A DNA stretch of 64,000 nt from Demequina maris (GTDB lineage: Bacteria; Actinomycetota; Actinomycetes; Actinomycetales; Demequinaceae). Below, one piece after another: positions 1-64,000 of the stretch. Under the pieces are notes generated by a model, which worked only from the letters and a program-made list of their open reading frames with translations, was not told the DNA's origin and did no database searches. The stretch lies in assembly GCF_000971155.1 (NCBI RefSeq), contig NZ_BBLX01000002.1, positions 62,001 through 126,000 of the forward strand. Reading direction: 5' to 3'. Both the position numbers and the translations under genes were made by a program. Position 1 is the first letter of the stretch. The number at the start of each line of letters is the position of its first letter.

Positions 1-167
1 TCGCGGACGACGAGATCGTGGGCGTGAACATCCCCACCGGCATCCCGCTCGTCTACCACCTCGACGAGGAGACCCTGAAGCCGACCAACCCGCGCGGCAC
101 CTACCTCGACCCGGAGGCCGCCGCGGCCGCCATCCAGGCCGTCGCCAACCAGGGCAAGAAGAAGTAG
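1..167 (+). CDS. gpmA: 2,3-bisphosphoglycerate-dependent phosphoglycerate mutase, C-terminal fragment
   Basis: Only the last 54 codons are in the window; the gene begins upstream. The readable tail contains [18 protein letters not shown], then [19 protein letters not shown] and a lysine-rich end (GKKK), which matches the conserved C-terminus of actinobacterial GpmA. The family interconverts 3- and 2-phosphoglycerate in glycolysis and gluconeogenesis in the cytoplasm. The catalytic histidines lie in the missing N-terminal part, so activity cannot be judged here. A strong hairpin terminator follows 18 nt after the stop. In mycobacteria gpm1 also sits next to senX3-regX3, which supports the call. 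Confidence 0.85.
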
Positions 168-185
168 CGCGACCAGCGCGACGCC

Positions 186-217
186 GGAGGCCCCCGACCG
201 CGAGGTCGGGGGCCTCC
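186..217 (+). terminator. Rho-independent-type hairpin after gpmA
   Basis: A perfect 14-bp stem (GGAGGCCCCCGACC paired with its complement) closes on a GCGA loop. It lies 18 nt after the gpmA stop. No strong U-tract follows, as is common for high-GC actinobacterial terminators. Confidence 0.8.
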
Positions 218-260
218 GCGCATCCGGGCGGCGCCTGCGGCGGGACGATGCGCCGGCACC

Positions 261-347
261 GGTGTCGGATCGATGCGGCAGCGGTCCTTCGTAGGGGTCG
301 GATCCGGCACGCCTGACGGATCGATGCGCGTGCGATCCTTCGGACGG
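261..347. repeat. Two imperfect direct repeats between gpmA and phoU
   Basis: The 12-mer CGGATCGATGCG occurs at 266-277 and 317-328. Each copy is followed a few bases later by a GGTCCTTCG or GATCCTTCG string. The rest of the 168-425 gap holds two copies of the GGACGATGCG motif (243 and 357) and a second hairpin; no gene is visible. Confidence 0.5.
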
Positions 348-377
348 CCCGGCCCGCGCATCGTCCCCCGGAACGCC

Positions 378-407
378 GAAGGCCCCGACCGCATGGTCGG
401 GGCCTTC
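378..407 (-). terminator. Hairpin terminator downstream of phoU
   Basis: A 13-bp perfect stem (GAAGGCCCCGACC with its complement) has a 4-nt loop. It lies 18 nt beyond the phoU stop on the minus strand and could serve both directions. Confidence 0.75.
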
Positions 408-425
408 CGCTGTGTGAAGCCGGGT

Positions 426-1085
426 TCAGATCTTGGCGTCGCTGCCCGAGTGGTCGCCGGTGACCAGGTAGACGATGCGGCGGGAGATGCCCACGGCGTG
501 GTCGCCGAAGCGCTCGAAGTAGCGCGCGAGCAGCGCGATGTCGAGCGTGTTCTGGGGCGAGCCCTCGAAGGTGCCGTCGATGAGGCTCTTGTAGGCCTGC
601 TCGTGGAGCGCGTCGAGGGTGTCGTCGTCCTCGACGATCGCGGCGGCCACGTTGAGGTCGCGCGTCTCGAGCAGGCGGATGATCTCACCGGCGGCCTCGA
701 TGGAGGCGGAGCACATCTTCTCGATGATCTCGCGGTGCGAGGCGGGGATGGGCGACTCGGGGTACGAGCGGCGCACGTCCTTGGCGATGTGCGACGCGAG
801 GTCGCCCATGCGCTCGAGCGAGGCCGAGATGCGCAGCGCGGAGATGATGGTGCGCAGGTCGAGGCCCACCGGCTGCTGCTGCGCGATGAGCAGCACGCAG
901 CGCTCGTCGACCTGGGTCTCGAGGTCGTCGAGCTGCTCGTCCTCAGCGATCACGGACTGGGCGGCGTCGAGGTCGCCGGTGAGGATCGCCTCCGCGGCCT
1001 TCGTGATCGCGGTCTCGACGTGACGCGCCATCGCGACGAGGTCCTCGGCCAGGTCCGCCATCTCGGCGTTGAACAGGGTGCGCAT
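426..1085 (-). CDS. phoU: Phosphate-signalling protein PhoU
   Basis: A 219-residue protein of normal PhoU length with two three-helix PhoU repeats. Each carries the metal-binding ExxxD pattern (SLERMGDLASHI near residue 90, YFERFGDHAVGI near residue 195). PhoU links the Pst importer to the sensor kinase and damps Pho activation when phosphate is plentiful. An open frame continues upstream to 1280, but the start at 1085 gives the family N-terminus MRTLFNAEM and has an AAGGAGAG ribosome site just before it. It is divergent from senX3-regX3, with a PHO-like repeat region between. Confidence 0.95.
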   Translation of the reverse strand: MRTLFNAEMADLAEDLVAMARHVETAITKAAEAILTGDLDAAQSVIAEDEQLDDLETQVDERCVLLIAQQQPVGLDLRTIISALRISASLERMGDLASHIAKDVRRSYPESPIPASHREIIEKMCSASIEAAGEIIRLLETRDLNVAAAIVEDDDTLDALHEQAYKSLIDGTFEGSPQNTLDIALLARYFERFGDHAVGISRRIVYLVTGDHSGSDAKI

Positions 1086-1160
1086 GACTCTCCTTGCTTT
1101 CTCTGGGTCCCATCTTGGCATCGCACCTGGGCGGGACGTGCGATCGGCCCACGGAGCAGG

Positions 1161-1203
1161 GTGAACAATCGGTGGCCGTCGTGAACATTGGGTGAACTCC
1201 CAG
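1161..1203. promoter_or_regulatory. PHO-box-like GTGAAC repeats in the phoU/senX3 gap
   Basis: GTGAAC occurs at 1161, 1181 and 1192; the last two are exactly 11 nt apart. This is the reverse complement of the GTTCAC unit of actinobacterial PHO boxes. It is less regular than the box at 3235 but suggests RegX3 autoregulation of the divergent pair. Confidence 0.5.
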
Positions 1204-1212
1204 GGGCATGGA

Positions 1213-1218
1213 TACTGT
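1213..1218 (+). promoter_or_regulatory. -10 box (TACTGT) for leaderless senX3
   Basis: TACTGT ends 6 nt before the ATG at 1225 and no Shine-Dalgarno is present, so transcription would begin at or next to the A of the start codon. Confidence 0.55.
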
Positions 1219-1224
1219 GGCGCC

Positions 1225-2337
1225 ATGACTCCGGAGGTGTGGATCGCCGCCGCGGTGGGGCTGGCGGTCGGAGCCGCCATCGCCGCGGCCGTGGGCTACT
1301 TCAGGCGCCGCGAGGTGCTGCAGGAGACCACCCTCGTCCCGCACCGCACGCGCCAGCTCATGAGCGTGCTCCAGGCGGGCGCGGTCGTGATCCGTCGCGA
1401 CCGCCGCAGCGCCTTCAGCAACCAGACGGCCGCGGCGCTCGGCGTCGCGCGCCCGGACGGCGCGCTCAACTCCGAGCTCGCGGACCTCGCCGAGGAGGCC
1501 TGGCGGCGCGAGGCGCCCATCGAGTCGGAGATCGCGGTGCAGCGCGGCGTGCTGCACACCCCGCGCTTCGTGCACGCCCGCGTCACCCCGATCGACGAGG
1601 ACCTGTGCCTCGCGCTCGTCAACGACAACACCGAGTCCCGCGCGGCCGAGCAGTCCCGCCGCGAGTTCGCGGTCAACGTCTCGCACGAGCTCAAGACCCC
1701 GATCGGCGCGCTGAGCCTCCTCGCGGAGACCATCGAGGAGGCGCACGACGACCCGGAGGTCGTGAAGAAGTTCGCCAAGAAGATGCGCAAGGAGGCGCGT
1801 CGCCTCACCAAGCTCATCCAGGAGATCATCGAGATCACCCGCCTGCAGTCCGGCGGCTCGGTGGTCGATCAGGAGCTCCTCCACCTCGACGGCGTGGTGC
1901 ACGAGGCGATCGAGGCGGCCAAGGTCGCGGCGGACGCCAAGGGCATCCGCCTGGTCCCGGACATCAAGACCAGGCCCGACGTCTACGGCGACCGCGACCT
2001 GCTCGTGATGGCGCTGCGCAACCTCGTCGACAACGCCGTCCAGTACTCGGACCCCGACACGCCCGTCACCGTCTCCCTCGACTCGCGCGACGGCGTCGCG
2101 TCAGTGTCGGTGATCGACCGCGGCATCGGCATCGGGGACAAGGACCAGGAGCGCATCTTCGAGCGCTTCTACCGGGCCGACCCGGCCCGCGCCCGCGACA
2201 CCGGCGGCACCGGCCTGGGCCTCAGCATCGTCAAGCACATCGCCCTGCAGCACTCCGGATCGGTCGGCGTGTGGTCCGAGCCGGGCGTGGGCTCCACCTT
2301 CACCTTCAAGCTCGCCGTACACCAGGAGGCATCATGA
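1225..2337 (+). CDS. senX3: Sensor histidine kinase SenX3
   Basis: A 370-residue membrane kinase with one N-terminal membrane segment (residues 5-26), a PAS-like region, a dimerisation/phosphoacceptor helix with VSHELKTPIG (His154), and an ATPase domain with N-box RNLVDNAVQYSD, G1 box DRGIGIG and G2 box GTGLGLSI. It phosphorylates RegX3 under phosphate starvation. The ATG at 1225 is preferred over a GTG at 1192 because a -10 box lies 6 nt upstream and the protein then starts right at the membrane segment. It overlaps regX3 by ATGA, implying translational coupling. Confidence 0.93.
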   Translation: MTPEVWIAAAVGLAVGAAIAAAVGYFRRREVLQETTLVPHRTRQLMSVLQAGAVVIRRDRRSAFSNQTAAALGVARPDGALNSELADLAEEAWRREAPIESEIAVQRGVLHTPRFVHARVTPIDEDLCLALVNDNTESRAAEQSRREFAVNVSHELKTPIGALSLLAETIEEAHDDPEVVKKFAKKMRKEARRLTKLIQEIIEITRLQSGGSVVDQELLHLDGVVHEAIEAAKVAADAKGIRLVPDIKTRPDVYGDRDLLVMALRNLVDNAVQYSDPDTPVTVSLDSRDGVASVSVIDRGIGIGDKDQERIFERFYRADPARARDTGGTGLGLSIVKHIALQHSGSVGVWSEPGVGSTFTFKLAVHQEAS

Positions 2338-3029
2338 CCGAGGCGCGGATCCTCGTCGTCGAGGACGAGGAGTCGTATCGCGACTCCCTGCAGTTCCTGC
2401 TCGAGAGGGAGGGCTTCTCCGTCGAGCTCGCCGCGACCGGCACCGCAGGCGTCGACGCGTTCGTGCGCGACGGCGCGGACCTCATCCTGCTCGACCTCAT
2501 GCTGCCCGGCATGTCGGGCCCCGAGGTCTTCAAGGCGGTGCGCGAGCGCTCCGACGTGCCGATCATCATGGTCACCGCGAAGGACGACCAGGTCGACAAG
2601 ATCATCGGCCTCGAGCTCGGCGCCGACGACTACGTCACCAAGCCCTACTCGGGCCGCGAGCTGGTCGCGCGCATCCGCTCGGTGCTGCGCCGCTACGCGG
2701 GAGGCCAGCGCGACATCGTCGACGAGCCCGAGCGCCTGACCGTCGCCGGCATCACGCTCGACCCCGAGCGCCTCCAGCTCACCAAGGACGGCGAGACCCA
2801 GTCGCTCCCGCCCAAGGAGTTCGCGCTGCTCCACCTGCTCGCGCAGAACGCCGGCCGCGTCCTCCCGCGCCAGGTCATCATCGACCGCGTGTGGGGCTCC
2901 GACTACTTCGGCGACACCAAGACCCTCGACGTGCACATCAAGCGCATCCGCACCCGCGTGGAGCCCGACCCCTCGGAGCCCTCGCTCATCCAGACGGTGC
3001 GCGGCGTGGGCTACAGCTTCGAGGCCTGA
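2334..3029 (+). CDS. regX3: Response regulator RegX3 (OmpR/PhoB family)
   Basis: A 231-residue protein with a receiver domain (acidic pocket DE at 11-12, phosphoacceptor Asp54 in LLDLMLPG, Thr81, Lys103 in TKPYSG) followed by a winged-helix DNA-binding domain ending in TVRGVGYSFEA. When phosphorylated by SenX3 it activates pst and other phosphate-starvation genes through PHO boxes, one of which is visible at 3235. It is coupled to senX3 by a 4-nt overlap. A 109-bp inverted-repeat element begins 8 nt after its stop. Confidence 0.95.
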   Translation: MTEARILVVEDEESYRDSLQFLLEREGFSVELAATGTAGVDAFVRDGADLILLDLMLPGMSGPEVFKAVRERSDVPIIMVTAKDDQVDKIIGLELGADDYVTKPYSGRELVARIRSVLRRYAGGQRDIVDEPERLTVAGITLDPERLQLTKDGETQSLPPKEFALLHLLAQNAGRVLPRQVIIDRVWGSDYFGDTKTLDVHIKRIRTRVEPDPSEPSLIQTVRGVGYSFEA

Positions 3030-3036
3030 CCTCCGC

Positions 3037-3145
3037 GAGCGCCTCTCCACACACGTGAGGCACTCCTCCACACGAGCGCCCGATTGTGAGCGGGCACACG
3101 GCCTTCGGAGGGACGATGCGCGGGATCCTGTGTGGAGAGGTGCAC
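3037..3145. repeat. 109-bp inverted-repeat element, copy A
   Basis: Begins with GCGCCTCTCCACAC (3039-3052) and ends with the complementary GTGTGGAGAGGTGCAC (3130-3145). An internal copy GCACTCCTCCACAC starts 21 nt after the first, and a TGTGAGCGGGCACACGG block follows. It contains one GGACGATGCG motif (3111). It fills most of the regX3-pstS gap; the remainder holds another motif copy (3176) and the PHO box. Four other copies have exactly the same length. Confidence 0.85.
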
Positions 3146-3234
3146 GGAGCGGGTGGGACGAGGACCTCGCAAACCGGACGATGCGGTCCCCGGGCCGCCC
3201 GCGCATCGTCACGTTTCGATAACGAGGCCGCCCG

Positions 3235-3262
3235 GTTCACCGGATGTTCACCCTGAGTTCAG
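3235..3262 (+). promoter_or_regulatory. PHO box upstream of pstS
   Basis: Three direct GTTCAC/GTTCAG units start at 3235, 3246 and 3257, a strict 11-nt period, as in Streptomyces PhoP and mycobacterial RegX3 binding sites. It lies about 90 nt before the pstS start and next to the gene for its expected regulator. Confidence 0.85.
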
Positions 3263-3351
3263 AATCCCTCGTGCGGCCCGTTACCTCGCGTGCCTAGCGT
3301 GTGGGTCATCCGGCAAGACGCCGGGCCCTGATCAAACGTGAGGAATTCGAA

Positions 3352-4482
3352 GTGAAGGCTTTCACCCGTAGCGGCGTCGTCCTGACCGCGGCCGCTCTCT
3401 CGCTGTCGCTCGCCGCCTGCACGGCGTCCAACGAGGCGCCCGCCAGCGACTCCTCGACCGAGTCCGAGTCCACGGCCGCCGCGATGACCGAGCTCTCGGG
3501 CAACCTCCAGGGCGCCGGTGCCTCGTCGCAGGAGTCGGCCATGGACGCGTGGCGCGCCGGCTTCCAGTCGCTCAACCCCGACGTGACCGTGGGCTACGAC
3601 CCGGTCGGCTCGGGCGGCGGCATCGAGCAGTTCCTCGCGGGCGCCGTGCCCTTCGCCGGCTCCGACGGCCTGCTCGAGGAGGCGGAGTACGCCACCGCCG
3701 TCGAGCGCTGCGACGGTGACGGTGGCGCGTACCACCTCCCGATGTACATCTCGCCGGTCGCCGTGATCTTCAACCTCGAGGGCGTCGACTCGCTCAACCT
3801 CGACTCGGAGACCATCGCCAAGATCTTCAACGGCGACATCACGAAGTGGGACGACGACGCGATCGCGTCGCAGAACGAGGGCGTCGAGCTCCCGTCGTCG
3901 AACATCACCGTCGTGTACCGCTCGGACTCGTCCGGCACCTCGGAGAACTTCACCGACTACCTCGAGCAGACCTCGGACGGCGCGTGGCCGTACGAGGCCA
4001 CCAAGGAGTTCTCGACCGCCGCCGACCAGTCGGTGGGCGCGGACGGCACCTCCGCCGTGGTCGACACGGTGACCAGCACCTCGGGCGCCATCGGCTACGC
4101 CGACGCCTCGCGTGCCGGTGACCTCGGCACCGTCGCCCTCAAGGTCGGCGAGGAGTACGTGCCCTTCTCCCCGGAGGCCGCCGCGAACATCATCGCCGCG
4201 TCGCCGCTGTCGGAGACCGCCAACGGTGAGAACGACCTCGCGTACGCGATCGACCGCACCACCACCGACTCCTCGGCCTACCCGCTGACGCTGGTCTCGT
4301 ACCACATCGTCTGCTCGCAGTACGACGACGAGACCGAGCGTGCGCTGGTCACCGCGTTCGAGAAGTACGTCGCCTCGGAGGAGGGTCAGGCCGCTGCCGC
4401 CTCGGCCGCCGGCTCCGCGCCGCTCCCGTCGGACCTCTCCGCTCACGTCGAGTCGATCCTCGACGAGATCGCGGCGGGCTGA
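3352..4482 (+). CDS. pstS: Phosphate ABC transporter substrate-binding lipoprotein PstS
   Basis: A 376-residue lipoprotein with a signal peptide ending in lipobox LAAC (Cys23). The mature part shows PBP-like features: LQGAGASSQ near the N-terminus, GYDPVGSGGGI, and the phosphate loop RSDSSGTSENFTDYL. It captures inorganic phosphate outside the membrane and hands it to PstCA. The GTG at 3352, with GAGGAA upstream, gives a proper signal peptide; the in-frame codons from 3301 do not. A hairpin directly after the gene probably lowers expression of pstCAB relative to pstS. Confidence 0.95.
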   Translation: MKAFTRSGVVLTAAALSLSLAACTASNEAPASDSSTESESTAAAMTELSGNLQGAGASSQESAMDAWRAGFQSLNPDVTVGYDPVGSGGGIEQFLAGAVPFAGSDGLLEEAEYATAVERCDGDGGAYHLPMYISPVAVIFNLEGVDSLNLDSETIAKIFNGDITKWDDDAIASQNEGVELPSSNITVVYRSDSSGTSENFTDYLEQTSDGAWPYEATKEFSTAADQSVGADGTSAVVDTVTSTSGAIGYADASRAGDLGTVALKVGEEYVPFSPEAAANIIAASPLSETANGENDLAYAIDRTTTDSSAYPLTLVSYHIVCSQYDDETERALVTAFEKYVASEEGQAAAASAAGSAPLPSDLSAHVESILDEIAAG

Positions 4483-4500
4483 CCGCACAGCAGGACCTAG

Positions 4501-4540
4501 AGGTGGTGGGCCCGCCCTCGACGGGTGGGCCCACCACCTT
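4501..4540 (+). terminator. Attenuating hairpin between pstS and pstC
   Basis: A 13-bp perfect stem (AGGTGGTGGGCCC with its complement at 4527-4539) and a 13-nt loop, followed by TT. As an intra-operon partial terminator it would make pstS transcripts more abundant than pstCAB. Confidence 0.7.
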
Positions 4541-4578
4541 GCCCATTACGATGGGCGACAACCAAGGGAGACCCGCGA

Positions 4579-5577
4579 GTGACCACCACACAGCAGTCGC
4601 CAGAGACTGAGCCCGCGAGCGACTACGGCACCCATCCGGGCGCCGCGGCGAACCACTTCTTCAAGTGGCTGTCCACCGGCGCCGGCCTGCTGATCCTCAT
4701 CACCCTCGCCGCCGTGGCGACCTTCCTCCTCGAGGAGGCGTGGCCCGCGATCTCGCTGTCGGCGGCCGAGCTCGGCGAGAAGGTCTCGTTCATCAAGCCC
4801 GAGGACGGCCAGAGCCTCCTCGAGATCGTCGGCTTCCTCGTCTACGGCACGGTGCTGATCTCGGTGATCGCGCTGCTGCTCGCGACGCCCGTGTCCATCG
4901 GCATCGCGCTGTTCATCTCGCACTTCGCCCCGCGCCGCCTCGCGCAGGGCCTGGGCTACCTCATCGACCTCCTCGCCGCCGTGCCGTCCGTGGTCTACGG
5001 CCTGTGGGGCGTCGCGGTGCTGGTGCCCTTCCTGCAGCCGTTCTACCAATGGCTCGCCGACTACTTCGGGTGGATCCCGATCTTCGCCGCGCCCGAGTCC
5101 GGCGAGGTCTTCACCGGCCGCGTGGCCCTGTCCGCGGGCATCGTGCTCGCGATCATGGTGATCCCGATCATCTCCGCGGTCTCCCGCGAGGTCTTCCTGC
5201 AGACGCCCAAGCTGCACGAGGAGGCCGCGCTCGCCATGGGCGCGACCCGCTGGGAGATGATCCGCATGGCGGTCTTCCCGTTCGGCCGCTCCGGCATGAT
5301 CGGCGCCACGATGCTCGGTCTGGGCCGCGCGCTCGGCGAGACCATGGCCGTGCTGATGATCATCAGCCCCGGGCTCACGTTCTCGCCGTACATCCTGCAG
5401 CCGAACCAGCACAACACCATCGCGGCGTACATCGCCCTGCAGTTCCCCGAGGCCAACGCGCTCGGCGTGAACTCGCTCATCGCGATGGGTCTCGCGCTGT
5501 TCGTGATCACCCTGCTCGTCAACATGCTCGCCCGCTGGGTCGTGTCCCGCCGCAGCGAGTTCTCGGGAGCCAACTGA
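4579..5577 (+). CDS. pstC: Phosphate ABC transporter permease PstC
   Basis: A 332-residue inner-membrane protein with about six hydrophobic segments and the permease EAA loop ([23 protein letters not shown] shortened; key [12 protein letters not shown] near residue 215). With PstA it forms the channel driven by PstB. The GTG at 4579 is preceded by AAGGGAG; an earlier in-frame ATG at 4525 lies within the attenuator region and has no ribosome site. Its stop overlaps the pstA start by one base. Confidence 0.93.
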
Positions 5578-6539
5578 TGACCACCGTCACCACCGCCGCG
5601 CCGCTCGGCCAGCTGTCGCGGTCGCGCCGCATGAAGAACATGGGCATGACCGCGGTGATCTACGGCGCGTTCGCGCTCGCGGTCATCCCGCTCATCTGGC
5701 TCGCCGTCACGGTCATCGTCAACGGCATGGACCGCTTCTTCATCTCGAACGAGCAGGGCCTCGACGCCGGCTTCAACCTCGAGTTCCTCCAGCAGAGCAT
5801 GCGCGGCGTGTTCGGCTCCGAGGCGCCGTACGGCGGCATCCTGCACGCGATCTGGGGCACCGTCCTCATGACCATCGCGGCGACCGTCATCTCGGTGCCG
5901 ATCGGCCTGCTCACCTCGATCTACCTGGTCGAGTACGGCAGCGGCATGCTCAAGCGGGCCATCACGTTCTTCGTCGACGTGATGACGGGCATCCCGTCCA
6001 TCGTCGCGGGCCTGTTCGCCTACTCGCTGTTCGCGATCATCATGGGGCCGGGCACCAAGCTCGGCATCGTCGGCGCCGTGGCGCTGTCCGTGCTGATGAT
6101 CCCGGTCGTGGTGCGCTCCTCGGAGGAGATGCTGCGCCTCGTCCCGAACGAGCTGCGCGAGGCGTCCTACGCGCTCGGCGTGCCCAAGTGGCTGACGGTC
6201 CTCAAGGTCGTCGTCCGCACGGCGATCGCCGGCATCACCACGGGTGTCACCCTCGCGATCGCCCGCGTCATCGGCGAGACCGCCCCGCTGCTCGTCGCGG
6301 TGGGCGTCACCGACTCGATGAACTTCAACCTCTTCGACGGCCGCATGATGTCGCTGCCGGTGTACATCATCTCGGAGTACGAGAAGGGCGTCCTGCCCTG
6401 CAACACCGACACCTGCATCGGCGAGATCACCCAGTACCGCGCCTGGGGCGCCGCGCTGGTCCTCATCCTGATCGTCATGGCGCTGAACCTCATCGCGCGC
6501 CTCATCGCTCGCTACTTCTCCCCCAAGACCGGCCGCTAG
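5577..6539 (+). CDS. pstA: Phosphate ABC transporter permease PstA
   Basis: A 320-residue membrane protein, partner of PstC. It contains the conserved stretch [16 protein letters not shown] and the EAA loop [14 protein letters not shown], followed by IGETAPLL. The start ATG shares its A with the pstC stop (TGATG). A cysteine pair in LPCNTDTC near residue 275 lies in an extracytoplasmic loop; this loop is seen in other actinobacterial PstA proteins. pstB follows after 17 nt. Confidence 0.93.
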
Positions 6540-6556
6540 CCAGAACCGGAGCACCT

Positions 6557-7336
6557 GTGTCCAAGCGCATCGACGTCAACAACCTCAACGTCTACTACTC
6601 CAACTTCCTTGCGGTGGAGGACGTGTCGCTGTCGATCGAGCCCAAGTCCGTCACGGCGTTCATCGGCCCCTCGGGCTGCGGCAAGTCGACCTTCCTGCGC
6701 ACGCTCAACCGCATGCACGAGGTCATCCCCGGCGCCCGCGTCGAGGGCGAGGTCCTCATGGACGGCGTCAACCTCTACGCCGACAGCGTCGACCCCGTGA
6801 CGGTCCGCCGCCACGTCGGCATGGTCTTCCAGCGCCCCAACCCGTTCCCCACGATGTCGATCGCGGAGAACGTGCTCGCGGGCGTGAAGCTCAACAACAA
6901 GCGCATCTCGCGCTCTGACGCGGACGACCTCGTCGAGTCCTCGCTGCGCGGCGCGAACCTGTGGGAGGAGGTCAAGGACCGCCTCGACAAGCCCGGCTCC
7001 TCGCTCTCCGGCGGACAGCAGCAGCGTCTGTGCATCGCCCGCGCGATCGCGATCAAGCCCGACGTGCTCCTCATGGACGAGCCCTGCTCGGCGCTCGACC
7101 CGATCTCGACGCTCGCGATCGAGGACCTCATCCAGGAGCTCAAGAACGACTACACGATCGTCATCGTGACCCACAACATGCAGCAGGCGGCGCGCGTGTC
7201 CGACCGCACCGCGTTCTTCAACATCGCGGGCACCGGCAAGCCGGGCAAGCTCATCGAGATGAACGACACCCCGACGATGTTCTCGACGCCGTCGGAGAAG
7301 GCCACCGAGGACTACATCTCGGGCCGCTTCGGTTGA
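6557..7336 (+). CDS. pstB: Phosphate ABC transporter ATP-binding protein PstB
   Basis: A 259-residue ATPase with Walker [10 protein letters not shown]-loop VFQRPNPFP typical of PstB, signature [15 protein letters not shown], Walker [14 protein letters not shown], and the switch histidine in VTHNMQQA. It powers phosphate uptake through PstCA and takes part in signalling with PhoU. The GTG at 6557 gives the family N-terminus ([15 protein letters not shown]). It ends the operon; a hairpin built from two inverted copies of the genome-wide 10-mer follows. Confidence 0.95.
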
Positions 7337-7359
7337 TCCGCCGCTGAGGCGACCGGACA

Positions 7360-7387
7360 GGGGGACGATGCGCACGCATCGTCCCCC
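7360..7387 (+). terminator. Terminator hairpin made of two inverted GGACGATGCG motifs
   Basis: GGGGGACGATGCG (7360-7372) pairs with CGCATCGTCCCCC (7375-7387), leaving only CA between the arms, so the real loop must open a few pairs. It lies 23 nt after pstB and is followed by TTCCTGTT. It is probably the operon terminator. Confidence 0.7.
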
Positions 7388-7413
7388 TTCCTGTTGCCCG
7401 CGCACAGACGCGA

Positions 7414-7445
7414 ACGCCGCATCGTCCCGGTGGACGATGCGGCGT
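7414..7445 (-). terminator. Second motif-built hairpin, end of the 7478 gene
   Basis: A perfect 14-bp stem (ACGCCGCATCGTCC with its complement) around a CGGT loop, again from two inverted copies of the 10-mer (7418 and 7432). It lies 32 nt past the stop of the minus-strand lipoprotein gene. Confidence 0.65.
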
Positions 7446-7477
7446 CGGGTGCGGCTCCCGCGGGGAGCGCGCGAAGG

Positions 7478-7939
7478 CTAGAGCGAGTCGAGCTCGACCG
7501 CGTACTCGACGAGCGTGCCGTCCAGCACGGGCACGAACTCGGAGACCTGGCCGGCCTCCTCGGTCTGGACGGTGATCTCCTGGAGCGAGCCGGGCGCCGC
7601 GGTCGAGGTGCCGGTGATGTGCGTCTCGCCCTCCTCGCCGCCGAGCTTGACGACCGCGCCGGCGGGCACGTCCACGGTGACGATGCCGGTGCCGTCGATC
7701 GAGGCCGCGACCTGCACGTCCTCGGAGCCGGAGTTGTAGAACGAGCCGATGAGCACCGCGGGGGAGTCGACCTCCTCGGTGATGACGAGCAGGTTCAGGC
7801 CCGTCACGTCACCGAACTCGATGCTGATGCCGTCCGACGCGTCGTACGCGTCCTGCGTCGTGATGGGGTTGACGGCGGAGCAGCCGGCGGCCACGAGGGC
7901 GAGCGCGGCGAGCGGGAGCAGGCGAACGGGGTGCTTCAC
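7478..7939 (-). CDS. Small predicted lipoprotein of unknown function
   Basis: 153 residues, GTG start with a GGAAAGG ribosome site. A signal peptide (residues 1-19) ends in lipobox VAAGC, so it should be anchored to the outer face of the membrane. The mature part has no cysteine or histidine pattern and is rich in beta-prone, acidic sequence, suggesting a small immunoglobulin-like fold. I do not recognise a family. It is divergent from carD. Its acidity fits an extracytoplasmic binding or structural role, but nothing here assigns a ligand. Confidence 0.75.
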   Translation of the reverse strand: MKHPVRLLPLAALALVAAGCSAVNPITTQDAYDASDGISIEFGDVTGLNLLVITEEVDSPAVLIGSFYNSGSEDVQVAASIDGTGIVTVDVPAGAVVKLGGEEGETHITGTSTAAPGSLQEITVQTEEAGQVSEFVPVLDGTLVEYAVELDSL

Positions 7940-8145
7940 GGCGGGGACCTTTCCGGGGTGACGTCACTGGAAGGATAGTGGCTCCCCGTGACGCGCGGCC
8001 ACCGAGCGCGGGCGCCGTTCCGGCTAGGTCCTAGGACCGTCCTGCGCGGCCTTTTGTGTCACGTGGTGCCGCCAAAACGCCTCCGCGGGGACCAACGGCC
8101 CGCTGCCAGGCAAGATGCGCCTGTTATTGGGGAAATGCCAAATGG

Positions 8146-8151
8146 TAGAAT
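8146..8151 (+). promoter_or_regulatory. -10 box (TAGAAT) of the carD-ispDF operon
   Basis: A TAGAAT hexamer lies in an AT-rich patch (8121-8155) that stands out in this GC-rich DNA, 31 nt before the carD ATG. No clear -35 is visible. An AGAAGGGGA ribosome site lies between it and the start. Confidence 0.6.
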
Positions 8152-8182
8152 AGAACTCCGTCGAGAAGGGGATTACTCCACC

Positions 8183-8665
8183 ATGAACTTCGTCGTTGGC
8201 GAGACCGTCGTCTACCCCCACCATGGGGCGGCCCAGATCCAGGACATCAAGAAGCGCATCATCCGGGGTGAGGAGAAGACCTACCTCAAGCTCAAGGTAG
8301 CGCAGGGTGACCTGACCATCGAGGTGCCGGCCGAGAACGTCGACCTGGTGGGAGTCCGCGACGTCGTCGACCAGGCGGGTCTCGAGAAGGTGTTCGGCGT
8401 GCTGCGCGAGCCCTACATCGAGGAGCCCACCAACTGGTCGCGCCGCTACAAGGCCAACGTCGAGAAGCTCGCCTCGGGCGACGTCATCCGCGTGGCCGAG
8501 GTCGTCCGCGACCTGTCCCGCCGCGACACCGACAAGGGCCTCTCCGCCGGCGAGAAGCGCATGCTGCACAAGGCGCGCCAGATCCTCGTCTCGGAGCTCG
8601 CCCTCGCCGAGAAGTGCGACGAGGAGGCCGCCGAGGCCCGTCTCGACGAGGTCCTCGCCTCGTGA
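8183..8665 (+). CDS. carD: RNA polymerase-binding transcription factor CarD
   Basis: A 160-residue protein of standard length. The N-terminal Tudor-like RNA polymerase interaction domain begins with [17 protein letters not shown]; the C-terminal helical DNA-binding domain includes [13 protein letters not shown], with the tryptophan that wedges into the upstream edge of the bubble, and ends in helices around [13 protein letters not shown]. CarD stabilises open complexes at rRNA and housekeeping promoters. The ATG at 8183 is chosen for conservation and ribosome site. Its stop overlaps the ispD start by four bases, so these genes are coupled. Confidence 0.95.
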
Positions 8666-9345
8666 CCGTCGCGGCCGTCGTCACGGCCGCGGGCTACGGG
8701 ACCCGGCTCGGGTCCGACCTTCCCAAGGCGCTCGTCGCCGTGGCGGGCATCCCGCTCGTCGCGCACGCCGTGCGCCGCATCGCGCGCGTCGCCACCCAGG
8801 TGGTGGTGACCGCGCCCCCCACCCATCTCGACGCGTTCGCGCGCGCCCTCGACGGACTGGAGGCGCGCATCGTCCCGGGCGCCGGCACGCGCCAGGAGTC
8901 GGTGAGCGCCGGCCTGGCCGCGCTGATGCTCGCGCCCGAGGACATCGTGCTCGTGCACGATGCGGCGCGCGCCTTCCAGCCCGTGCCCACCATGCGCGCC
9001 GTCGTCGCCGCGATCGAGGCGGGCGCGGACGGCGCGATCCCCGTGGTGCCCGTGGTCGACACGCTCGTGACCGCGCCCGGCCCCGACGGAGCGCTCGGCG
9101 AACCCGTCGACCGGACCCTGTTCCGGGCGGTGCAGACCCCGCAAGCCTTCCGCGCCGCGGTGCTGCTCGACGCGCACGAGCGGGGCGGCTCGTCCGCGAC
9201 CGACGACGCGACGCTCGCCCGCACGCTCGGGTACCGCGTGGTCGCGACCGAGGGGCACGAGCGCGGCGTCAAGATCACCCACGCCGGCGACCTCGCGCTC
9301 GCCGAGCACATCGCGGCACTGTCCGCGGAAGAGGAGATGGTGTGA
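8662..9345 (+). CDS. ispD: 2-C-methyl-D-erythritol 4-phosphate cytidylyltransferase
   Basis: A 227-residue enzyme of the MEP pathway that joins MEP and CTP to give CDP-ME. It starts with the nucleotide-binding motif [16 protein letters not shown] and contains LVHDAARAF and the late [13 protein letters not shown]. The GTG start overlaps the carD stop and its own stop overlaps ispF, forming a carD-ispD-ispF unit as in many actinobacteria. A CGCATCGTCC motif at 8866 is read here in the Ala-Arg-Ile-Val frame. Confidence 0.93.
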
Positions 9346-9818
9346 ACCTGCCCCGCACCGGGATCGGCGTCGACGTCCACGCGTTCGGCGGCTCGCGGCC
9401 GTTGATGGTCGCCGGCCTCGAGTGGCCGGGGGAGCCCGGGCTCGAGGGCCACTCCGACGCCGATGTCGCCGCGCACGCCGCGTGCGACGCGCTGCTGTCC
9501 GCCGCCGGGCTGGGCGACCTCGGGTCGAACTTCGGCACCTCGCGCCCCGAGTGGGCGGGCGCCGCGGGCGTCGCGCTGCTCGCCGAGAGCGCGCGGCTGG
9601 TGCGCGCGGCCGGGTTCGAGATCGGCAACGTCGCGGTCCAGGTGATCGGCAACCGGCCCAAGCTCGCGCCCCGTCGCGCGGAGGCCGAGGCGGCCCTGTC
9701 GGAGGCGTGCGGCGCCCCCGTGACCGTCGCCGGCACCACCACCGACGGGCTGGGCCTCACCGGCAGGGGCGAGGGCGTCGCGGCCATCGCGACCGCGCTG
9801 ATCGTCGCCTCCTCCTGA
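9342..9818 (+). CDS. ispF: 2-C-methyl-D-erythritol 2,4-cyclodiphosphate synthase
   Basis: A 158-residue trimeric zinc enzyme that cyclises CDP-ME-2P in the MEP pathway. The metal site DVHAF (Asp-x-His) and [11 protein letters not shown] are present, as is the C-terminal [15 protein letters not shown] motif. The GTG start overlaps the ispD stop (GTGA). No ispE is nearby; it is usually elsewhere in actinobacteria. The next gene, cysS, starts 76 nt later from its own promoter. Confidence 0.95.
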
Positions 9819-9882
9819 GGCTCACCACGGGGCGATGCTGGAGGTCGGGACCACCGCATCGTGCCTGCACGCACCTGACCGG

Positions 9883-9888
9883 TAGCCT
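9883..9888 (+). promoter_or_regulatory. -10 box (TAGCCT) for leaderless cysS
   Basis: TAGCCT ends 6 nt before the GTG at 9895; no ribosome site is present. Confidence 0.6.
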
Positions 9889-9894
9889 GGGCGC

Positions 9895-11319
9895 GTGACA
9901 CTCCGCCTGTATGACACCGCCACCCGCGACGAGCGCGTCTTCGAGCCGCTCAGCCCCGGGAAGGTGGGCATCTACCTGTGCGGACCCACGGTGCAGAGCG
10001 CGCCGCACGTGGGCCACCTGCGCAGCGCCGTCGCGTTCGACGTGCTGCAGCGCTGGCTCGAGCGTTCCGGCTACCAGGTGACCCTGGTGCGCAACGTCAC
10101 CGACATCGACGACAAGACCCTGGTCAAGGCCGCCGAGGCCGGCTGGGACTGGTGGGCGTGGGCGCTCCGCCACGAGCGCGAGTTCCAGGCCGCGTACGCC
10201 GCGGTGGGCGTGCGCCCGCCGGCCGCCGAGCCGCGCGCGACCGGCCACATCCCCGAGATCATCGCGCTGATCGCGCGCCTGATCGAGCGCGGGTACGCGT
10301 ACGAGAACGGGGGCTCGGTGTACTTCGACGTACGCTCGTACCCGCACTACGGCGCGCTCACCCGCCAGGCCCTCGACGACCTCTCGCCCGCGCAGGACTC
10401 TCCCTCCGAGGAGAAGCGCGACGTCCACGACTTCGCGCTGTGGAAGGCCCGCAAGGACGACGAGCCCGGCACCGCCTCGTGGGACTCCCCGTGGGGCCCG
10501 GGGCGTCCGGGCTGGCACATCGAGTGCTCCGCGATGGCGCAGCGCTACCTGGGCGACGCCTTCGACATCCACGGCGGCGGTCTGGACCTGCGCTTCCCGC
10601 ACCACGAGAACGAGCAGGCGCAGTCGCACGCCGCGGGCTACGGCTTCGCGCACCTGTGGATGCACTCGGCGTGGGTGACGCAGTCGGGCGCGAAGATGTC
10701 GAAGTCGCTGGGCAACGGGCTGCTCGTGTCCGAGGTGCTCGCGCAGCACGAGCCGGCCGCGCTGCGCCTCGCGCTCGCGGCCGTGCACTACCGGTCGATG
10801 CTCGAGTACTCGCCGCAGACCCTCGACGAGGCGTCCGCGCAGTGGGGCCGCTTCCAGGGCTTCGTCGCGCGCGCGTCGGAGAAGGTGGGCGCGCCGTCCG
10901 CGGCCGACGTCGCGACGGCGGAGCTGCCCGCCGCGTTCGTCGAGGCCATGGACGACGACCTGGGCGTGCCCCGCGCGCTCGCGGTGATCCACGAGACCGT
11001 CCGTGCCGGCAACGCCGCGCTGACGGCGGGGGACGACCAGGCGGTCGCCGTGGCGCTGCTCGCGGCGCGCGCGATGCTGGACGTGCTCGGCCTGGACCCG
11101 GCCGCTCCCGAGTGGGCGACCGAGAAGGCCGGCGCCTCGACCGCCGCGATGGCCGCGCTGGACTTCCTGGTGAAGGCCGACATCGAGGCGCGCGCCACCG
11201 CGCGTGCCGAGAAGGACTGGGCGACCGCGGACGCGATCCGCGACCGCCTGGCCGGCGCCGGGATCGTCATCGCGGACGCCGCCGACGGCGCGCGCTGGTC
11301 GCTCGCCAGCGAGGGCTGA
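9895..11319 (+). CDS. cysS: Cysteinyl-tRNA synthetase
   Basis: A 474-residue class I synthetase that charges tRNA-Cys. It has the HIGH-type motif in [12 protein letters not shown] (near residue 30), zinc ligands (Cys29, then GWHIECSAM and HHENEQAQ), and [10 protein letters not shown] near residue 268. Length and the late DALR-like domain ([22 protein letters not shown]) separate it from the shorter mycothiol ligase MshC. The GTG start sits 6 nt behind a -10 box, so the message is probably leaderless. A 109-bp repeat element follows the stop. Confidence 0.95.
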
Positions 11320-11330
11320 CCGCCTGGAGC

Positions 11331-11439
11331 GAGCACCCCTCCACACGAACTGAGCGCTCCTCCACACATCCAGCCCGATGTGAACGGGCACACGGCCGGA
11401 TCGGGTGTTCGGCGCATCGTCCCGTGTGGAGAGGCGCAC
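11331..11439. repeat. 109-bp inverted-repeat element, copy B
   Basis: Left end GAGCACCCCTCCACAC and right end GTGTGGAGAGGCGCAC (11424-11439). The internal GCGCTCCTCCACAC and TGTGAACGGGCACACGGCC match copy A. It holds a CGCATCGTCC motif at 11413. It lies between cysS and rlmB in the same orientation as copy A. Confidence 0.85.
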
Positions 11440-11466
11440 GGGGAGTCGGTCCCGTCCTGCGCCGTT

Positions 11467-11472
11467 TACCCT
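11467..11472 (+). promoter_or_regulatory. -10 box (TACCCT) for leaderless rlmB
   Basis: TACCCT ends 7 nt before the ATG at 11480, right after repeat element B; no ribosome site is visible. Confidence 0.55.
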
Positions 11473-11479
11473 TGTAGGC

Positions 11480-12442
11480 ATGGCTGGTAACTCGAAGCGC
11501 CGCGGCGCGACCCGGAACGCGGGATCCAAGAAGGGCGCATCCGTCGGCACCGGCGGCCACGGCCGCAAGGCGCTCGAGGGCAAGGGCCCGACCCCCAAGG
11601 CGGAGGACCGGCCGTACCACAAGGCGCACAAGGCGAAGGTGCGCGCCGAGAAGGAGGCCGCCAAGCGCCCGCAGAAGGGCGTCAAGGCGACCCCGCGCGA
11701 CCGCACGTCGGCCGCGTCCGACCTCGTCGTGGGCCGCAACAGCGTGCTCGAGGCCCTCCGCGAGGGCATGAAGGCCACGCAGCTGAGCGTCTTCAACCGC
11801 ATCGACGCCGACGACCGCGTCACCGAGATCGTCTCGCTCGCCGTCGAGCAGGGCCTCACCGTCCGCGAGGTCACCAAGGCGACGCTCGACGCGATCTCCG
11901 ACGGCTCGCCCCACCAGGGCGTCGCGCTCGAGGTGCCGCCGTACGAGTACGCGCACCCGCAGGACCTGCTCGAGGCGCCCGCCCCGGTGCGGATCGTCGC
12001 GCTCGACGGCATCCAGGACCCGCGCAACCTCGGCGCGATCGTGCGCTCGGCCGCCGCGTTCGGCGCGTCCGGCGCGCTCATCCCCGAGCGCCGCGCGGCC
12101 GGCATGACCGTCGCCGCGTGGAAGGTGTCCGCAGGCGCCGCGTCGCGCCTGCCCGTGGCACGCGCGACCAACATGGTCCGCACGCTCGAGGACTACAAGA
12201 AGGCCGGCTGCTTCGTGCTGGGCCTCGCCGGCGACGGCGAGGTCGACCTCCACGAGTCGAGCCTGCTCGACGGGCCGCTCGTGATCGTGGTCGGCGCCGA
12301 GGGCCAGGGCCTGTCCCGCCTGGTGCGCGAGACCTGCGACCAGGTCGTGTCGATCCCGATCGCCGCGTCCACCGAGAGCCTCAACGCCTCGGTCGCGGCC
12401 TCGATCGCGCTCTACGAGGCGTCGAAGGCGCTCTCCGCGTAG
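11480..12442 (+). CDS. rlmB: 23S rRNA 2'-O-ribose methyltransferase (RlmB/TrmH family)
   Basis: A 320-residue SpoU-type methyltransferase. A lysine-rich, basic N-terminal extension (residues 1-75) precedes the substrate-binding domain (DLVVGRNSVLEALREG) and the knotted SAM domain with motifs DGIQDPRNLGAIVRSAAAFG, VIVVGAEGQGLSRLV and IPIAASTESLNASVAASIALYE. The family methylates G2251 of 23S rRNA using S-adenosylmethionine. The ATG at 11480 is favoured by the -10 box and because the frame upstream runs into repeat element B. Confidence 0.9.
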   Translation: MAGNSKRRGATRNAGSKKGASVGTGGHGRKALEGKGPTPKAEDRPYHKAHKAKVRAEKEAAKRPQKGVKATPRDRTSAASDLVVGRNSVLEALREGMKATQLSVFNRIDADDRVTEIVSLAVEQGLTVREVTKATLDAISDGSPHQGVALEVPPYEYAHPQDLLEAPAPVRIVALDGIQDPRNLGAIVRSAAAFGASGALIPERRAAGMTVAAWKVSAGAASRLPVARATNMVRTLEDYKKAGCFVLGLAGDGEVDLHESSLLDGPLVIVVGAEGQGLSRLVRETCDQVVSIPIAASTESLNASVAASIALYEASKALSA

Positions 12443-12448
12443 CCGTCC

Positions 12449-12553
12449 CCGCGGTTCGCTCCGCACGGTTCCAGCTCCGACACGCCGCGCGCGGAGGCAC
12501 GATGCGCCGGTCGCCCCGGCGTGTCGCGCCTCGTTCCGTGCGGAGCGAAGCGG
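12449..12553. repeat. Large imperfect inverted repeat between convergent genes
   Basis: TTCGCTCCGCACGG (12455-12468) is repeated inverted at 12536-12549. Inside it, a CGACACGCC block pairs with GGCGTGTCG, and a GGCACGATGCGCC string sits at the apex. It fills the rlmB/DUF4032 gap and may act as a two-way terminator. The region 40060-40151 has the same plan and similar inner sequence. Confidence 0.7.
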
Positions 12554-12560
12554 TGCGGAC

Positions 12561-14048
12561 CTAGAAGCCGGCCTCCTCGGCGGCGGCGACCTCGTCCTCC
12601 TCGGCCTCGGACGCATCGGCCGCGCGCCGGTTGCGCTCCTCGATCTCGCCCGACAGCGGCGAGCGCTCGGGCGCGGCGATGCGGGTGGTGGCGCGGCGCA
12701 CGGTCGGCGGCGGCTCGGTGCCGGGCTCGGGCGAGGGCACCTCGCCCCACGCGTACGTGTTGTCGTTCTCGAACGGGTCGCGCTTCTCGAACTCGGTGCC
12801 CACCTCGTCGGTGAGCGCGGGCAGCTCGGCGGTCATCTCCGCGATGGAGCGGCCGAGCACGGCGCGCTCGTCGGGGCGCAGCGGCAGCACGTTCTTCACG
12901 TACGAGGCGGTCGCGACCGGCATCGGCACGTCCTTGCCCGCGGACTCGGCGAGGTACCAGCGGTGGTCGAGCACCTCGTGGAAGACCTGCGCCGGCTCGA
13001 GCTTGCCGCGCAGGTCGCGCGGCACGGCCCGGACGGTCGGCTCGAAGATCGCGGTGAGCCACTCGTGCGCGGCGAATGCCTCGTCGTCGTAGCTGCCGGC
13101 GCGCACCGCGCGGAACTCGTCGAGGTCGTTGAGCAGGCGTCGCGCCTGGTTCTCCTGCACGTCCAGGCCGGTGAGGCGCATGAGGCGGCGGGAGTGGAAG
13201 CCGGCGTCCACGACCTTCGGTCGGATGCGCAGGCCCTGCCCGTCGGGGGTGGAGAGCATGTCGAGCTCGCCCACGTCGAAGCCGAGCTCGTTGAGCTCGC
13301 GCACGCGCTCCGCGACCTTGAACGGGACGTTCTCGCCGAAGATCTCGGTCTCGGTGAGCGCGGCCCACAGCTTCGCGTACTTCGACTCGAGGCGCTCGCC
13401 GATCTTGAACGGGTCGATGCCCTCGTCGAGGTCCTCGTTGGCCTGCAGGTCGAGGATCTCGCCGATGATGTTGGTCGTCGCGATCTCGAGGTCGTAGGAC
13501 CGCTGGCCGTCGGTGAGGGTGGCGTGCAGGTCGCCGGTCTCGGCATCCACGAGGTACGCGGAGAACTCGGAGGCGTCGCGACGGAACAGCGCGTTCGACA
13601 GCGACACGTCACCCCAGTAGAAGCCGTTGAGGTGCAGGCGCACCAGCAGGACGGACAGCGCGTCGATCAGGCGGTTGAGCGTGCCCTTGCGCAGCGCGGT
13701 CGAGAACAGCGCGCGGTACGGGAGGGAGAACGCCAGGTGCTCGGTCACGAGCGCCGCGGACAGCTCCTCACCCGTCGGGGTCTTGCGCTGTGTCACCACG
13801 GCGACGGCGTGCACGCACGGCGTCTCCATGCGCTCGAGCTCGCGCAGCATCTGGAACTCGCGGTAGGCGATCTCGCGGTTGGTCTCCTTGACGGCGAGGA
13901 CGTTGGCCCCGTGGCGGACGAACCTCACCACGTGGCGCGAGAGGCCGCGCGGCAGCGCGGCGATGCGGTCCTCGGGCCAGGCGGAGAGGGGGATGTCCCA
14001 CGGGAGCTCCATCAGCGCCGGATCGGCGGCCCCGGTGATGTGCGGCAT
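12561..14048 (-). CDS. DUF4032 protein with a lipopolysaccharide-kinase-like fold
   Basis: A 495-residue protein. The first half resembles a kinase-like fold: VLAVKETNREIAYREFQML (Lys and Glu pair), then LHLNGFYWGDVSLSNALF with a catalytic-loop-like Asp and Asn, and AYLVDAETGDL in place of DFG. The rest is the helical DUF4032 part (KYAKLWAAL, then a region ending in an acidic tail). Function is unproven; a protein or small-molecule kinase role is inference. The ATG at 14048 has a TACGCT box 6 nt upstream; a longer frame to 14132 runs into repeat element C. Confidence 0.8.
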   Translation of the reverse strand: MPHITGAADPALMELPWDIPLSAWPEDRIAALPRGLSRHVVRFVRHGANVLAVKETNREIAYREFQMLRELERMETPCVHAVAVVTQRKTPTGEELSAALVTEHLAFSLPYRALFSTALRKGTLNRLIDALSVLLVRLHLNGFYWGDVSLSNALFRRDASEFSAYLVDAETGDLHATLTDGQRSYDLEIATTNIIGEILDLQANEDLDEGIDPFKIGERLESKYAKLWAALTETEIFGENVPFKVAERVRELNELGFDVGELDMLSTPDGQGLRIRPKVVDAGFHSRRLMRLTGLDVQENQARRLLNDLDEFRAVRAGSYDDEAFAAHEWLTAIFEPTVRAVPRDLRGKLEPAQVFHEVLDHRWYLAESAGKDVPMPVATASYVKNVLPLRPDERAVLGRSIAEMTAELPALTDEVGTEFEKRDPFENDNTYAWGEVPSPEPGTEPPPTVRRATTRIAAPERSPLSGEIEERNRRAADASEAEEDEVAAAEEAGF

Positions 14049-14054
14049 GGGTCC

Positions 14055-14060
14055 AGCGTA
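14055..14060 (-). promoter_or_regulatory. -10 box (TACGCT) for the leaderless DUF4032 gene
   Basis: On the minus strand TACGCT ends 6 nt before the ATG at 14048; no Shine-Dalgarno sequence is present. Confidence 0.5.
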
Positions 14061-14090
14061 TCGAGAGGCGCCCGGGACCCGTGGCGGCAG

Positions 14091-14199
14091 GTGCGCCTCT
14101 CCACACAGAATCTGCATCTCTCCACCAGCCACCAGGGACGATGCGCGGAGAACGTTCGCCTGGATCGTTTCAGAGCCGCGCGTGTGTGGAGAGGCGCAC
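14091..14199. repeat. 109-bp inverted-repeat element, copy C
   Basis: Perfect 17-bp ends: GTGCGCCTCTCCACACA (14091-14107) and its exact complement (14183-14199). The internal GCATCTCTCCACCAGC starts 21 nt after the first end box. Contains GGACGATGCG at 14136. It belongs with copy E (inverted relative to it) by the shared TGCATCT-TCCACCAGC and GAGCCGCGC blocks. Confidence 0.88.
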
Positions 14200-14223
14200 G
14201 GGGCGCATCGTCCCCGGGAACGC

Positions 14224-14265
14224 CGAAGGGGGCGGCCCCGGCGTGAACCGGGACCGCCCCCTTCG
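14224..14265 (-). terminator. Hairpin terminator after the sugar ATPase gene
   Basis: CGAAGGGGGCGG pairs with CCGCCCCCTTCG, with a further inner CCGG pairing. It lies just beyond the stop of the minus-strand ATPase gene. Confidence 0.75.
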
Positions 14266-14279
14266 GGAAGCGGTGAGGC

Positions 14280-15443
14280 TTACTTCGCGAGCGTGCGCGA
14301 CGCGTCGGTGTGGACCGCGTGCGTCGAGATGCGCTGCTGCGTGGCGGCCGAGAAGACGTGCTGCTCGCCCGGGCGGATGGTGACCCAGATGGTGTCGCCC
14401 TTCGCGGGGACGTCGCGCGGGTCGACGCGGACGATGCCCTCGCCGGAGCCGCCCACCGAGACCTCGGAGGCCGTGGCCAGCGGGGTCGGGATGGTGCCGT
14501 AGACGAACGCGTCCGAGCCGAGCTCCTCGACGACGTTGACCTCGACCGGGAACGCGCCCGGCGTGTTCGGGGCGACGCGGTCGAGCGACTCCGGGCGGAA
14601 GCCCAGGATGACGTCGCCCTTGTCGGCCTCGGTCATGTTGGCGACGGTGTCGCGCTCGAGCTGCACCTTCGAGTCGCCGACGAGCGCGTAGCCGTCCTCG
14701 ACGCGGAAGGTCGACAGGTTCATGGCCGGCGAGCCGATGAAGCCCGCGACGAACACGTTCTGCGGGGTGTCGTACATCTCGCGCGGCGTGCCGACCTGCT
14801 GGAGGAGGCCGTCCTTGAGGACCGCGATGCGGTCACCCATGGTGAGGGCCTCGACCTGGTCGTGGGTCACGTAGACGGTGGTGGTGCCCAGGCGACGCTG
14901 CAGCGCGGCGATCTGCGTACGCGTCTGGACGCGGAGCTTGGCGTCGAGGTTCGACAGCGGCTCGTCCATGAGGAACACCTGCGGCTGGCGGACGATCGCA
15001 CGACCCATGGCGACACGCTGACGCTGACCACCCGAGAGGGCCTTCGGCTTGCGGTCGAGGTACTCGGTGAGGTCCAGGATCTTCGCGGCGGCCTCGACGC
15101 GCTCGCGGATCGTGGCCTTGTCGACCTTGGCGATCTTGAGCGCGAAGCCCATGTTGTCCGCGACGGTCATGTGCGGGTACAGCGCGTAGGACTGGAACAC
15201 CATCGCGATGTCGCGGTCCTTGGGCTGGACGTGGGTGACGTCGCGGTCGCCCACGTAGATCGCACCCTTGTCGACGTCCTCGAGGCCCGCGAGCATGCGG
15301 AGCGAGGTGGACTTTCCGCAACCGGAGGGACCGACGAGGACGAGGAACTCGCCGTCGGCGATCTGGAGGTCGAGCTGGTCGACTGCCGGGCGCTCGGTGC
15401 CGGGGTAGATCCTCGACGCCTTGTCATAAGTAACGGTGGCCAT
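14280..15443 (-). CDS. ugpC: Sugar ABC transporter ATP-binding protein (MsiK/UgpC family)
   Basis: A 387-residue ATPase with Walker [11 protein letters not shown]-loop [12 protein letters not shown], signature [15 protein letters not shown], Walker [13 protein letters not shown] and switch His in [11 protein letters not shown]-terminal MOBE/OB region (from about residue 240) with GFRPESL and an end GEQHVF is typical of carbohydrate importers. No permease or binding protein is next to it, so it probably powers several sugar importers, as MsiK does in Streptomyces. A CCGGCA-N6-TGCCGG dyad lies at 15462-15479, just upstream of its ribosome site. Confidence 0.9.
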
Positions 15444-15461
15444 GGCCAGTATTTCCCTTCA

Positions 15462-15479
15462 CCGGCAGGTACGTGCCGG
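15462..15479. promoter_or_regulatory. Dyad upstream of the sugar ATPase gene
   Basis: CCGGCA-GGTACG-TGCCGG is a perfect 6-bp dyad, 19 nt from the start at 15443. It may be a repressor site or a 5' leader hairpin. The rest of the 15444-15652 gap shows one GGACGATGCG motif (15626) and no gene. Confidence 0.4.
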
Positions 15480-15640
15480 ACGATCCGTTGTGAAGAGTGC
15501 CGCTGTGGTGTCCACTTTGACACTGCCGGGTTCTGTCCGGCCCGCCCATACTCTCACACCCCGACCGGGACCTGGGACCCCCTCCCGCCCCGGTGCCCGC
15601 GCATCCTCCCGAAGGGCCCTGGTGGGGACGATGCGCCCGG

Positions 15641-15646
15641 TAGGTT
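15641..15646 (+). promoter_or_regulatory. -10 box (TAGGTT) for the leaderless kinase gene
   Basis: TAGGTT ends 6 nt before the ATG at 15653; there is no ribosome site. Confidence 0.55.
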
Positions 15647-15652
15647 GAGGAC

Positions 15653-17248
15653 ATGGCCGGGCTTCAGCGCGAGGTGGGTGACATCGTCGGCGGCTACCGC
15701 GTGCTCGGGCGGCTGGGCTCCGGCGGCTCGGGATCGGTGTACCGGGTGGCCGACGAGGCGGGGCACGAGGCGGCCCTCAAGCTCGTCGACGCGCGCCAGG
15801 ACGAGGTGGCCGCCGCGCGGCTCGCGCGCGAGGTGCGCGCCCTCCAGTCGCTGCGCCACCCCGCGGTCCCGCACATCCTCGACGCCGAGCTCGACGAGGA
15901 CGAGACGTTCGTCGTCTTCGAGCTCGTCCGCGGCGAGACCCTCTTCGACCACGTGCAGCAGCACGGGCCTCTCAAGGGCGACGCGCTCGCGGCGTTCGCG
16001 GACCGCACCGCCTCCGCGCTCGAGGCGGTCCACGCGGCCGGAGTGGTGCACCGCGACGTCACGCCGTCGAACGTGATGATGAGCCCCGAGGGCCCGGTCC
16101 TCATCGACTTCGGGCTCGCGCACCGCTCGGACGACGCGCGCCTCACGCGCGAGGGCCTCGTGAGCGGCACCCCCGGCTATGTCGCGCCCGAGGTGATCGA
16201 CGGCGCCGAGCCCGGCACGCAGGCCGACCGCTGGTCCTGGGCCGCGACCGTCGCATTCGCGATGGCGGGGCGCGGTCCGTTCGGCTCCGGCTCCGGGGCG
16301 ATCGGGCGGACGCTCGAGGACGACGTCACCCTGCCCGACGTGCCGGGCGCGCCCGCGCTGCGCGCCGCGCTCGGCCGCGACGTCAAGGCGCGCCCGGGCA
16401 TGCGCGACGTGGTCGCGGCGCTGCGCGGCGCCACCGTCGCGATGCCGGCGCTGCCGCCCACCGCGGTCGCGCCCACCGGCCTCATGGCCGAGGGCTGGGA
16501 GGACCCCGACGCCACGGCGGTCCTGCCCAGCGGCGAGCAGTCGCTCCCCACGGCCTACGGGGACGATGCGGAGCACCACTGGGTCGAGGACCTCCCGTGG
16601 GAGGAGGACGGCGAGGACGAGCACCACCTCGACGAGGAGCCCGAGGTCTGCCCGGTCGCGCCGCGGCGCAGGCTCCTGCTCGGGCTCGCGGCGCTCGTGG
16701 TGGTCGCCGCCGCTCCGCTCGCGCCCACCCTGTCGTTCCTCGTGATGGCGGGCGTCGCGATCCTCGCGCGCGGGGTGTGGCGCCGCAGCGTCGCGATCCA
16801 GGCCGCCGAGGTCAGGCGCGGCCGCCGCCGCACCTCCGACACCGTGGTGCAGACCATCGGCCTGCCGTGGCACACGCTGCGCGCCGCCGCCGAGGCGGTG
16901 CCGGCCATCCTCACCTCGGCCGCGCTCGGCATCGGCGTCGGCGCCGGGGCATGGTGGCTCGTGTCATCGGGCAACGTCGTCGGCGCATCGTCCGACGCCC
17001 AGTACTACGGTCACGCCGGCGCGCTCGCGCTCGGTGCGCTGGTCGCGGTCGTCGCGATGGCCTACGGGCCCTTCATGTCGGGCACGCGCGAGGGCGCGCA
17101 CCGGATGGCCGCCGCGGTCTCGCCCACGGGCGGGCTGCGCGCCGCGTGGACGCTCGTCGCGCTCACCGCGATCCTGGTCGCCGCGATCGGGATCTACGTG
17201 CAGCTCGCGCCATGGTGGTGGCCGCTGCCGGACCTCGCGATCGGTTGA
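15653..17248 (+). CDS. Membrane Ser/Thr protein kinase
   Basis: A 531-residue Hanks-type kinase. The glycine loop is GRLGSGGSGSVYR, the lysine lies in AALKLVDA, the catalytic loop is HRDVTPSN and the DFG motif DFGLAHR, followed by SGTPGYVAPEV. The kinase domain ends near residue 265. An acidic linker is followed by four hydrophobic segments (about 340-385, 420-445, 450-475, 500-525) without the PASTA repeats of PknB, so the substrate or ligand is unknown. Two GGACGATGCG-type motifs lie in the gene, read as Asp-Asp-Ala and Ala-Ser-Ser, both in non-conserved positions. Confidence 0.88.
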   Translation: MAGLQREVGDIVGGYRVLGRLGSGGSGSVYRVADEAGHEAALKLVDARQDEVAAARLAREVRALQSLRHPAVPHILDAELDEDETFVVFELVRGETLFDHVQQHGPLKGDALAAFADRTASALEAVHAAGVVHRDVTPSNVMMSPEGPVLIDFGLAHRSDDARLTREGLVSGTPGYVAPEVIDGAEPGTQADRWSWAATVAFAMAGRGPFGSGSGAIGRTLEDDVTLPDVPGAPALRAALGRDVKARPGMRDVVAALRGATVAMPALPPTAVAPTGLMAEGWEDPDATAVLPSGEQSLPTAYGDDAEHHWVEDLPWEEDGEDEHHLDEEPEVCPVAPRRRLLLGLAALVVVAAAPLAPTLSFLVMAGVAILARGVWRRSVAIQAAEVRRGRRRTSDTVVQTIGLPWHTLRAAAEAVPAILTSAALGIGVGAGAWWLVSSGNVVGASSDAQYYGHAGALALGALVAVVAMAYGPFMSGTREGAHRMAAAVSPTGGLRAAWTLVALTAILVAAIGIYVQLAPWWWPLPDLAIG

Positions 17249-17362
17249 TCCGGCACCTGCCAGGAGGTCCGCGGAACACGACGCCGCCTCGGGACGTTGG
17301 GCGGGCATGCTGCCCGCGGCACGGGCGGTACCGTGAGCGTGATCGAAGCGAGGAGGGTGGCG

Positions 17363-17872
17363 ATGAGCACCGAGGCCGTCGAGACGGGCACCGAGGCGCC
17401 CACGGGGCGCTGGACGACCGTGCAGCCATGGCTGAGCCTCGTGGTTAGGGTCGCCATGGCGGTGATCCTCATCGCCGCCGCGGTCCCGAAGATGCTGGAC
17501 ATCCCGCAGTCGATCATCGCGGTGCGCGCGTACCGGATCCTGCCCGAGGCGGTCGTGCCGCTCGTGGGCACGATGCTGCCGTTCCTCGAGCTCCTGCTCG
17601 CCGCCTTCCTGCTGGCGGGCCTCTTCACGCGTCTCTCGGCGATCGTGTGGCTCGTGATGATGGCCGCGTTCATGACCGGCGTGATCTGGGCGTGGGCCCA
17701 CGGGCTCAGCATCGACTGCGGCTGCTTCGGCGGCGGCGGCGACGTGGCCGAGGGCACCACCAACTACCCGCTGCACATGCTCGAGCGCACGGGCTTCGTC
17801 GTGCTGGGCACGTATCTGCTCATCTGGCCCCGCTCGAAGTTCTCGGCCGACGCGTGGATGCGGGCCGCGTGA
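17363..17872 (+). CDS. MauE/DoxX-family redox-associated membrane protein
   Basis: A 169-residue protein with four hydrophobic segments (about 25-45, 60-90, 95-115, 140-160) and the conserved DCGCFGGGG motif between the third and fourth, typical of MauE-like members of the DoxX superfamily that support disulfide formation. The ATG at 17363 follows AGGAGGG by 5 nt and is preferred over GTG codons at 17333 and earlier. It precedes a DsbA-like thioredoxin by 51 nt, so the two probably form an oxidative folding module. Confidence 0.82.
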   Translation: MSTEAVETGTEAPTGRWTTVQPWLSLVVRVAMAVILIAAAVPKMLDIPQSIIAVRAYRILPEAVVPLVGTMLPFLELLLAAFLLAGLFTRLSAIVWLVMMAAFMTGVIWAWAHGLSIDCGCFGGGGDVAEGTTNYPLHMLERTGFVVLGTYLLIWPRSKFSADAWMRAA

Positions 17873-17923
17873 CGCGCATCGTCTAGATTTCTGCTGACCC
17901 CGTCGAACCAACCCTGGAGACCC

Positions 17924-18733
17924 ATGTCCGCCAAGAACACCAAGGGCGACGCGCGCGCGGCCGCCAAGGCCAAGGCGCAGGCGCAGGTGCGCGCCCAGGA
18001 GCGCCGCACCACCATGATGATCATCGCGGGCTCCGTGGTGGGCCTCGCGCTGTTCGCGGGCCTCATCTTCTTCATCGTCAACCAGAGCAAGGTGCCCGAG
18101 CTCGGCGCTGACGGCGCGGTCGCCCCCGCGGCCGCGGACGCGACCGGCGGCATCCCGGTGGGCACCGGCGGCGTGGTCGGCGAGGACGTCCCCACCGACG
18201 CGCCCCGCGTCGACGTCTACCTCGACTTCATGTGCCCCATCTGCGGCACCTTCGAGGCGATCAACTCCGACGACCTCGACACGCTGCGCGAGTCCGGCGA
18301 CATCTCGCTGTACTACCACCCGATCTCGATCCTCGACCGCTTCAGCTCCGGCACCGAGTTCTCGACCCGCTCGGCCGGCGCGGCCGGCGTGATCGCCGAC
18401 CAGGCTCCGGAGTACTTCTCCGACTTCGTCGCGACCATGTTCGCGAACCAGCCTGAGGAGAACACCACCGGCCTGAGCGACGACGAGATCGCGGACCTCG
18501 CGACCCTCGTGGGCGTCCCGGACGACGTCGTCGCGAACCTCGACGACACCGACTTCAAGAAGTGGGCCACCGCCGCGACCGAGCAGGCGTCCGTCGACGG
18601 CATGCAGGGCACCCCGACGGTGCGCGTGTCGGCCTCGGGCGACTTCGCGGACGGCGAGATCCTCGACCCGAACGAGGTCTCCTACTTCACCGAGGGCGCG
18701 CTCAAGGCGTACCTCGAGGGCCTGGGCTCCTAG
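17924..18733 (+). CDS. Membrane-anchored DsbA-like thiol-disulfide oxidoreductase
   Basis: 269 residues. A basic, alanine- and lysine-rich N-terminus (1-27) is followed by one membrane segment (about 29-50) and an extracytoplasmic DsbA/DsbG-type domain with active site CPIC in YLDFMCPICGTFE and cis-proline in GTPTVRV. It should oxidise or shuffle disulfides of exported proteins, recharged by the MauE-like neighbour. RBS TGGAGACC lies before the ATG. A long terminator hairpin follows. Confidence 0.88.
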   Translation: MSAKNTKGDARAAAKAKAQAQVRAQERRTTMMIIAGSVVGLALFAGLIFFIVNQSKVPELGADGAVAPAAADATGGIPVGTGGVVGEDVPTDAPRVDVYLDFMCPICGTFEAINSDDLDTLRESGDISLYYHPISILDRFSSGTEFSTRSAGAAGVIADQAPEYFSDFVATMFANQPEENTTGLSDDEIADLATLVGVPDDVVANLDDTDFKKWATAATEQASVDGMQGTPTVRVSASGDFADGEILDPNEVSYFTEGALKAYLEGLGS

Positions 18734-18742
18734 CCCTCCCGG

Positions 18743-18799
18743 CCGGACGCGCGAGCGCCGCATCGTCCCTCACGGGCGGTGCGGCGCTCGTGCGTCCGG
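18743..18799 (+). terminator. Long hairpin after the DsbA-like gene
   Basis: A 19-bp stem with one mismatch (CCGGACGCGCGAGCGCCGC against GCGGCGCTCGTGCGTCCGG), with a CGCATCGTCC motif overlapping the base of the loop (18759). Confidence 0.75.
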
Positions 18800-18834
18800 C
18801 GCCCGGCGGCCGCCCGGTATCCTGGCCGCCGCAG

Positions 18835-18910
18835 GCTGGCATGGCGCAATCGGTAGCGCAGCGCTCTTGTAAAGCGAAGGTTGCGGGTTCGAGTCCCGCT
18901 GCCAGCTCCA
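18835..18910 (+). tRNA. tRNA-Thr (anticodon TGT)
   Basis: Acceptor stem GCTGGCA/TGCCAGC, D stem GCGC/GCGC, anticodon loop CTTGTAA reading TGT, T arm GCGGG-TTCGAGT-CCCGC, and encoded CCA (18908-18910). The anticodon stem has one non-Watson-Crick end pair. The TGT anticodon decodes ACA, a rare codon in this GC-rich DNA. Confidence 0.93.
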
Positions 18911-18937
18911 CCTCCTCCCGCGCGCCGGGCGCGGGGC

Positions 18938-19624
18938 TCAGAACAGCGCGTCGCGCGCGGGCGTGCCCCAGCGGATCGGCTCCGCGCCCTGCTTGGCCAG
19001 CAGGGCGTTGACGCGCGAGAACGGCCGCGACCCGAAGAAGCCGCGCGACGCGCTCAGCGGGCTCGGGTGCGCGCTCTCGACGCGCGGCACGTCCCCGAGC
19101 AGCGGCCCCAGCGCCCGCGCGTCGTTGCCCCACAGGATCGCGACCAGCGGTCCGCCGCGCGCGGCCAGCGCCTCGATCGCGAGCCGCGTCACGTCCTCCC
19201 AGCCGCGGCGGCGGTGCGAGCCCGCCTCCCCGGGCCGCACGGTGAGCACGCGGTTGAGCAGCATCACGCCCTGCTCGTGCCACGGGCTGAGGTCGCCCGA
19301 GGTCAGCTCCTCGCCGGTGTCCTCCCGCAGCTCGCGCGCGACGTTGACGAGCGAGCGCGGCATCGGGTGCCCCGGCGGCACCGAGAAGCTCAGCCCCACA
19401 GGGTCGCCCGGCGTCGGGTACGGGTCCTGACCGACGAGCAGCACGCGCACGTCCGCGAGCGGCAGGGTGAAGGCCCGCAGGACCGCGTCGGGCTCCGGCA
19501 GGTAGCCGCGCCCCGCCGCGACCTCGTCGCGCAGGAACGCGTCGAGCCCGGCGAGGGTCGGCGCCGCGGGCGCGAGGGCCTCGGCCCAGTCGGGGGCCAC
19601 CCGGGTGCGCCACGCATCGTCCAC
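18938..19624 (-). CDS. ung: Uracil-DNA glycosylase (family 1)
   Basis: A 228-residue base-excision repair enzyme that removes uracil from DNA. The catalytic motif is GQDPYPTPG (near residue 64), the uracil-pocket segment [16 protein letters not shown], and the minor-groove loop [13 protein letters not shown] near residue 186. The GTG start at 19624 gives MDDAW, and the 10-mer CGCATCGTCC (19613) overlaps these first codons. A TAGGGT box lies 6 nt upstream, so it is probably leaderless. Confidence 0.95.
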
Positions 19625-19630
19625 GCCGCC

Positions 19631-19636
19631 ACCCTA
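19631..19636 (-). promoter_or_regulatory. -10 box (TAGGGT) for leaderless ung
   Basis: On the minus strand TAGGGT ends 6 nt before the GTG at 19624; no ribosome site. Confidence 0.55.
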
Positions 19637-19757
19637 GCGACGGGACGATGCGCGGGCCGGGCCCCGTCCGCCGCCGGCCCCGTGCGGGCCGCCGCGCGCC
19701 TGTCCGGATAGCCCCGTACGCGCGGTTAGGGTGGTGCCCACCACGAGAGGGGGACGG

Positions 19758-20036
19758 ATGGACGCCGGTGCCGCTGCGGCGGTCGAGCAGACCGCGCTGA
19801 GCGAGCGCGACGCCGCCATCCTGTCCTTCGAGCGCGGCTGGTGGCGCTTCGCGGGGGCCAAGGAGGACGCCATCCGCGACGGCTTCGGCCTCACCGCGAC
19901 GCAGTACTACCAGGTGCTCAACTCGCTCATCGACGACCCCGCGGCGCTCGCCCACGATCCGGTGCTGGTGCAGCGCCTGCGCCGCATGCGCGCGACGCGT
20001 GGCCGCGGCCGCGCGACCGGCTCCGGGAACGCGTGA
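19758..20036 (+). CDS. DUF3263 family protein
   Basis: A 92-residue protein with the DUF3263 core: AILSFERGWWRFAGAKEDAIRDGFGLTATQYYQVLN split here as FERGWWRFAGAKE and TATQYYQVLNSLID. The shape suggests a small helix-turn-helix-like or adaptor protein; the role is unknown. It is conserved beside LytR_C genes in actinobacteria, as here. The ATG at 19758 has GAGAGGGGG upstream. The C-terminus is basic (RRMRATRGRGRATG). Confidence 0.85.
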   Translation: MDAGAAAAVEQTALSERDAAILSFERGWWRFAGAKEDAIRDGFGLTATQYYQVLNSLIDDPAALAHDPVLVQRLRRMRATRGRGRATGSGNA

Positions 20037-20047
20037 CCGCTGACCGA

Positions 20048-20053
20048 TAAGGT
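20048..20053 (+). promoter_or_regulatory. -10 box (TAAGGT) that sets the LytR_C start
   Basis: TAAGGT is followed after 6 nt by the GTG at 20060. An ATG at 20054 abuts the box and would lie upstream of the expected transcript start, so GTG is the better start. Confidence 0.55.
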
Positions 20054-20059
20054 ATGCCC

Positions 20060-20665
20060 GTGACCGACGAGTATCCGCGAGACGAGTTCGACGAGATCGC
20101 CGAGAGCGGCGGCCCCGTGGGCGTGCACCGAGCACCCCGCCCGTGGTGGACGATCATCGTCGTCCCGGTGGTCGTCTTCGTCGCCGCCGGGCTCCTCGCG
20201 TTCGGCCTCGCGCAGTTCCTCTGGGACACCGGCAGCGGGTCCGAGGCCTCGGCCTCGCCGTCCGCCTCCGCGTCGGCCTCCGCCGAGCCCAGCGCCTCCG
20301 CGTCCGCCTCCCCGAGCGCGTCCGCCTCGGCGAGCGCCGAGCCCAGCGAGTCGGCCACGCCCGAGCCCAGCGAGACCGCGGAGCCCGAGCCGGTCATCGA
20401 CTACGACGCCCCGACCGCGGTGCTCAACGGCACCGGCGTCTCGGGCCTCGCGGGCGAGAAGGCCACGATCCTCACCGACGCCGGCTTCACCGACGTCTCC
20501 GCCGCGAACCTCACGGCCCGCCCGTCCGCGAACGTCGTGATCTACGACAGCGAGGAGCGCGCCGACACGGCCCAGGAGGTCGCGGACCTGCTCGGCATCG
20601 ACACGGTCGAGTTCGGCGACACCGAGACGCTCGCCGACATCGAGGTCCAGATCGTCTCCCAGTAG
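20060..20665 (+). CDS. Membrane-anchored LytR C-terminal domain protein
   Basis: 201 residues. A short acidic cytoplasmic part is followed by a membrane segment (about 32-54), a 50-residue low-complexity linker of Ser, Ala, Pro and Glu repeats, and a LytR_C domain (from about residue 113, with AVLNGTGVSGLAGE and a late VEVQIV-type strand). The catalytic LytR-CpsA-Psr domain is absent. These proteins are envelope-associated; a wall-binding role is inference. Its start was chosen from the adjacent -10 box. Confidence 0.8.
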   Translation: MTDEYPRDEFDEIAESGGPVGVHRAPRPWWTIIVVPVVVFVAAGLLAFGLAQFLWDTGSGSEASASPSASASASAEPSASASASPSASASASAEPSESATPEPSETAEPEPVIDYDAPTAVLNGTGVSGLAGEKATILTDAGFTDVSAANLTARPSANVVIYDSEERADTAQEVADLLGIDTVEFGDTETLADIEVQIVSQ

Positions 20666-20709
20666 GGGACGATGCGCGCCACGCCGTCGGCGAACACCGT
20701 CCACGGCGT

Positions 20710-20738
20710 TTGCACTCGACGGGGGAGAGTGCCAGAAT
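20710..20738 (+). promoter_or_regulatory. groEL promoter with an HrcA half-palindrome in the spacer
   Basis: -35 TTGCAC (20710-20715) and -10 CAGAAT (20733-20738) are 17 nt apart. GCACTC-N9-GAGTGC (20712-20732) overlaps the -35 and the spacer, giving a shortened CIRCE element. Confidence 0.75.
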
Positions 20739-20743
20739 CGGCG

Positions 20744-22514
<1,771 letters not shown>

Positions 22515-22543
22515 GCCCTGCTCGAGCTTCGCAGAAGCCAGCG

Positions 22544-22583
22544 CGAAGGCCCCGCTCCCGGTTCGCCGGGGGCGGGGCCTTCG
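22544..22583 (+). terminator. groEL terminator hairpin
   Basis: A 17-bp stem with one mismatch, CGAAGGCCCCGCTCCCG against CGGGGGCGGGGCCTTCG, followed by TCG. Confidence 0.85.
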
Positions 22584-22630
22584 TCGTGCGCGGGGACGAT
22601 GCGGCGGGTGGCCCAACACGCGGCTCGCGC

Positions 22631-22709
22631 GCAAGTCACACATCTGACGCCCGGTGATCGCGCGTCACGCGGGGATCCGCGCCCACGGGTCGTCAGATGT
22701 GTGACTTGC
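22631..22709. repeat. Perfect 19-bp inverted repeat with a 41-nt centre
   Basis: GCAAGTCACACATCTGACG at 22631-22649 and its exact complement at 22691-22709. It lies 122 nt after groEL, beyond the terminator, and before the convergent DUF4031 gene. A GGACGATGCG motif is 28 nt to the left. I see no gene in it; only one copy is in the window. Confidence 0.8.
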
Positions 22710-22747
22710 GGTCGGGCGGGGCGGGGGTGGGTGCTCGCAGCCCCGCG

Positions 22748-23017
22748 CTACCCGGCGCGCCGCTGGGCCGCCGTCACCCGCAGCCCGGAGGCGCGGAGCC
22801 GCCGCACGAGGTCGCGCGTCGACACCTCGACCGCCCCAAGCCCCACGAGCTGCGCGCGCCGCTCCTCGGGGTAGTCGTAGTGGTCGCGGTCGAAGGCCCG
22901 CGGCGGGATCCCGGCACGCGCGGCGAACGCGTGCAGCTCCTCGAGCGACTCGTCCGAGACGAGGTGCCCCCAGATGCGCCCGTGGTTGGGCCACAGCGGG
23001 GGGTCGATGAGGATCAC
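22748..23017 (-). CDS. DUF4031 family protein
   Basis: An 89-residue protein starting MILIDPPLWPNHGRIWGHL, then FAARAGIPPRAFDRDHYDYPEE and a basic end; this is the DUF4031 pattern, with conserved His, Asp and Tyr residues that could bind a metal or ligand. No function is established. It is followed on the same strand, upstream, by the WXG100 gene with a 16-nt gap, so the two may be co-transcribed. Confidence 0.85.
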   Translation of the reverse strand: MILIDPPLWPNHGRIWGHLVSDESLEELHAFAARAGIPPRAFDRDHYDYPEERRAQLVGLGAVEVSTRDLVRRLRASGLRVTAAQRRAG

Positions 23018-23033
23018 ACCCCGAGCGTAGGCC

Positions 23034-23321
23034 TCACCGTGCGAACAGCCGCGACGCGGTCGCCTCCGCCTCCTCGTAGGACCGCGCGGCGTGCGCGAGC
23101 GCCGTCGTGATGGCGTCGAGCGCGGACTCGACGTGGGTCTGCGCGCCGCGCCACTGCTCGCGCACGTCCGCGAAGGCCGCGGCCGCGGAGCCCTGCCACG
23201 TGGAGTCGAGCGCGATGAGCTCGGCCATGAGGGCCGCGACCTCCGCGCGGATCGCGTCGGCGGAGCGTCCCGCGCGGGCGGAGGCGGCCGAGACCTCGGC
23301 CGCGTCGACGTGATACTGCAT
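23034..23321 (-). CDS. WXG100-family (ESAT-6-like) protein
   Basis: 95 residues, almost entirely helical, with the WQG form of the W-x-G turn in LDSTWQGSAAAAF near the centre and an end YEEAEATASRLFAR matching the YxxxD/E secretion signal. These proteins form helical hairpin dimers exported by type VII systems. A GAGGAGGAACC ribosome site precedes the ATG at 23321. No EccC/EccD gene, partner or effector is nearby. Confidence 0.85.
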   Translation of the reverse strand: MQYHVDAAEVSAASARAGRSADAIRAEVAALMAELIALDSTWQGSAAAAFADVREQWRGAQTHVESALDAITTALAHAARSYEEAEATASRLFAR

Positions 23322-23403
23322 GGTTCCTCCTCGTTGGGTGTGGACCGAGGCTAGGCAGGCGGCGTCGACGCCGGCCCGCGGCACGGAGGGACCGGGGGAG
23401 GGA

Positions 23404-24114
23404 TCAGCTCGCGTCGGCGGTCGGGGACATCGCCGCGATCTTCTTGTCGAGGCGCGCGGCCTCGGCGGCGAGGTTCTGGCGCGCCTGCGACTCCCACGTC
23501 GCGCCGAGCGGCGTCGTGTACAGGCGATTGCGCGCGAGCAGCTTGCCGACGATCGCGCGGCGGCTGCGCAGGAACCGGTCGTCCGGCACCGACGCGTACT
23601 CCTCGCGCACGTCCGCGAGGTAGGTCTTGTAGCGCTGCGGGTCCGCAGCGAGGATCGCGAGGTCCGCGTCCGACAGCACCTGCGCGTCCGGGGTGTCCGG
23701 CGTCGCCGAGTGGCGCGACAGACCCTTCACCATCTCCGCGACGGCGTCGATCTTCACGTCGGGCACGCCCAGGTCGCGCAGCTCGAGGCGGGCGAACTCC
23801 GCGCTGGCGTCCTCGTCCTCGCCGCCGCGCTGCGCGTACGCCGCCTCGGAGTCCGAGGAGAACACGGCGCCGTGGTACCACGCGGCGAGGCGCACGCAGT
23901 GGGGGAGGCGGGTCTCCTGCTGGAGCTCGTCGACGCGCGTGAGCAGCTCGACGAGGTGGCGGACGTCGTGAAACCGGCGGTCGGGGTTCTGCCACCGGCG
24001 GAGCAGCCGTGCGCCCGCCTCGGCGATCTCATCCTCGGGTGCGGCAGCCCCCACCGCGACCGCCTCGCGGACGAAGGCGGGCAGCAACCATGCCGGCGTC
24101 GTGGCCGTGGACAT
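23404..24114 (-). CDS. Predicted HD-superfamily metal-dependent phosphohydrolase
   Basis: 236 residues. The HD-type ligands are RRFHDVRHLVELL (His and Asp), then LAAWYHGAVF in place of the usual HD pair, and further acidic residues in LSDADLAILAAD. This matches the COG4339 group of predicted HD hydrolases with unknown substrate, seen near cold-shock genes in actinobacteria. The ATG at 24114 (GAGGTGAAG upstream) is preferred over a longer frame reaching 24261. Confidence 0.8.
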   Translation of the reverse strand: MSTATTPAWLLPAFVREAVAVGAAAPEDEIAEAGARLLRRWQNPDRRFHDVRHLVELLTRVDELQQETRLPHCVRLAAWYHGAVFSSDSEAAYAQRGGEDEDASAEFARLELRDLGVPDVKIDAVAEMVKGLSRHSATPDTPDAQVLSDADLAILAADPQRYKTYLADVREEYASVPDDRFLRSRRAIVGKLLARNRLYTTPLGATWESQARQNLAAEAARLDKKIAAMSPTADAS

Positions 24115-24241
24115 CTTCACCTCGACTGGTTTCGGGGACTCCCAACCCCTCCAGTCTGCCCACAACACCCCGCCCCGCGCAAAGAACCTTCGCGCGCGTC
24201 CCACGACTCGCGCATCGTCCTCGTGTGAACGCACCTCAAAC

Positions 24242-24269
24242 GGCGCATCGTCCCGCGGCACGATGCGCC
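24242..24269. repeat. Motif-built hairpin in a divergent promoter region
   Basis: GGCGCATCGT (24242-24251) pairs with ACGATGCGCC (24260-24269) around an 8-nt loop. It lies between the divergent HD and cold-shock genes, where a terminator is not expected. Another CGCATCGTCC is at 24211. Confidence 0.6.
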
Positions 24270-24363
24270 CGCCCGGGCGTGCGCCGGGGCCCGGCGTCGC
24301 AGGGTCCGGCTAGAATCGATCGGGGCACCGAACCGCGGTGCCCGCATGACGAACGAGGTAGAT

Positions 24364-24744
24364 GTGCCCACTGGAAAGGTGAAGTGGTTCGACTCCGACA
24401 AGGGGTTCGGATTCATCGCGAGCGAGGACGGCTCGGAGGTCTTCCTCCACGCTTCGGCCCTGCCCGCCGGCACCACCGTGAAGCCGGGCGCGAAGGTCGA
24501 CTACTCGGTGGCGGACGGCCGCCGCGGTCCCTCCGCCCTCAACGTCACCGTGCTCGAGCCGGCGCCGTCCGTCGCGGCGAACCAGCGCAAGCCCGCCGAG
24601 CAGATGACCGTGATCGTCGAGGACCTCATCAAGATGCTCGACGGCGTGTCCAACACGCTCCGCAAGGGCCGCTACCCGGAGCCCGCCAAGGCCAAGCCCG
24701 TCGCCGCCGTGCTGCGCGCCGTCGCGGACCAGCTGGACGTCTGA
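24364..24744 (+). CDS. cspB: Cold-shock protein with a C-terminal extension
   Basis: 126 residues. The N-terminal cold-shock domain has RNP1 KGFGFI and RNP2-like VFLHAS, preceded by TGKVKWFDSD; a helical extension follows (residues 67-126), as in actinobacterial CspB-type proteins longer than the usual 67 residues. It binds single-stranded nucleic acid. The GTG at 24364 fits the family N-terminus (PTGKVKWF); ATG at 24346 is possible. A TAGAAT -10 lies at 24311. The stop overlaps the DUF3027 start. Confidence 0.9.
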   Translation: MPTGKVKWFDSDKGFGFIASEDGSEVFLHASALPAGTTVKPGAKVDYSVADGRRGPSALNVTVLEPAPSVAANQRKPAEQMTVIVEDLIKMLDGVSNTLRKGRYPEPAKAKPVAAVLRAVADQLDV

Positions 24745-25769
24745 TGGCCAAGGACGCCGTGCTCGTCGAGGCCGTCGAGACCGCCCGCGACGCCGCCGTG
24801 GAGACGGCCGGCGACGAGGCGCTCGTCGGCGACCACCTCCGCGCCGTCATCGAGGAGGACCGCCTCGTCACGCACCTGTTCGCGTGCACGATGCCCGGCT
24901 ACCGCGGCTGGGTCTGGTCCGTTACCGTCGCGCGCGCCCCGCGCCAGAAGGCCGCGACCGTGTGCGAGGCGCACCTCGTGCCCGCGGACGATGCGCTGCT
25001 CGCCCCGGCCTGGGTGCCGTGGGCCGACCGCGTGCGCCCCGGGGACCTCGAGCCCTCGATGGTGCTGCCGTACATCCCCGACGACGCGCGCCTGGTGCAG
25101 GGCTTCGAGTCCGCCGGCGACGAGGACGAGGACCGGCTCGCGAACTGGGAGCTCGGCCTGGGCCGGCCGCGCGTGCTCGGCCCCGACGGCCGCGCCGACG
25201 TCGCCGACCGCTGGTACCGCGGCTCGCACGGCCCCACCGCCGCGTCCGCGATCGCGTCGGCCTCGCCGTGCTCGACCTGCGCGTTCTTCATCCCGCTCGC
25301 GGGCTCGATGCGCATGCGCTTCGGCGCGTGCTCGAACGAGTGGTCGCCGGACGACGGCCGCGTCGTGAGCGTCGACCACGGCTGCGGCGCCCACTCCGAG
25401 ACCGACATCGAGCGCGGCGCCACGCAGTGGCCCGAGGTCGACCCGGTGTTCGAGAACGACGTCGCCGTCGAGATGGACCTCGCGCCGGAGCCCGAGCCCG
25501 AGCCCGAGGCCGAGGTTGCGGCTGAGCCCGCGGTGGACGCCGCGGACGCGCTGCAGGACGATGCGGCGGAGACCCCCGCCGAGGACGTCGCCGAGCCGGT
25601 CGCCGAGGGGGCCCCGGTCGAGGAGGCGCCCGCGGAGGAGCCCGTCGACGAGGCTCCTGTCGAGGAGGGCCCGGCGGACGAGACCGTCGCCGAGGAGGCT
25701 CCGGTGGACGAGGCTCCTGTCGAGGGGGCGCCGGCGGAGACCGACGCGGAGGAGCGCCAGGCTGACTGA
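24744..25769 (+). CDS. DUF3027 family protein
   Basis: A 341-residue protein. Residues 1-240 form the conserved part, with GYRGWVWSVTVAR, VPWADRVRPGD and WYRGSHGP, and a cysteine set CSTC, then GACSNEWSPDD and GCGAHSE that could bind zinc. The last 100 residues are a highly acidic repeat of Val, Glu, Ala and Pro (25490-25760), unlikely to fold. Coupled to cspB by TGATG. Function unknown. It contains two GGACGATGCG motifs, both read as Asp-Asp-Ala. Confidence 0.85.
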   Translation: MAKDAVLVEAVETARDAAVETAGDEALVGDHLRAVIEEDRLVTHLFACTMPGYRGWVWSVTVARAPRQKAATVCEAHLVPADDALLAPAWVPWADRVRPGDLEPSMVLPYIPDDARLVQGFESAGDEDEDRLANWELGLGRPRVLGPDGRADVADRWYRGSHGPTAASAIASASPCSTCAFFIPLAGSMRMRFGACSNEWSPDDGRVVSVDHGCGAHSETDIERGATQWPEVDPVFENDVAVEMDLAPEPEPEPEAEVAAEPAVDAADALQDDAAETPAEDVAEPVAEGAPVEEAPAEEPVDEAPVEEGPADETVAEEAPVDEAPVEGAPAETDAEERQAD

Positions 25770-25797
25770 GGCCGACGCCCCGGCGTCACGGAGACGG

Positions 25798-26970
25798 GTG
25801 GCGCGCGCCCTGGCGGCGCGCGTCTACGTCCCCACCTTCATCGCCGAGATCGGCATCGGCGCGATGCTGCCCGTGCTCGCGCTCAGCGTCATCGACATGG
25901 GCCACACGGCGGCCTTCGGCTCGCTCGCCGTGGTCGCCTACCAGCTGGGCCGCATGCCCGGCTCGGCGCTCGGCGGCGGTCTCGCCCACCGCATCGGCTC
26001 GGCGCACGCGGCGCTCGTCACGCTGGGCATCATCGCGGTCGGCTCGACCATCGCCGCGCTCGCGCCCGACCTCGCCGTGTTCATGGCCGGAGCGGTGCTC
26101 GTGGGACTGGGACACGCGTCGTACCACGTGGCCCGCCAGGACCAGATCCTCGGCGTCATCTCGTCGGGCTTCATCGCGCGCTCGCTGACCTCGCTCGCGG
26201 GCGTGTGGCGCATCTCGAACTTCGTGGGCCCGCTCATCGGCGCGGGCCTCATCGCGATCTGGGGCGTCGACGCGATCTACTGGCTCGGCGCCGCCTGCAT
26301 CCTGCTGGCGATGGCCGTCCTGGCGGCCGTCGGCATGCGCGGCGACCGCCGCATCGTCCGGCCGGACCACCGCATCTCGCTCGCCGCGATGGCGCGCGAG
26401 CAGCGCCACGTTCTCAGCACGCTCGGTCTCACCGTCGTCGCGACCGGCGCGCTCCGCCAGGCCCGCATCGCGGTCATCCCGCTGTGGGCCACGCACGTCG
26501 GGCTCAGCCCCGAGGTCGCGACGCTCGTCTTCTCGATCTCCGCGGGGATCGACATGCTCCTCTTCTACCCGGCCGGGCTCACCATGGACCGCCGCGGGCG
26601 GCTGTGGACCGCGATCCCGTCCTCGATCCTCCTCGCCGCGGGCTTCATCGCGCTGCCGTTCACGGACGGCGTCGCGCAGGTCACCGCGGCCGCGCTCATC
26701 CTCGGCATCGGGAACGGGTGGGGGTCGGGCCTCATCATGACGCTCGGTGCGGACGTCGCGCCCGAGCGCGGTCGGTCCGTCTTCACCGGTATCTGGATGA
26801 TCCTCCAGGACATCGGCGGGCTCGCGGGGCCGGCGCTCGTGTCGCTCGGCGCGGTGATCGCGCTACCGGTGGGCTTCTTCGCGGTGGGCGGCATCGGGCT
26901 CGCGACCACCGGCGGCTTCCTCGCGTGGGTGCCGCGCACGCGGCCGGCCCACCAGCACGAGATCGACTAG
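25798..26970 (+). CDS. MFS transporter
   Basis: 390 residues with about 12 hydrophobic segments and the family loop motifs LAHRIGSAHAAL and DRRGRLW. Substrate is unknown; the form resembles drug or sugar efflux carriers. The DUF3027 stop is 28 nt upstream. The GTG at 25798 has GGAG upstream and is the first good start after it; no better one is visible. The stop codon overlaps the stop of the convergent CAP gene (CTAG). Confidence 0.82.
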   Translation: MARALAARVYVPTFIAEIGIGAMLPVLALSVIDMGHTAAFGSLAVVAYQLGRMPGSALGGGLAHRIGSAHAALVTLGIIAVGSTIAALAPDLAVFMAGAVLVGLGHASYHVARQDQILGVISSGFIARSLTSLAGVWRISNFVGPLIGAGLIAIWGVDAIYWLGAACILLAMAVLAAVGMRGDRRIVRPDHRISLAAMAREQRHVLSTLGLTVVATGALRQARIAVIPLWATHVGLSPEVATLVFSISAGIDMLLFYPAGLTMDRRGRLWTAIPSSILLAAGFIALPFTDGVAQVTAAALILGIGNGWGSGLIMTLGADVAPERGRSVFTGIWMILQDIGGLAGPALVSLGAVIALPVGFFAVGGIGLATTGGFLAWVPRTRPAHQHEID

Positions 26971-27764
26971 CGGAAGTTCTCCGTCGCGTACCAGGTGGTG
27001 CCGTCGGAGGTGACGGCGGCGCCGGCGCCCATCTGCGTGTACGCGGGGTTCATGAGGTTGGCGCAGTGGCCGGGCGAGTAGACCCAGCCGCCGTGCAGCT
27101 TGCCCATCGCGCTCGACTCGGTGAGGCCCGTCGAGCGGTAGACGACGCCCACGTTCTCGGCGCCCGGACGGTTGGGGTTGTGCGCGAGCGCGTCCGCGAG
27201 GGCGGCGGTGCCGGAGTCCTGCGCGGCCATCTGCCGCGACCAGCCCGTCGCCGCGGCCGCGAGGTCCGAGGACCACGTGAGCGGGGCGATGCCCAGCTTC
27301 GCGCGCTCGGCGTTCGTCGCGGCCAGGAGCCCGCTCACGCTCGAGGCGGAGGACGGCGCCTGCGGGTTCGCGCAGTAGGAGGTGAAGCTCACGCTCGGCG
27401 CGGCGGCCGGGGCGGCCTGCGTCGAGGTCGTGGTCGAGGGGGCGCTCACGGTCGCAGGGGACGATGCGGGGGCGGCCACGGGCTCGGGCTCCGGCGGGGG
27501 CGGGGGGACCGTCACGGACACGGGCCGCAGGTCGGAGACGTCCTCGGCGGAGCCGGAGGCCTGGATCGACGCGAGAGGCGCGGCCTCGATCGGGTCGGTC
27601 ACGGGGGCGAGGTCCTGGGCGTAGGAGGCGGTGGCCGGCACGAACGTGTACGCCCCGGCCAGGGCGGTGGACGCCACGAGCACGGGCAGTCCACCGAGCA
27701 GGAGGGCGGGAGCGCGTCGACGGCGTCGGCGGGTGCGCTCCAGCACCTCCTGCGTCTCGGTCAT
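26967..27764 (-). CDS. Secreted CAP/SCP-domain protein
   Basis: 265 residues. An Arg-rich start (RTRRRRRRAP) leads into a membrane anchor or signal segment (about 22-48), a Pro/Ala/Thr linker (90-140), and a CAP domain with LLAATNAERAKLGIAPLTWSS, the GAENVG motif and SPGHCANLMNP with the conserved His. CAP proteins are extracellular; in actinobacteria the role is usually unknown. The ATG overlaps the serC stop (ATGA), so it is co-transcribed with serC. The motif at 27459 is read Ala-Ser-Ser in the linker. Confidence 0.88.
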   Translation of the reverse strand: MTETQEVLERTRRRRRRAPALLLGGLPVLVASTALAGAYTFVPATASYAQDLAPVTDPIEAAPLASIQASGSAEDVSDLRPVSVTVPPPPPEPEPVAAPASSPATVSAPSTTTSTQAAPAAAPSVSFTSYCANPQAPSSASSVSGLLAATNAERAKLGIAPLTWSSDLAAAATGWSRQMAAQDSGTAALADALAHNPNRPGAENVGVVYRSTGLTESSAMGKLHGGWVYSPGHCANLMNPAYTQMGAGAAVTSDGTTWYATENFR

Positions 27765-28885
27765 GTCAGCAATCTCTCCACGAGGTAGTCCATGCACTGC
27801 ACGAGCGACCCGACGTCCTCCGGATCCACGGCGGGGTAGACGCCCACGCGGACCTGGTTGCGGCCGAGCTTCCTGTACGGATCAATATCGACAACCCCTT
27901 GAGCGCGCAGGTGGCGGCGGAGCTCGGCGCTGTCGACCCGCGGGTCGAGGTCGATGGTGGCGACCACGGGCGAGCGCAGCGCGGGGTCGGCGACGAAGGG
28001 CGTCGCCCAGGACGTGCGCGCGGCCCACTCGTAGAGGGTCTGCGACGAGCGCGCCGAACGTCCCGCGGCGAACGCGAGGCCGCCGCCGGCGAGCATCCAC
28101 TCCAGCTGCGCGCGCATCATCACGAGAGTCGCGACCGCGGGCGTGTTGAGGGTCTGCTCGAGGCGCGAGTTGTCGAGCGCGACCTTGAGCGACAGCGACT
28201 CCGGGATCCAGCGCCCGCTCGCGGCGATCTCCTCGATCCGCGCGATCGCGGCCGGCGACACGATCGCGAACCACAGGCCGCCGTCCGACGCGAAGCTCTT
28301 CTGCGGCGCGAAGTAGTAGACGTCCGTCTGCGCGATGTCGACCTCGATGCCACCCGCCGCGGACGTCGCGTCCACGACGGTGAGGGCGTCGCCGATCCCC
28401 TCCGGGCGCAGCACCGGCACCGCGACGCCCGTCGAGGTCTCGTTGTGCGGCCACGCGTAGACGTCGATGCCGTCCTCGGCCTCCGGCAGCACGGCCTCGC
28501 CGCCGGGGGCGGTACGGATGGACGATGCGCCGAGGTGGGGCGCGAGGTCCGTCGCCTTCGCGAACTTCGAGCCGAACTCGCCGAACGCGCAGTGCTGCGC
28601 GCGCCCCTGTACCAGGGAGAACGCGGCGGCGTCCCAGAACATCGTCGAGCCGCCGTTGCCGAGGATCACCTCGTGGCCCTCGGGCAGCGCGTAGAGCTCG
28701 CCGAGCATCGTCCTGATGTCCCGCACGAGGCCCTTGACCGGGGCCTGGCGGTGCGAGGTGCCGAGGACTCCCGGCTGGCTCTCCACCAGGGCCTTCACCT
28801 GCGCGTCGCTCACCTTGGAGGGACCCGAGCCGAAGCGCCCGTCGCGGGGCAGGAGGGCATCCGGGAGCGTGATGATGTCCGTCAT
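27761..28885 (-). CDS. serC: Phosphoserine aminotransferase (mycobacterial type)
   Basis: A 374-residue PLP enzyme that makes 3-phosphoserine from 3-phosphohydroxypyruvate. The N-terminus is ITLPDALLPRDGRFGSGPSKV, typical of the actinobacterial form; the PLP lysine is in YYFAPQKSFASDGG; EILGNGGSTMFWD-like residues bind the cofactor. The start at 28885 has a TACAGT box 6 nt upstream, so it is probably leaderless. It shares a 40-nt gap with the divergent manA. Confidence 0.93.
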   Translation of the reverse strand: MTDIITLPDALLPRDGRFGSGPSKVSDAQVKALVESQPGVLGTSHRQAPVKGLVRDIRTMLGELYALPEGHEVILGNGGSTMFWDAAAFSLVQGRAQHCAFGEFGSKFAKATDLAPHLGASSIRTAPGGEAVLPEAEDGIDVYAWPHNETSTGVAVPVLRPEGIGDALTVVDATSAAGGIEVDIAQTDVYYFAPQKSFASDGGLWFAIVSPAAIARIEEIAASGRWIPESLSLKVALDNSRLEQTLNTPAVATLVMMRAQLEWMLAGGGLAFAAGRSARSSQTLYEWAARTSWATPFVADPALRSPVVATIDLDPRVDSAELRRHLRAQGVVDIDPYRKLGRNQVRVGVYPAVDPEDVGSLVQCMDYLVERLLT

Positions 28886-28891
28886 GGCATC

Positions 28892-28897
28892 ACTGTA
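28892..28897 (-). promoter_or_regulatory. -10 box (TACAGT) for leaderless serC
   Basis: On the minus strand TACAGT ends 6 nt before the ATG at 28885. The weak opposing box CATCAT (28913-28918) lies 7 nt before the manA GTG, so the two promoters face away within 40 nt. Confidence 0.55.
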
Positions 28898-28925
28898 GTG
28901 GCGGGGTCCTGGCATCATTGCGGGC

Positions 28926-30131
28926 GTGTATCGCCTTCAGCCTGCCCTTCAGAACTACGCGTGGGGGATGACCGAGGTCCTCGAGGACCTGGTCGGACTC
29001 CCGCACTCCGGCGACCCCGTCGCGGAGGCCTGGTGGGGCGCGCACACCTCCGCGCCCGCGCTCGCGATCGCGGCGCACCACGACGGCGCGGACGAGGCGG
29101 GCCTCCACGCGGGCGACGCGCTGCCGCTCGACGAGCTGATCTCGCGCATCCCCGAGACGATGCTCGGCCCGGACCTCGCCGGCCGCTGGGAGCGCCTGCC
29201 GTACCTCCTCAAGGTGCTCGCGATCGCGAAGCCGCTGTCTCTGCAGGTGCACCCCACGCTCGACCAGGCCGAGGCCGGCTACAAGGACGAGGACCAGCGC
29301 GGCGTCCCCGCGGACGCGCCCACCCGAACCTTCAAGGACCGCTCGCACAAGCCCGAGATGATCGTCGCGCTCACGCCGATGACGCTGCTCGCCGGCTTCC
29401 GTCCCGCGAACGCCGTCGCGCAGGACCTCGTGTGGCTCGGCCAGCCCTGCACGCGCCGCTGGGCGGAGGAGCTCGCCAACGCCACCGAGCCCACGGTCGC
29501 GCTCGGCCAGTACATCCAGAAGGTGCTGCGCGACCCCGAGGCCCCCGCGGCGCTCGAGGCGCTCGTCGAGGTCGGCGGCCGCTCCGGCGTGCCCGAGTCG
29601 CTCGCCGTCGCCTCCGCCGCGGCCCTCGAGTTCCCCGGCGACCCGGGCGCGCTCGTCGCGATCGCCCTCAACGTCGTGCGCCTGACCCCGGGCCAGGCGT
29701 GCTTCACCACCGCGGGCGTCATCCACTCGTACCAGTCGGGCGTCGGCGTCGAGATCATGGCGAACTCCGACAACGTCGTGCGCGCGGGCCTCACGCCCAA
29801 GCCGGTCGACATCGACCTGCTCGTCGCGCTCACCGACGGCACGCCGACCCCGCCCCCGCGGGTGATCACCGAGCGCGACGGCGCGGTCACGCGCTTCCCC
29901 ACGCCCGTCGACGAGTTCGCGCTGTCGATGGTCGAGCGAGGCTCCGCGGCCTTCGAGCCCGGCCCGCGCATCGTCCTCGCCGTGGACGGCACCGCGGCGG
30001 TCCACGGCGAGCGGGGCAGCGTGTCGCTGGCGCGCGGCGAGGCCGTGTTCGTGCCGCACGGCGACGGGCGTCTCATGGTCGATGCGGTGGGGTCGACCTT
30101 CGTGGTCGAAGTGCCTACGTCGGGGTCGTAG
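28926..30131 (+). CDS. manA: Mannose-6-phosphate isomerase, class I
   Basis: A 401-residue zinc isomerase linking fructose-6-phosphate and mannose-6-phosphate. It has the N-terminal YAWGMTEVLEDL, metal ligands in LSLQVHPTLDQA (Gln and His), KPEMIVAL (Glu) and the late VIHSYQSGVGVEIM (His). It supplies mannose for GDP-mannose, glycans and lipomannan. The GTG start lies 40 nt from divergent serC. A motif copy at 29967 is read in the Pro-Arg-Ile-Val frame. ugd follows after 21 nt. Confidence 0.93.
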   Translation: MYRLQPALQNYAWGMTEVLEDLVGLPHSGDPVAEAWWGAHTSAPALAIAAHHDGADEAGLHAGDALPLDELISRIPETMLGPDLAGRWERLPYLLKVLAIAKPLSLQVHPTLDQAEAGYKDEDQRGVPADAPTRTFKDRSHKPEMIVALTPMTLLAGFRPANAVAQDLVWLGQPCTRRWAEELANATEPTVALGQYIQKVLRDPEAPAALEALVEVGGRSGVPESLAVASAAALEFPGDPGALVAIALNVVRLTPGQACFTTAGVIHSYQSGVGVEIMANSDNVVRAGLTPKPVDIDLLVALTDGTPTPPPRVITERDGAVTRFPTPVDEFALSMVERGSAAFEPGPRIVLAVDGTAAVHGERGSVSLARGEAVFVPHGDGRLMVDAVGSTFVVEVPTSGS

Positions 30132-30139
30132 CGAGCCAC

Positions 30140-30145
30140 TACCCT
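30140..30145 (+). promoter_or_regulatory. -10 box (TACCCT) for leaderless ugd
   Basis: TACCCT ends 7 nt before the ATG at 30153; no ribosome site. Confidence 0.5.
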
Positions 30146-30152
30146 GGGGGCC

Positions 30153-31487
30153 ATGTCTCTTCGCATCTCCGTTTTCGGTACCGGTTATCTGGGGGCCACG
30201 CACGCGGCCGGTATGGCGGAGCTCGGTCATGAGGTCATCGGTGTCGATATCGACCCGGCCAAGATCGAGCGCCTGCAGCGCGGCGAGGTCCCCTTCTACG
30301 AGCCCGGGCTGCCCGAGCTCCTTCGCAAGCACGTCGAGTCGGGCCGGTTGCGGTTCACGACGGACGCGGCCGAGGCGGCCGAGTTCGCCGACGTCCACTT
30401 CATCGGGGTGGGCACGCCGCAGAAGAAGGGCTCGTATGCGGCGGACATGACGTTCGTCGACTCCGTGATCGAGACCCTGGCGCCGCTGATCACGCGTCCC
30501 GCGGTGATCCTGGGCAAGTCGACGGTGCCGGTGGGCACCGCGGCGCGTCTGGCGGCGCGGGTGCGGGAGCTGTCTCCGGTGGGTGAGGACGCGCAGCTGG
30601 GCTGGAACCCGGAGTTCCTGCGCGAGGGCTTCGCGGTCGAGGACACGCTGCGGCCCGATCGTCTGGTGATCGGTGTGGACAAGGACCGTCCGGGCCGCAT
30701 CGAGGAGGTCGCGCGCGAGTGCTACGCCGACGCGATCTCCCGCGACACGCCGTTCCTGGTGACGGACCTGGCGACCGCGGAGCTGGTCAAGGTGTCCGCG
30801 AACGCGTTCCTGGCGACGAAGATCTCGTTCATCAACGCGATCGCGGAGGTGTGCGAGGCCACCGGTGCCGATGTCGTGGAGCTGGCGGACGCGATCGGTC
30901 ACGATGCGCGCATCGGCCGCAAGTTCCTGGGCGCCGGTCTGGGCTTCGGTGGCGGCTGCCTGCCCAAGGACATCCGTGCGTTCATGGCGCGTGCGGGCGA
31001 GCTGGGTGTGGATCAGGCGTTGACGTTCCTGCGTGAGGTCGACGACGTGAACCTGCGTCGTCGTCAGCATGTGATCGGCCTGGTCGAGGGCGAGCTGGAC
31101 GGCCGCCTCAAGGGCGGCAAGGTCGCGGTGCTGGGTGCGGCGTTCAAGCCCGAGTCGGACGACATCCGTGACTCGCCGGCGCTGGACGTGGCGGGCCGTC
31201 TGCACCTCGAGGGTGCGGACGTGCGGGTCTTCGACCCCGAGGCGATGGCCAACGCCGCGCAGATGTGGCCGACCCTGACGTTCGCCGAGAGCGCCGCGGA
31301 CGCGGTCAAGGACGCCGAGGTCGTGGTGGTCGCCACGGAGTGGAAGGAGTTCCGCTCGCTGGACCCCCACGCCGTCGCGGAGCTCGTGGCGAACAAGGTG
31401 ATCGTCGACGGGCGCAACTGCCTGCCCGCCGAGCAGTGGATCGACGCCGGCTGGCGCTACATCGGACTGGGACGCCACGCGTCCTGA
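30153..31487 (+). CDS. ugd: UDP-glucose 6-dehydrogenase
   Basis: A 444-residue NAD enzyme that oxidises UDP-glucose to UDP-glucuronate for cell-surface polysaccharides. The N-terminal Rossmann motif is VFGTGYLGATHA, the central helix has KVSANAFLATKISFINAIAE, the catalytic Cys is in FGGGCLPKD, and the C-terminal UDP domain has LGAAFKPESDDIRDSPALD. Its third codon positions use T more often than neighbouring genes (GGT, CGT, GAT), a mild sign of a different history. No other surface-sugar gene is adjacent. Confidence 0.92.
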   Translation: MSLRISVFGTGYLGATHAAGMAELGHEVIGVDIDPAKIERLQRGEVPFYEPGLPELLRKHVESGRLRFTTDAAEAAEFADVHFIGVGTPQKKGSYAADMTFVDSVIETLAPLITRPAVILGKSTVPVGTAARLAARVRELSPVGEDAQLGWNPEFLREGFAVEDTLRPDRLVIGVDKDRPGRIEEVARECYADAISRDTPFLVTDLATAELVKVSANAFLATKISFINAIAEVCEATGADVVELADAIGHDARIGRKFLGAGLGFGGGCLPKDIRAFMARAGELGVDQALTFLREVDDVNLRRRQHVIGLVEGELDGRLKGGKVAVLGAAFKPESDDIRDSPALDVAGRLHLEGADVRVFDPEAMANAAQMWPTLTFAESAADAVKDAEVVVVATEWKEFRSLDPHAVAELVANKVIVDGRNCLPAEQWIDAGWRYIGLGRHAS

Positions 31488-31499
31488 ACGGAGCTCGTC

Positions 31500-32180
31500 A
31501 TGACGGACCTCATCGACACGACGGAGATGTACCTCCGCACCATCTACGAGCTGATCGAGGACGGCGTCACGCCCATGCGCGCGCGCCTCGCGGAGCACCT
31601 GGGCCACGCCGGCCCGACGGTCTCGCAGACGATCGCGCGGATGGAGCGGGACGGGCTCGTCGTCGTGACGGAGGACCGCCACCTCGAGCTCACGGCCGAG
31701 GGCGAGGCGCTCGCGATGCGGGTGATGCGCAAGCACCGCCTCGCGGAGCGCCTCCTCACGGACGTCATCGGCCTGGACCTCGCGCACGTCCACGACGAGG
31801 CCTGCCGGTGGGAGCACGTGATGAGCGAGCGCGTCGAGCGGCGCCTCCTCGAGGTGCTCGACACCCCCACCGTGTCGCCCTACGGCAACCCCATCCCCGG
31901 CCTCGCGGAGCTGGGGGTCGAGGACGCCGCCCCCGCCCCCGAGGAGCGCCGTCTGACGGACCTCGCGGACGCCGGTGTGGCGCACGTCACAGTCACCCGC
32001 ATCGGGGAGCACCCCCAGGCGGACCTGCAGCTGCTCGGCGAGATGGTCGAGAACGGTGTGCTGCCAGGCGCGACGGTAGGGCTCTCGGGGGGTCCCGAGA
32101 CGGTCGAGATCACGGTCGGCGGCCGTAGGGGAGTGCTGGGCAAAGATCAGGCGCGCCACATCTTCGGCTTGCCTTCCTAG
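31500..32180 (+). CDS. ideR: Iron-dependent repressor, DtxR/IdeR family
   Basis: A 226-residue repressor with a winged helix (TPMRARLAEHLGHAGPTVSQTIARME), a metal-binding dimerisation domain and an SH3-like end. Residues match DtxR one for one: Met10, His79, Glu83, His98, Cys102, Glu105 and His106. Cys102 marks the iron type (MntR proteins have Asp there). With Fe2+ it should repress iron uptake genes. No iron uptake gene is near. It lies 12 nt after ugd with a GGAG ribosome site. Confidence 0.92.
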   Translation: MTDLIDTTEMYLRTIYELIEDGVTPMRARLAEHLGHAGPTVSQTIARMERDGLVVVTEDRHLELTAEGEALAMRVMRKHRLAERLLTDVIGLDLAHVHDEACRWEHVMSERVERRLLEVLDTPTVSPYGNPIPGLAELGVEDAAPAPEERRLTDLADAGVAHVTVTRIGEHPQADLQLLGEMVENGVLPGATVGLSGGPETVEITVGGRRGVLGKDQARHIFGLPS

Positions 32181-32185
32181 GGAAC

Positions 32186-32210
32186 TTTGATAAATTTTCG
32201 ATAACAACGA
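32186..32210 (+). promoter_or_regulatory. AT-rich TTTGATAA/TTTCGATAAC element upstream of the NlpC/P60 gene
   Basis: TTTGATAA (32186) and TTTCGATAAC (32196) lie 10 nt apart in a distinctly AT-rich patch. TTTCGATAACGA also occurs upstream of pstS (3214-3225). It may be a promoter or binding site. The remaining leader to 32336 shows no gene; a structured RNA leader cannot be excluded. Confidence 0.4.
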
Positions 32211-32336
32211 ACGGCCACGACGGCATGGAGACCTCCTCCACGGCGCCCCGACCAAGACGAAACGCTCGAAGATGACGCGAGCGCTGAGGGTGCAGAAACA
32301 TCGACGCGCACGGGGCGCGGAAGGAACGAAAACACA

Positions 32337-33056
32337 TTGAAGTACGGATACATGCGCGCCAAGACGCGCGCGGTGGCCGCGGCCACGGGTGCAGCACTCG
32401 TGGTCGTCCCCCTCACAGGAGCCGCCGCTGCAGCCTTGGTCACCGATGAGTCCGCCGACTCCGGTGCCCGCCTCGACGCCGCGGCCTACACGGCCTACAG
32501 CAATGACATCGCGGACATCCCCGAGGTCACCACGGCCTCGAAGAAGAAGGACGCGTACACGATCGACACCCCGACGGTGAAGGTCAAGGTGCCGCCGCCG
32601 CCGGAGCCCGAGCCGGAGCCCGTCGTCGTCGAGGACACCACCTCGTACGAGTCGACGACCAGCACCGCGACCACCGTGTCGAGCGTCGAGACCACCACCA
32701 CTCCCTCGGCCGACGTCCAGGCCGCGATCTCCGGCTCCGCCGTGATCGCCGAGGCCTCGAAGTACGTGGGCGTGCCCTACGTCTCGGGCGGCTCCACGCC
32801 GTCGGGCTTCGACTGCTCGGGCTTCGTGTCCTACGTCTACGGCCAGCTCGGCATCTCGCTGCCGCGCTCCTCGGGCTCGTACTACTCGGTGGGCACCCGC
32901 GTGTCGACGCCGCAGCCGGGCGACATCATCGTCACCCCGGGCCACGTGGCGATCTACGCCGGCCCGAACCTGCAGATCGACGCCGCGACGCCTGGCACCA
33001 CCATCCAGTTCCGCGCGATCTGGCAGACCGGCCAGGTCTACGTCCGCGTCACCTGA
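32337..33056 (+). CDS. Secreted NlpC/P60 peptidoglycan hydrolase
   Basis: 239 residues. An N-terminal signal peptide or anchor (about 12-35) is followed by a Pro/Glu and Ser/Thr linker (residues 80-125) and a C-terminal NlpC/P60 domain: catalytic Cys in SGFDCSGFVSYVYG, His in TPGHVAIYAG, and a third polar residue in the following strand. It should cut D-gamma-glutamyl bonds in wall peptides. The TTG at 32337 has GGAAGGAACG at a good distance; the ATG at 32352 is the alternative. A terminator follows at 33070. Confidence 0.9.
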   Translation: MKYGYMRAKTRAVAAATGAALVVVPLTGAAAAALVTDESADSGARLDAAAYTAYSNDIADIPEVTTASKKKDAYTIDTPTVKVKVPPPPEPEPEPVVVEDTTSYESTTSTATTVSSVETTTTPSADVQAAISGSAVIAEASKYVGVPYVSGGSTPSGFDCSGFVSYVYGQLGISLPRSSGSYYSVGTRVSTPQPGDIIVTPGHVAIYAGPNLQIDAATPGTTIQFRAIWQTGQVYVRVT

Positions 33057-33069
33057 TCGCATCCGCGTC

Positions 33070-33103
33070 GCGAGGGCCGTCACCGCAAGGTGGCGGCCCT
33101 CGC
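33070..33103 (+). terminator. Terminator after the NlpC/P60 gene
   Basis: GCGAGGGCCGTCACC pairs with GGTGGCGGCCCTCGC (one wobble) around a GCAA tetraloop. Confidence 0.85.
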
Positions 33104-33168
33104 TGCGTCTCCGGGCGGCTCGCGCTCCCCAGGCCGCCGCATCGTCCTTCCGCACCTCTCGGCGCCGC

Positions 33169-33174
33169 TACGGT
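33169..33174 (+). promoter_or_regulatory. -10 box (TACGGT) for the leaderless aldo/keto reductase
   Basis: TACGGT ends 6 nt before the ATG at 33181. Confidence 0.5.
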
Positions 33175-33180
33175 GGAACC

Positions 33181-34167
33181 ATGAGGACGACGATGGTGCC
33201 GAACCTGGGACGTGAGATCTCGCTGGTGGGTCTGGGGACCTGGCAGCTGGGTGGCGATTGGGCCACCGTGGGCGACGAGGCCGCGCAGGAGGTGCTCACC
33301 GCCTCGGCGGACGCCGGCACGCGCCTGTTCGACACGGCGGACGTGTACGGCGACGGCCGCTCGGAGAAGGCGATCGGCCGGTTCCTGGCCGGGCGCGACG
33401 ACCGCGACGACTTCGTGGTCTTCACCAAGATGGGCCGCCGCGCGACCCCGCACGAGGACAGCGCGTACACGCTCGACAACTTCCGCCGGTGGACGGACCG
33501 CTCGCGCGAGAACCTCGGTGTCGAGACCCTTGACCTCGTGCAGCTGCACTGCCCGCCCTCGTCGGTGTACGAGCAGCAGCGCGTCTACGACGACCTCCGC
33601 ACGCTGCAGCAGGACGGCGCGATCGCGCGCTGGGGTGTCTCGGTGGAGCTCGTGGACGAGGCCCTCGCGGCGCTCGAGCAGCCCGACCTCGCGACCATCC
33701 AGATCATCGTGAACATCTTCCGCCGCAAGCCTCTCGAGCGCGTGCTGCCGCTGGCCGCCGAGCGGGGCGTGGGCATCATCGCGCGCCTGCCGCTCGCGTC
33801 GGGGCTGCTGTCGGGCAAGTACGACGAGCACACCACGTTCGCGCCCGAGGACCACCGCACGTGGAACCGTGACGGGTCGAAGATGAACATCGGCGAGACG
33901 TTCTCCGGGATCCCGTTCGAGGTGGGCGTCCAGGCCGCGCGCGAGGTCGCCGCGCTGACCCCCGAGGGCTGGACCACGGCGCAGATGGCGCTCGGCTGGC
34001 TCGCGCAGGTGGGCGTCGCGACGATGATCCCCGGCGCGTCCAAGGTGTCGCAGGCGCAGTCCAACGCGGCCGCCGCGGACTTCCCCGAGCTCCCCGCGGA
34101 GACCATGGACCGGCTCGAGCAGATCTACGAGACGTACTGCCGGGAGCACGTGCACGAGGTGTTCTGA
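33181..34167 (+). CDS. Aldo/keto reductase
   Basis: A 328-residue NADPH-type oxidoreductase with a TIM-barrel pattern: LFDTADVYGDGRSE (catalytic Asp and Tyr), FTKMGRR (Lys), DLVQLHCPP (His), and a C-terminal cofactor segment MIPGASKVSQAQSN. The physiological substrate is not evident. It resembles the general-stress or sugar-aldehyde type common in actinobacteria. No operon partner; a 150-nt gap with a direct repeat pair follows before tRNA-Arg. Confidence 0.9.
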   Translation: MRTTMVPNLGREISLVGLGTWQLGGDWATVGDEAAQEVLTASADAGTRLFDTADVYGDGRSEKAIGRFLAGRDDRDDFVVFTKMGRRATPHEDSAYTLDNFRRWTDRSRENLGVETLDLVQLHCPPSSVYEQQRVYDDLRTLQQDGAIARWGVSVELVDEALAALEQPDLATIQIIVNIFRRKPLERVLPLAAERGVGIIARLPLASGLLSGKYDEHTTFAPEDHRTWNRDGSKMNIGETFSGIPFEVGVQAAREVAALTPEGWTTAQMALGWLAQVGVATMIPGASKVSQAQSNAAAADFPELPAETMDRLEQIYETYCREHVHEVF

Positions 34168-34175
34168 GCGCGAAT

Positions 34176-34232
34176 GCACCGTCAGCGGTACGGCTGAGAC
34201 CCGGGGCCCCCGAAAACGCACCGTCAGCGGTA
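34176..34232. repeat. Two 15-bp direct repeats, 42 nt apart
   Basis: GCACCGTCAGCGGTA occurs at 34176-34190 and 34218-34232, a spacing of four helical turns. The second copy extends into the small dyad CAGCG-GTAT-CGCTG. They lie after the aldo/keto reductase and before tRNA-Arg. Confidence 0.7.
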
Positions 34233-34318
34233 TCGCTGGCGCGGGTTGGGCTTCCGGCGGCACGATCCGCGGGTCGCCCCGCGCGCAGCCGGTACCCTGG
34301 TCCGCGTATCCCACGCTC

Positions 34319-34394
34319 GCGCCTGTAGCTCAGTGGATAGAGCACCGCTCTCCTAAAGCGGGTGTCGCCAGTTCGAATCTGGCCAGGCGCACCA
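34319..34394 (+). tRNA. tRNA-Arg (anticodon CCT)
   Basis: Acceptor GCGCCTG/CAGGCGC, D arm AGCTC-AGTGGATA-GAGC, anticodon stem CCGCT/AGCGG with loop CTCCTAA (anticodon CCT), T arm CCAG-TTCGAAT-CTGG, and encoded CCA (34392-34394). It decodes AGG, a rare codon here. Confidence 0.95.
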
Positions 34395-34443
34395 TCGGGT
34401 CGGGTTCCGACCATCGTCCCACCCGCGCCCGCCGCGCGAGGCA

Positions 34444-34449
34444 TAACGT
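34444..34449 (+). promoter_or_regulatory. -10 box (TAACGT) for the leaderless P-type ATPase gene
   Basis: TAACGT ends 6 nt before the ATG at 34456; no ribosome site. Confidence 0.5.
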
Positions 34450-34455
34450 GGTGAC

Positions 34456-36759
<2,304 letters not shown>

Positions 36760-36762
36760 CCC

Positions 36763-37929
36763 GTGCCGGGCCGCGCGACGGTCGACGCCGTCATCGTGGG
36801 CGGGGGTGCCGCGGGCCTGTCGCTCGCCGCGCACCTCGCGGCCGCCGGCTGGGGCGACGACGTCGTGCTTCTCGACGACGGAGCGCAGCCCCTCGAGGAC
36901 CGCTCGTGGGCGTGGTGGAGCACCGGCGGCGGGCTGCTCGACGGCGCGGCGTCGACGGCGCTCGGCGCGGCGGACGTCGCGGGCGAGGGCTGGTCGCGAC
37001 GGCTCGACCTCGGCCCGTACGCCTACCGCGTCGCCACGGGACCGGCGCTCGCGGAGGCCGCCACCCGGCTCGTCGCGTCGCGGCCCGGCTACCGGCGGCT
37101 GCGCGGCACCGCGCGCACCCTGGCGGTGGACGATGCGGGGGTCCAGGTCGCGTACGAGGACCCGGACGGCCGGGCGCGCGCGGTGCGCGCCCGCTGGGTC
37201 TTCGACTCGGTGGGGCCCGGCGCGGCGGCACCCGTCCCCGACCCGGACGCCCGGTTGGACCTCCTGGGCCTGCACGTCGAGACGGACCGCGACGCCTTCG
37301 ACCCCGGCGCGGTCACGCTCATGGACTTCCGCACCGGCCAGGAGGACGGGCTCGCCTTCGTGTACGTGCTGCCGACGTCCGCGCGGACGGCGCTGGTCGA
37401 GCGGACCGTCTACGCGGCACCCGAGGCGCCCGCGATCCCGCACGACCCCCACCTCTCGGCCTACCTCCGCGACGTCCTGCGCGTGGGCGGGCACCGGATC
37501 GTCGCGCGCGAGGAGGGCACAATCCCGCTGCGCGTGCGCCCGCCGGCGGCGCCCGAGGGCCCGGTCGTCCCGATCGGCGCGCGCGCCGGGATGATCAAGG
37601 CCTCCACGGGCTACGCGTTCGGCCGGATCCAGCGCCACAGCGCCGCGATCGCGGCCGCGCTCGCGGCGGGACGCTACCCGGGCCGGGCGGCGGTGCATCG
37701 TCGCTGGCCGCGCACGCAGGACGCCGCGCTCCTGCGCGTCGCGCGCGCCGACCCCGCCGAGGCGCGCGCCTTCCTCGAGACGCTGCTCCGACGCAACCCC
37801 GCGCCGCGCATCCTGGCCTTCTTCGACGAGGACCTCCCGCCTCGCGAGCACCTGCGCCTGTACGCCACGCTGCCGCTGCTGCGCTTCGGCCTCGCGTGCG
37901 CCTCCGCATCGTCCCGACGCCCCCGGTAG
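36763..37929 (+). CDS. Lycopene-cyclase-like flavoprotein
   Basis: A 388-residue protein with an N-terminal FAD motif VDAVIVGGGAAGLSLAAHLA, then DDGAQPLEDRSWAWW and a central FVYVLPTSARTALVERTVY, close to bacterial CrtY-type lycopene beta-cyclases. These make the rings of beta-carotene-type carotenoids without net redox change. The GTG start is 3 nt after the ATPase stop, so both may be one transcript. No crtE, crtB or crtI is in the window. The motif occurs at 37128 (Asp-Asp-Ala) and 37905 (Ala-Ser-Ser). Confidence 0.8.
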   Translation: MPGRATVDAVIVGGGAAGLSLAAHLAAAGWGDDVVLLDDGAQPLEDRSWAWWSTGGGLLDGAASTALGAADVAGEGWSRRLDLGPYAYRVATGPALAEAATRLVASRPGYRRLRGTARTLAVDDAGVQVAYEDPDGRARAVRARWVFDSVGPGAAAPVPDPDARLDLLGLHVETDRDAFDPGAVTLMDFRTGQEDGLAFVYVLPTSARTALVERTVYAAPEAPAIPHDPHLSAYLRDVLRVGGHRIVAREEGTIPLRVRPPAAPEGPVVPIGARAGMIKASTGYAFGRIQRHSAAIAAALAAGRYPGRAAVHRRWPRTQDAALLRVARADPAEARAFLETLLRRNPAPRILAFFDEDLPPREHLRLYATLPLLRFGLACASASSRRPR

Positions 37930-37958
37930 CGGCGGCCCGGGACGCATCCCGGCGCGCG

Positions 37959-37964
37959 TAACCT
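37959..37964 (+). promoter_or_regulatory. -10 box (TAACCT) for the ROK regulator
   Basis: TAACCT ends 8 nt before the ATG at 37973; no ribosome site. Confidence 0.45.
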
Positions 37965-37972
37965 TGCTCACC

Positions 37973-39274
37973 ATGGGGACGGTGCCTGGGGCCGGCCGCG
38001 ACGCCGCGGCGCGCCCCGTCGCGCGCCTGACCGGCGAGGCCGCGGCGGACCCGTCGTCGCTGCGCTCGCACAACCTGGGCATCGTGATGCGGCTGCTGCG
38101 CGACCACGGCACGCTCACCCGCAAGGACATCGAGCACGCGACCGGCATGGTGCCCGCCTCGGTCACGAACCTCGTCGCCGACCTGCACGACCGCGGCCTC
38201 GTGCGCGACGTGCGCGGCGGCGGCAGCGAGGCGCGCCGGCGCGGCCGCCCGCGCGTCATGGTCGAGGCCGTCCCGGACCGCTGCCTCGCGCTCGCGGTCC
38301 GCATCGAGCGCACGCGCGTCACCGGCGAGCTGCACTCGAGCGCGGGACTGCTGCTCGACTCGTCGTCGCGCGGCGTCACGCTCGCGTGGGGCCAGCCGGG
38401 CGACGTCGCGCACGCGATCGCGGAGCTGGTCGAGCGCGCCCAGCAGCGCGCCGCCGAGCACGGCGCGGTGCTGTTCGCGTGCGTCGTGACGATGCCGGGC
38501 CCGGTGGGCAGCGACAACCGCATCGCGGACACGGCCGAGTTCGGCTGGGGACACCTGGGCCTGGTCGACCTCATCCACGCGGCGGGTGTGCCTGCCGATG
38601 TGAGAGTCGAGGTCGTCAACGACGCCAACGCGGCCGCGCTCGCGGAGCACTCGGCGCTGCCGATGCCGCGCCCGGGGGTGATGCTCTATGTCGAGGGCTC
38701 GGTGGCGTTCGGCGTCGGCGGCGGCGTCATCGCGGACGGGCGGATCCTCACCGGCGGCCGCGGCTACGGCGGCGAGCTCGGGCACGTCACGGTCGACTGG
38801 CGCGGACGCTCGTGCGTGTGCGGTGCGAACGGCTGCCTGTCGGCGTACCTGGGCCCCGAGGCGCTGCTCACCTCCGCCCGCCTCATGGACCTCGCGCAGA
38901 TGGCGGGCCGGCAGGCCGCGATGGACGAGCTGCGCGCCCGCCTGGACCGCGGCGAGAAGCGGGCCGTGGACGTGGCGCTGCGCGCGGGCGACATCCTCGG
39001 CGCCGCCGTGCGATCCGTCTACGACGTGGTCAACCCCACCGAGCTGGTCCTCGGCGGCTACCTCGCGGGCATGCGCCGCTGGCTCGAGCCGGGCATCCAG
39101 ATGCAGCTCGCGCCGCGCACCGAGCGTCTCGCGCCCCTGACGATCGAGTCCGGCCGGCTGGGCCGTCGCGCGGGCCTGGTCGGCGCCGCGCGCCACGGCC
39201 TCACCCCGATGTTCGACGACCCGACCGTCGTGCCCGCCGCGCGCCGGGACGATGCGGTGGCCGAGGGGGCCTGA
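37973..39274 (+). CDS. ROK-family transcriptional regulator
   Basis: 433 residues. The N-terminal winged helix is RSHNLGIVMRLLRDHG with LTRKDIEHATGMVPASVTNLV. The ROK sugar-binding/kinase-like part follows, with VNDANAAALAEH and the zinc motif GELGHVTVDWRG-CVCGANGCLSAYLG (Cys-x-Cys-Gly-x2-Gly-Cys). Such NagC/XylR-type proteins sense a sugar or sugar phosphate. No sugar operon is next to it. The C-terminus holds a motif read as Asp-Asp-Ala (39247). A 109-bp repeat element begins 18 nt after the stop. Confidence 0.9.
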   Translation: MGTVPGAGRDAAARPVARLTGEAAADPSSLRSHNLGIVMRLLRDHGTLTRKDIEHATGMVPASVTNLVADLHDRGLVRDVRGGGSEARRRGRPRVMVEAVPDRCLALAVRIERTRVTGELHSSAGLLLDSSSRGVTLAWGQPGDVAHAIAELVERAQQRAAEHGAVLFACVVTMPGPVGSDNRIADTAEFGWGHLGLVDLIHAAGVPADVRVEVVNDANAAALAEHSALPMPRPGVMLYVEGSVAFGVGGGVIADGRILTGGRGYGGELGHVTVDWRGRSCVCGANGCLSAYLGPEALLTSARLMDLAQMAGRQAAMDELRARLDRGEKRAVDVALRAGDILGAAVRSVYDVVNPTELVLGGYLAGMRRWLEPGIQMQLAPRTERLAPLTIESGRLGRRAGLVGAARHGLTPMFDDPTVVPAARRDDAVAEGA

Positions 39275-39292
39275 GCGGCCCCCATCGTCGCC

Positions 39293-39401
39293 GTGCATCT
39301 CTCCACACAGCGGGCTCGGAATCGTGCCCTCGTCGGGCATGTGCCCGTTCACATCCTGCGGTTCGTGTGGAGGAGTGCTCCACCTGTGTGGAGAGGCGCA
39401 C
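39293..39401. repeat. 109-bp inverted-repeat element, copy D
   Basis: Ends GTGCATCTCTCCACACA (39293-39309) and TGTGTGGAGAGGCGCAC (39385-39401). On the minus strand it reads like copies A and B (GCACTCCTCCACAC and ATGTGAACGGGCAC), but its far end (GATTCCGAGCC) matches copy E. It lies between the convergent ROK and sortase-like genes. Confidence 0.87.
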
Positions 39402-39409
39402 GGGTGGGG

Positions 39410-39934
39410 TCAGGCCGCGGTGAGGCGGGCGAGGCGCATATTGACGCCGTCCCACAGGCAGGTCTGCATCCACAGGCCGCCCGCGAGCACCGACGCCGGC
39501 GTGTACTTGGGCACCGTGAGCAGCTGCGTGATCTCGTACTCGCCCGCGGCGTAGCCGGTGAGCGTGACCGCATCGCCGACCTCGAGGTCGAGCACCACGT
39601 CGCCGCCGCAGTGGTTGTGCGCGGACACGACGTCGCCCGCGACGAAGTCCTCGAATACCCAGCCGGCGCACAGGTCGAGCGCCTCCTGGTGGCCGGTGAG
39701 CCGCACGTCGAACGCATAGCCGGGGTCGGGTGCGGGCGCCTCCGTGACGTCGACGTCGGGGGTGTCGACGTCGAAGTCCGCGTCGTGGGCCGCGGAGATG
39801 GGTCCGACGCCGCTCGTCGCGGCCGGGATCGAGTCGTGGAGCGGGTTGAGGGTCTCGGCGGCCGCCGCCGGGACGATGCCGGCGGCGGCGAGGAGGGTGA
39901 GGGCGGCGAGCAGCGGCACGCGGGTTCGGGGCAC
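39410..39934 (-). CDS. Small secreted sortase-like protein
   Basis: 174 residues. Signal peptide (residues 1-26, ending PAAAAE), an acidic linker (30-70), then a short beta domain. The segment GDVVSAHNHCGG with LEVGDAVTL resembles the sortase catalytic-His strand pair, and MQTCLWDGVNMRLARL resembles the TC...R strand (Cys159, Arg167 or Arg170). It lacks the N-terminal beta strands and the membrane anchor of normal sortases. Whether it is a transpeptidase or a relic is open. GTG start with GGAAGG upstream. Confidence 0.6.
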   Translation of the reverse strand: MPRTRVPLLAALTLLAAAGIVPAAAAETLNPLHDSIPAATSGVGPISAAHDADFDVDTPDVDVTEAPAPDPGYAFDVRLTGHQEALDLCAGWVFEDFVAGDVVSAHNHCGGDVVLDLEVGDAVTLTGYAAGEYEITQLLTVPKYTPASVLAGGLWMQTCLWDGVNMRLARLTAA

Positions 39935-40059
39935 GGGTCAGGCCTTCCGTCGGGGGGTGCACGACGCCTCAGCACCGTCGGCGGAGTCCAACAATTGTCA
40001 CAAATCGGACACGGAACGGCATCGTTTTATTCCCTCAGGCGACGATCGCCCCGACACTC

Positions 40060-40151
40060 CGAACGGAGCTGGTCCCGACACGCGGGCCGGATCGGGGCGC
40101 GGCGCCTGGTATCCCCGGCGTGTCGCGGCGAACTCCGTGCGTGGTGTCCGG
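40060..40151. repeat. Imperfect inverted repeat, second copy of the 12449 type
   Basis: About 35-nt arms: left GACACTCC-GAACGGAGCTGG-CCCGACACGCG, right the approximate complement with GGCGTGTCGCGGCG and AACTCCGTGCG. The string GCACGGA followed by GCGACACGCC is shared with the arms at 12449-12553, pointing to one family. Confidence 0.6.
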
Positions 40152-40171
40152 AAGATGCGCGTTCGCGGAGT

Positions 40172-40183
40172 ATTGTCGACAAT
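40172..40183. promoter_or_regulatory. Predicted GntR operator upstream of gntR
   Basis: The perfect 12-bp palindrome ATTGTCGACAAT, followed by a further half site ATTGTCGAT. It has the FadR/GntR NGTNNACN core. An identical palindrome lies at 40941 upstream of the transporter operon. Confidence 0.75.
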
Positions 40184-40241
40184 ATTGTCGATCGCATGGG
40201 GTGGCAGCGTCGCCGCCCCACGCTCACGGGAGGAGGGTCCC

Positions 40242-40868
40242 ATGGCTGCGGACACACGGGTGCTCGAGGACCTGAGGGCCGCCATCCTGCGCGGTGAGTT
40301 CGCGCCGCGCCAGCGCCTCGTCGAGGCCGAGCTGTGCGAGCAGTTCGACGCGAGCCGCTTCTCCGTCCGCGCCGCCCTCCAGGCGCTCGAGGCCGACGGC
40401 CTGGTCGAGCGTCAGCGCAACGTGGGCGCCCGCATCCGCGAGATCGGCATCGAGGAGGCGGTCGAGATCAGCGAGGTCCGCCAGGTGGTCGAGGGCCTCA
40501 TCGCGCGCCGCGCCGCCGAGCGTGCGAACGATGCGGAGGCCGAGGGGCTCGCGGCGATCGGCCGGGAGATGCACGCGGCCGTCGCGGCCGGCGAGGTAGC
40601 GGAGTACAGCGACCTCAACGCGCGCCTCCACGCGTCGCTCCGGGAGATCGCCCGTCACGAGAAGGCGAACGACATCATCGCCCGCCTCCACGGCCAGATG
40701 GTGCGGCACCAGTTCGCGCTGTCGCGCCAGCCCGGCCGCTCCAAGGTCTCGGTATGGCAGCACCAGGCCATCATCGACGCCGTGGTCGCGCGCGACGGCG
40801 ACGCCGCCGAGGCGGCGATGCGCGCCCACATCGCCTCGGTGATCGAGGCGCTGCGCGCCATCCGCTAG
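40242..40868 (+). CDS. GntR-family regulator (FadR subfamily)
   Basis: A 208-residue regulator with an N-terminal winged helix (LREGEF-like LRAAILRGEFAPRQRL, then FDASRFSVRAALQALEADGLV) and a C-terminal all-helical FCD domain (VRQVVEGLIARRAAE, SDLNARLHASL, HQAIIDAVVARD with metal-binding-type Asp and His). The ATG at 40242 follows GGAGGAGGG. Its operator sits both before itself and before the ABC operon, so it likely represses both until an organic acid ligand appears. Confidence 0.9.
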   Translation: MAADTRVLEDLRAAILRGEFAPRQRLVEAELCEQFDASRFSVRAALQALEADGLVERQRNVGARIREIGIEEAVEISEVRQVVEGLIARRAAERANDAEAEGLAAIGREMHAAVAAGEVAEYSDLNARLHASLREIARHEKANDIIARLHGQMVRHQFALSRQPGRSKVSVWQHQAIIDAVVARDGDAAEAAMRAHIASVIEALRAIR

Positions 40869-40940
40869 GGGCTCGGCCAAGGTCGCGCCGCGCGACTCGG
40901 TCGGCGTCGTGACACAAACGTTGCCAATATCGGCTACAAG

Positions 40941-40952
40941 ATTGTCGACAAT
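40941..40952. promoter_or_regulatory. Predicted GntR operator upstream of the ABC operon
   Basis: ATTGTCGACAAT, identical to the site at 40172, about 64 nt before the binding-protein start. It lies just after a TTGCCA (40921) that could be a -35 box, so binding would block transcription. Confidence 0.75.
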
Positions 40953-41015
40953 CCTGTTAGCGTGGGGGGTGCCACGTCCTCAAAGAAGAGGGCGCGGGTC
41001 TCAAGGAGGAGCCCC

Positions 41016-42032
41016 ATGCACGTTCAGTCCCTGTCGGTCCGCATGAGGACCGCGCTCGGAGCGGTGGCCGCCATCGGCGTCCTCGCGCTCACCGCCTGCA
41101 GCTCGGATGGGGGTGGCACCGGCAGCAGCGAGTCGGCGGAGCCCATGGAGTCCGAGACCGGCGGTGCGATGATGGAGACCGTCGACGTCACGGTCGGTCT
41201 CATCCCCATCCTCGATGTGGCGCCGATCTATCTCGGCGTCGAGCAGGGCTTCTTCGAGGAGGAGGGGCTCAACCTCAAGCTCGAGCTTGCCCAGGGCGGC
41301 TCGTTCATCATCCCCTCGGTCAGCCAGGGCGACTATCAGTTCGGGTTCAGCAACGCCACCTCGCTGATCCTCGGAACTGCCAACGGTGTGGGCCTCGAGG
41401 CCGTCGGTCCCGGCGCATCGACCAACGGCACCGAGGAGGACATGGCTGCGGTGCTCACCACGGCCGACTCCGGCATCGCGACCGCGAAGGACCTGGAGGG
41501 CAAGAAGGTCGGCGTCAACGCGCTCGCCAACGTCAACACCGCCACCATCAACCAGATGGTGCGCGACGACGGCGGCGACCCCACGAAGGTCACGTTCGTC
41601 GAGCTGCCGTTCCCGGACATCGTCCCCGCGATCGTGTCGGGAGACATCGACGCAGGCCAGGTGGTCGAGCCCTTCCGCACGGCCGGCGTGAACCAGGACC
41701 TCGTGAGCATCGGCTCCAACTTCCTCGCGATGAGCCCGACGTTCATGATCGCCGAGTACTTCACCTCGTCCGACTACGCGGCCGAGAGCCCCGAGGTGGT
41801 CGCGGGCTTCGAGGCGGCGCTCGCCAAGTCGTTCGCGTACGCCACCGAGAACCCTGATGAGGTCCGCGCGATCGTGCTGACCTACACGCAGATGGATGAG
41901 GAGACTGCGAACGCCGTGCGGCTGCCGGGCTGGCCGACCGAGATCGACGCCGCATCGATCGATCTGCAGGCCGAGCTCGCGGTGAAGGACGGGATGCTCA
42001 CCGACATCCCGGACCTGTCCAACCTCAAGTAG
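41016..42032 (+). CDS. ABC transporter substrate-binding lipoprotein (NMT1/SsuA type)
   Basis: A 338-residue lipoprotein; lipobox LTAC after a signal peptide of about 25 residues. The mature part has the NMT1/SsuA pattern LIPILDVAPIYLGVEQGFFEEEG, then FGFSNATSLI and AIVSGDIDAGQVVEPF. Family substrates include taurine, nitrate, thiamine precursors and aromatic acids. Given the downstream enzymes an aromatic or tricarboxylic acid is the best guess. ATG at 41016 with GGAGCCCC upstream. Confidence 0.88.
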   Translation: MHVQSLSVRMRTALGAVAAIGVLALTACSSDGGGTGSSESAEPMESETGGAMMETVDVTVGLIPILDVAPIYLGVEQGFFEEEGLNLKLELAQGGSFIIPSVSQGDYQFGFSNATSLILGTANGVGLEAVGPGASTNGTEEDMAAVLTTADSGIATAKDLEGKKVGVNALANVNTATINQMVRDDGGDPTKVTFVELPFPDIVPAIVSGDIDAGQVVEPFRTAGVNQDLVSIGSNFLAMSPTFMIAEYFTSSDYAAESPEVVAGFEAALAKSFAYATENPDEVRAIVLTYTQMDEETANAVRLPGWPTEIDAASIDLQAELAVKDGMLTDIPDLSNLK

Positions 42033-42146
42033 CGGGACCGGGGCCGCGGCATCCCCGGCCGCGGCCCCGGGCTCCCGCCCGCCGGCATCGTCCGGCTCCC
42101 ACCCCTCATCCCACCCGACGGTCCGCCGTCGAATCGGAGGCCTTCC

Positions 42147-42986
42147 GTGTCCTCGACCCCAGCCACGCTGGCACCGCCCGCCCGGTCGCGGGCCGCCAAC
42201 CGCTCCCGAAGGCTGCGTCGCAGCCGTGATCTCTGGCTCGGTGTCACGGGCGTCATCCTCGTCCTCGTGGGAGCCGAGACGCTGTCCCGCACCGGCATCG
42301 TCAACCCTGATTTCCTCCCGCCCGTCACCGAGATGTACGCGGCCCTGTTCGCCATGCTCGGCGAGGGCTGGTTCTGGGAGGCGCTGTGGCTCACGGTGCG
42401 CGGCTGGGCGATCGGTCTCGCCGCGGCCATGGCTCTCGGCATCGTGGTCGGCTTCGTCATCGGCTCGATCCCGTTCCTCAGGAAGTTCACCAGCTCCACC
42501 ATCGAGTTCCTGCGTCCGATCCCCTCGGTGGCGCTCATCCCGCTGGTCATCCTCATCTTCGGCACCAGGCCCCAGTCCGCGTTCGTGCTCGTGCTCTACG
42601 CGGCCTTCTGGCAGGTGCTGGTCCAGGTCCTCTACGGCGTGGCAGACGTGGACCCGGTGGCCCGTGACACCGCGCGTTCCTATCAGTTCGGGCCGATCCG
42701 GATCGCACGGTCCGTCATCTACCCCACGGCGCTGCCGTACATCATGACCGCCTTCAAGCTCGGGGCTGCGGTGGCCCTCATCCTCGAGATCACCGCCGAG
42801 CTGGTGATCGGCGTGGATGGGCTGGGCCGCGAGCTCGGCATCGCGCAGAGCTCCGGGGCGGTGCCGGAGACGTACGCGCTGGTCATCGTCATCGGCCTCA
42901 TCGGCGTGGCCGTCAACCTGCTCGCACGGTTCGTCGAGCGCAAGGCCCTCTGGTGGCACCCCTCGGTGAGGAGCGAGCAGTCATGA
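42147..42986 (+). CDS. ABC transporter permease (TauC/SsuC type), first of two
   Basis: A 279-residue permease with about six membrane segments and the EAA-type loop ARDTARSYQFGPIRIARSV near residue 175. A basic N-terminus precedes the first helix. The GTG at 42147 follows a GGAGGCC ribosome site. It is unusual that two permeases follow one binding protein; the pair probably forms a heterodimer. The stop overlaps the next start (ATGA). Confidence 0.88.
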   Translation: MSSTPATLAPPARSRAANRSRRLRRSRDLWLGVTGVILVLVGAETLSRTGIVNPDFLPPVTEMYAALFAMLGEGWFWEALWLTVRGWAIGLAAAMALGIVVGFVIGSIPFLRKFTSSTIEFLRPIPSVALIPLVILIFGTRPQSAFVLVLYAAFWQVLVQVLYGVADVDPVARDTARSYQFGPIRIARSVIYPTALPYIMTAFKLGAAVALILEITAELVIGVDGLGRELGIAQSSGAVPETYALVIVIGLIGVAVNLLARFVERKALWWHPSVRSEQS

Positions 42987-43762
42987 CAAGGTTCCTCAAG
43001 GCGACGGGCTACGCGCTCGGCCTCCCCGCGATCCTGCTGACAGCCTGGTGGTTCGGCTCGGCGAACTCCACCAACCCGTTCTGGCCGCCGCTGCAGACCA
43101 TCCTCGAGACGTTCCCCACCACGTGGACCTGGGACCGGATCGTCGGCGACGTGTTCCCGTCGCTCGCCCGCCTCGGCATCGGCTTCGGCATCGCCGTGGT
43201 TCTCGGCGTCGCGCTCGGCACCGCGATCGGCCTGTCGCCCACGCTCCGCGCCCTCTCCGAGCCGGTCCTCGAGTTCTTCCGCGCGATCCCTCCGCCGGTG
43301 CTGGTGCCGATCATCGCGCTGTTCGCCGGCTACACCGGCTGGCTCGGCAAGATCGTCACCATCGCCCTTGGCTGCCTCTGGCCCATCCTGCTCAACACGG
43401 TCGAAGGCGTACGTGGCCTCGAGCCCGTGCTCGGGGACACCGCCAAGAGCTATCACTTGAGCCCGTGGCGCCGCCTGGTCTTCGTGATCCTGCCCGGTGC
43501 GAGCCCGCGCATCTTCGCAGGCGCCCGCCAGTCCCTGTCCATCGGCGTGATCCTCATGGTGATCTCGGAGCTCTTCGGGGCCAACCGCGGCCTCGGCGCC
43601 GCGATCGTCCAGTTCCAGCGGAGCTTCGCCATCCCCCAGATGTGGACCGGCGTGATCGTGCTCGGTCTCATCGGAGTCCTGCTCGCGACCGTGTTCAAGA
43701 TCGTCGAGAACCGCATGCTCGCCTGGTACGTCGGGCAGCGTCAGATCGAACGAGGAGTGTGA
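42983..43762 (+). CDS. ABC transporter permease (TauC/SsuC type), second of two
   Basis: A 259-residue permease, related to the preceding one, with the loop LGDTAKSYHLSPWRRLVFVI near residue 155 and RAIPPPVLVPIIALFAG. It overlaps the first permease by four bases and the ATPase gene follows after 2 nt, so translation is coupled through the transporter genes. Confidence 0.88.
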   Translation: MTRFLKATGYALGLPAILLTAWWFGSANSTNPFWPPLQTILETFPTTWTWDRIVGDVFPSLARLGIGFGIAVVLGVALGTAIGLSPTLRALSEPVLEFFRAIPPPVLVPIIALFAGYTGWLGKIVTIALGCLWPILLNTVEGVRGLEPVLGDTAKSYHLSPWRRLVFVILPGASPRIFAGARQSLSIGVILMVISELFGANRGLGAAIVQFQRSFAIPQMWTGVIVLGLIGVLLATVFKIVENRMLAWYVGQRQIERGV

Positions 43763-43764
43763 CC

Positions 43765-44658
43765 ATGTCCATCACCACCCTGCTCTCGGGCCGCACCGCG
43801 AAGGCCCCTGCGGCTGCGACCACGGACGTGGCGCTCGACCTTCGCAACGTGCAGAAGACCTACGACACCCCTGGGCGTCCCCAGGTCGAGGCGATCCGTC
43901 ACCTCGACTTCGGCATCCGCCGCGGCGAGCTCGTCTGCGTGGTCGGCCCCTCGGGCGCCGGCAAGACCACGCTGCTGCGCTCGATCGCGGGCCTGCTCGA
44001 GCTCACCTCCGGCGAGGTGGTGCTCGACGGCGAGGTCGTCGTCGGCCCGCCGGAGGGCATGGCCGTCGTCTTCCAGGAGTACGGCCGCAGCCTGTTCCCG
44101 TGGATGACCGTGCGTCAGAACATCGAGCTGCCGCTCAAGGAGAAAGGCATCGCCAAGGCCGAGCGGCGCGCGAAGGTCGACCGGGCGCTCGAGGAGGTGG
44201 GGCTCACCGAGGCCTCCGAGCAGCACCCCTGGCAGCTCTCGGGAGGCATGCAGCAGCGCGTCGCGATCGCCCGCGCGATCGCCTTCCAGCCGTCGGTCCT
44301 GCTGATGGACGAGCCGTTCGCCGCGGTCGACGCGCAGACCCGCGCGGAGCTCGAGGACCTCGTGCGGAAGCTGTGGAAGGACCTCGGCGTCACGGTGCTG
44401 TTCGTCACCCACGACATCGACGAGGCCGTCTACCTGGGCGAGCGCGTGATCGTGCTGTCGAACCGGCCCACGGTGCTGATGGAGGACGTGCGGGTCAACC
44501 TGCCCGCCGACCGCGACCAGCTCACCACCCGCTCGGACCCGCACTTCGGCGAGCTGCGCGGGCACGTGTACGAGCTCATCCAGCGCGCCAAGCGCGGCGA
44601 CCGGCCGGACGCCCCGGCCGCCCCGCCCGCCGCCGCATCGTCCCCCGAGGAGGCCTGA
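43765..44658 (+). CDS. ABC transporter ATP-binding protein (SsuB/TauB type)
   Basis: A 297-residue ATPase with Walker A GPSGAGKTT, Q-loop VFQEYGRSLFPWM, signature LSGGMQQRVAIARAI, Walker B VLLMDEPFAAVD and switch His in VTHDIDEAV. The N-terminal 25 residues and the Ala/Pro-rich C-terminus (containing the motif at 44634, read Ala-Ser-Ser) are outside the core. RBS GAGGAG. It closes the importer, and the aldolase gene starts one base after its stop. Confidence 0.92.
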   Translation: MSITTLLSGRTAKAPAAATTDVALDLRNVQKTYDTPGRPQVEAIRHLDFGIRRGELVCVVGPSGAGKTTLLRSIAGLLELTSGEVVLDGEVVVGPPEGMAVVFQEYGRSLFPWMTVRQNIELPLKEKGIAKAERRAKVDRALEEVGLTEASEQHPWQLSGGMQQRVAIARAIAFQPSVLLMDEPFAAVDAQTRAELEDLVRKLWKDLGVTVLFVTHDIDEAVYLGERVIVLSNRPTVLMEDVRVNLPADRDQLTTRSDPHFGELRGHVYELIQRAKRGDRPDAPAAPPAAASSPEEA

Positions 44659-44659
44659 C

Positions 44660-45355
44660 GTGGAGACCGTGATCCTCACCGACCCGCCGCGCCCGCCCCG
44701 CGAGACGGTCGAGGCGTTCTCGACGATCGGCGTCGCGACCGTGCACGAGGCGATGGGGCGCACGCGGTCGATCTCCGCGCTGCGTCCCATCCAGCAGGGC
44801 ACGCGTGTCGCGGGCACCGCGGTCACGGTGATGAGCTGGCCCGGCGACAACCTCATGATCCACGCCGCGATCGAGCAGTGCGGTCCCGGCGACATCCTCG
44901 TCGTCACCACCCGCGAGCCGTCCTCGCACGGCATGTTCGGCGAGCTGTTCGCGACCGGACTCCAGCGCCGCGGCGTGGTGGGCGCGATCATCGACGCGGG
45001 CGTGCGCGACACCCAGGAGCTGCGCGACATGGGATTCCCGGTGTGGGCGCGCCACATCAACGTCATGGGCACCGTCAAGAGCACGCCCGGCGCGATCAAC
45101 GTGCCGATCGTCGTCGGTGGCCAGGTCATCGACGCGGGCGACATCGTGGTCGCCGACGACGACGGGCTCGTCGTGGTGCCCCGCCAGGAGGCGGACGATG
45201 CGCTGGTGAAGTCCCGCGCGCGCCTGGACAAGGAGGAGGCGACGCGGCAGGCGTTCGTCGGCGGCGAGCTGGGCCTCGACCGCTACGGCATGCGGCCGGT
45301 GCTCGCGGACCTGGGCGTCACGTACCGGCGGCACCCGGAGGCGGACCCCGCATGA
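44660..45355 (+). CDS. galC: 4-carboxy-4-hydroxy-2-oxoadipate aldolase (RraA-like; GalC/LigK)
   Basis: A 231-residue RraA-fold class II aldolase. Key stretches: STIGVATVHEAMGRTRSI, PGDNLMIHAAIEQCGPGDILVV, GVVGAIIDAGVRDTQELRDMGFPVWA (Arg and Asp metal site), and GDIVVADDDGLVVVPR. The family splits 4-carboxy-4-hydroxy-2-oxoadipate into pyruvate and oxaloacetate and can decarboxylate oxaloacetate. Start GTG at 44660. It overlaps the tautomerase gene by four bases. Confidence 0.85.
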   Translation: METVILTDPPRPPRETVEAFSTIGVATVHEAMGRTRSISALRPIQQGTRVAGTAVTVMSWPGDNLMIHAAIEQCGPGDILVVTTREPSSHGMFGELFATGLQRRGVVGAIIDAGVRDTQELRDMGFPVWARHINVMGTVKSTPGAINVPIVVGGQVIDAGDIVVADDDGLVVVPRQEADDALVKSRARLDKEEATRQAFVGGELGLDRYGMRPVLADLGVTYRRHPEADPA

Positions 45356-46434
45356 CCGGCATCCCCTGCGCGCTCATGCGCGGCGGCACCTCCAAGGGAG
45401 GGATCTTCCTCGCGGAGGACCTGCCCGCGGATCCCGCCGCGCGCGACGACCTGCTGCTGCGGATCATGGGCAGCCCCGACCTCCGTCAGATCGACGGGCT
45501 CGGCGGCGCGCACCCGCTCACCAGCAAGGTCGGCGTGGTGAGCCGCGCGGGGGACGATGCGGCGGACATCGACTACCTGTTCCTCCAGGTCGCGGTGGAC
45601 AAGCCGGTCGTGTCGACCTCGCAGACGTGCGGCAACATCCTCGCGGCCGTGGCGCCGTTCGCGATCGAGCGGGGCCTCGTGCCCGCGCGCGACGGCGCGA
45701 CCGTGGTGCGGGTGCGCATGGTCAACACCGGCACCGTCGCGGCGCTGACCGTGCGGACGCCGGGCGGCGAGGTCACGTACGACGGCGACGCCGAGATCTC
45801 CGGGGTCCCCGGGACGGCCGCGCCGGTGGAGGTCGCGGTCGAGCCCGCGGCGGGTGCGCTGCTGCCCACCGGCAACCCGGTCGACCGCATCGCCGGGGTG
45901 GACGCGACGCTCATCGACAACGGCATGAAGTCCGTGCTCGTGCGTGCGGCGGACCTCGGCATCGTGGGCGACGAGGACCCGGCCGCGCTCGAGGCGGACC
46001 CCGAGGTGGTGCGACGCGTGGCCGAGATCCGCGAGGCGGCCTTCCCGCTCATGGGCATCGACGGCACGCCCGAGTCCACCACCACGCCGAAGATCGTGCT
46101 GCTCTCCGCGCCGGCGGAGGGGGGCGCGATCCGCACCCGCAGCTTCATCCCGTTCCGCGTGCACGAGGCCATCGGCGTGCTCGGCGCGGCCTCCATCGCC
46201 GCGGGCCTCCGCGTGGCGGGGACGGTCGCCGACGGCCTCGCGGTGCTCCCGCCGGACGGGGCGCCGCTGCGCGTCGAGCACCCCACCGGCTTCCTCGACC
46301 TGCACGTGGACCCCGTCCCCGGCGATCCGGGCGCGGTGGGGGAGACCCGCGTGATCCGCACCGCCCGCATGATCATGGACGGGCGCGTGCACCCGCGCAG
46401 CGCATCGGTGCCCGTCGCGAAGGAGCCGTCATGA
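45352..46434 (+). CDS. galD: 4-oxalomesaconate tautomerase (PrpF family; GalD/LigU)
   Basis: A 360-residue PrpF/DapF-like isomerase with the family start PCALMRGGTSKGGIFLAEDL, the catalytic-cysteine-type SQTCGNILAAVAPFA and the later NGMKSVLVRAADLGI. GalD interconverts enol and keto forms of 4-oxalomesaconate ahead of hydration. Its position between the aldolase and LigJ supports this over a PrpF (methylaconitate) role. The motif at 45552 is read Asp-Asp-Ala. The start and stop overlap both neighbours. Confidence 0.85.
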   Translation: MTGIPCALMRGGTSKGGIFLAEDLPADPAARDDLLLRIMGSPDLRQIDGLGGAHPLTSKVGVVSRAGDDAADIDYLFLQVAVDKPVVSTSQTCGNILAAVAPFAIERGLVPARDGATVVRVRMVNTGTVAALTVRTPGGEVTYDGDAEISGVPGTAAPVEVAVEPAAGALLPTGNPVDRIAGVDATLIDNGMKSVLVRAADLGIVGDEDPAALEADPEVVRRVAEIREAAFPLMGIDGTPESTTTPKIVLLSAPAEGGAIRTRSFIPFRVHEAIGVLGAASIAAGLRVAGTVADGLAVLPPDGAPLRVEHPTGFLDLHVDPVPGDPGAVGETRVIRTARMIMDGRVHPRSASVPVAKEPS

Positions 46435-47324
46435 TGATGCCCAAGGTCGCCCTGATCGGGCTCGGAGAGGTGGGGCGGGTCTTCGTCGAGGACCTGCGCG
46501 GCGCGGGGCTCGCCGACATCACCGCGTGGGACTCGGCCTTCGCCGACCCGGGCAGCAAGGCCTCGCATCACGCGCGTGTGCTCGCGCTCACCCCCGCGGC
46601 GAGCGCCGCCGAGGCGGTCGCGGGCGCGGACCTCGTCGTGTCCGCGGTGACCGCGATGAACTGCGTGCCCGCCGCATCGTCCGTCGCCCCGGCGATCGCG
46701 CCCGGCGCCTGGTACCTCGACCTCAACTCGAGCTCGCCGGGCCACAAGCATGAGGCGGCCGCGCAGGTGCACACGGCCGGCGGCCGCTACGTCGAGGCGG
46801 CCCTGATGTCGCCGATCGAGCCGCGCCGGCTCGCGTCGCCGTTCATCCTCGGCGGCCCGCATGCGGAGCGCTTCGCCGAGGCGGCGGGCCGCTTCGGGAT
46901 CACCGCCGCCACGGTCGGATCGGAGGAGATCGGCGTGGCCGCGGCCACCAAGCTGTGCCGTTCGGTCGTGGTGAAGGGGCTCGAGGCGCTGCTGTCGGAG
47001 TCGCTGCTCGCCGCCCGCCACTACGGCGTGGACCGCGAGGTCATCGCGTCGCTGTCCAACATCCTCCCCGAGGCCGACTGGGAGGCGATCGCCGGCTACT
47101 TCATGTCGCGCTCGCTCCAGCACGGCGGGCGCCGTGCGGAGGAGATGGAGGAGGCCGCCCAGACCGTGGCCGAGGCCGGCATCACGCCATGGATGGCGTC
47201 GGCGACGGTCGAGCGGCAGCGGTGGGCCGCGCAGTTCGGCGAGGTGCTGCCGCAGGAGACCACCCCCGCGCTCGTCGATGCCATCAGGCTCGCGGCGGGG
47301 CTGTACGAGGAGGGTGACGGATGA
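46431..47324 (+). CDS. 6-phosphogluconate-dehydrogenase-like oxidoreductase (DUF1932)
   Basis: A 297-residue NAD(P)-binding protein. The N-terminal Rossmann motif is VALIGLGEVGRVFVED; the middle has LDLNSSSPGHK and AALMSPIEP, with KLCRSVVVKGLEAL in the helical C-terminal DUF1932-type domain (Lys). It belongs to the beta-hydroxyacid dehydrogenase group. Such genes recur in 4-oxalomesaconate clusters but no step is assigned; oxidation of a hydroxy-acid feeding the pathway is inference. Three ATG codons open the gene; the first overlaps the tautomerase stop. Confidence 0.8.
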   Translation: MMMPKVALIGLGEVGRVFVEDLRGAGLADITAWDSAFADPGSKASHHARVLALTPAASAAEAVAGADLVVSAVTAMNCVPAASSVAPAIAPGAWYLDLNSSSPGHKHEAAAQVHTAGGRYVEAALMSPIEPRRLASPFILGGPHAERFAEAAGRFGITAATVGSEEIGVAAATKLCRSVVVKGLEALLSESLLAARHYGVDREVIASLSNILPEADWEAIAGYFMSRSLQHGGRRAEEMEEAAQTVAEAGITPWMASATVERQRWAAQFGEVLPQETTPALVDAIRLAAGLYEEGDG

Positions 47325-48334
47325 TCATCGACTGCCACGGCCACTACACGACCGCGCCGGCCTCGCACGCCGCGTGGCGCGAGGCGCAGCTCGCCGCGTG
47401 GAAGGCGGGCGAGGCCGCCCCGGCGTACCCCGAGATCTCCGACGACGAGATCCGGGAGACCATCGAGTCGAACCAGCTGCGGCTCATCCGCGAGCGGGGC
47501 GCCGACGTCACGATCTTCTCGCCGCGCGCCTCCGTCATGGGCCACCACCAGGGTGACCTGTCGACCTCGATCGCGTGGTCCGAGGCGTGCAACACCCTCA
47601 TCGCGCGCGTGGTCGACCTGTTTCCCGGCGTCTTCGCACCCGTGTGCCAGCTCCCGCAGTCGCCGGGCGAGGGCCTCGAGGCGTCGATCGCCGAGCTCGA
47701 CCGCTGCGTGGGGATGGGGTTCATCGGCTGCAACGTCAACCCGGACCCGTCCGGCGGCCACTGGACCGCGCCGCCGCTGACCGACCGCTACTGGTACCCC
47801 CTGTGGGAGCGCATGGTCGAGCACGACGTGCCCGGCATGATCCACGTATCCGCGTCCGCCAACCCAGCCTTCCATGCGACCGGCGCGCACTACATGAACG
47901 CGGACACCACGGCGTTCATGCAGCTGCTCCAGGGCGACCTGTTCGCCGACTTCCCGACCCTGCGGCTGGTCATCCCGCATGGCGGGGGAGCGGTGCCGTA
48001 CCACTGGGGCCGCTACCGCGGGCTCGCCGACATGCTGAAGCAGCCGCCGGTCTCCGAGCACCTCATGGGCAACGTCTTCTTCGACACGTGCGTCTACCAC
48101 CAGCCAGGCATCGACCTGCTGACGAAGGTGATCCCGACGGAGAACATCCTGTTCGGGTCCGAGATGGTGGGCGCGGTGCGCGGCATCGACCCGGAGACGG
48201 GTCAGTACTTCGACGACACCAAGCGCTACATCGACGCCGCCGCGCTCACCGATGCGCAGCGCGAGGCGATCTACGCGGGCAACGCGATGCGGGTGTACCC
48301 GCGCCTCGCGGCGGCCCTGGAGGTCACCCCGTAG
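47321..48334 (+). CDS. ligJ: 4-oxalomesaconate hydratase (LigJ-type amidohydrolase)
   Basis: A 337-residue amidohydrolase-superfamily protein starting MIIDCHGHYTTAPA (metal ligands His6 and His8), with the LigJ-like SPRASVMGHHQG, VIPHGGGAVPYHWGRYRG and LFGSEMVGAVRGIDP. LigJ hydrates 4-oxalomesaconate to 4-carboxy-4-hydroxy-2-oxoadipate, the substrate of the neighbouring aldolase. Overlaps the dehydrogenase by four bases. The 109-bp element E begins at its stop codon. Confidence 0.87.
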   Translation: MIIDCHGHYTTAPASHAAWREAQLAAWKAGEAAPAYPEISDDEIRETIESNQLRLIRERGADVTIFSPRASVMGHHQGDLSTSIAWSEACNTLIARVVDLFPGVFAPVCQLPQSPGEGLEASIAELDRCVGMGFIGCNVNPDPSGGHWTAPPLTDRYWYPLWERMVEHDVPGMIHVSASANPAFHATGAHYMNADTTAFMQLLQGDLFADFPTLRLVIPHGGGAVPYHWGRYRGLADMLKQPPVSEHLMGNVFFDTCVYHQPGIDLLTKVIPTENILFGSEMVGAVRGIDPETGQYFDDTKRYIDAAALTDAQREAIYAGNAMRVYPRLAAALEVTP

Positions 48335-48440
48335 CGCCTCTCCACACAGCGCGGCTCGGAATCCTCCGTTCCGATGCAACCTCCGGCAGGGAACGGGGGT
48401 CGCTGGTGGACAGATGCACTTCTTGTGTGGAGAGGCGCAC
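48332..48440. repeat. 109-bp inverted-repeat element, copy E
   Basis: Starts within the ligJ stop (GCGCCTCTCCACACA from 48334) and ends TGTGTGGAGAGGCGCAC (48424-48440). Read on the minus strand it matches copy C (TGCATCT-TCCACCAGC and GAGCCGCGC). A GGACGATGCG motif lies 15 nt after it. Confidence 0.85.
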
Positions 48441-48490
48441 GGCGGGGCGCGGAGGGACGATGCGGCGGTGACCTTGGTCCCTCGCTGACG

Positions 48491-48512
48491 TGAACTATTG
48501 ATCATATGTTCA
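48491..48512. promoter_or_regulatory. Dyad upstream of the flavin reductase gene
   Basis: TGAAC-N4-TGATCA-N3-GTTCA-like symmetry (16 of 22 positions) in the only AT-rich patch of this gap, 41 nt before the GTG at 48553. Probably a promoter with a regulator site. Confidence 0.5.
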
Positions 48513-48552
48513 TTAGCGTCATCGACGACCACCCATCCCCCAGGAGTCACCC

Positions 48553-50475
48553 GTGCCCGCCACCGCCTTCAGCCACGTCCTCGAGCCCGTCTCGCTCGGC
48601 AGCCTGCAGCTGCGCAACCGCGTCATCATGGTCCCGATGGGGACCGAGATGGGCGACCACGAGGGCCACCTCACCGACCGCGAGGTCGCGTACTACGCCG
48701 AGCGCGCCAAGGGCGCGGGCCTCGTGTGCACCGGCATCAACGCGGTCACCGACGACTACGAGGTCATCAACGAGGGGCTCGGTCGCGTCGACACCGACGC
48801 CGCGATCCCCGGCCTGACCAAGCTCGCCGAGGCGTTCCACGCCCGCGGCGGCGCCGTGTCCGTCCAGCTCACCGCCGGCCTGGGCCGCAACATCAACAAC
48901 ATCGACCCCGAGCGGCTGCCGATCTCGGCGTCCGACAACCCGCACTGGCTCGACCCGAGCGTCCGGTGCCGCCCGCTCGAGACCCACGAGATCAAGGTCA
49001 TCGTGCAGCGCTTCAAGGAGGCGGCGGCGCGCTGCGCCGTCGCCGGGATCGACGCGATCGACATCCACGGCCACACGGGCTACGTCATCGACCAGTTCCT
49101 GTCGCCGGTGTGGAACCGCCGCACCGACGAGTACGGCGGCTCGGTCGAGAACCGCTGCCGCTTCGCCGCGGAGATCATCGCGGCCGTCAAGGAGGGCGCC
49201 CCGGGCCTGCCCGTGAGCTTCCGCCTGTCCGTCGACCACCACTTCGAGGGCGGGCGCACCCCGGCCGAGTCGGTCGAGATCGCGCGGCAGCTCGAGGCCG
49301 CGGGCCTCGACCTGCTGATGATCGACGAGGGCTCGTACGAGGCCATGGACTACGTCTTCCCGCCGTACTACCTGGGCGACAACTGCATGATGGGCTCCGT
49401 CAAGATGTTCAAGGACGCGCTCACCATCCCCGTCCTCGGCTGCGGCAACCTCACGCCCGAGCGCGCCGAGTCCGCGATCGCGAACGGCGAGATGGACTTC
49501 GCCGGCATCGGCCGCGCCCTCATCGCGGACCCGGAGTGGGCCGCCAAGCTCGCCGAGGGCCGTCGCGAGGACATCCGCCCCTGCATCCGCTGCAACCAGC
49601 TGTGCGTGGGCAACGCGTTCGTCGGCAAGCCGCTCGGCTGCGCGGTCAACCCGACCGTCGGCCTCGAGCGCGAGCGCGTCCTCACGCCCGCCGCGGCCCC
49701 CAAGCGCGTCGCGATCGTGGGCGCCGGACCGGCCGGCCTCGAGGCGGCGCGCGTCGCCGCCCTGCGCGGCCACACGGTGGACGTGTACGAGAAGGGCGAG
49801 CAGCTGGGCGGCGTGCTGTGGCCCGCCGCGACCCCCGACTTCAAGAAGGAGCTGCGCTCCATGATCTTCTGGTGGGAGCGCCAGCTGAAGGACCTGCCGG
49901 TGACCGTCCACCTCGGCACCGAGATCACCGCCGACTCGCCCGAGCTCGACTCCGCCGACGCCATCATCGTGGCCGTCGGCACCGAGCCTGTCGCGCCCCC
50001 GATCCCGGGCCTCGACGGCGACAACGTGGTCGAGGTCATCGACGCCCACCTGGGCGCCTCCCTCGGCCACCGCATGGTGGTCTGCGGCGGCGGCCTCTCG
50101 GGCGCCGACTTCGCGCTCGAGATGCAGGAGAAGGGCCACGACGTCACCGTCGTCGAGATGGCCGACGGCATCGCCCCCGACCTGCTGATGATCAACCGCA
50201 TCACGCTGCTCCGCGACCTCGCCGAGGCCGGCGTCACGCTGCTCACCGGCCACCGCGTGGTCGAGGTCAACGCCGCCGGCGTCAAGGTCGACGGCCCCGA
50301 CGGCCCCGTCCAGATAGCGGCGGACACGGTGGTGAGCGCGTTCGGCGTGCGCCCCGCGACCGCGCTCGTCGAGGCGCTCCAGGCGCGCGGCGCCGTCGCC
50401 GTCGGCGACTGCGTCAAGCCCGCTAAGGTGGGCGACGCGATCAACGCCGGCTTCGAGGCGGCCTTCGCGCTGTAG
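48553..50475 (+). CDS. Old Yellow Enzyme-type NADH:flavin oxidoreductase (FMN, 4Fe-4S, FAD)
   Basis: A 640-residue enzyme of the 2,4-dienoyl-CoA reductase / trimethylamine dehydrogenase type. The FMN barrel (1-345) has RNRVIMVPMGTEM and DIHGHTGYVIDQFLSP with RTDEYGGS; the iron-sulfur motif is CIRCNQLCVG with a further Cys in LGCAVNP; the C-terminal dinucleotide domains have VAIVGAGPAGLEAARVAA and MVVCGGGLSGADFALEMQEKG. It likely reduces an unsaturated acid or enone. Its place after ligJ suggests a role in the same catabolism, with its own promoter. GTG start with CAGGAG. Confidence 0.87.
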   Translation: MPATAFSHVLEPVSLGSLQLRNRVIMVPMGTEMGDHEGHLTDREVAYYAERAKGAGLVCTGINAVTDDYEVINEGLGRVDTDAAIPGLTKLAEAFHARGGAVSVQLTAGLGRNINNIDPERLPISASDNPHWLDPSVRCRPLETHEIKVIVQRFKEAAARCAVAGIDAIDIHGHTGYVIDQFLSPVWNRRTDEYGGSVENRCRFAAEIIAAVKEGAPGLPVSFRLSVDHHFEGGRTPAESVEIARQLEAAGLDLLMIDEGSYEAMDYVFPPYYLGDNCMMGSVKMFKDALTIPVLGCGNLTPERAESAIANGEMDFAGIGRALIADPEWAAKLAEGRREDIRPCIRCNQLCVGNAFVGKPLGCAVNPTVGLERERVLTPAAAPKRVAIVGAGPAGLEAARVAALRGHTVDVYEKGEQLGGVLWPAATPDFKKELRSMIFWWERQLKDLPVTVHLGTEITADSPELDSADAIIVAVGTEPVAPPIPGLDGDNVVEVIDAHLGASLGHRMVVCGGGLSGADFALEMQEKGHDVTVVEMADGIAPDLLMINRITLLRDLAEAGVTLLTGHRVVEVNAAGVKVDGPDGPVQIAADTVVSAFGVRPATALVEALQARGAVAVGDCVKPAKVGDAINAGFEAAFAL

Positions 50476-50557
50476 GGACGATGCGCGGTCACGGGGGCCG
50501 CCCGGGCAGGGGGATACTGGCCGGGCGGGCCCGTCCGCCCGCGTCCCCGGAGGCACC

Positions 50558-51853
50558 ATGAGCGAGAGCGTGCGCGCGCCCCGCATGGCGTGGGCCGTGT
50601 ACGGCGCGGCGGTCGTCGCGTACTTCGTCGCGATCGTCAACCGCACGGCGCTCGGCGTCGCGGGCGTCGAGGCGAGCGAGCGGTTCGGGCTCGAGGCGAC
50701 CGGTCTCGCGATGCTGTCGGTCACGCAGGTCGCCGCGTACGCCCTGCTGCAGATCCCCGCCGGGCGGCTCATGGACCGCTACGGCGCGCGCATCGTCATG
50801 ACGGCCGGCCTGCTCGTGATGGCGGCCGGCCAGACGATGCTCGCGTTCACCCACGACGTGCCCCTCGCCCTCGTCGCGCGCGTGCTCATCGGCGCGGGCG
50901 ACGCGCCCATCTTCATCGGCGCCAACCGGCTCATCGCGCTGTGGTTCCCGCCGCGTCGTGTGCCGATGCTGGTGCAGACCACCGGCCTCATCGGCCAGGC
51001 GGGCCAGCTGGCGAGCGCGATCCCCGTCGCCGCGCTGCTGCACGCCGCGGGCTGGTCGGTCACGTTCTCGGTGATCGCGGCCGCGAGCGTCGCGGTCGGC
51101 ATCGCGGCGGGGCTCGGCCTGCGCACCCCGCCCGGCGACGGCGGCATCGCGATCGGCGAGCGCATGTGGACCGCCGTGCGCGGCACGGCCGGCACCGCGG
51201 GCACGCGCCTGGGCTTCTGGGCGCACTTCGTGACGCTGTTTCCCGTCAACACGCTGGCGCTGCTGTGGGGCGTGCCCTACTTCGTGACCGCGCAGGAGAA
51301 GACGCCCGCGCAGGCCAGCCTGCTGCTCACGTGCCTCACCTTCTCCGCCATGGCCGGCGGCCCGCTGATCGGCTGGTTCACCGGCCGCCATCCGCTGCGG
51401 CGCAGCTGGCTCGTGCTCGGCTCCGCCGCGCTGACCTTCGCCGCCTTCGCGACCCTGCTCGCCTTCGACACCCCGCGGCCGATGTGGCAGCTCGCGCTCT
51501 TCACCCTCGCGATCGGGCTCGGCGGCCCCGCGTCCGCGGTCGGCTTCGACTTCGCACGCACGTTCTCCGAGCGCCACCGGCTGGGCACCGCGAGCGGCTT
51601 CGTCAACGTCGGCGGCTTCTCCGCGACCATCCTCGCGGTGCTGCTCGTGGGCCTCGTGCTGCAGCTCGTGTCCGCGCCGGGCGCGACGGTCTACACGCTC
51701 GACGAGTACCGGATCGCGTTCGGCGTGCTCGCGGTGCCGTGGGCGGTCGGCGTCGCCGGCGTGATCGGCTCGCGCCGCCTGGCACGTCGCGACATGGCGG
51801 CCGGCGGGGTCGTGGTGCCGCCGCTGCGCGAGGCGCTGCGCCGCCGTCGCTGA
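50558..51853 (+). CDS. MFS transporter, first of a tandem pair
   Basis: 431 residues with 12 hydrophobic segments; loop motifs DRYGARIVMTAG and FPPRRVPMLVQTTG (RRxP-type) resemble anion or organic-acid carriers. Substrate unknown; position after the catabolic genes suggests a metabolite carrier. RBS GGAGGCACC before the ATG. Similar throughout to the next gene (e.g. AIVNRTALGVAGV, ARVLIGAGDAPIFI), so the two arose by duplication. Confidence 0.85.
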   Translation: MSESVRAPRMAWAVYGAAVVAYFVAIVNRTALGVAGVEASERFGLEATGLAMLSVTQVAAYALLQIPAGRLMDRYGARIVMTAGLLVMAAGQTMLAFTHDVPLALVARVLIGAGDAPIFIGANRLIALWFPPRRVPMLVQTTGLIGQAGQLASAIPVAALLHAAGWSVTFSVIAAASVAVGIAAGLGLRTPPGDGGIAIGERMWTAVRGTAGTAGTRLGFWAHFVTLFPVNTLALLWGVPYFVTAQEKTPAQASLLLTCLTFSAMAGGPLIGWFTGRHPLRRSWLVLGSAALTFAAFATLLAFDTPRPMWQLALFTLAIGLGGPASAVGFDFARTFSERHRLGTASGFVNVGGFSATILAVLLVGLVLQLVSAPGATVYTLDEYRIAFGVLAVPWAVGVAGVIGSRRLARRDMAAGGVVVPPLREALRRRR

Positions 51854-51922
51854 ACCTGGGTCCGAGGTCCGACGCGCGGGGACCGGTCGCGCCGTACCGT
51901 GAGGCGACCCTCGGAGGGACCC

Positions 51923-53248
51923 GTGACCCAGCCGCCCGCGCCCACGATGCGCGCCCGCGCGCCCCGGGCGGCCTGGCTCGTGCTGATCTCCGGCATGGCG
52001 CTGTACTTCGTGGCGATCGTCAACCGCACCGCGCTCGGCGTCGCCGGCGTCGCGGCGCTCGACCGCTTCGGCATCGAGGCCGCGTGGCTGTCGATCCTCG
52101 CGATCGCGCAGGTCGCGACCTACGCGGCGCTGCAGCTGCCCGCGGGCGCGCTGCTCGACCGCTGGGGCGCGCGCCGGCTCATGATCGGCGGCGCGCTGCT
52201 GATGGCGGCCGGCACCGCGCTGCTCGCCGTCACCACGAGCCTGCCGCTCGCGATCCTCGCGCGCGTGCTCATCGGGGCGGGCGACGCCCCCATCTTCATC
52301 TCCGCGTGCCGGCTCATCCCGCTGTGGTTCCCGCCTCGCCGCGTGCCGGTGCTCGTGCAGGTCACGGGCCTCGTGGGGCAGGCCGGCCAGCTCGCGACCT
52401 CCATCCCCGTCGCGTGGCTGCTGCGCGACCTCGGGTGGAGCGCCACGTTCGCGGTGCTCGGCGCGGCCACCCTTGCCGTCGCCGCGCTCGCGTTCCGGGG
52501 AATCCGGGTGCCGCCCGCCGACCCCGGGACGCGCACCGTCGCCGCCCCCGCATCGTCCCTGCGCGAGTCCATCCGCGTCGCCTCGCGCCCGGCGGGCACG
52601 CGTCTGGGCTTCTGGACGCACTTCCTGTCGCTGTGCTCGGCCAACACGGTCGCGCTGCTGTGGGGCGTGCCGTTCTTCGTCTCCACCCAGGGCCTGTCGC
52701 TGGCCGAGGCGAGCGCGCTGCTCATGGTCATCACTCTCACCAAGATGGCCGCGGGCCCGCTCGCTGGCTCCTTCACCGCGCGCCATCCGCTGCGCCGCAG
52801 CTGGCTGGTGATCGGCTCCGCCATCGCGACGGCTGCCGCGTGGGTCGCGATCCTCGCGCCGTCCACGCCGCGCCCGGTGTGGGAGCTCGGCGTGCTCATG
52901 GCGGTGATCGGCGCGGGCGGCCCCGTGTCCCTCATCGCGCTCGACTACGCGCGCACCTTCGGCCCCGAGGAGGCGATGGGCACCGCGACCGGCTTCGTGA
53001 ACGTCGGCGGCTTCGTGTCGACCATCCTCGGCATCGTGCTCGTGGGCGTCACGCTGCAGGTGGTCTCGCCCGACGGCGCCGCGACCTACACGCTCGACGA
53101 ATACCGGATCGCGTTCGCGACGCTGCTCATCCCGTGGGTCATGGGGATGGCCGGGGTGCTGCGCAACCGCCGCCTCGCGCGCGCCGACATGGCCGCCGCC
53201 GGCGTCGTGGTGCCGCCGCTGCGCGAGGCGCTCAGAAGGCTCCGATAA
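51923..53248 (+). CDS. MFS transporter, second of a tandem pair
   Basis: 441 residues, a paralogue of the preceding gene: shared AIVNRTALGVAGV, ARVLIGAGDAPIFI, TRLGFW-HFLSL and the end MAA-GVVVPPLREALRR. The GTG at 51923 has CGGAGGG upstream. An Ala/Arg-rich start precedes helix 1. The motif at 52549 lies in a cytoplasmic loop, read Ala-Ser-Ser. Confidence 0.85.
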   Translation: MTQPPAPTMRARAPRAAWLVLISGMALYFVAIVNRTALGVAGVAALDRFGIEAAWLSILAIAQVATYAALQLPAGALLDRWGARRLMIGGALLMAAGTALLAVTTSLPLAILARVLIGAGDAPIFISACRLIPLWFPPRRVPVLVQVTGLVGQAGQLATSIPVAWLLRDLGWSATFAVLGAATLAVAALAFRGIRVPPADPGTRTVAAPASSLRESIRVASRPAGTRLGFWTHFLSLCSANTVALLWGVPFFVSTQGLSLAEASALLMVITLTKMAAGPLAGSFTARHPLRRSWLVIGSAIATAAAWVAILAPSTPRPVWELGVLMAVIGAGGPVSLIALDYARTFGPEEAMGTATGFVNVGGFVSTILGIVLVGVTLQVVSPDGAATYTLDEYRIAFATLLIPWVMGMAGVLRNRRLARADMAAAGVVVPPLREALRRLR

Positions 53249-53461
53249 GGGACGATGGTGACGTTCACATCGCGGGTTTGACGGGGGGCCACCCGTGGTC
53301 CCACAATCCTCACAACAGTGCGTGTCGGCTGCACAAGTCGGCGCGCACTGTCTCTTTTTCCGGTCTGTCCGGGATGCGTGGACGATGCGCGTCGCGGGTG
53401 GGCCCGGCGGGCGGCGGCGTGGTGCGCGGAAGCGCCGTGACCGGACCGTTACCGTAGGACG
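53249..53461. other. Intergenic region between the MFS pair and the large helicase-like gene
   Basis: A T-rich stretch CTCTTTTTCCG near 53355 stands out. One GGACGATGCG motif (53380) and a near-match GGACGATGG (53253) are present. An open frame starting near 53295 has no codon pattern of its own. The helicase promoter lies at the end. Confidence 0.5.
53450..53455 (+). promoter_or_regulatory. -10 box (TACCGT) for the leaderless helicase-like gene
   Basis: TACCGT ends 6 nt before the GTG at 53462; no ribosome site. Confidence 0.55.
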
Positions 53462-56400
53462 GTGGTCGACTACATCGGGCGCGCGCTCGTCGCGGACGCC
53501 CTGCGCGAATGGAGGGAGCAGCTCCAGCAGCTGGCGACCGTCTCGCCGCTGCGGGACCTCGCGCTGAGCGAGACGACCACGGTGGACCTGCGGGGCTCGC
53601 ATCCCGGCGGGCTGGCCCCGCTGTTCGCCGGCCGCGCCACCTCTCTCGGCGTCCTCATCCGCGACCCCGAGCTGTACGCGCAGGCGCTCCACCGCATCCG
53701 CCTCATCCGCGAGAACGCCGAGCGCGTCAAGGCCGCGACCGGCGTGTGGACCGCCGCGATGGTCATCGGCACCGTCGCGTGGGACGAGGACGGCCGCCGC
53801 CGCGAGATGCCGCTCGTGATGCGCCCCGTCCACTTCGAGCCGGCGCGCCAGGGCGACGTCCTGCTCACCATGCTCGACGAGGTCGCGGTCAACCCCGTGT
53901 TCCTCACCGAGGCGCGCGACCGCGGCGTCGACACCGGCCTCGCCGGCTTCCTGCCGCAGGCCGGCCCGGGCCTCGAGTTCGACCCGCGCCCGCTGTGGCA
54001 GCACGTCCGCACGCTCGGCGAGGCGTTCCCCGGCATCGAGGTCGTGGACCGCCTGTTCGTGGGCGCGTTCGACGACCCCGAGCAGCGCCTCCTCGACGAC
54101 CTCGACGACATGGACCCCGTCATCGGCGCGTCCGACATCCTCGCGGCCACCGCGGGCGACCAGGACGCGCAGGCGCTGCTCGCGCAGCCGCTCCCCGCCT
54201 TCCCCGTGGGCGACCGCGACCCGTTCGCGGAGCGCGGCGTCGGCGACCTCGACGACGTCGAGTTCGCCGCGCTCGACCTCATCGCGACCGGCCGCTCGGT
54301 CTTCCTGCAGGCGCCGCCCGGATCCGACCCGGTGGGCGCCGTCGCGGCCATCGTGGCCGATGCGGCGGCCTCCGGTCGCGCCGTCATGGCCGTGGGTGGC
54401 ACCGAGCAGTCGGTGCGCGCGGTCGCGAAGCGCCTGGACCGCGTCGGCGTGTCCGAGGCGTACGTGTCCGGCGCGGTGGCGTCGTGGAACGAGACCGCCC
54501 GTCGCCGCCTGCTGACCTCGATGACGATGGGGGTCGAGGACGTCGAGGACGAGCGCCTGCGCGCGGCGGGCGAGAGCCTCCTCACGGCGCGCCACGAGCT
54601 CGAGACGCGCCTCGACGCGCTCCACCGCCCGCATCGTCCCTGGGACGTGAGCGCGTACGACGCCGTGCAGGCCGTCGTGCGCCTCATCTCCACCTCCCCC
54701 GCGCCCCAGACCCAGCTGCGCCTGGGCGCCGAGGCCGCCGCGCTGGTCGCCGAGCACGGCTTCGCGTCCGTCGCGCAGGCGATCGTCGAACGCCTGCGCC
54801 CCGACGCCGCGCCCGAGGAGCCCGCGCCCACGACCTCGCAGGCGACGACCGTGCTCGTGCCGTGGTGGTCCGAGGTGACGGACGACGCCGAGGAGGGCGC
54901 CCGCCTCGACGAGGCGCTCGCGACCCTCGTGGTGCGCCACGTGCCCAAGATGCGCGCCGAGGCGCAGATCGCGGCGCACGAGACCGGGATGGACGAGGCG
55001 CCCACGATCGCCGCGTGGGCCGACCAGGTGGGCCTCTTCACGGACCTGCGCGCGACGCTGGAGATCTTCTCGCCGGCGGTCTTCCACCGCTCGCTGCACG
55101 ACCTCGTCGCCGCCACGGCGCCCCTCGGCACCCCGCAGGCCGGCGCGCTCGCGCGCCGCGACCGTCGCGCGCTCCGCCGCCGCGCCGTCGAGCTGCTGCG
55201 CCCGGGGCGCACCAAGGACGACCTGCACGAGAACCTCGTCGCCGCGCACGCGCAGGCGCTGCGCTGGCGCGCGCACTGCTCGGCCGGCGGCTGGCCCCTC
55301 GTGCCCGACGACTTCGACCTCTACGCGGACCGCATCGAGAACGTGCTGCGGCTGTGGTCGCGACTCGCGGGGCCGGTCGCCCAGGTCTCCGGCGAGGACG
55401 ACCTGCTCGACCAGCCGTGGGAGCACGTCCGCGAGGTGCTCGAGCGGCTCGCCGAGGGCGTGCCCGGCACGCTCGAGGCGGCCGAGGCGGTGCCGGTCGA
55501 GCGCGACCTCGAGTCCGCGGGCCTGGGCCCGCTGCTGGCCGAGCTGGCCGCGCGGGACGAGGCCGACGCCTCGCCCGAGCAGGTGCGCCGCGACCTCGAG
55601 TTCGCGTGGTGGGCCTCGGCCTTCGACGCGATCGTGTCCGCGGACCCGCGGCTCACGGAGGAGGGCGCGGTCGGCCGCGTCGTCGAGCAGTTCCTGGTGC
55701 GCGACCGCGAGTTCTCTGAGGCCCGCGTGGGGCCGCTCATGCGCGCCGTCGCCGAGCGTCGCCGCATCGCGATCGCCCGCCACCCCGACTTCGCGCGCGA
55801 CCTGTTCGCCACGCTCGTCGAGGGCGCCGATGCGCCGTACCGCGAGCTCTGGCGCGACCACCAGCCGCTCGTGAGCGCCCTGCGCCCCATCACGCTCGCG
55901 ACCGCCGAGCAGGTGTCACGCCTCGCCCCGCCGACGCGCTGCCTCGACGTGGCGGTCGTGTTCGGCGCCGAGTCCCTCGCGCTCGCGGAGACCGTCCCGA
56001 CGCTCGCGCGGGCCCGCCAGGTGGTCGTTGTCGGCGACGCCGAGTCCGCGACCCGCAGCGCCGTCGCGGTGTTCGCGCAGATGCTCCCGCGCGTGCCGCT
56101 GCACGCGCTGCCGCAGCCGCGCGACCCGCGCGTCACGGGCGTGCTCGGCACGCTCGCGTACGGGCGCTCGCTCAGCTCGCTGCCGTCCGCCGGCATCCCG
56201 CACGCGCTCGACGTGACCGTGCTCGACGCGACCGGCTCCGCCGCCGCGGGCGAGCGCGCCGTCGAGTCCACGCATGCCGAGGTCGCGGCCGTGATCGACC
56301 ACGCCGACCGCGTGGTCCACTCGATGCCGCGCCGCACGCTCGCGATCGTCGCGGGCAACGAGCTCCACGCGGCCCGGATCCGCGACACGCTCGACGAGCG

Positions 56401-57655
56401 CGGCGCACGCCTCGCCGAGGCCGTCACCGTCGTGACGTTCGGCAACGCCGCGGGCCTCGACGTCGACGAGGCGATCCTCACCCTCGGCTACGCCCGCGAC
56501 GCGCAGGGCACGCTGCCTGCGCGGCTCGGCGCGCTCTCGGAGGAGTGGGGCGCGCAGGCGCTCGCCCAGGCGGTGGTCGCGAGCCACGAGCGCCTCACGG
56601 TCGTCACCGCGCTGGGCGCGGACGACCTCGCGGCGATCGCCGAGGGCGCCGAGGCCGACGCGATCGACGGCCTGCGCGAGCTCGTGCTCGCGGTGGCCAC
56701 CGAGCCGGTTCCGCCGGAGCGTCCCGAGCCCGCGCCGGGCGACTGGCTGCTCGCCGACATCGCCGGCCGCGTGCGCGCCGAGGGCTACGCGGTGCACGTG
56801 CGCTACGGCGCCGGCGCCGACGCGATCCCGCTTGTGGTCGGCGGTCGTCACGACCGCGGCTACCGCGTCGCGGTCGTCACGGACGAGGCGGCGCGCACCG
56901 GCTCGGCCAGCGTGCGTGATCGCATGCGCCACCAGTACGCGAGCCTCGAGGCGCTCGGCTGGACCGTCGTGTCCCTGTGGACGCTCGACGTGTTCATGGA
57001 CCCCGAGGCCGCCGTCGCCGCGATCGTCGACGCGGTCGAGCGCGAGAAGGCGCCGCTCGTGTGGGAGCAGCCCACCCTGGACCTCGGCGTCGAGACGTCG
57101 GAGATCCGCGTGCCCGCGGAGGACGTGTTCGACCTCGACAAGGTCGACGACGTCACCGGCGCGATCCCGGAGCTGCGGGCCGAGGAGCCCCCGGCCGCGC
57201 CCGTCGAGACCCCGGCCGAGCCCGAGGCGCCGGACGTCACTCTCGGCATCTCGGTGATGCTCGCGGAGCAGATCCTCGCCGACAAGGTCGAGACGCGCGC
57301 GCTGCAGCAGGTGCAGGCCGAGCTCGACTTGAAGGGCGCCGCCGACGAGGCGGACGATGAGCCCATGACCGACGAGATCGTCGAGACCGACGAGACCGAT
57401 GCGCGGGAGCCGGAGGAGCCCGAGGCCGAGGCCGCCGAGCCCGAGTCCGACCAGGACGAGGCGCCTGCCGAGACCGACGCGACCGACGCATCGTCCCTGC
57501 CCTCGCCGCCGCCCATCCGGCCGGCGTCGCGCGGCTCCGGCCGCCCGCTCATCCCGACGCGGGCGAGCGAGGACCTCGACGAGGGCTGGGGCGGCTCGCA
57601 CGGCGGCTCGAGCCGCGACGAGGAGATCAAGCGGGAGCGTCCGCCGCACTGGTGA
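53462..57655 (+). CDS. Large helicase/nuclease-like protein with degenerate catalytic motifs
   Basis: 1397 residues. The order resembles DUF4011-type SF1 helicases: an N-terminal domain, a Walker A position reading FLQAPPGSDPVGAV (about 281-295) without the GKT/S, a long helical insert, a position like DEASQ reading LDVAVVFGAESL followed by RQVVVVGDAES (about 826-861), then a C-terminal Vsr-like domain (about 1094-1190; AVVTDEA, SVRDRMRHQYASLEALGWTVVSLWTLDVFMDPE). The Walker lysine, the acidic pair of motif II, and the nuclease Asp and Glu appear lost. An acidic 160-residue tail follows. It is probably a non-catalytic scaffold; function unknown. Confidence 0.72.
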   Translation: MVDYIGRALVADALREWREQLQQLATVSPLRDLALSETTTVDLRGSHPGGLAPLFAGRATSLGVLIRDPELYAQALHRIRLIRENAERVKAATGVWTAAMVIGTVAWDEDGRRREMPLVMRPVHFEPARQGDVLLTMLDEVAVNPVFLTEARDRGVDTGLAGFLPQAGPGLEFDPRPLWQHVRTLGEAFPGIEVVDRLFVGAFDDPEQRLLDDLDDMDPVIGASDILAATAGDQDAQALLAQPLPAFPVGDRDPFAERGVGDLDDVEFAALDLIATGRSVFLQAPPGSDPVGAVAAIVADAAASGRAVMAVGGTEQSVRAVAKRLDRVGVSEAYVSGAVASWNETARRRLLTSMTMGVEDVEDERLRAAGESLLTARHELETRLDALHRPHRPWDVSAYDAVQAVVRLISTSPAPQTQLRLGAEAAALVAEHGFASVAQAIVERLRPDAAPEEPAPTTSQATTVLVPWWSEVTDDAEEGARLDEALATLVVRHVPKMRAEAQIAAHETGMDEAPTIAAWADQVGLFTDLRATLEIFSPAVFHRSLHDLVAATAPLGTPQAGALARRDRRALRRRAVELLRPGRTKDDLHENLVAAHAQALRWRAHCSAGGWPLVPDDFDLYADRIENVLRLWSRLAGPVAQVSGEDDLLDQPWEHVREVLERLAEGVPGTLEAAEAVPVERDLESAGLGPLLAELAARDEADASPEQVRRDLEFAWWASAFDAIVSADPRLTEEGAVGRVVEQFLVRDREFSEARVGPLMRAVAERRRIAIARHPDFARDLFATLVEGADAPYRELWRDHQPLVSALRPITLATAEQVSRLAPPTRCLDVAVVFGAESLALAETVPTLARARQVVVVGDAESATRSAVAVFAQMLPRVPLHALPQPRDPRVTGVLGTLAYGRSLSSLPSAGIPHALDVTVLDATGSAAAGERAVESTHAEVAAVIDHADRVVHSMPRRTLAIVAGNELHAARIRDTLDERGARLAEAVTVVTFGNAAGLDVDEAILTLGYARDAQGTLPARLGALSEEWGAQALAQAVVASHERLTVVTALGADDLAAIAEGAEADAIDGLRELVLAVATEPVPPERPEPAPGDWLLADIAGRVRAEGYAVHVRYGAGADAIPLVVGGRHDRGYRVAVVTDEAARTGSASVRDRMRHQYASLEALGWTVVSLWTLDVFMDPEAAVAAIVDAVEREKAPLVWEQPTLDLGVETSEIRVPAEDVFDLDKVDDVTGAIPELRAEEPPAAPVETPAEPEAPDVTLGISVMLAEQILADKVETRALQQVQAELDLKGAADEADDEPMTDEIVETDETDAREPEEPEAEAAEPESDQDEAPAETDATDASSLPSPPPIRPASRGSGRPLIPTRASEDLDEGWGGSHGGSSRDEEIKRERPPHW

Positions 57656-57670
57656 GCGGCGGTCGGGGGA

Positions 57671-57877
57671 TCAGGAGGCGCTGGAGGCGGTCTTCGCGTC
57701 CGAGCGCGAGTCCGTGCGGTAGAAGCCCGAACCCTTGAACGTCACGCCCACCGAGCCGAAGCGCTTGCGCACGGGCGCGGTGCACTCGGGGCACTCGGTC
57801 AGCGCCGCGTCGTGGATGGACTGGACCGCATCGAACGCGTGATCGCACGCGGTGCACGCGTAGGAGTACGTAGGCAT
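57671..57877 (-). CDS. FmdB-family zinc ribbon protein
   Basis: 68 residues with a single zinc ribbon: Cys8-x2-Cys11 and Cys29-x2-Cys32, MPTYSYACTACDHAF and ECPECTAPVRKRFG, and a Ser/Ala-rich tail. Related mycobacterial proteins act as redox-linked chaperones or regulators. The start at 57877 is the family MPTY start, preferred over two codons upstream. It follows 5-FCL on the same strand by 9 nt, as in mycobacteria. Confidence 0.9.
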   Translation of the reverse strand: MPTYSYACTACDHAFDAVQSIHDAALTECPECTAPVRKRFGSVGVTFKGSGFYRTDSRSDAKTASSAS

Positions 57878-57886
57878 GCGCACATT

Positions 57887-58525
57887 CTACGCGGGGAGCG
57901 GGAATGCCCCCTCGGGTGTGATGACCATGTCCACGCCGAGGTCGTGACGCTCGCGCGGCAGGGGCGCCGCGCCGGCGTCGTGGACCTCGTTCGCGAAGGT
58001 GAGGGCCACCACGGGTGCGGCGGGCCGGGCGTCCATGAGCGCGCGGTCGTACCAGCCGCCGCCCTGACCCAGGCGGGTGCCCGCCGTGTCCACCGCGAGG
58101 GCCGGCACCACGATGACGTCGGCCTCGGCGAGCGCCGCCGACGGGAGGAAGTCACCGCTGGGCTCGGGCGGGCGCCCCGGGGCGCGCTCGATCAGGTCCT
58201 CGACGCCGCGATAGACGCCCCAGCCGCGCTGCAGCCCGTCGCCGAGCAGCGGGATCAGCACCTTGATGCCCCGGCGGTGGAGCGCCTCGATGAGGAGGTC
58301 CGTGCCGGGCTCGTGCGCGCGGGAGGCGTACACGGAGACGCAGCGCGCCTCCTGGATGCTGGGGAGGGCGAGCACGAGGTCGCGAAGGGCGGCGGCCGCC
58401 TCGTGGCGCCGCCTCTCGCTCCGCTGGAGCCTCTCGCGTCGGATGCTCGCCCTCAGGTGCGCCTTCGCCTCGTCCGGTTCGAGTGCGCGCAGAGAGCTGT
58501 CGGACATCGGCGTCATGGGCACCAT
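57887..58525 (-). CDS. 5-formyltetrahydrofolate cyclo-ligase
   Basis: A 212-residue enzyme that makes 5,10-methenyl-THF from 5-formyl-THF using ATP. It has LRASIRRERLQRS near the N-terminus, the ATP/substrate segment VVPALAVDTAGTRLGQGGGWYDRAL (key GQGGGWYDR) and a final VITPEG. Three in-frame ATG codons (58525, 58516, 58507) could be the start and none has a clear ribosome site. It forms an operon with fmdB and is divergent from the moeA cluster. Confidence 0.88.
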   Translation of the reverse strand: MVPMTPMSDSSLRALEPDEAKAHLRASIRRERLQRSERRRHEAAAALRDLVLALPSIQEARCVSVYASRAHEPGTDLLIEALHRRGIKVLIPLLGDGLQRGWGVYRGVEDLIERAPGRPPEPSGDFLPSAALAEADVIVVPALAVDTAGTRLGQGGGWYDRALMDARPAAPVVALTFANEVHDAGAAPLPRERHDLGVDMVITPEGAFPLPA

Positions 58526-58606
58526 TGTGCCAAAGATGAGTAAATCTTTGTTCCAACTCCGGGCATGTCCCTAGGCTCGGCACATGTGTCGAGCAGGAGG
58601 TCGCCT

Positions 58607-59809
58607 GTGCTGAGCCGGACCCTCGAGGAGCACCGCGCCGCGGTGACGAACGCGCTGGCGCCCATCCCGCCGCTCACGGTCCTCGTGGGCGACGCGGCGG
58701 GTGCGACCCTCGTCGAGCCGTTGGTCGCGACGGCGCCCCTGCCCGCGTACGACATCGCCGCATGGGACGGCTACGCGGTCCGCGCGGCCGACGTCGCCGG
58801 CGAACCCCTCCCCGTCGCGCACGACGTGTCCTTCGCCGACCACGGTCCGCGCACGCATCTGCCCGGCACGGCCGCGCGCGTCGCGTCCGGGATGGCGGTC
58901 CCCACGGGCGCCGATGCGGTGGTGCCGCTCGTCGCGACGGACGGGGGAGTGGCGCGCGTCGCGGTGCACGCCCCGGTCCGCGCCGGGGCCGGGGTCCGCC
59001 GCGCGGGCACCGACGCCGAGGCGGGGCGCATGGTCGTGCCCGCGGGCCGGCGCCTGGGCGGCCGCGAGCTCGCGCTCGCCGCGTCGCTCGGCCACCCGCG
59101 CCTCACGGTGCGGCCGGTGCCGCGCGTCGTCGTGGTCGCGACCGGCAGCGAGCTCGTCGACCCCGGCCGCCCCGGCGTGCCCGAGGCCACGGGCCACCTC
59201 ATCGCCGTCGCGGCGCGCAACGCCGGCGCGCACGCGTACCGGGTGGGCCCCGTCCCCGACGACCGTCCCACGCTCCGCACCGCGATCGAGGACCAGCTCG
59301 TGCGTGCGGACCTCCTCATCGTCACCGGCGGCCTGAGCGCCGGCAGCCACGACACGGTGCTGCAGGTGCTCCAGGACCTCGGCACGGTCGACGACGTGCG
59401 GCTCGCCCTCGAGCCAGGACCCCACCATGCGTTCGCGATGCTCGGCGAGGAGGGCGCGCGCCAGGTGCCCACGATCGCGCTGCCCGGCGCGCCCGCGGCC
59501 GCCGCCCTCGCCTTCGAGGCGTACGTGCGGCCCGCGCTGCGGCGCATGTGCGGCTTCACCGAGGTGGTCCGGCCGGGCGTGCGCGCGCGGCTCGACCGCG
59601 GCTGGCCGTCGCCGGCCGGCGTCACCCAGGCGGTGCCGGTGCGGCTGGGCCTGGATTCCTCGGGCACCGTCATCGCGAGCCCCGCCTGCGAGCCGGGCGA
59701 CGTGACGCTCGCGGCGCTCGGCGACGCCGACGGCATCGCGTGGGTCGACGCCGCTGCGACCGCGGTGCGCGAGGGCGACGTGCTCCGGTGCACCGTCTGG
59801 GACGACTGA
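58607..59809 (+). CDS. moeA: MoeA/gephyrin-like molybdotransferase or Glp-type division protein
   Basis: A 400-residue MoeA-family protein. It contains the family PAYDIAAWDGYAVRAADV, TGADAVVPL and the MoaB-like part with VVVATGSELVDPG and TGGLSAGSHDTV, plus an end domain. The GTG at 58607 follows a strong AGGAGG by 6 nt; an ATG at 58565 has none. The family inserts molybdate into the cofactor, but the order moeA-rimJ-membrane protein matches the corynebacterial Glp-GlpR locus, where the MoeA relative works in cell division. Either role is possible. Confidence 0.85.
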   Translation: MLSRTLEEHRAAVTNALAPIPPLTVLVGDAAGATLVEPLVATAPLPAYDIAAWDGYAVRAADVAGEPLPVAHDVSFADHGPRTHLPGTAARVASGMAVPTGADAVVPLVATDGGVARVAVHAPVRAGAGVRRAGTDAEAGRMVVPAGRRLGGRELALAASLGHPRLTVRPVPRVVVVATGSELVDPGRPGVPEATGHLIAVAARNAGAHAYRVGPVPDDRPTLRTAIEDQLVRADLLIVTGGLSAGSHDTVLQVLQDLGTVDDVRLALEPGPHHAFAMLGEEGARQVPTIALPGAPAAAALAFEAYVRPALRRMCGFTEVVRPGVRARLDRGWPSPAGVTQAVPVRLGLDSSGTVIASPACEPGDVTLAALGDADGIAWVDAAATAVREGDVLRCTVWDD

Positions 59810-60387
59810 TGGCGCGCGACCTCGTGCTCGACGGGGCCGGGCTGCGGCTGCGGCCGCTGACCGCGCGCGACGAGGACGAGTGGATGCGGCTGCGGCAGGA
59901 CAACCGCGACTGGCTGCGTCCGTGGGAGGCCACCGTGCCGCCCGAGGTCGCCGCGACCGACATGTCGTTCCGCGCGTTCGTGCGGCAGGAGCGGCGCCAG
60001 CGCCGGCTGCTCGAGGCGTTCCCGCTCGCGATCGAGGTCGACGGCGCGCTCGCGGGCCGGGTCGTCATCGCGGGCATCCAGTGGGGCGCGCAGCGGTCGG
60101 GATCGCTCGGGTACTGGATCGCGCAGGACCGGGCCGGCCTCGACCTGGTGCCGCGGGCCGCCGCGCTGCTCACCACGCATGCCTTCCGGGTGGGGCTGCA
60201 CCGGGTCGAGATCGCGATCCGGCCGGAGAACGCCGCCAGCCGGCGGGTGGCCGAGAAGCTCGGCTTCGTCGAGGAGGGCCGGCGGCGGTCCTACCTCTAC
60301 ATCGACGGGGGCTGGCGCGACCACGTCATCTTCGCGCGGACTCAAGACGACCCTCGTACCGGACGATATTGGGGTGTCGGCGGCTGA
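59809..60387 (+). CDS. rimJ: RimJ/RimL-type GNAT acetyltransferase
   Basis: A 192-residue GNAT protein with LRPLTARDEDEWMRLR, the acetyl-CoA binding YWIAQDRAGLDLVPRAAALL and RVEIAIRPENAASRRVAEKLGFVEEG, and a closing W-DHVIFAR strand. It probably acetylates an N-terminal or small-molecule amine; the substrate is unknown. Its ATG overlaps the moeA stop (TGATG). Confidence 0.9.
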   Translation: MARDLVLDGAGLRLRPLTARDEDEWMRLRQDNRDWLRPWEATVPPEVAATDMSFRAFVRQERRQRRLLEAFPLAIEVDGALAGRVVIAGIQWGAQRSGSLGYWIAQDRAGLDLVPRAAALLTTHAFRVGLHRVEIAIRPENAASRRVAEKLGFVEEGRRRSYLYIDGGWRDHVIFARTQDDPRTGRYWGVGG

Positions 60388-60427
60388 CACGCCGGGCGCG
60401 TTGCGGCGCTCGCGGGCGGCACGGCCG

Positions 60428-60433
60428 TAACGT
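60428..60433 (+). promoter_or_regulatory. -10 box (TAACGT) for the GlpR-like gene
   Basis: TAACGT ends 6 nt before the ATG at 60440; no ribosome site. It may allow expression apart from moeA-rimJ. Confidence 0.5.
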
Positions 60434-60439
60434 CGTGCC

Positions 60440-61414
60440 ATGCCTCCCGCTGGACTGCTCGCGATCATCGCCCTCGGCATGGTGCTCGCCTACGTCATCC
60501 CCCAGCGGATCCGCGAGCGCGCCGACTACGCGCTCGTGAGGACCGAGGACCGGTACTCCGCTGAGATGCGCGTGGTGAAGACCACCGCGTCCCGCGTCGA
60601 GAAGCCCATCGACCGCGCGTCGACCGACTCGGGCGAGGTCCCGCTGCTCGTCACCGGCGCCGCGCGTGCCTCGATCGCCTCGCTCGGCGCGGACGCGATG
60701 TCCCGCCCCGCGGGCCCGATCGACAAGGCCGCCACCGCGGCCCAGCGCCAGCTCATCGCGATGCGCAGCGACCGTGCCTCCGCGCTGGCCGAGCGCCGTG
60801 CCCGTGCCCGCCGTCGCGCCCGCGTCGCGCTGGGCGTGACCCTGCTCGCCACCACCGCGTGGGTGCTGGTCGCGTTCGGCCTGGCGCACGCCGTGGTCGG
60901 CGCGATCGCGACCGCGGTGCTCGCGGGCGTGCTCGTCCAGGGTGCCCGCGCCGCCGCCGCCCAGCGCCGCGTCGACGCGCGTCTCGCGCTCGTCGCCCGC
61001 GAGGTGGGCGCTGCCGCGACCGCGACGCAGGCGCTGCGCAAGGTCACCGCGGACCGTGCGGCCGGCCTCGAGTCGCAGCCGTCCGACGTCGCGACGCAGG
61101 CCATCAAGATCGTCACCTCCGTGGACCTTGCGCCGCTCGCGGCGCCCGCGCCGATGCCGTTCGCGAAGGTCACGGCCTCGGTCGAGCCGGCCCCGCCGGC
61201 CGTCGAGGAGTCCGCGGCGTGGAGCCCCCGCGAGCTGCCCGCCCCGAGCTACACGCTCAAGGCGGAGGTCCGGCCCGCGCAGGCCCGCCCGCTCGACACG
61301 GGCGACATCGCCGCGGCCTCGTACCGCGCCGAGGAGGGCGAGGGGGCGCCGGCCGCCCCCGCGACCGGATCGCTCGACGCGATCCTCGCCCGCCGCCGCA
61401 GCGCCTCGGCCTGA
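60440..61414 (+). CDS. GlpR-like membrane protein of the moeA-rimJ locus
   Basis: 324 residues with an N-terminal membrane segment (about 4-21), a basic cytoplasmic stretch (residues 22-130), two adjacent membrane helices (about 131-175) and a Pro/Ala-rich tail of about 150 residues. No enzyme motif is visible. By position it equals mycobacterial Rv0996 and corynebacterial GlpR, the membrane partner of Glp. Sequence similarity alone is too low-complexity to prove it. The end of its coding sequence is partly repeated 60 nt downstream. Confidence 0.7.
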   Translation: MPPAGLLAIIALGMVLAYVIPQRIRERADYALVRTEDRYSAEMRVVKTTASRVEKPIDRASTDSGEVPLLVTGAARASIASLGADAMSRPAGPIDKAATAAQRQLIAMRSDRASALAERRARARRRARVALGVTLLATTAWVLVAFGLAHAVVGAIATAVLAGVLVQGARAAAAQRRVDARLALVAREVGAAATATQALRKVTADRAAGLESQPSDVATQAIKIVTSVDLAPLAAPAPMPFAKVTASVEPAPPAVEESAAWSPRELPAPSYTLKAEVRPAQARPLDTGDIAAASYRAEEGEGAPAAPATGSLDAILARRRSASA

Positions 61415-61694
61415 GCCGCCCGGTTCGACGCATCGTGCTCTGAGCCGCGCCGCCACCTCGCAGCGCGCCTCGGCCTGACGGCCAGGACGGTCCGCACCCC
61501 CACCTGACGCAACCGGCGTACGGGAGCGGGGACGATGCGCATCGTGCCTGGTCGCGGCTACCGGCGCCGATCTCATGCGCCGGTTCGGTGCGGGCGCGGG
61601 CGGCCGAGGACGGGCGACGACCGGCGAGGAGGCGCGGGAGCGGGCCGCCGCCGACCCACCCGACCCTTCCCGTTGCGACCCTCTCCGGACATGG

Positions 61695-61712
61695 TTACTG
61701 TCCTGTCAGTAA
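61695..61712. promoter_or_regulatory. Operator-like dyad TTACTG-N6-CAGTAA
   Basis: A perfect 6-bp dyad, 45 nt before the ATG at 61757. It joins directly to the dyad at 61711. Confidence 0.6.
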
Positions 61713-61730
61713 TGGACAAGGATGTCCATT
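61711..61730. promoter_or_regulatory. Operator-like dyad AATGGACA-N4-TGTCCATT
   Basis: A perfect 8-bp inverted repeat with a 4-nt centre, 27 nt before the ATG, overlapping the TTACTG dyad by two bases. Probably a repressor site for the beta-helix gene. Confidence 0.65.
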
Positions 61731-61756
61731 GCACCTCAAAGGAGAGGAAACGCCGC

Positions 61757-63649
61757 ATGACGCATCACCCGACCGGCCGGTTCCGCCGAGGCCTCGCCCT
61801 CGCCGCCGGCGTCACGCTCGTCGCGGGAGCGGCGGTGGCCGCACCGGCCGCCGCGGCCCCGCCGCAGGACATCGACCCGACGGCGCCCGACCTGGGCCCG
61901 AACGTGACGATCATCGACCCCACCATGACCACCGCCGAGATCCAGGGGATCGTCGACGACCTGGTCGACCAGCAGCGCGACGCCGAGATGACCACGGCGC
62001 GCCACGCCGTGCTCTTCCTGCCGGGCGAGTACGGCGCCCCCGGCGCCCCCCTCCAGATCGAGGTGGGGTACTACACCGAGATCGCGGGCCTGGGCGCGAT
62101 GCCCGACGACGTGACCATCACCGGCAAGGCCGACGTCTACAACCGCTGCCTCGGCGACGACGCGAACCCCAACTGCATCGCGCTGGTGAACTTCTGGCGC
62201 ACCCTGTCCAACCTCGCCGTCCACGTCGACGGCACCGGCCAGGACGGCTGCCGCGCGAGCGGCAACTTCTGGGCCGTCTCGCAGGCGGTGTCGATGCGGC
62301 GGGTCGACATGTCGGGCGGGAACCTCACCCTGATGGACTACTGCACCGCCGGCCCGCAGTACGCCAGCGGCGGGTTCATCGCGGACTCGCGCCTGCCGTT
62401 CACCATCAACGGCTCGCAGCAGCAGTGGCTCACCCGCAACAGCGAGGTGGCCGGCTGGAGCAACGGCGTCTGGAACCAGGTCTTCGCCGGAGTCGTGGGC
62501 GCACCGGGCGACGCGGCCTTCCCCGCCGAGCCGTACACGACGCTCGACACCACCCCGCTCAGCCGGGAGAAGCCCTACCTCTACGTCGACGACGACGGCG
62601 TCTACCAGGTGCGCGTCCCGTCCGCGGCGCGCGACACCGCGGGCATCAGCTGGGCCGACGGGATGACGCCCGGCCGCTCGATCCCGATCGACGAGTTCTA
62701 CATCGCCCGCCCCGGCGACAGCGTCCAGGAGATCAACAACGCCCTCGCCCGGGGCCGGCACCTGCTGCTCACGCCCGGCGTCTACGACATCGCGCGCAGC
62801 ATCGAGGTCAAGCGTCCCGACACCGTCGTCCTCGGCATCGGCCACGCGACCCTCACCGCGGTGGGAGGCGCGACGCCGCTGCGCGTCGCCGACGTCCCCG
62901 GCGCGATCGTCGCGGGGGTCACCATCGACGCGGGCGAGACGCTCTCGCCGGTCCTGCTCGAGGTGGGCAAGAGGAACGGCACGAACGGGTCCAATGCCCG
63001 TGCCGCCGCCGACAACCCCACCACGCTGTCCGACGTGTACTTCCGCGTCGGCGGCCCGCACATCGGCCGCACCGAGACCGCCCTCGTGGTCAACAGCGAC
63101 GACGTCCTCATCGACCACACCTGGGTGTGGCGGGGCGACCACGGCGTCGAGGGCTTCACGGAGGGCGTCAACGGCGACACCGACCGGTGGGCGACCAACA
63201 CCGGCCTCGACGGCGTGGTCGTCAACGGCGACCGCGTGACCGCGACCGGGCTGTTCGTCGAGCACTTCCAGCGCTACAACACGCTCTGGAACGGCGAGGA
63301 CGGCACGGTGGTGCTCTACCAGAACGAGCTGCCCTACGACCCGCCCACGCAGGCCGACTGGACCCAGCCCGACGGCACCCTCGGCTACCCGGGCTACAAG
63401 GTCGCCGACGACGTCTCGACGCACCGCCTGTACGGCGCGGGGGTCTACGTGTTCAACCAGAACAACCCGGAGATCCTGACCGCCAACGGCTTCGAGGTGC
63501 CGGAGGTGCCGGGCGTGCAGCTGCACCACCTCATGACGGTCAACCTCAGCGCGGGGACCATCGAGCACGTGGTCAACGGCGTCGGCGACGCCGCCGACAT
63601 GGACCACGTGGGGGCGCCGGCCTACCTCGTCGGCTACCCGGCCCCCTAG
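61757..63649 (+). CDS. Secreted right-handed beta-helix protein
   Basis: A 630-residue secreted protein. Signal peptide (1-35, ending AAPAAAA), then repeated short beta strands typical of a pectin-lyase-type helix: HAVLFLPGEYGAPGAPLQIEVGYYTEIAGLG, GFIADSRLPFTINGSQQQWLTRNS-like turns, LLLTPGVYDIARSIEVKRPDTVVLG and VLIDHTWVWRGDHG (written here in short pieces of the run). Relatives in Streptomyces are annotated adenylyl cyclase without support; a carbohydrate-active role is more likely. AGGAGAGG ribosome site. Two dyads upstream predict inducible control. Confidence 0.78.
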   Translation: MTHHPTGRFRRGLALAAGVTLVAGAAVAAPAAAAPPQDIDPTAPDLGPNVTIIDPTMTTAEIQGIVDDLVDQQRDAEMTTARHAVLFLPGEYGAPGAPLQIEVGYYTEIAGLGAMPDDVTITGKADVYNRCLGDDANPNCIALVNFWRTLSNLAVHVDGTGQDGCRASGNFWAVSQAVSMRRVDMSGGNLTLMDYCTAGPQYASGGFIADSRLPFTINGSQQQWLTRNSEVAGWSNGVWNQVFAGVVGAPGDAAFPAEPYTTLDTTPLSREKPYLYVDDDGVYQVRVPSAARDTAGISWADGMTPGRSIPIDEFYIARPGDSVQEINNALARGRHLLLTPGVYDIARSIEVKRPDTVVLGIGHATLTAVGGATPLRVADVPGAIVAGVTIDAGETLSPVLLEVGKRNGTNGSNARAAADNPTTLSDVYFRVGGPHIGRTETALVVNSDDVLIDHTWVWRGDHGVEGFTEGVNGDTDRWATNTGLDGVVVNGDRVTATGLFVEHFQRYNTLWNGEDGTVVLYQNELPYDPPTQADWTQPDGTLGYPGYKVADDVSTHRLYGAGVYVFNQNNPEILTANGFEVPEVPGVQLHHLMTVNLSAGTIEHVVNGVGDAADMDHVGAPAYLVGYPAP

Positions 63650-63659
63650 GGGACGATGC

Positions 63660-63693
63660 GGGGCCCCGGTCGCCCGAGAGCGGCCGGGGCCCC
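63660..63693 (+). terminator. Terminator between the beta-helix and glycosyltransferase genes
   Basis: GGGGCCCCGGTCG pairs with CGGCCGGGGCCCC (one wobble) with an 8-nt loop. A GGACGATGCG motif (63651) abuts the TAG stop at 63647-63649. Confidence 0.75.
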
Positions 63694-63703
63694 GTCGTGC
63701 CAC

Positions 63704-64000
63704 CTACGCGCGGGCACGCACCTTGCGTCGGGCCGGTGCGCCCACGGGCGCCGCGCCGGGCAGCATCGCGAACAGCCGGTCGAACACGTTGACGCGGTCG
63801 AACTGCATCGCGTGCTCGCGCGCGCGGCCCTCCCACCACTCGGCATCCGCCTCGTCCATGCCCGCGGCGCACACGTTCAGCGCCACGGTGAGCGCGGACG
63901 GGTCGCCGGAGGGCACCACCACGGCCGTGTCGCCCACGGCCTCGAGGATCCCGCCCGTGTCGCACGTGATGACGGGGCCGCCGCCCGCGAGCATCTTCTC
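63704..64000 (-). CDS. Glycosyltransferase (GT4-like), C-terminal fragment
   Basis: Only the C-terminal 98 codons are in the window; the gene continues past the right edge. The visible KMLAGGGPVITCDTGGILEAV, DTAVVVPSGDPSALTVAL fits the donor-binding end of GT-B glycosyltransferases (the usual E-A-x-G-x-P region: GGPVI...GG). A helical tail and a basic end (RRKVRARA) follow. The sugar and acceptor cannot be told. Confidence 0.75.
   Translation of the reverse strand, partial: EKMLAGGGPVITCDTGGILEAVGDTAVVVPSGDPSALTVALNVCAAGMDEADAEWWEGRAREHAMQFDRVNVFDRLFAMLPGAAPVGAPARRKVRARA

Follow-up and report, generated by a model that had tools for sequence, protein, structure and literature searches.

We report that the 10-base word GGACGATGCG, which is scattered over the genome of the actinobacterium Demequina maris, is probably a self-DNA uptake sequence. 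Self-DNA uptake words are known from two proteobacterial (Gram-negative) families. In the open-licence literature we found no earlier report of an uptake word in Actinomycetota among the matches listed, and a search with the literal word gave no title on bacterial uptake words among the matches listed. On balance we lean towards the view that this genus of Actinomycetota has an independent third uptake-sequence system, in which a type IVa pilus (T4aP) reads a 10-base tag, an orphan pilin other than ComP sets the dialect, the tag has been switched several times and a difference of as little as one base is enough to separate species in their exchange of genes. Adding the word to donor DNA may allow the transformation of this little-studied group.

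The window, that is, the whole stretch of 64,000 nucleotides that was analysed, contains 48 exact copies of GGACGATGCG, 25 on the plus and 23 on the minus strand, the first at 243 and the last at 63651-63660 (Table 1). This agrees with the count made by eye in the first-pass annotation, and the near-matches of the word mentioned there were also recovered (six copies of GCACGATGCG). Dinucleotide shuffles of the window (n = 100) contained a mean of 1.13 copies and at most 4. The 2.97-Mb genome (72% G+C) carries 1,480 copies, or ~1 per 2.0 kb, compared to 2 copies of the reversed-word control; the density is thus ~1.5 times higher in the window than in the genome, and the idea, raised in the first-pass annotation, that it is a quirk of the window is rejected by this count. 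An 846-kb sample contained 452 copies where 13.7 were expected (33-fold enrichment), and 312 of these were wholly coding, compared to 31.8 ± 4.5 (SD) under synonymous shuffling (30 shuffles). Sequences of the DUS and USS kind have such copy numbers, with exact copies in the hundreds to thousands and well beyond what chance would give. Copies were spread fairly evenly and genome-wide, with a mean of 10.6 and a variance of 14.9 per 20 kb (42 chunks). A 20-kb stretch of lower G+C content, carrying sugar genes, was free of the word, as expected if this DNA came from elsewhere.

Table 1. Position, strand and setting of each exact copy of GGACGATGCG in the window
Position	Strand	Setting
243..252	+	intergenic
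357..366	-	intergenic
3111..3120	+	intergenic
3176..3185	+	intergenic
7363..7372	+	intergenic, convergent gap; inverted pair with 7375
7375..7384	-	intergenic; inverted pair with 7363
7418..7427	-	intergenic; inverted pair with 7432
7432..7441	+	intergenic; inverted pair with 7418
8866..8875	-	in gene
11413..11422	-	intergenic, after cysS-like gene
14136..14145	+	intergenic
14204..14213	-	intergenic
15626..15635	+	intergenic, divergent gap
16561..16570	+	in gene
16984..16993	-	in gene
18759..18768	-	intergenic
19613..19622	-	5' end of called gene; inverted pair with 19643
19643..19652	+	intergenic; inverted pair with 19613
20667..20676	+	1 base past gene ending 20665
20828..20837	-	intergenic, upstream of groEL-like gene (named by eye)
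22594..22603	+	intergenic
24211..24220	-	intergenic
24244..24253	-	intergenic
24986..24995	+	in gene
25556..25565	+	in gene
26350..26359	-	in gene
27459..27468	+	in gene
28520..28529	+	in gene
29967..29976	-	in gene
33138..33147	-	intergenic
34860..34869	+	in gene
35821..35830	-	in gene
36045..36054	-	in gene
37128..37137	+	in gene
37905..37914	-	in gene
39247..39256	+	in gene
44634..44643	-	in gene
45193..45202	+	in gene
45552..45561	+	in gene
46673..46682	-	in gene
48455..48464	+	intergenic
50476..50485	+	directly after gene ending 50475
52549..52558	-	in gene
53380..53389	+	intergenic
54630..54639	-	in gene
57487..57496	-	in gene
61530..61539	+	intergenic
63651..63660	+	1 base past gene ending 63649

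Based on uncurated gene calls from a simple codon-usage gene finder, 25 of the 48 copies in the window lie wholly between genes and 23 wholly inside them, even though intergenic DNA makes up only 9.6% of the window; the earlier statement that about half of the copies lie between genes therefore holds, and the three sites that had been placed after a stop codon (20667, 50476 and 63651) are indeed found directly behind a gene end or one base beyond it. In the 846-kb sample, 137 of the 452 copies were intergenic, on 10.6% of the sequence, which amounts to a 3.7 times higher density between genes. Expressed per kb, there were 2.9 copies in convergent gaps, 1.75 in divergent gaps, 1.7 in tandem gaps and 0.41 in coding sequence. 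Most copies had no neighbour within 60 bp, and where neighbours were <60 bp apart 24 of 33 were inverted (P = 0.007). Intergenic enrichment and inverted pairs are features of DUS- and USS-like sequences, and so is the presence of both orientations without skew between replication strands: the genome holds 751 and 729 copies in the two orientations relative to the contig strand, and when replication strand was approximated by GC skew (the origin was not located) the G-rich strand carried 220 copies and the C-rich strand 227 (r = 0.06). Conservation is confined to the 10-mer, the flanks showing codon phase only, in contrast to the USS of Pasteurellaceae, which has extended AT-rich flanks. Mismatched copies were in excess at positions 1, 2, 3 and 10, with hardly any such excess within the core CGATGC.

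We also considered whether terminators or mobile repeats account for the copies, or whether codon use or composition produces them as a by-product; transcripts could end at the inverted pairs behind genes, and the host is rich in G+C (72%). As a full explanation this is refuted. The 312 wholly coding copies, and the lack of a neighbour within 60 bp for most copies, do not fit terminators or repeats, and the suggestion that the word might lie only in terminators fails with the coding copies; the shuffles gave 1.1 (dinucleotide) and 31.8 (synonymous) copies against the 48 and 312 observed, which rejects both base composition and codon use, as the first-pass annotation had wished to see tested; and, in the same order outside the family, GGMCGATGCG occurred in at most 254 copies in 360 of the 361 genomes drawn, the other (G351) having 607. 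A REP- or MITE-like element was rejected in the same way, as there is no longer conserved unit and no common flank beyond codon phase. HIP1 of cyanobacteria is a palindromic word, whereas GGACGATGCG differs from its own reverse complement.

It is improbable that GGACGATGCG serves a protein acting within the chromosome (as the site of a nucleoid organiser, a Chi-like hotspot or a KOPS-like guide), being maintained through selection for chromosome behaviour and drifting together with that protein. The fairly even counts per 20 kb would fit such a site, and a co-evolving internal protein could give rise to dialects too. However, Chi and KOPS are biased in orientation along the replichore, whereas GGACGATGCG shows no bias relative to the contig strand or, as the proxy, GC skew, in line with what had been argued from its even orientation; furthermore, ~1,500 exact 10-mers, mostly within codons, would be a heavy load for chromosome architecture, the 20-kb stretch free of the word would be a hole, and inverted pairs at gene ends are not predicted. 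Even less credit is due to a self mark for restriction-modification or another defence, in which the word would be a modified protective site: species-specific words, the logic of self and non-self and the missing word in the putatively foreign 20-kb stretch all suit it, yet the sites of restriction and defence systems are avoided or at neutral frequency rather than in 33-fold excess, and one-base dialects within a genus would need a matched change in the enzyme and in hundreds of sites. Among the roles in uptake, marking or nucleoid binding that the first-pass annotation had put forward, uptake is the one favoured by the dialects, by the T4aP with ComEA and ComEC, and by the orphan pilin.

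The dialects are the strongest evidence for the uptake reading and, with the pilus and Com genes and the orphan pilin, make up its decisive part. Whole-genome counts revealed the GGACGATGCG dialect in 15 of the 44 species of the genus (711-1,564 copies), a GGCCGATGCG dialect in 12 others (352-1,203 copies) and a GCCCGACGC(G/T) dialect in 2 further species (804 and 970 copies). Words of sister species are 1-3 letters apart; the two main words differ at position 3, with weaker variants at positions 3 and 10. As in DUS and USS dialects, the words are arranged around a shared core in these 29 of 44 species, CGATGC in both main dialects, with the third altering it to CGACGC. On the pilus-locus tree of 26 species at least four switches between GGACGATGCG and GGCCGATGCG were counted. 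No clear dialect was seen in the 95-131 kb each of G004, G034 and G043, even with additional stretches pooled, although PilM and ComEC are present in them; for G013, G033, G036 and G039 the sequence covered amounted to 27, 30, 12 and <1 kb, too short for a dialect call. The 15, 12 and 2 dialect species let one ask whether the principle of a pilin receptor on a pilus arose once or repeatedly, and the dialects of the genus offer a way to ask by which residues the word is determined and whether species exchange fewer genes on account of the tag.

The DUS of Neisseriaceae likewise has dialects among related species, with a ComP pilin tree largely congruent with dialect (Frye et al. 2013, PMC3630211). 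As far as that report describes the DUS, both systems have a short, exact, high-copy word with dyad-arranged copies, and dialects one or a few bases apart with a core common to them; the sequences are unrelated, the core being CTG in Neisseriaceae and CGATGC here (PMC3630211). Different here are the host, a high-GC actinobacterium, and the change of core in one dialect. The USS of Pasteurellaceae occurs hundreds to thousands of times per genome, exists in two dialects and has a minor pilin proposed as receptor; it resembles GGACGATGCG in copy number, in its two dialects and in the proposed pilin receptor while differing in the word itself (PMC7811141, PMC12616744).

A type IVa pilus operon is present in the genome together with PilT, ComEA and ComEC, and competence and pilus machinery of this kind accompanies DUS- and USS-like sequences. 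PilT and PilM exceeded the NCBIfam cut-offs and the ComEC and ComEA domains the Pfam cut-offs, in a search that left DprA, RecA and ComF aside; across the genus, PilM and ComEC were each found in 43 of 44 species. We propose that in naturally competent cells the type IVa pilus (PilB, PilC, PilM, PilN and PilO, retracted by PilT) would bear a DNA-binding pilin, for which the orphan pilin near metE is the candidate, that binds free DNA holding GGACGATGCG. Pilus retraction would bring the DNA to the cell surface, where it would be handed over from ComEA to ComEC, and a single strand would enter the cell and recombine. Because tagged DNA would be taken up more often, recombination would spread and keep tagged alleles, and this drive would let the word build up genome-wide, with the greatest freedom in intergenic DNA and in codon phases of little cost. 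If the specificity of the receptor drifted, the word would drift along with it and yield dialects in sister species.

Within the uptake reading, the DNA might instead be caught by a Tad (Flp) pilus, a variant that we consider unlikely. Gene order and PF00437 matches identify two Tad-like loci in the genome, and natural transformation of Micrococcus luteus, also an actinobacterium, proceeds through Tad/Flp pili and needs tad genes, with comEA/comEC loci given in a figure legend (PMC4322843). However, the pilin that is split by dialect has a type IVa-type leader, with N_methyl over the cut-off, PilM, a T4aP protein, is present in 43 of 44 species, and the portions available of the M. luteus paper mention no uptake sequence and contain none of the terms 'uptake sequence', 'USS' and 'DUS' (PMC4322843).

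For uptake by the type IVa pilus, the orphan pilin near metE is our candidate for the receptor of GGACGATGCG, and we regard the case for it as evenly balanced. It is a protein of ~135 residues, separately encoded (G000:C15:81993-82409, minus strand), and its N-terminal part alone matches family models or solved structures. In an alignment, column 69 was Ile in 12 of 12 GGACGATGCG species and Val in 9 of 9 GGCCGATGCG species having the protein, so that this single residue, picked post hoc among 113 columns, splits the two main dialects in 21 of 21. In eight other proteins (24-26 labelled species each, and so with more species to satisfy; PilV, PilW, PilX, PilN and PilO were left out of the comparison) no column with four or fewer residues separated the dialect labels. 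PilT, PilM and PilC also have columns with dialect information above label shuffles, and whole-protein distance of the orphan pilin did not follow dialect once pilus-locus distance was removed (partial r 0.013, p 0.34). A separate, intact orphan pilin was not found in the GGACGATGCG species G006, G014 and G042 or in the GGCCGATGCG species G027 and G040, and its frame is broken in a third GGCCGATGCG species, G002; the two GCCCGACGC species disagree at column 69 (Ile and Val). Among 396 genomes, 85 had a strong orphan-pilin-like match, and G351, with its 607 copies of GGMCGATGCG, was not one of them.

ComP, the DUS receptor of Neisseria, is encoded apart from the pilus operon, and the orphan pilin shares this location as well as a type IV pilin leader (N_methyl PF07963, 27.5 bits, cut-off 21.2). 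ComP has four cysteines and a DD region with two disulphides (PMC4906244). Both proteins are small type IV pilins with a cysteine-bounded C-terminal region, and they differ in that the orphan pilin of the window genome has two cysteines rather than the four of ComP (PMC4906244), both of which are invariant in the 15 sequences aligned.

Recounting the 10-mer GGACGATGCG in the window gave 48 exact copies, 25 on the plus and 23 on the minus strand, in agreement with the first-pass annotation and against a shuffle mean of 1.13, and it is the most frequent 10-mer of the window. This density is not peculiar to the window, since the whole D. maris genome (G000; 2,966,865 bases in 22 contigs, 98.84% complete) carries 751 plus-strand and 729 minus-strand copies and the reversed word, which serves as our control, occurs only twice. 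The even orientation first noted in the window thus extends genome-wide, and when GC skew was used as a proxy for the strand in 42 chunks no association was detected (220 versus 227 copies; r = 0.06). Placement was analysed in a non-overlapping genome sample of 846,116 bases, the window included, that contains 452 copies. The gaps between copies appear random (mean 1,636, CV 1.0), and of the 33 neighbouring pairs separated by under 60 bp, 24 were inverted (P = 0.007).

Using a simple codon-usage gene finder (786 genes, uncurated), we assigned 312 copies wholly to coding sequence, 3 partly and 137 to intergenic sequence, which makes up 10.6% of the sample; convergent gaps were densest at 2.88 copies per kb, followed by divergent (1.75) and tandem gaps (1.69), with genes at 0.41. 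The possibility that codon use generates the in-gene copies is not borne out, as 30 rounds of synonymous codon shuffling within genes retained on average 31.8 (sd 4.5) of the 312. The competing word GGACGACGCG was found below its own shuffle value (31 versus 76), which fits the use of GAT in place of GAC where the word results. The commonest in-gene phase reads x-Asp-Asp-Ala (160 copies), followed on the opposite strand by x-Ala-Ser-Ser (83) and Arg-Ile-Val (47). Columns flanking the 452 copies showed only the three-base rhythm of codon phase, with at most 0.33 bit of information.

With perfect copies masked and a fourth-order background, one-mismatch copies were in excess overall (496 versus 283 expected). 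The excess was evident at position 1 (A, 22 versus 4.3; C, 74 versus 34.5; T, 17 versus 7.7), position 2 (C, 66 versus 13.9; A, 17 versus 5.3), position 3 (C, 55 versus 16.1) and position 10 (T, 16 versus 5.1; A, 9 versus 3.1). Against the same background the core CGATGC showed no excess except for T7 to G (60 versus 30.4), which within genes equals the synonymous expectation (59 versus 60.2), and C9 to T (9 versus 3.6), so that the word has a strict core and loose edges.

Across 44 genomes of the genus, GGACGATGCG is present in 711–1,564 copies in 15 and in 10–235 copies in the other 29. In 12 of those 29, GGCCGATGCG reaches 352–1,203 copies, with the reversed control never above 35. One of the 15, G017, has both words (927 GGACGATGCG and 483 GGCCGATGCG). 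A third dialect, GCCCGACGC(G/T), reaches 804 copies in G026 and 970 in G037 (controls 90 and 50) and at most 229 in the remaining 42 genomes, being mildly raised over the control in G043 (229/62), G004 (182/71), G013 (159/63) and G036 (145/51). Fifteen genomes then remain. Among these, 35–99 kb samples show a marked excess of variants with a final C or T in G003, G005 (GGCCGATGCT, 14 observed versus 0.3), G007, G016, G022 (GGACGATGCC, 11 versus 0.7) and G032, and a weak one in G012 and G021. No clear dialect word was detected in 95–131 kb each of G004, G034 and G043; the sequence sampled was 27 kb for G013, 30 kb for G033, 12 kb for G036 and less than 1 kb for G039. On a tree of pilus-locus proteins, used as a proxy for the species tree, the two main dialects require at least 4 switches among 26 species; the 20 of these with the orphan pilin described below require 4, and 292 of 300 label shuffles need at least 5. 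Dialect is thus inherited, with occasional switches. Of 361 genomes drawn from the order outside the family, 360 had no more than 254 copies of GGMCGATGCG; the one clear excess was in G351 (family f11, genus g13; 607 versus a control of 43). In G044, from another genus of the family (L119, L133, L134), the different, overlapping words CCGTGCGGAC (10 versus 0.3 in 60 kb) and ACCCGTGCGG are over-represented and represent either a repeat or another uptake-like word.

Neisseriaceae DUS dialects are described as differing by single bases around a common core, with pairs in dyad symmetry and a tree of the receptor pilin ComP largely congruent with dialect (Frye et al. 2013, PMC3630211, in part). Overall, GGACGATGCG is most likely a self-DNA uptake sequence that exists in several dialects across one genus of actinobacteria, a reading, drawn from sequence comparison, that supports and sharpens the uptake function, one of those suggested earlier. 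Among the matches listed from the open-licence literature there was no uptake sequence in Actinomycetota. The excerpted account of Micrococcus luteus, a transformation model of the phylum, describes the use of Tad pili and does not mention an uptake word (PMC4322843). A review of monoderm pili assigns those studied in Actinobacteria to Tfpc (PMC6916266), which would make a route through T4aP unusual in this group.

On contig C22, D. maris carries a type IVa pilus operon, flanked by aroE-like and aroC-like genes and comprising pilB, pilT, pilC, a pilin, PilV-, PilW- and PilX-like genes, pilD, pilM, pilN and pilO (most named by eye). Both PilT (483 bits versus a threshold of 319) and PilM (139 versus 133) passed NCBIfam cut-offs, and PilC and the tested PilB piece matched their families below the cut-offs of single NCBIfam models, PilB scoring 467 bits with PF00437. 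ComEA and ComEC are encoded together on C14; they exceed the Pfam cut-offs for HHH_3, SLBB and Competence, and their matches to the NCBIfam models for ComEC/Rec2 and comEA fall short of the model cut-offs. ComEC (PF03772) and PilM are each present in 43 of 44 genomes and both are missing only from G036 (85% complete); since PF03772 also matches 10 of 14 control genomes, its presence is no proof of competence. Two Tad-like loci and a second PilT-like gene also occur in G000. The pilus operon is strongly depleted of the word: the operons of 25 of 27 main-dialect species (L179–L218 and G000) contain 20 copies versus 105.7 expected from genome averages, and their short flanks contain 31 versus 21.9. 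The predominance of coding sequence in the operon inflates this expectation somewhat, and G+C is also lower there. Two operon architectures exist in the genus (L179–L218), one with small PilV/PilW-like minor pilins and a PilX-like protein of ~600 residues, the other with a single minor pilin of ~600 residues and a PilW-like protein. The word-free stretch L096 carries genes for nucleotide sugars (named by eye) and resembles a surface-sugar island of foreign origin.

Features located in the D. maris genome and copies of GGACGATGCG within them
Feature	Location	Strand	Copies	G+C
Orphan pilin	G000:C15:81993-82409	minus		
Type IVa pilus operon (L159, L160)	G000:C22:138959-151547		0 in 12.6 kb	
L096	G000:C21:1-20000		0 in 20 kb	63.6% vs ~72%

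A search for pilin leaders revealed a pilin outside the operon in most genomes, and 31 such orphan-pilin sequences were extracted (excluding, as another type, one pilin of G022 and a second one of G043). In eight genomes besides G000 an acetyltransferase-like gene lies nearby in all and metE in seven (in pieces in G011); in G000 both are near, with one gene separating metE (all named by eye). The protein has ~135 residues, with C105 and C135 invariant in 15 aligned sequences, and past its N-terminal part family-model and structure searches returned no family or solved structure. The Ile55 column (G000 numbering) is Ile in 12 of 12 GGACGATGCG and Val in 9 of 9 GGCCGATGCG genomes having the pilin, the sole clean dialect split among 113 variable columns; in eight comparison proteins, with 1,485 variable columns between them, no column split the labels with at most four residues, though these proteins had more labelled species to separate (24–26 versus 21). 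Val is also found in G003, G005 and G021, which have GGCCGATGC-type words and lie outside the 21-species test. The Asn132 column is Asn in 8 of 12 GGACGATGCG and Gln in 4 of 9 GGCCGATGCG genomes, but G021 and G043 have Asn too.

Whether this pilin is the receptor for the word is a question separate from uptake itself, and we judge the candidate's chances to be about even. Counting against it, PilT, PilM and PilC too hold columns beyond the label-shuffle limit, the two GCCCGACGC species differ from each other at the Ile55 column, and no separate intact orphan pilin was found in G006, G014, G042, G027 and G040; the operon pilins of G006, G014, G042 and G040 score 128–154 bits with the orphan-pilin profile. 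Whole-protein distance likewise counts against it, showing no partial correlation with dialect (0.013, p 0.34, 20 species). Unlike ComP, whose hallmark is a two-disulphide DD region (PMC4906244), the orphan pilin lacks this region and was therefore not classed as ComP. In Streptococcus pneumoniae it is other minor pilins that carry the DNA-binding residues (PMC12040237). Also against the candidate, at L280 (G002:C6) the orphan-pilin frame breaks, through decay or assembly error, and the species keeps ~1,000 copies of its word. Samples of G043 (L118, L127–L129, L185, L249, L250 and others) contain many G/C runs of at least 9 (36 nine-mer windows in 131 kb, where 0.7 would be expected), which may be phase-variable tracts. 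At L281, L284–L287, L288 and L290 we observed proteins that lack the usual pilin leader but resemble the orphan pilin in their C-terminal half; two of them carry a WYxDP...RYWDGxAWT stretch close to the start.
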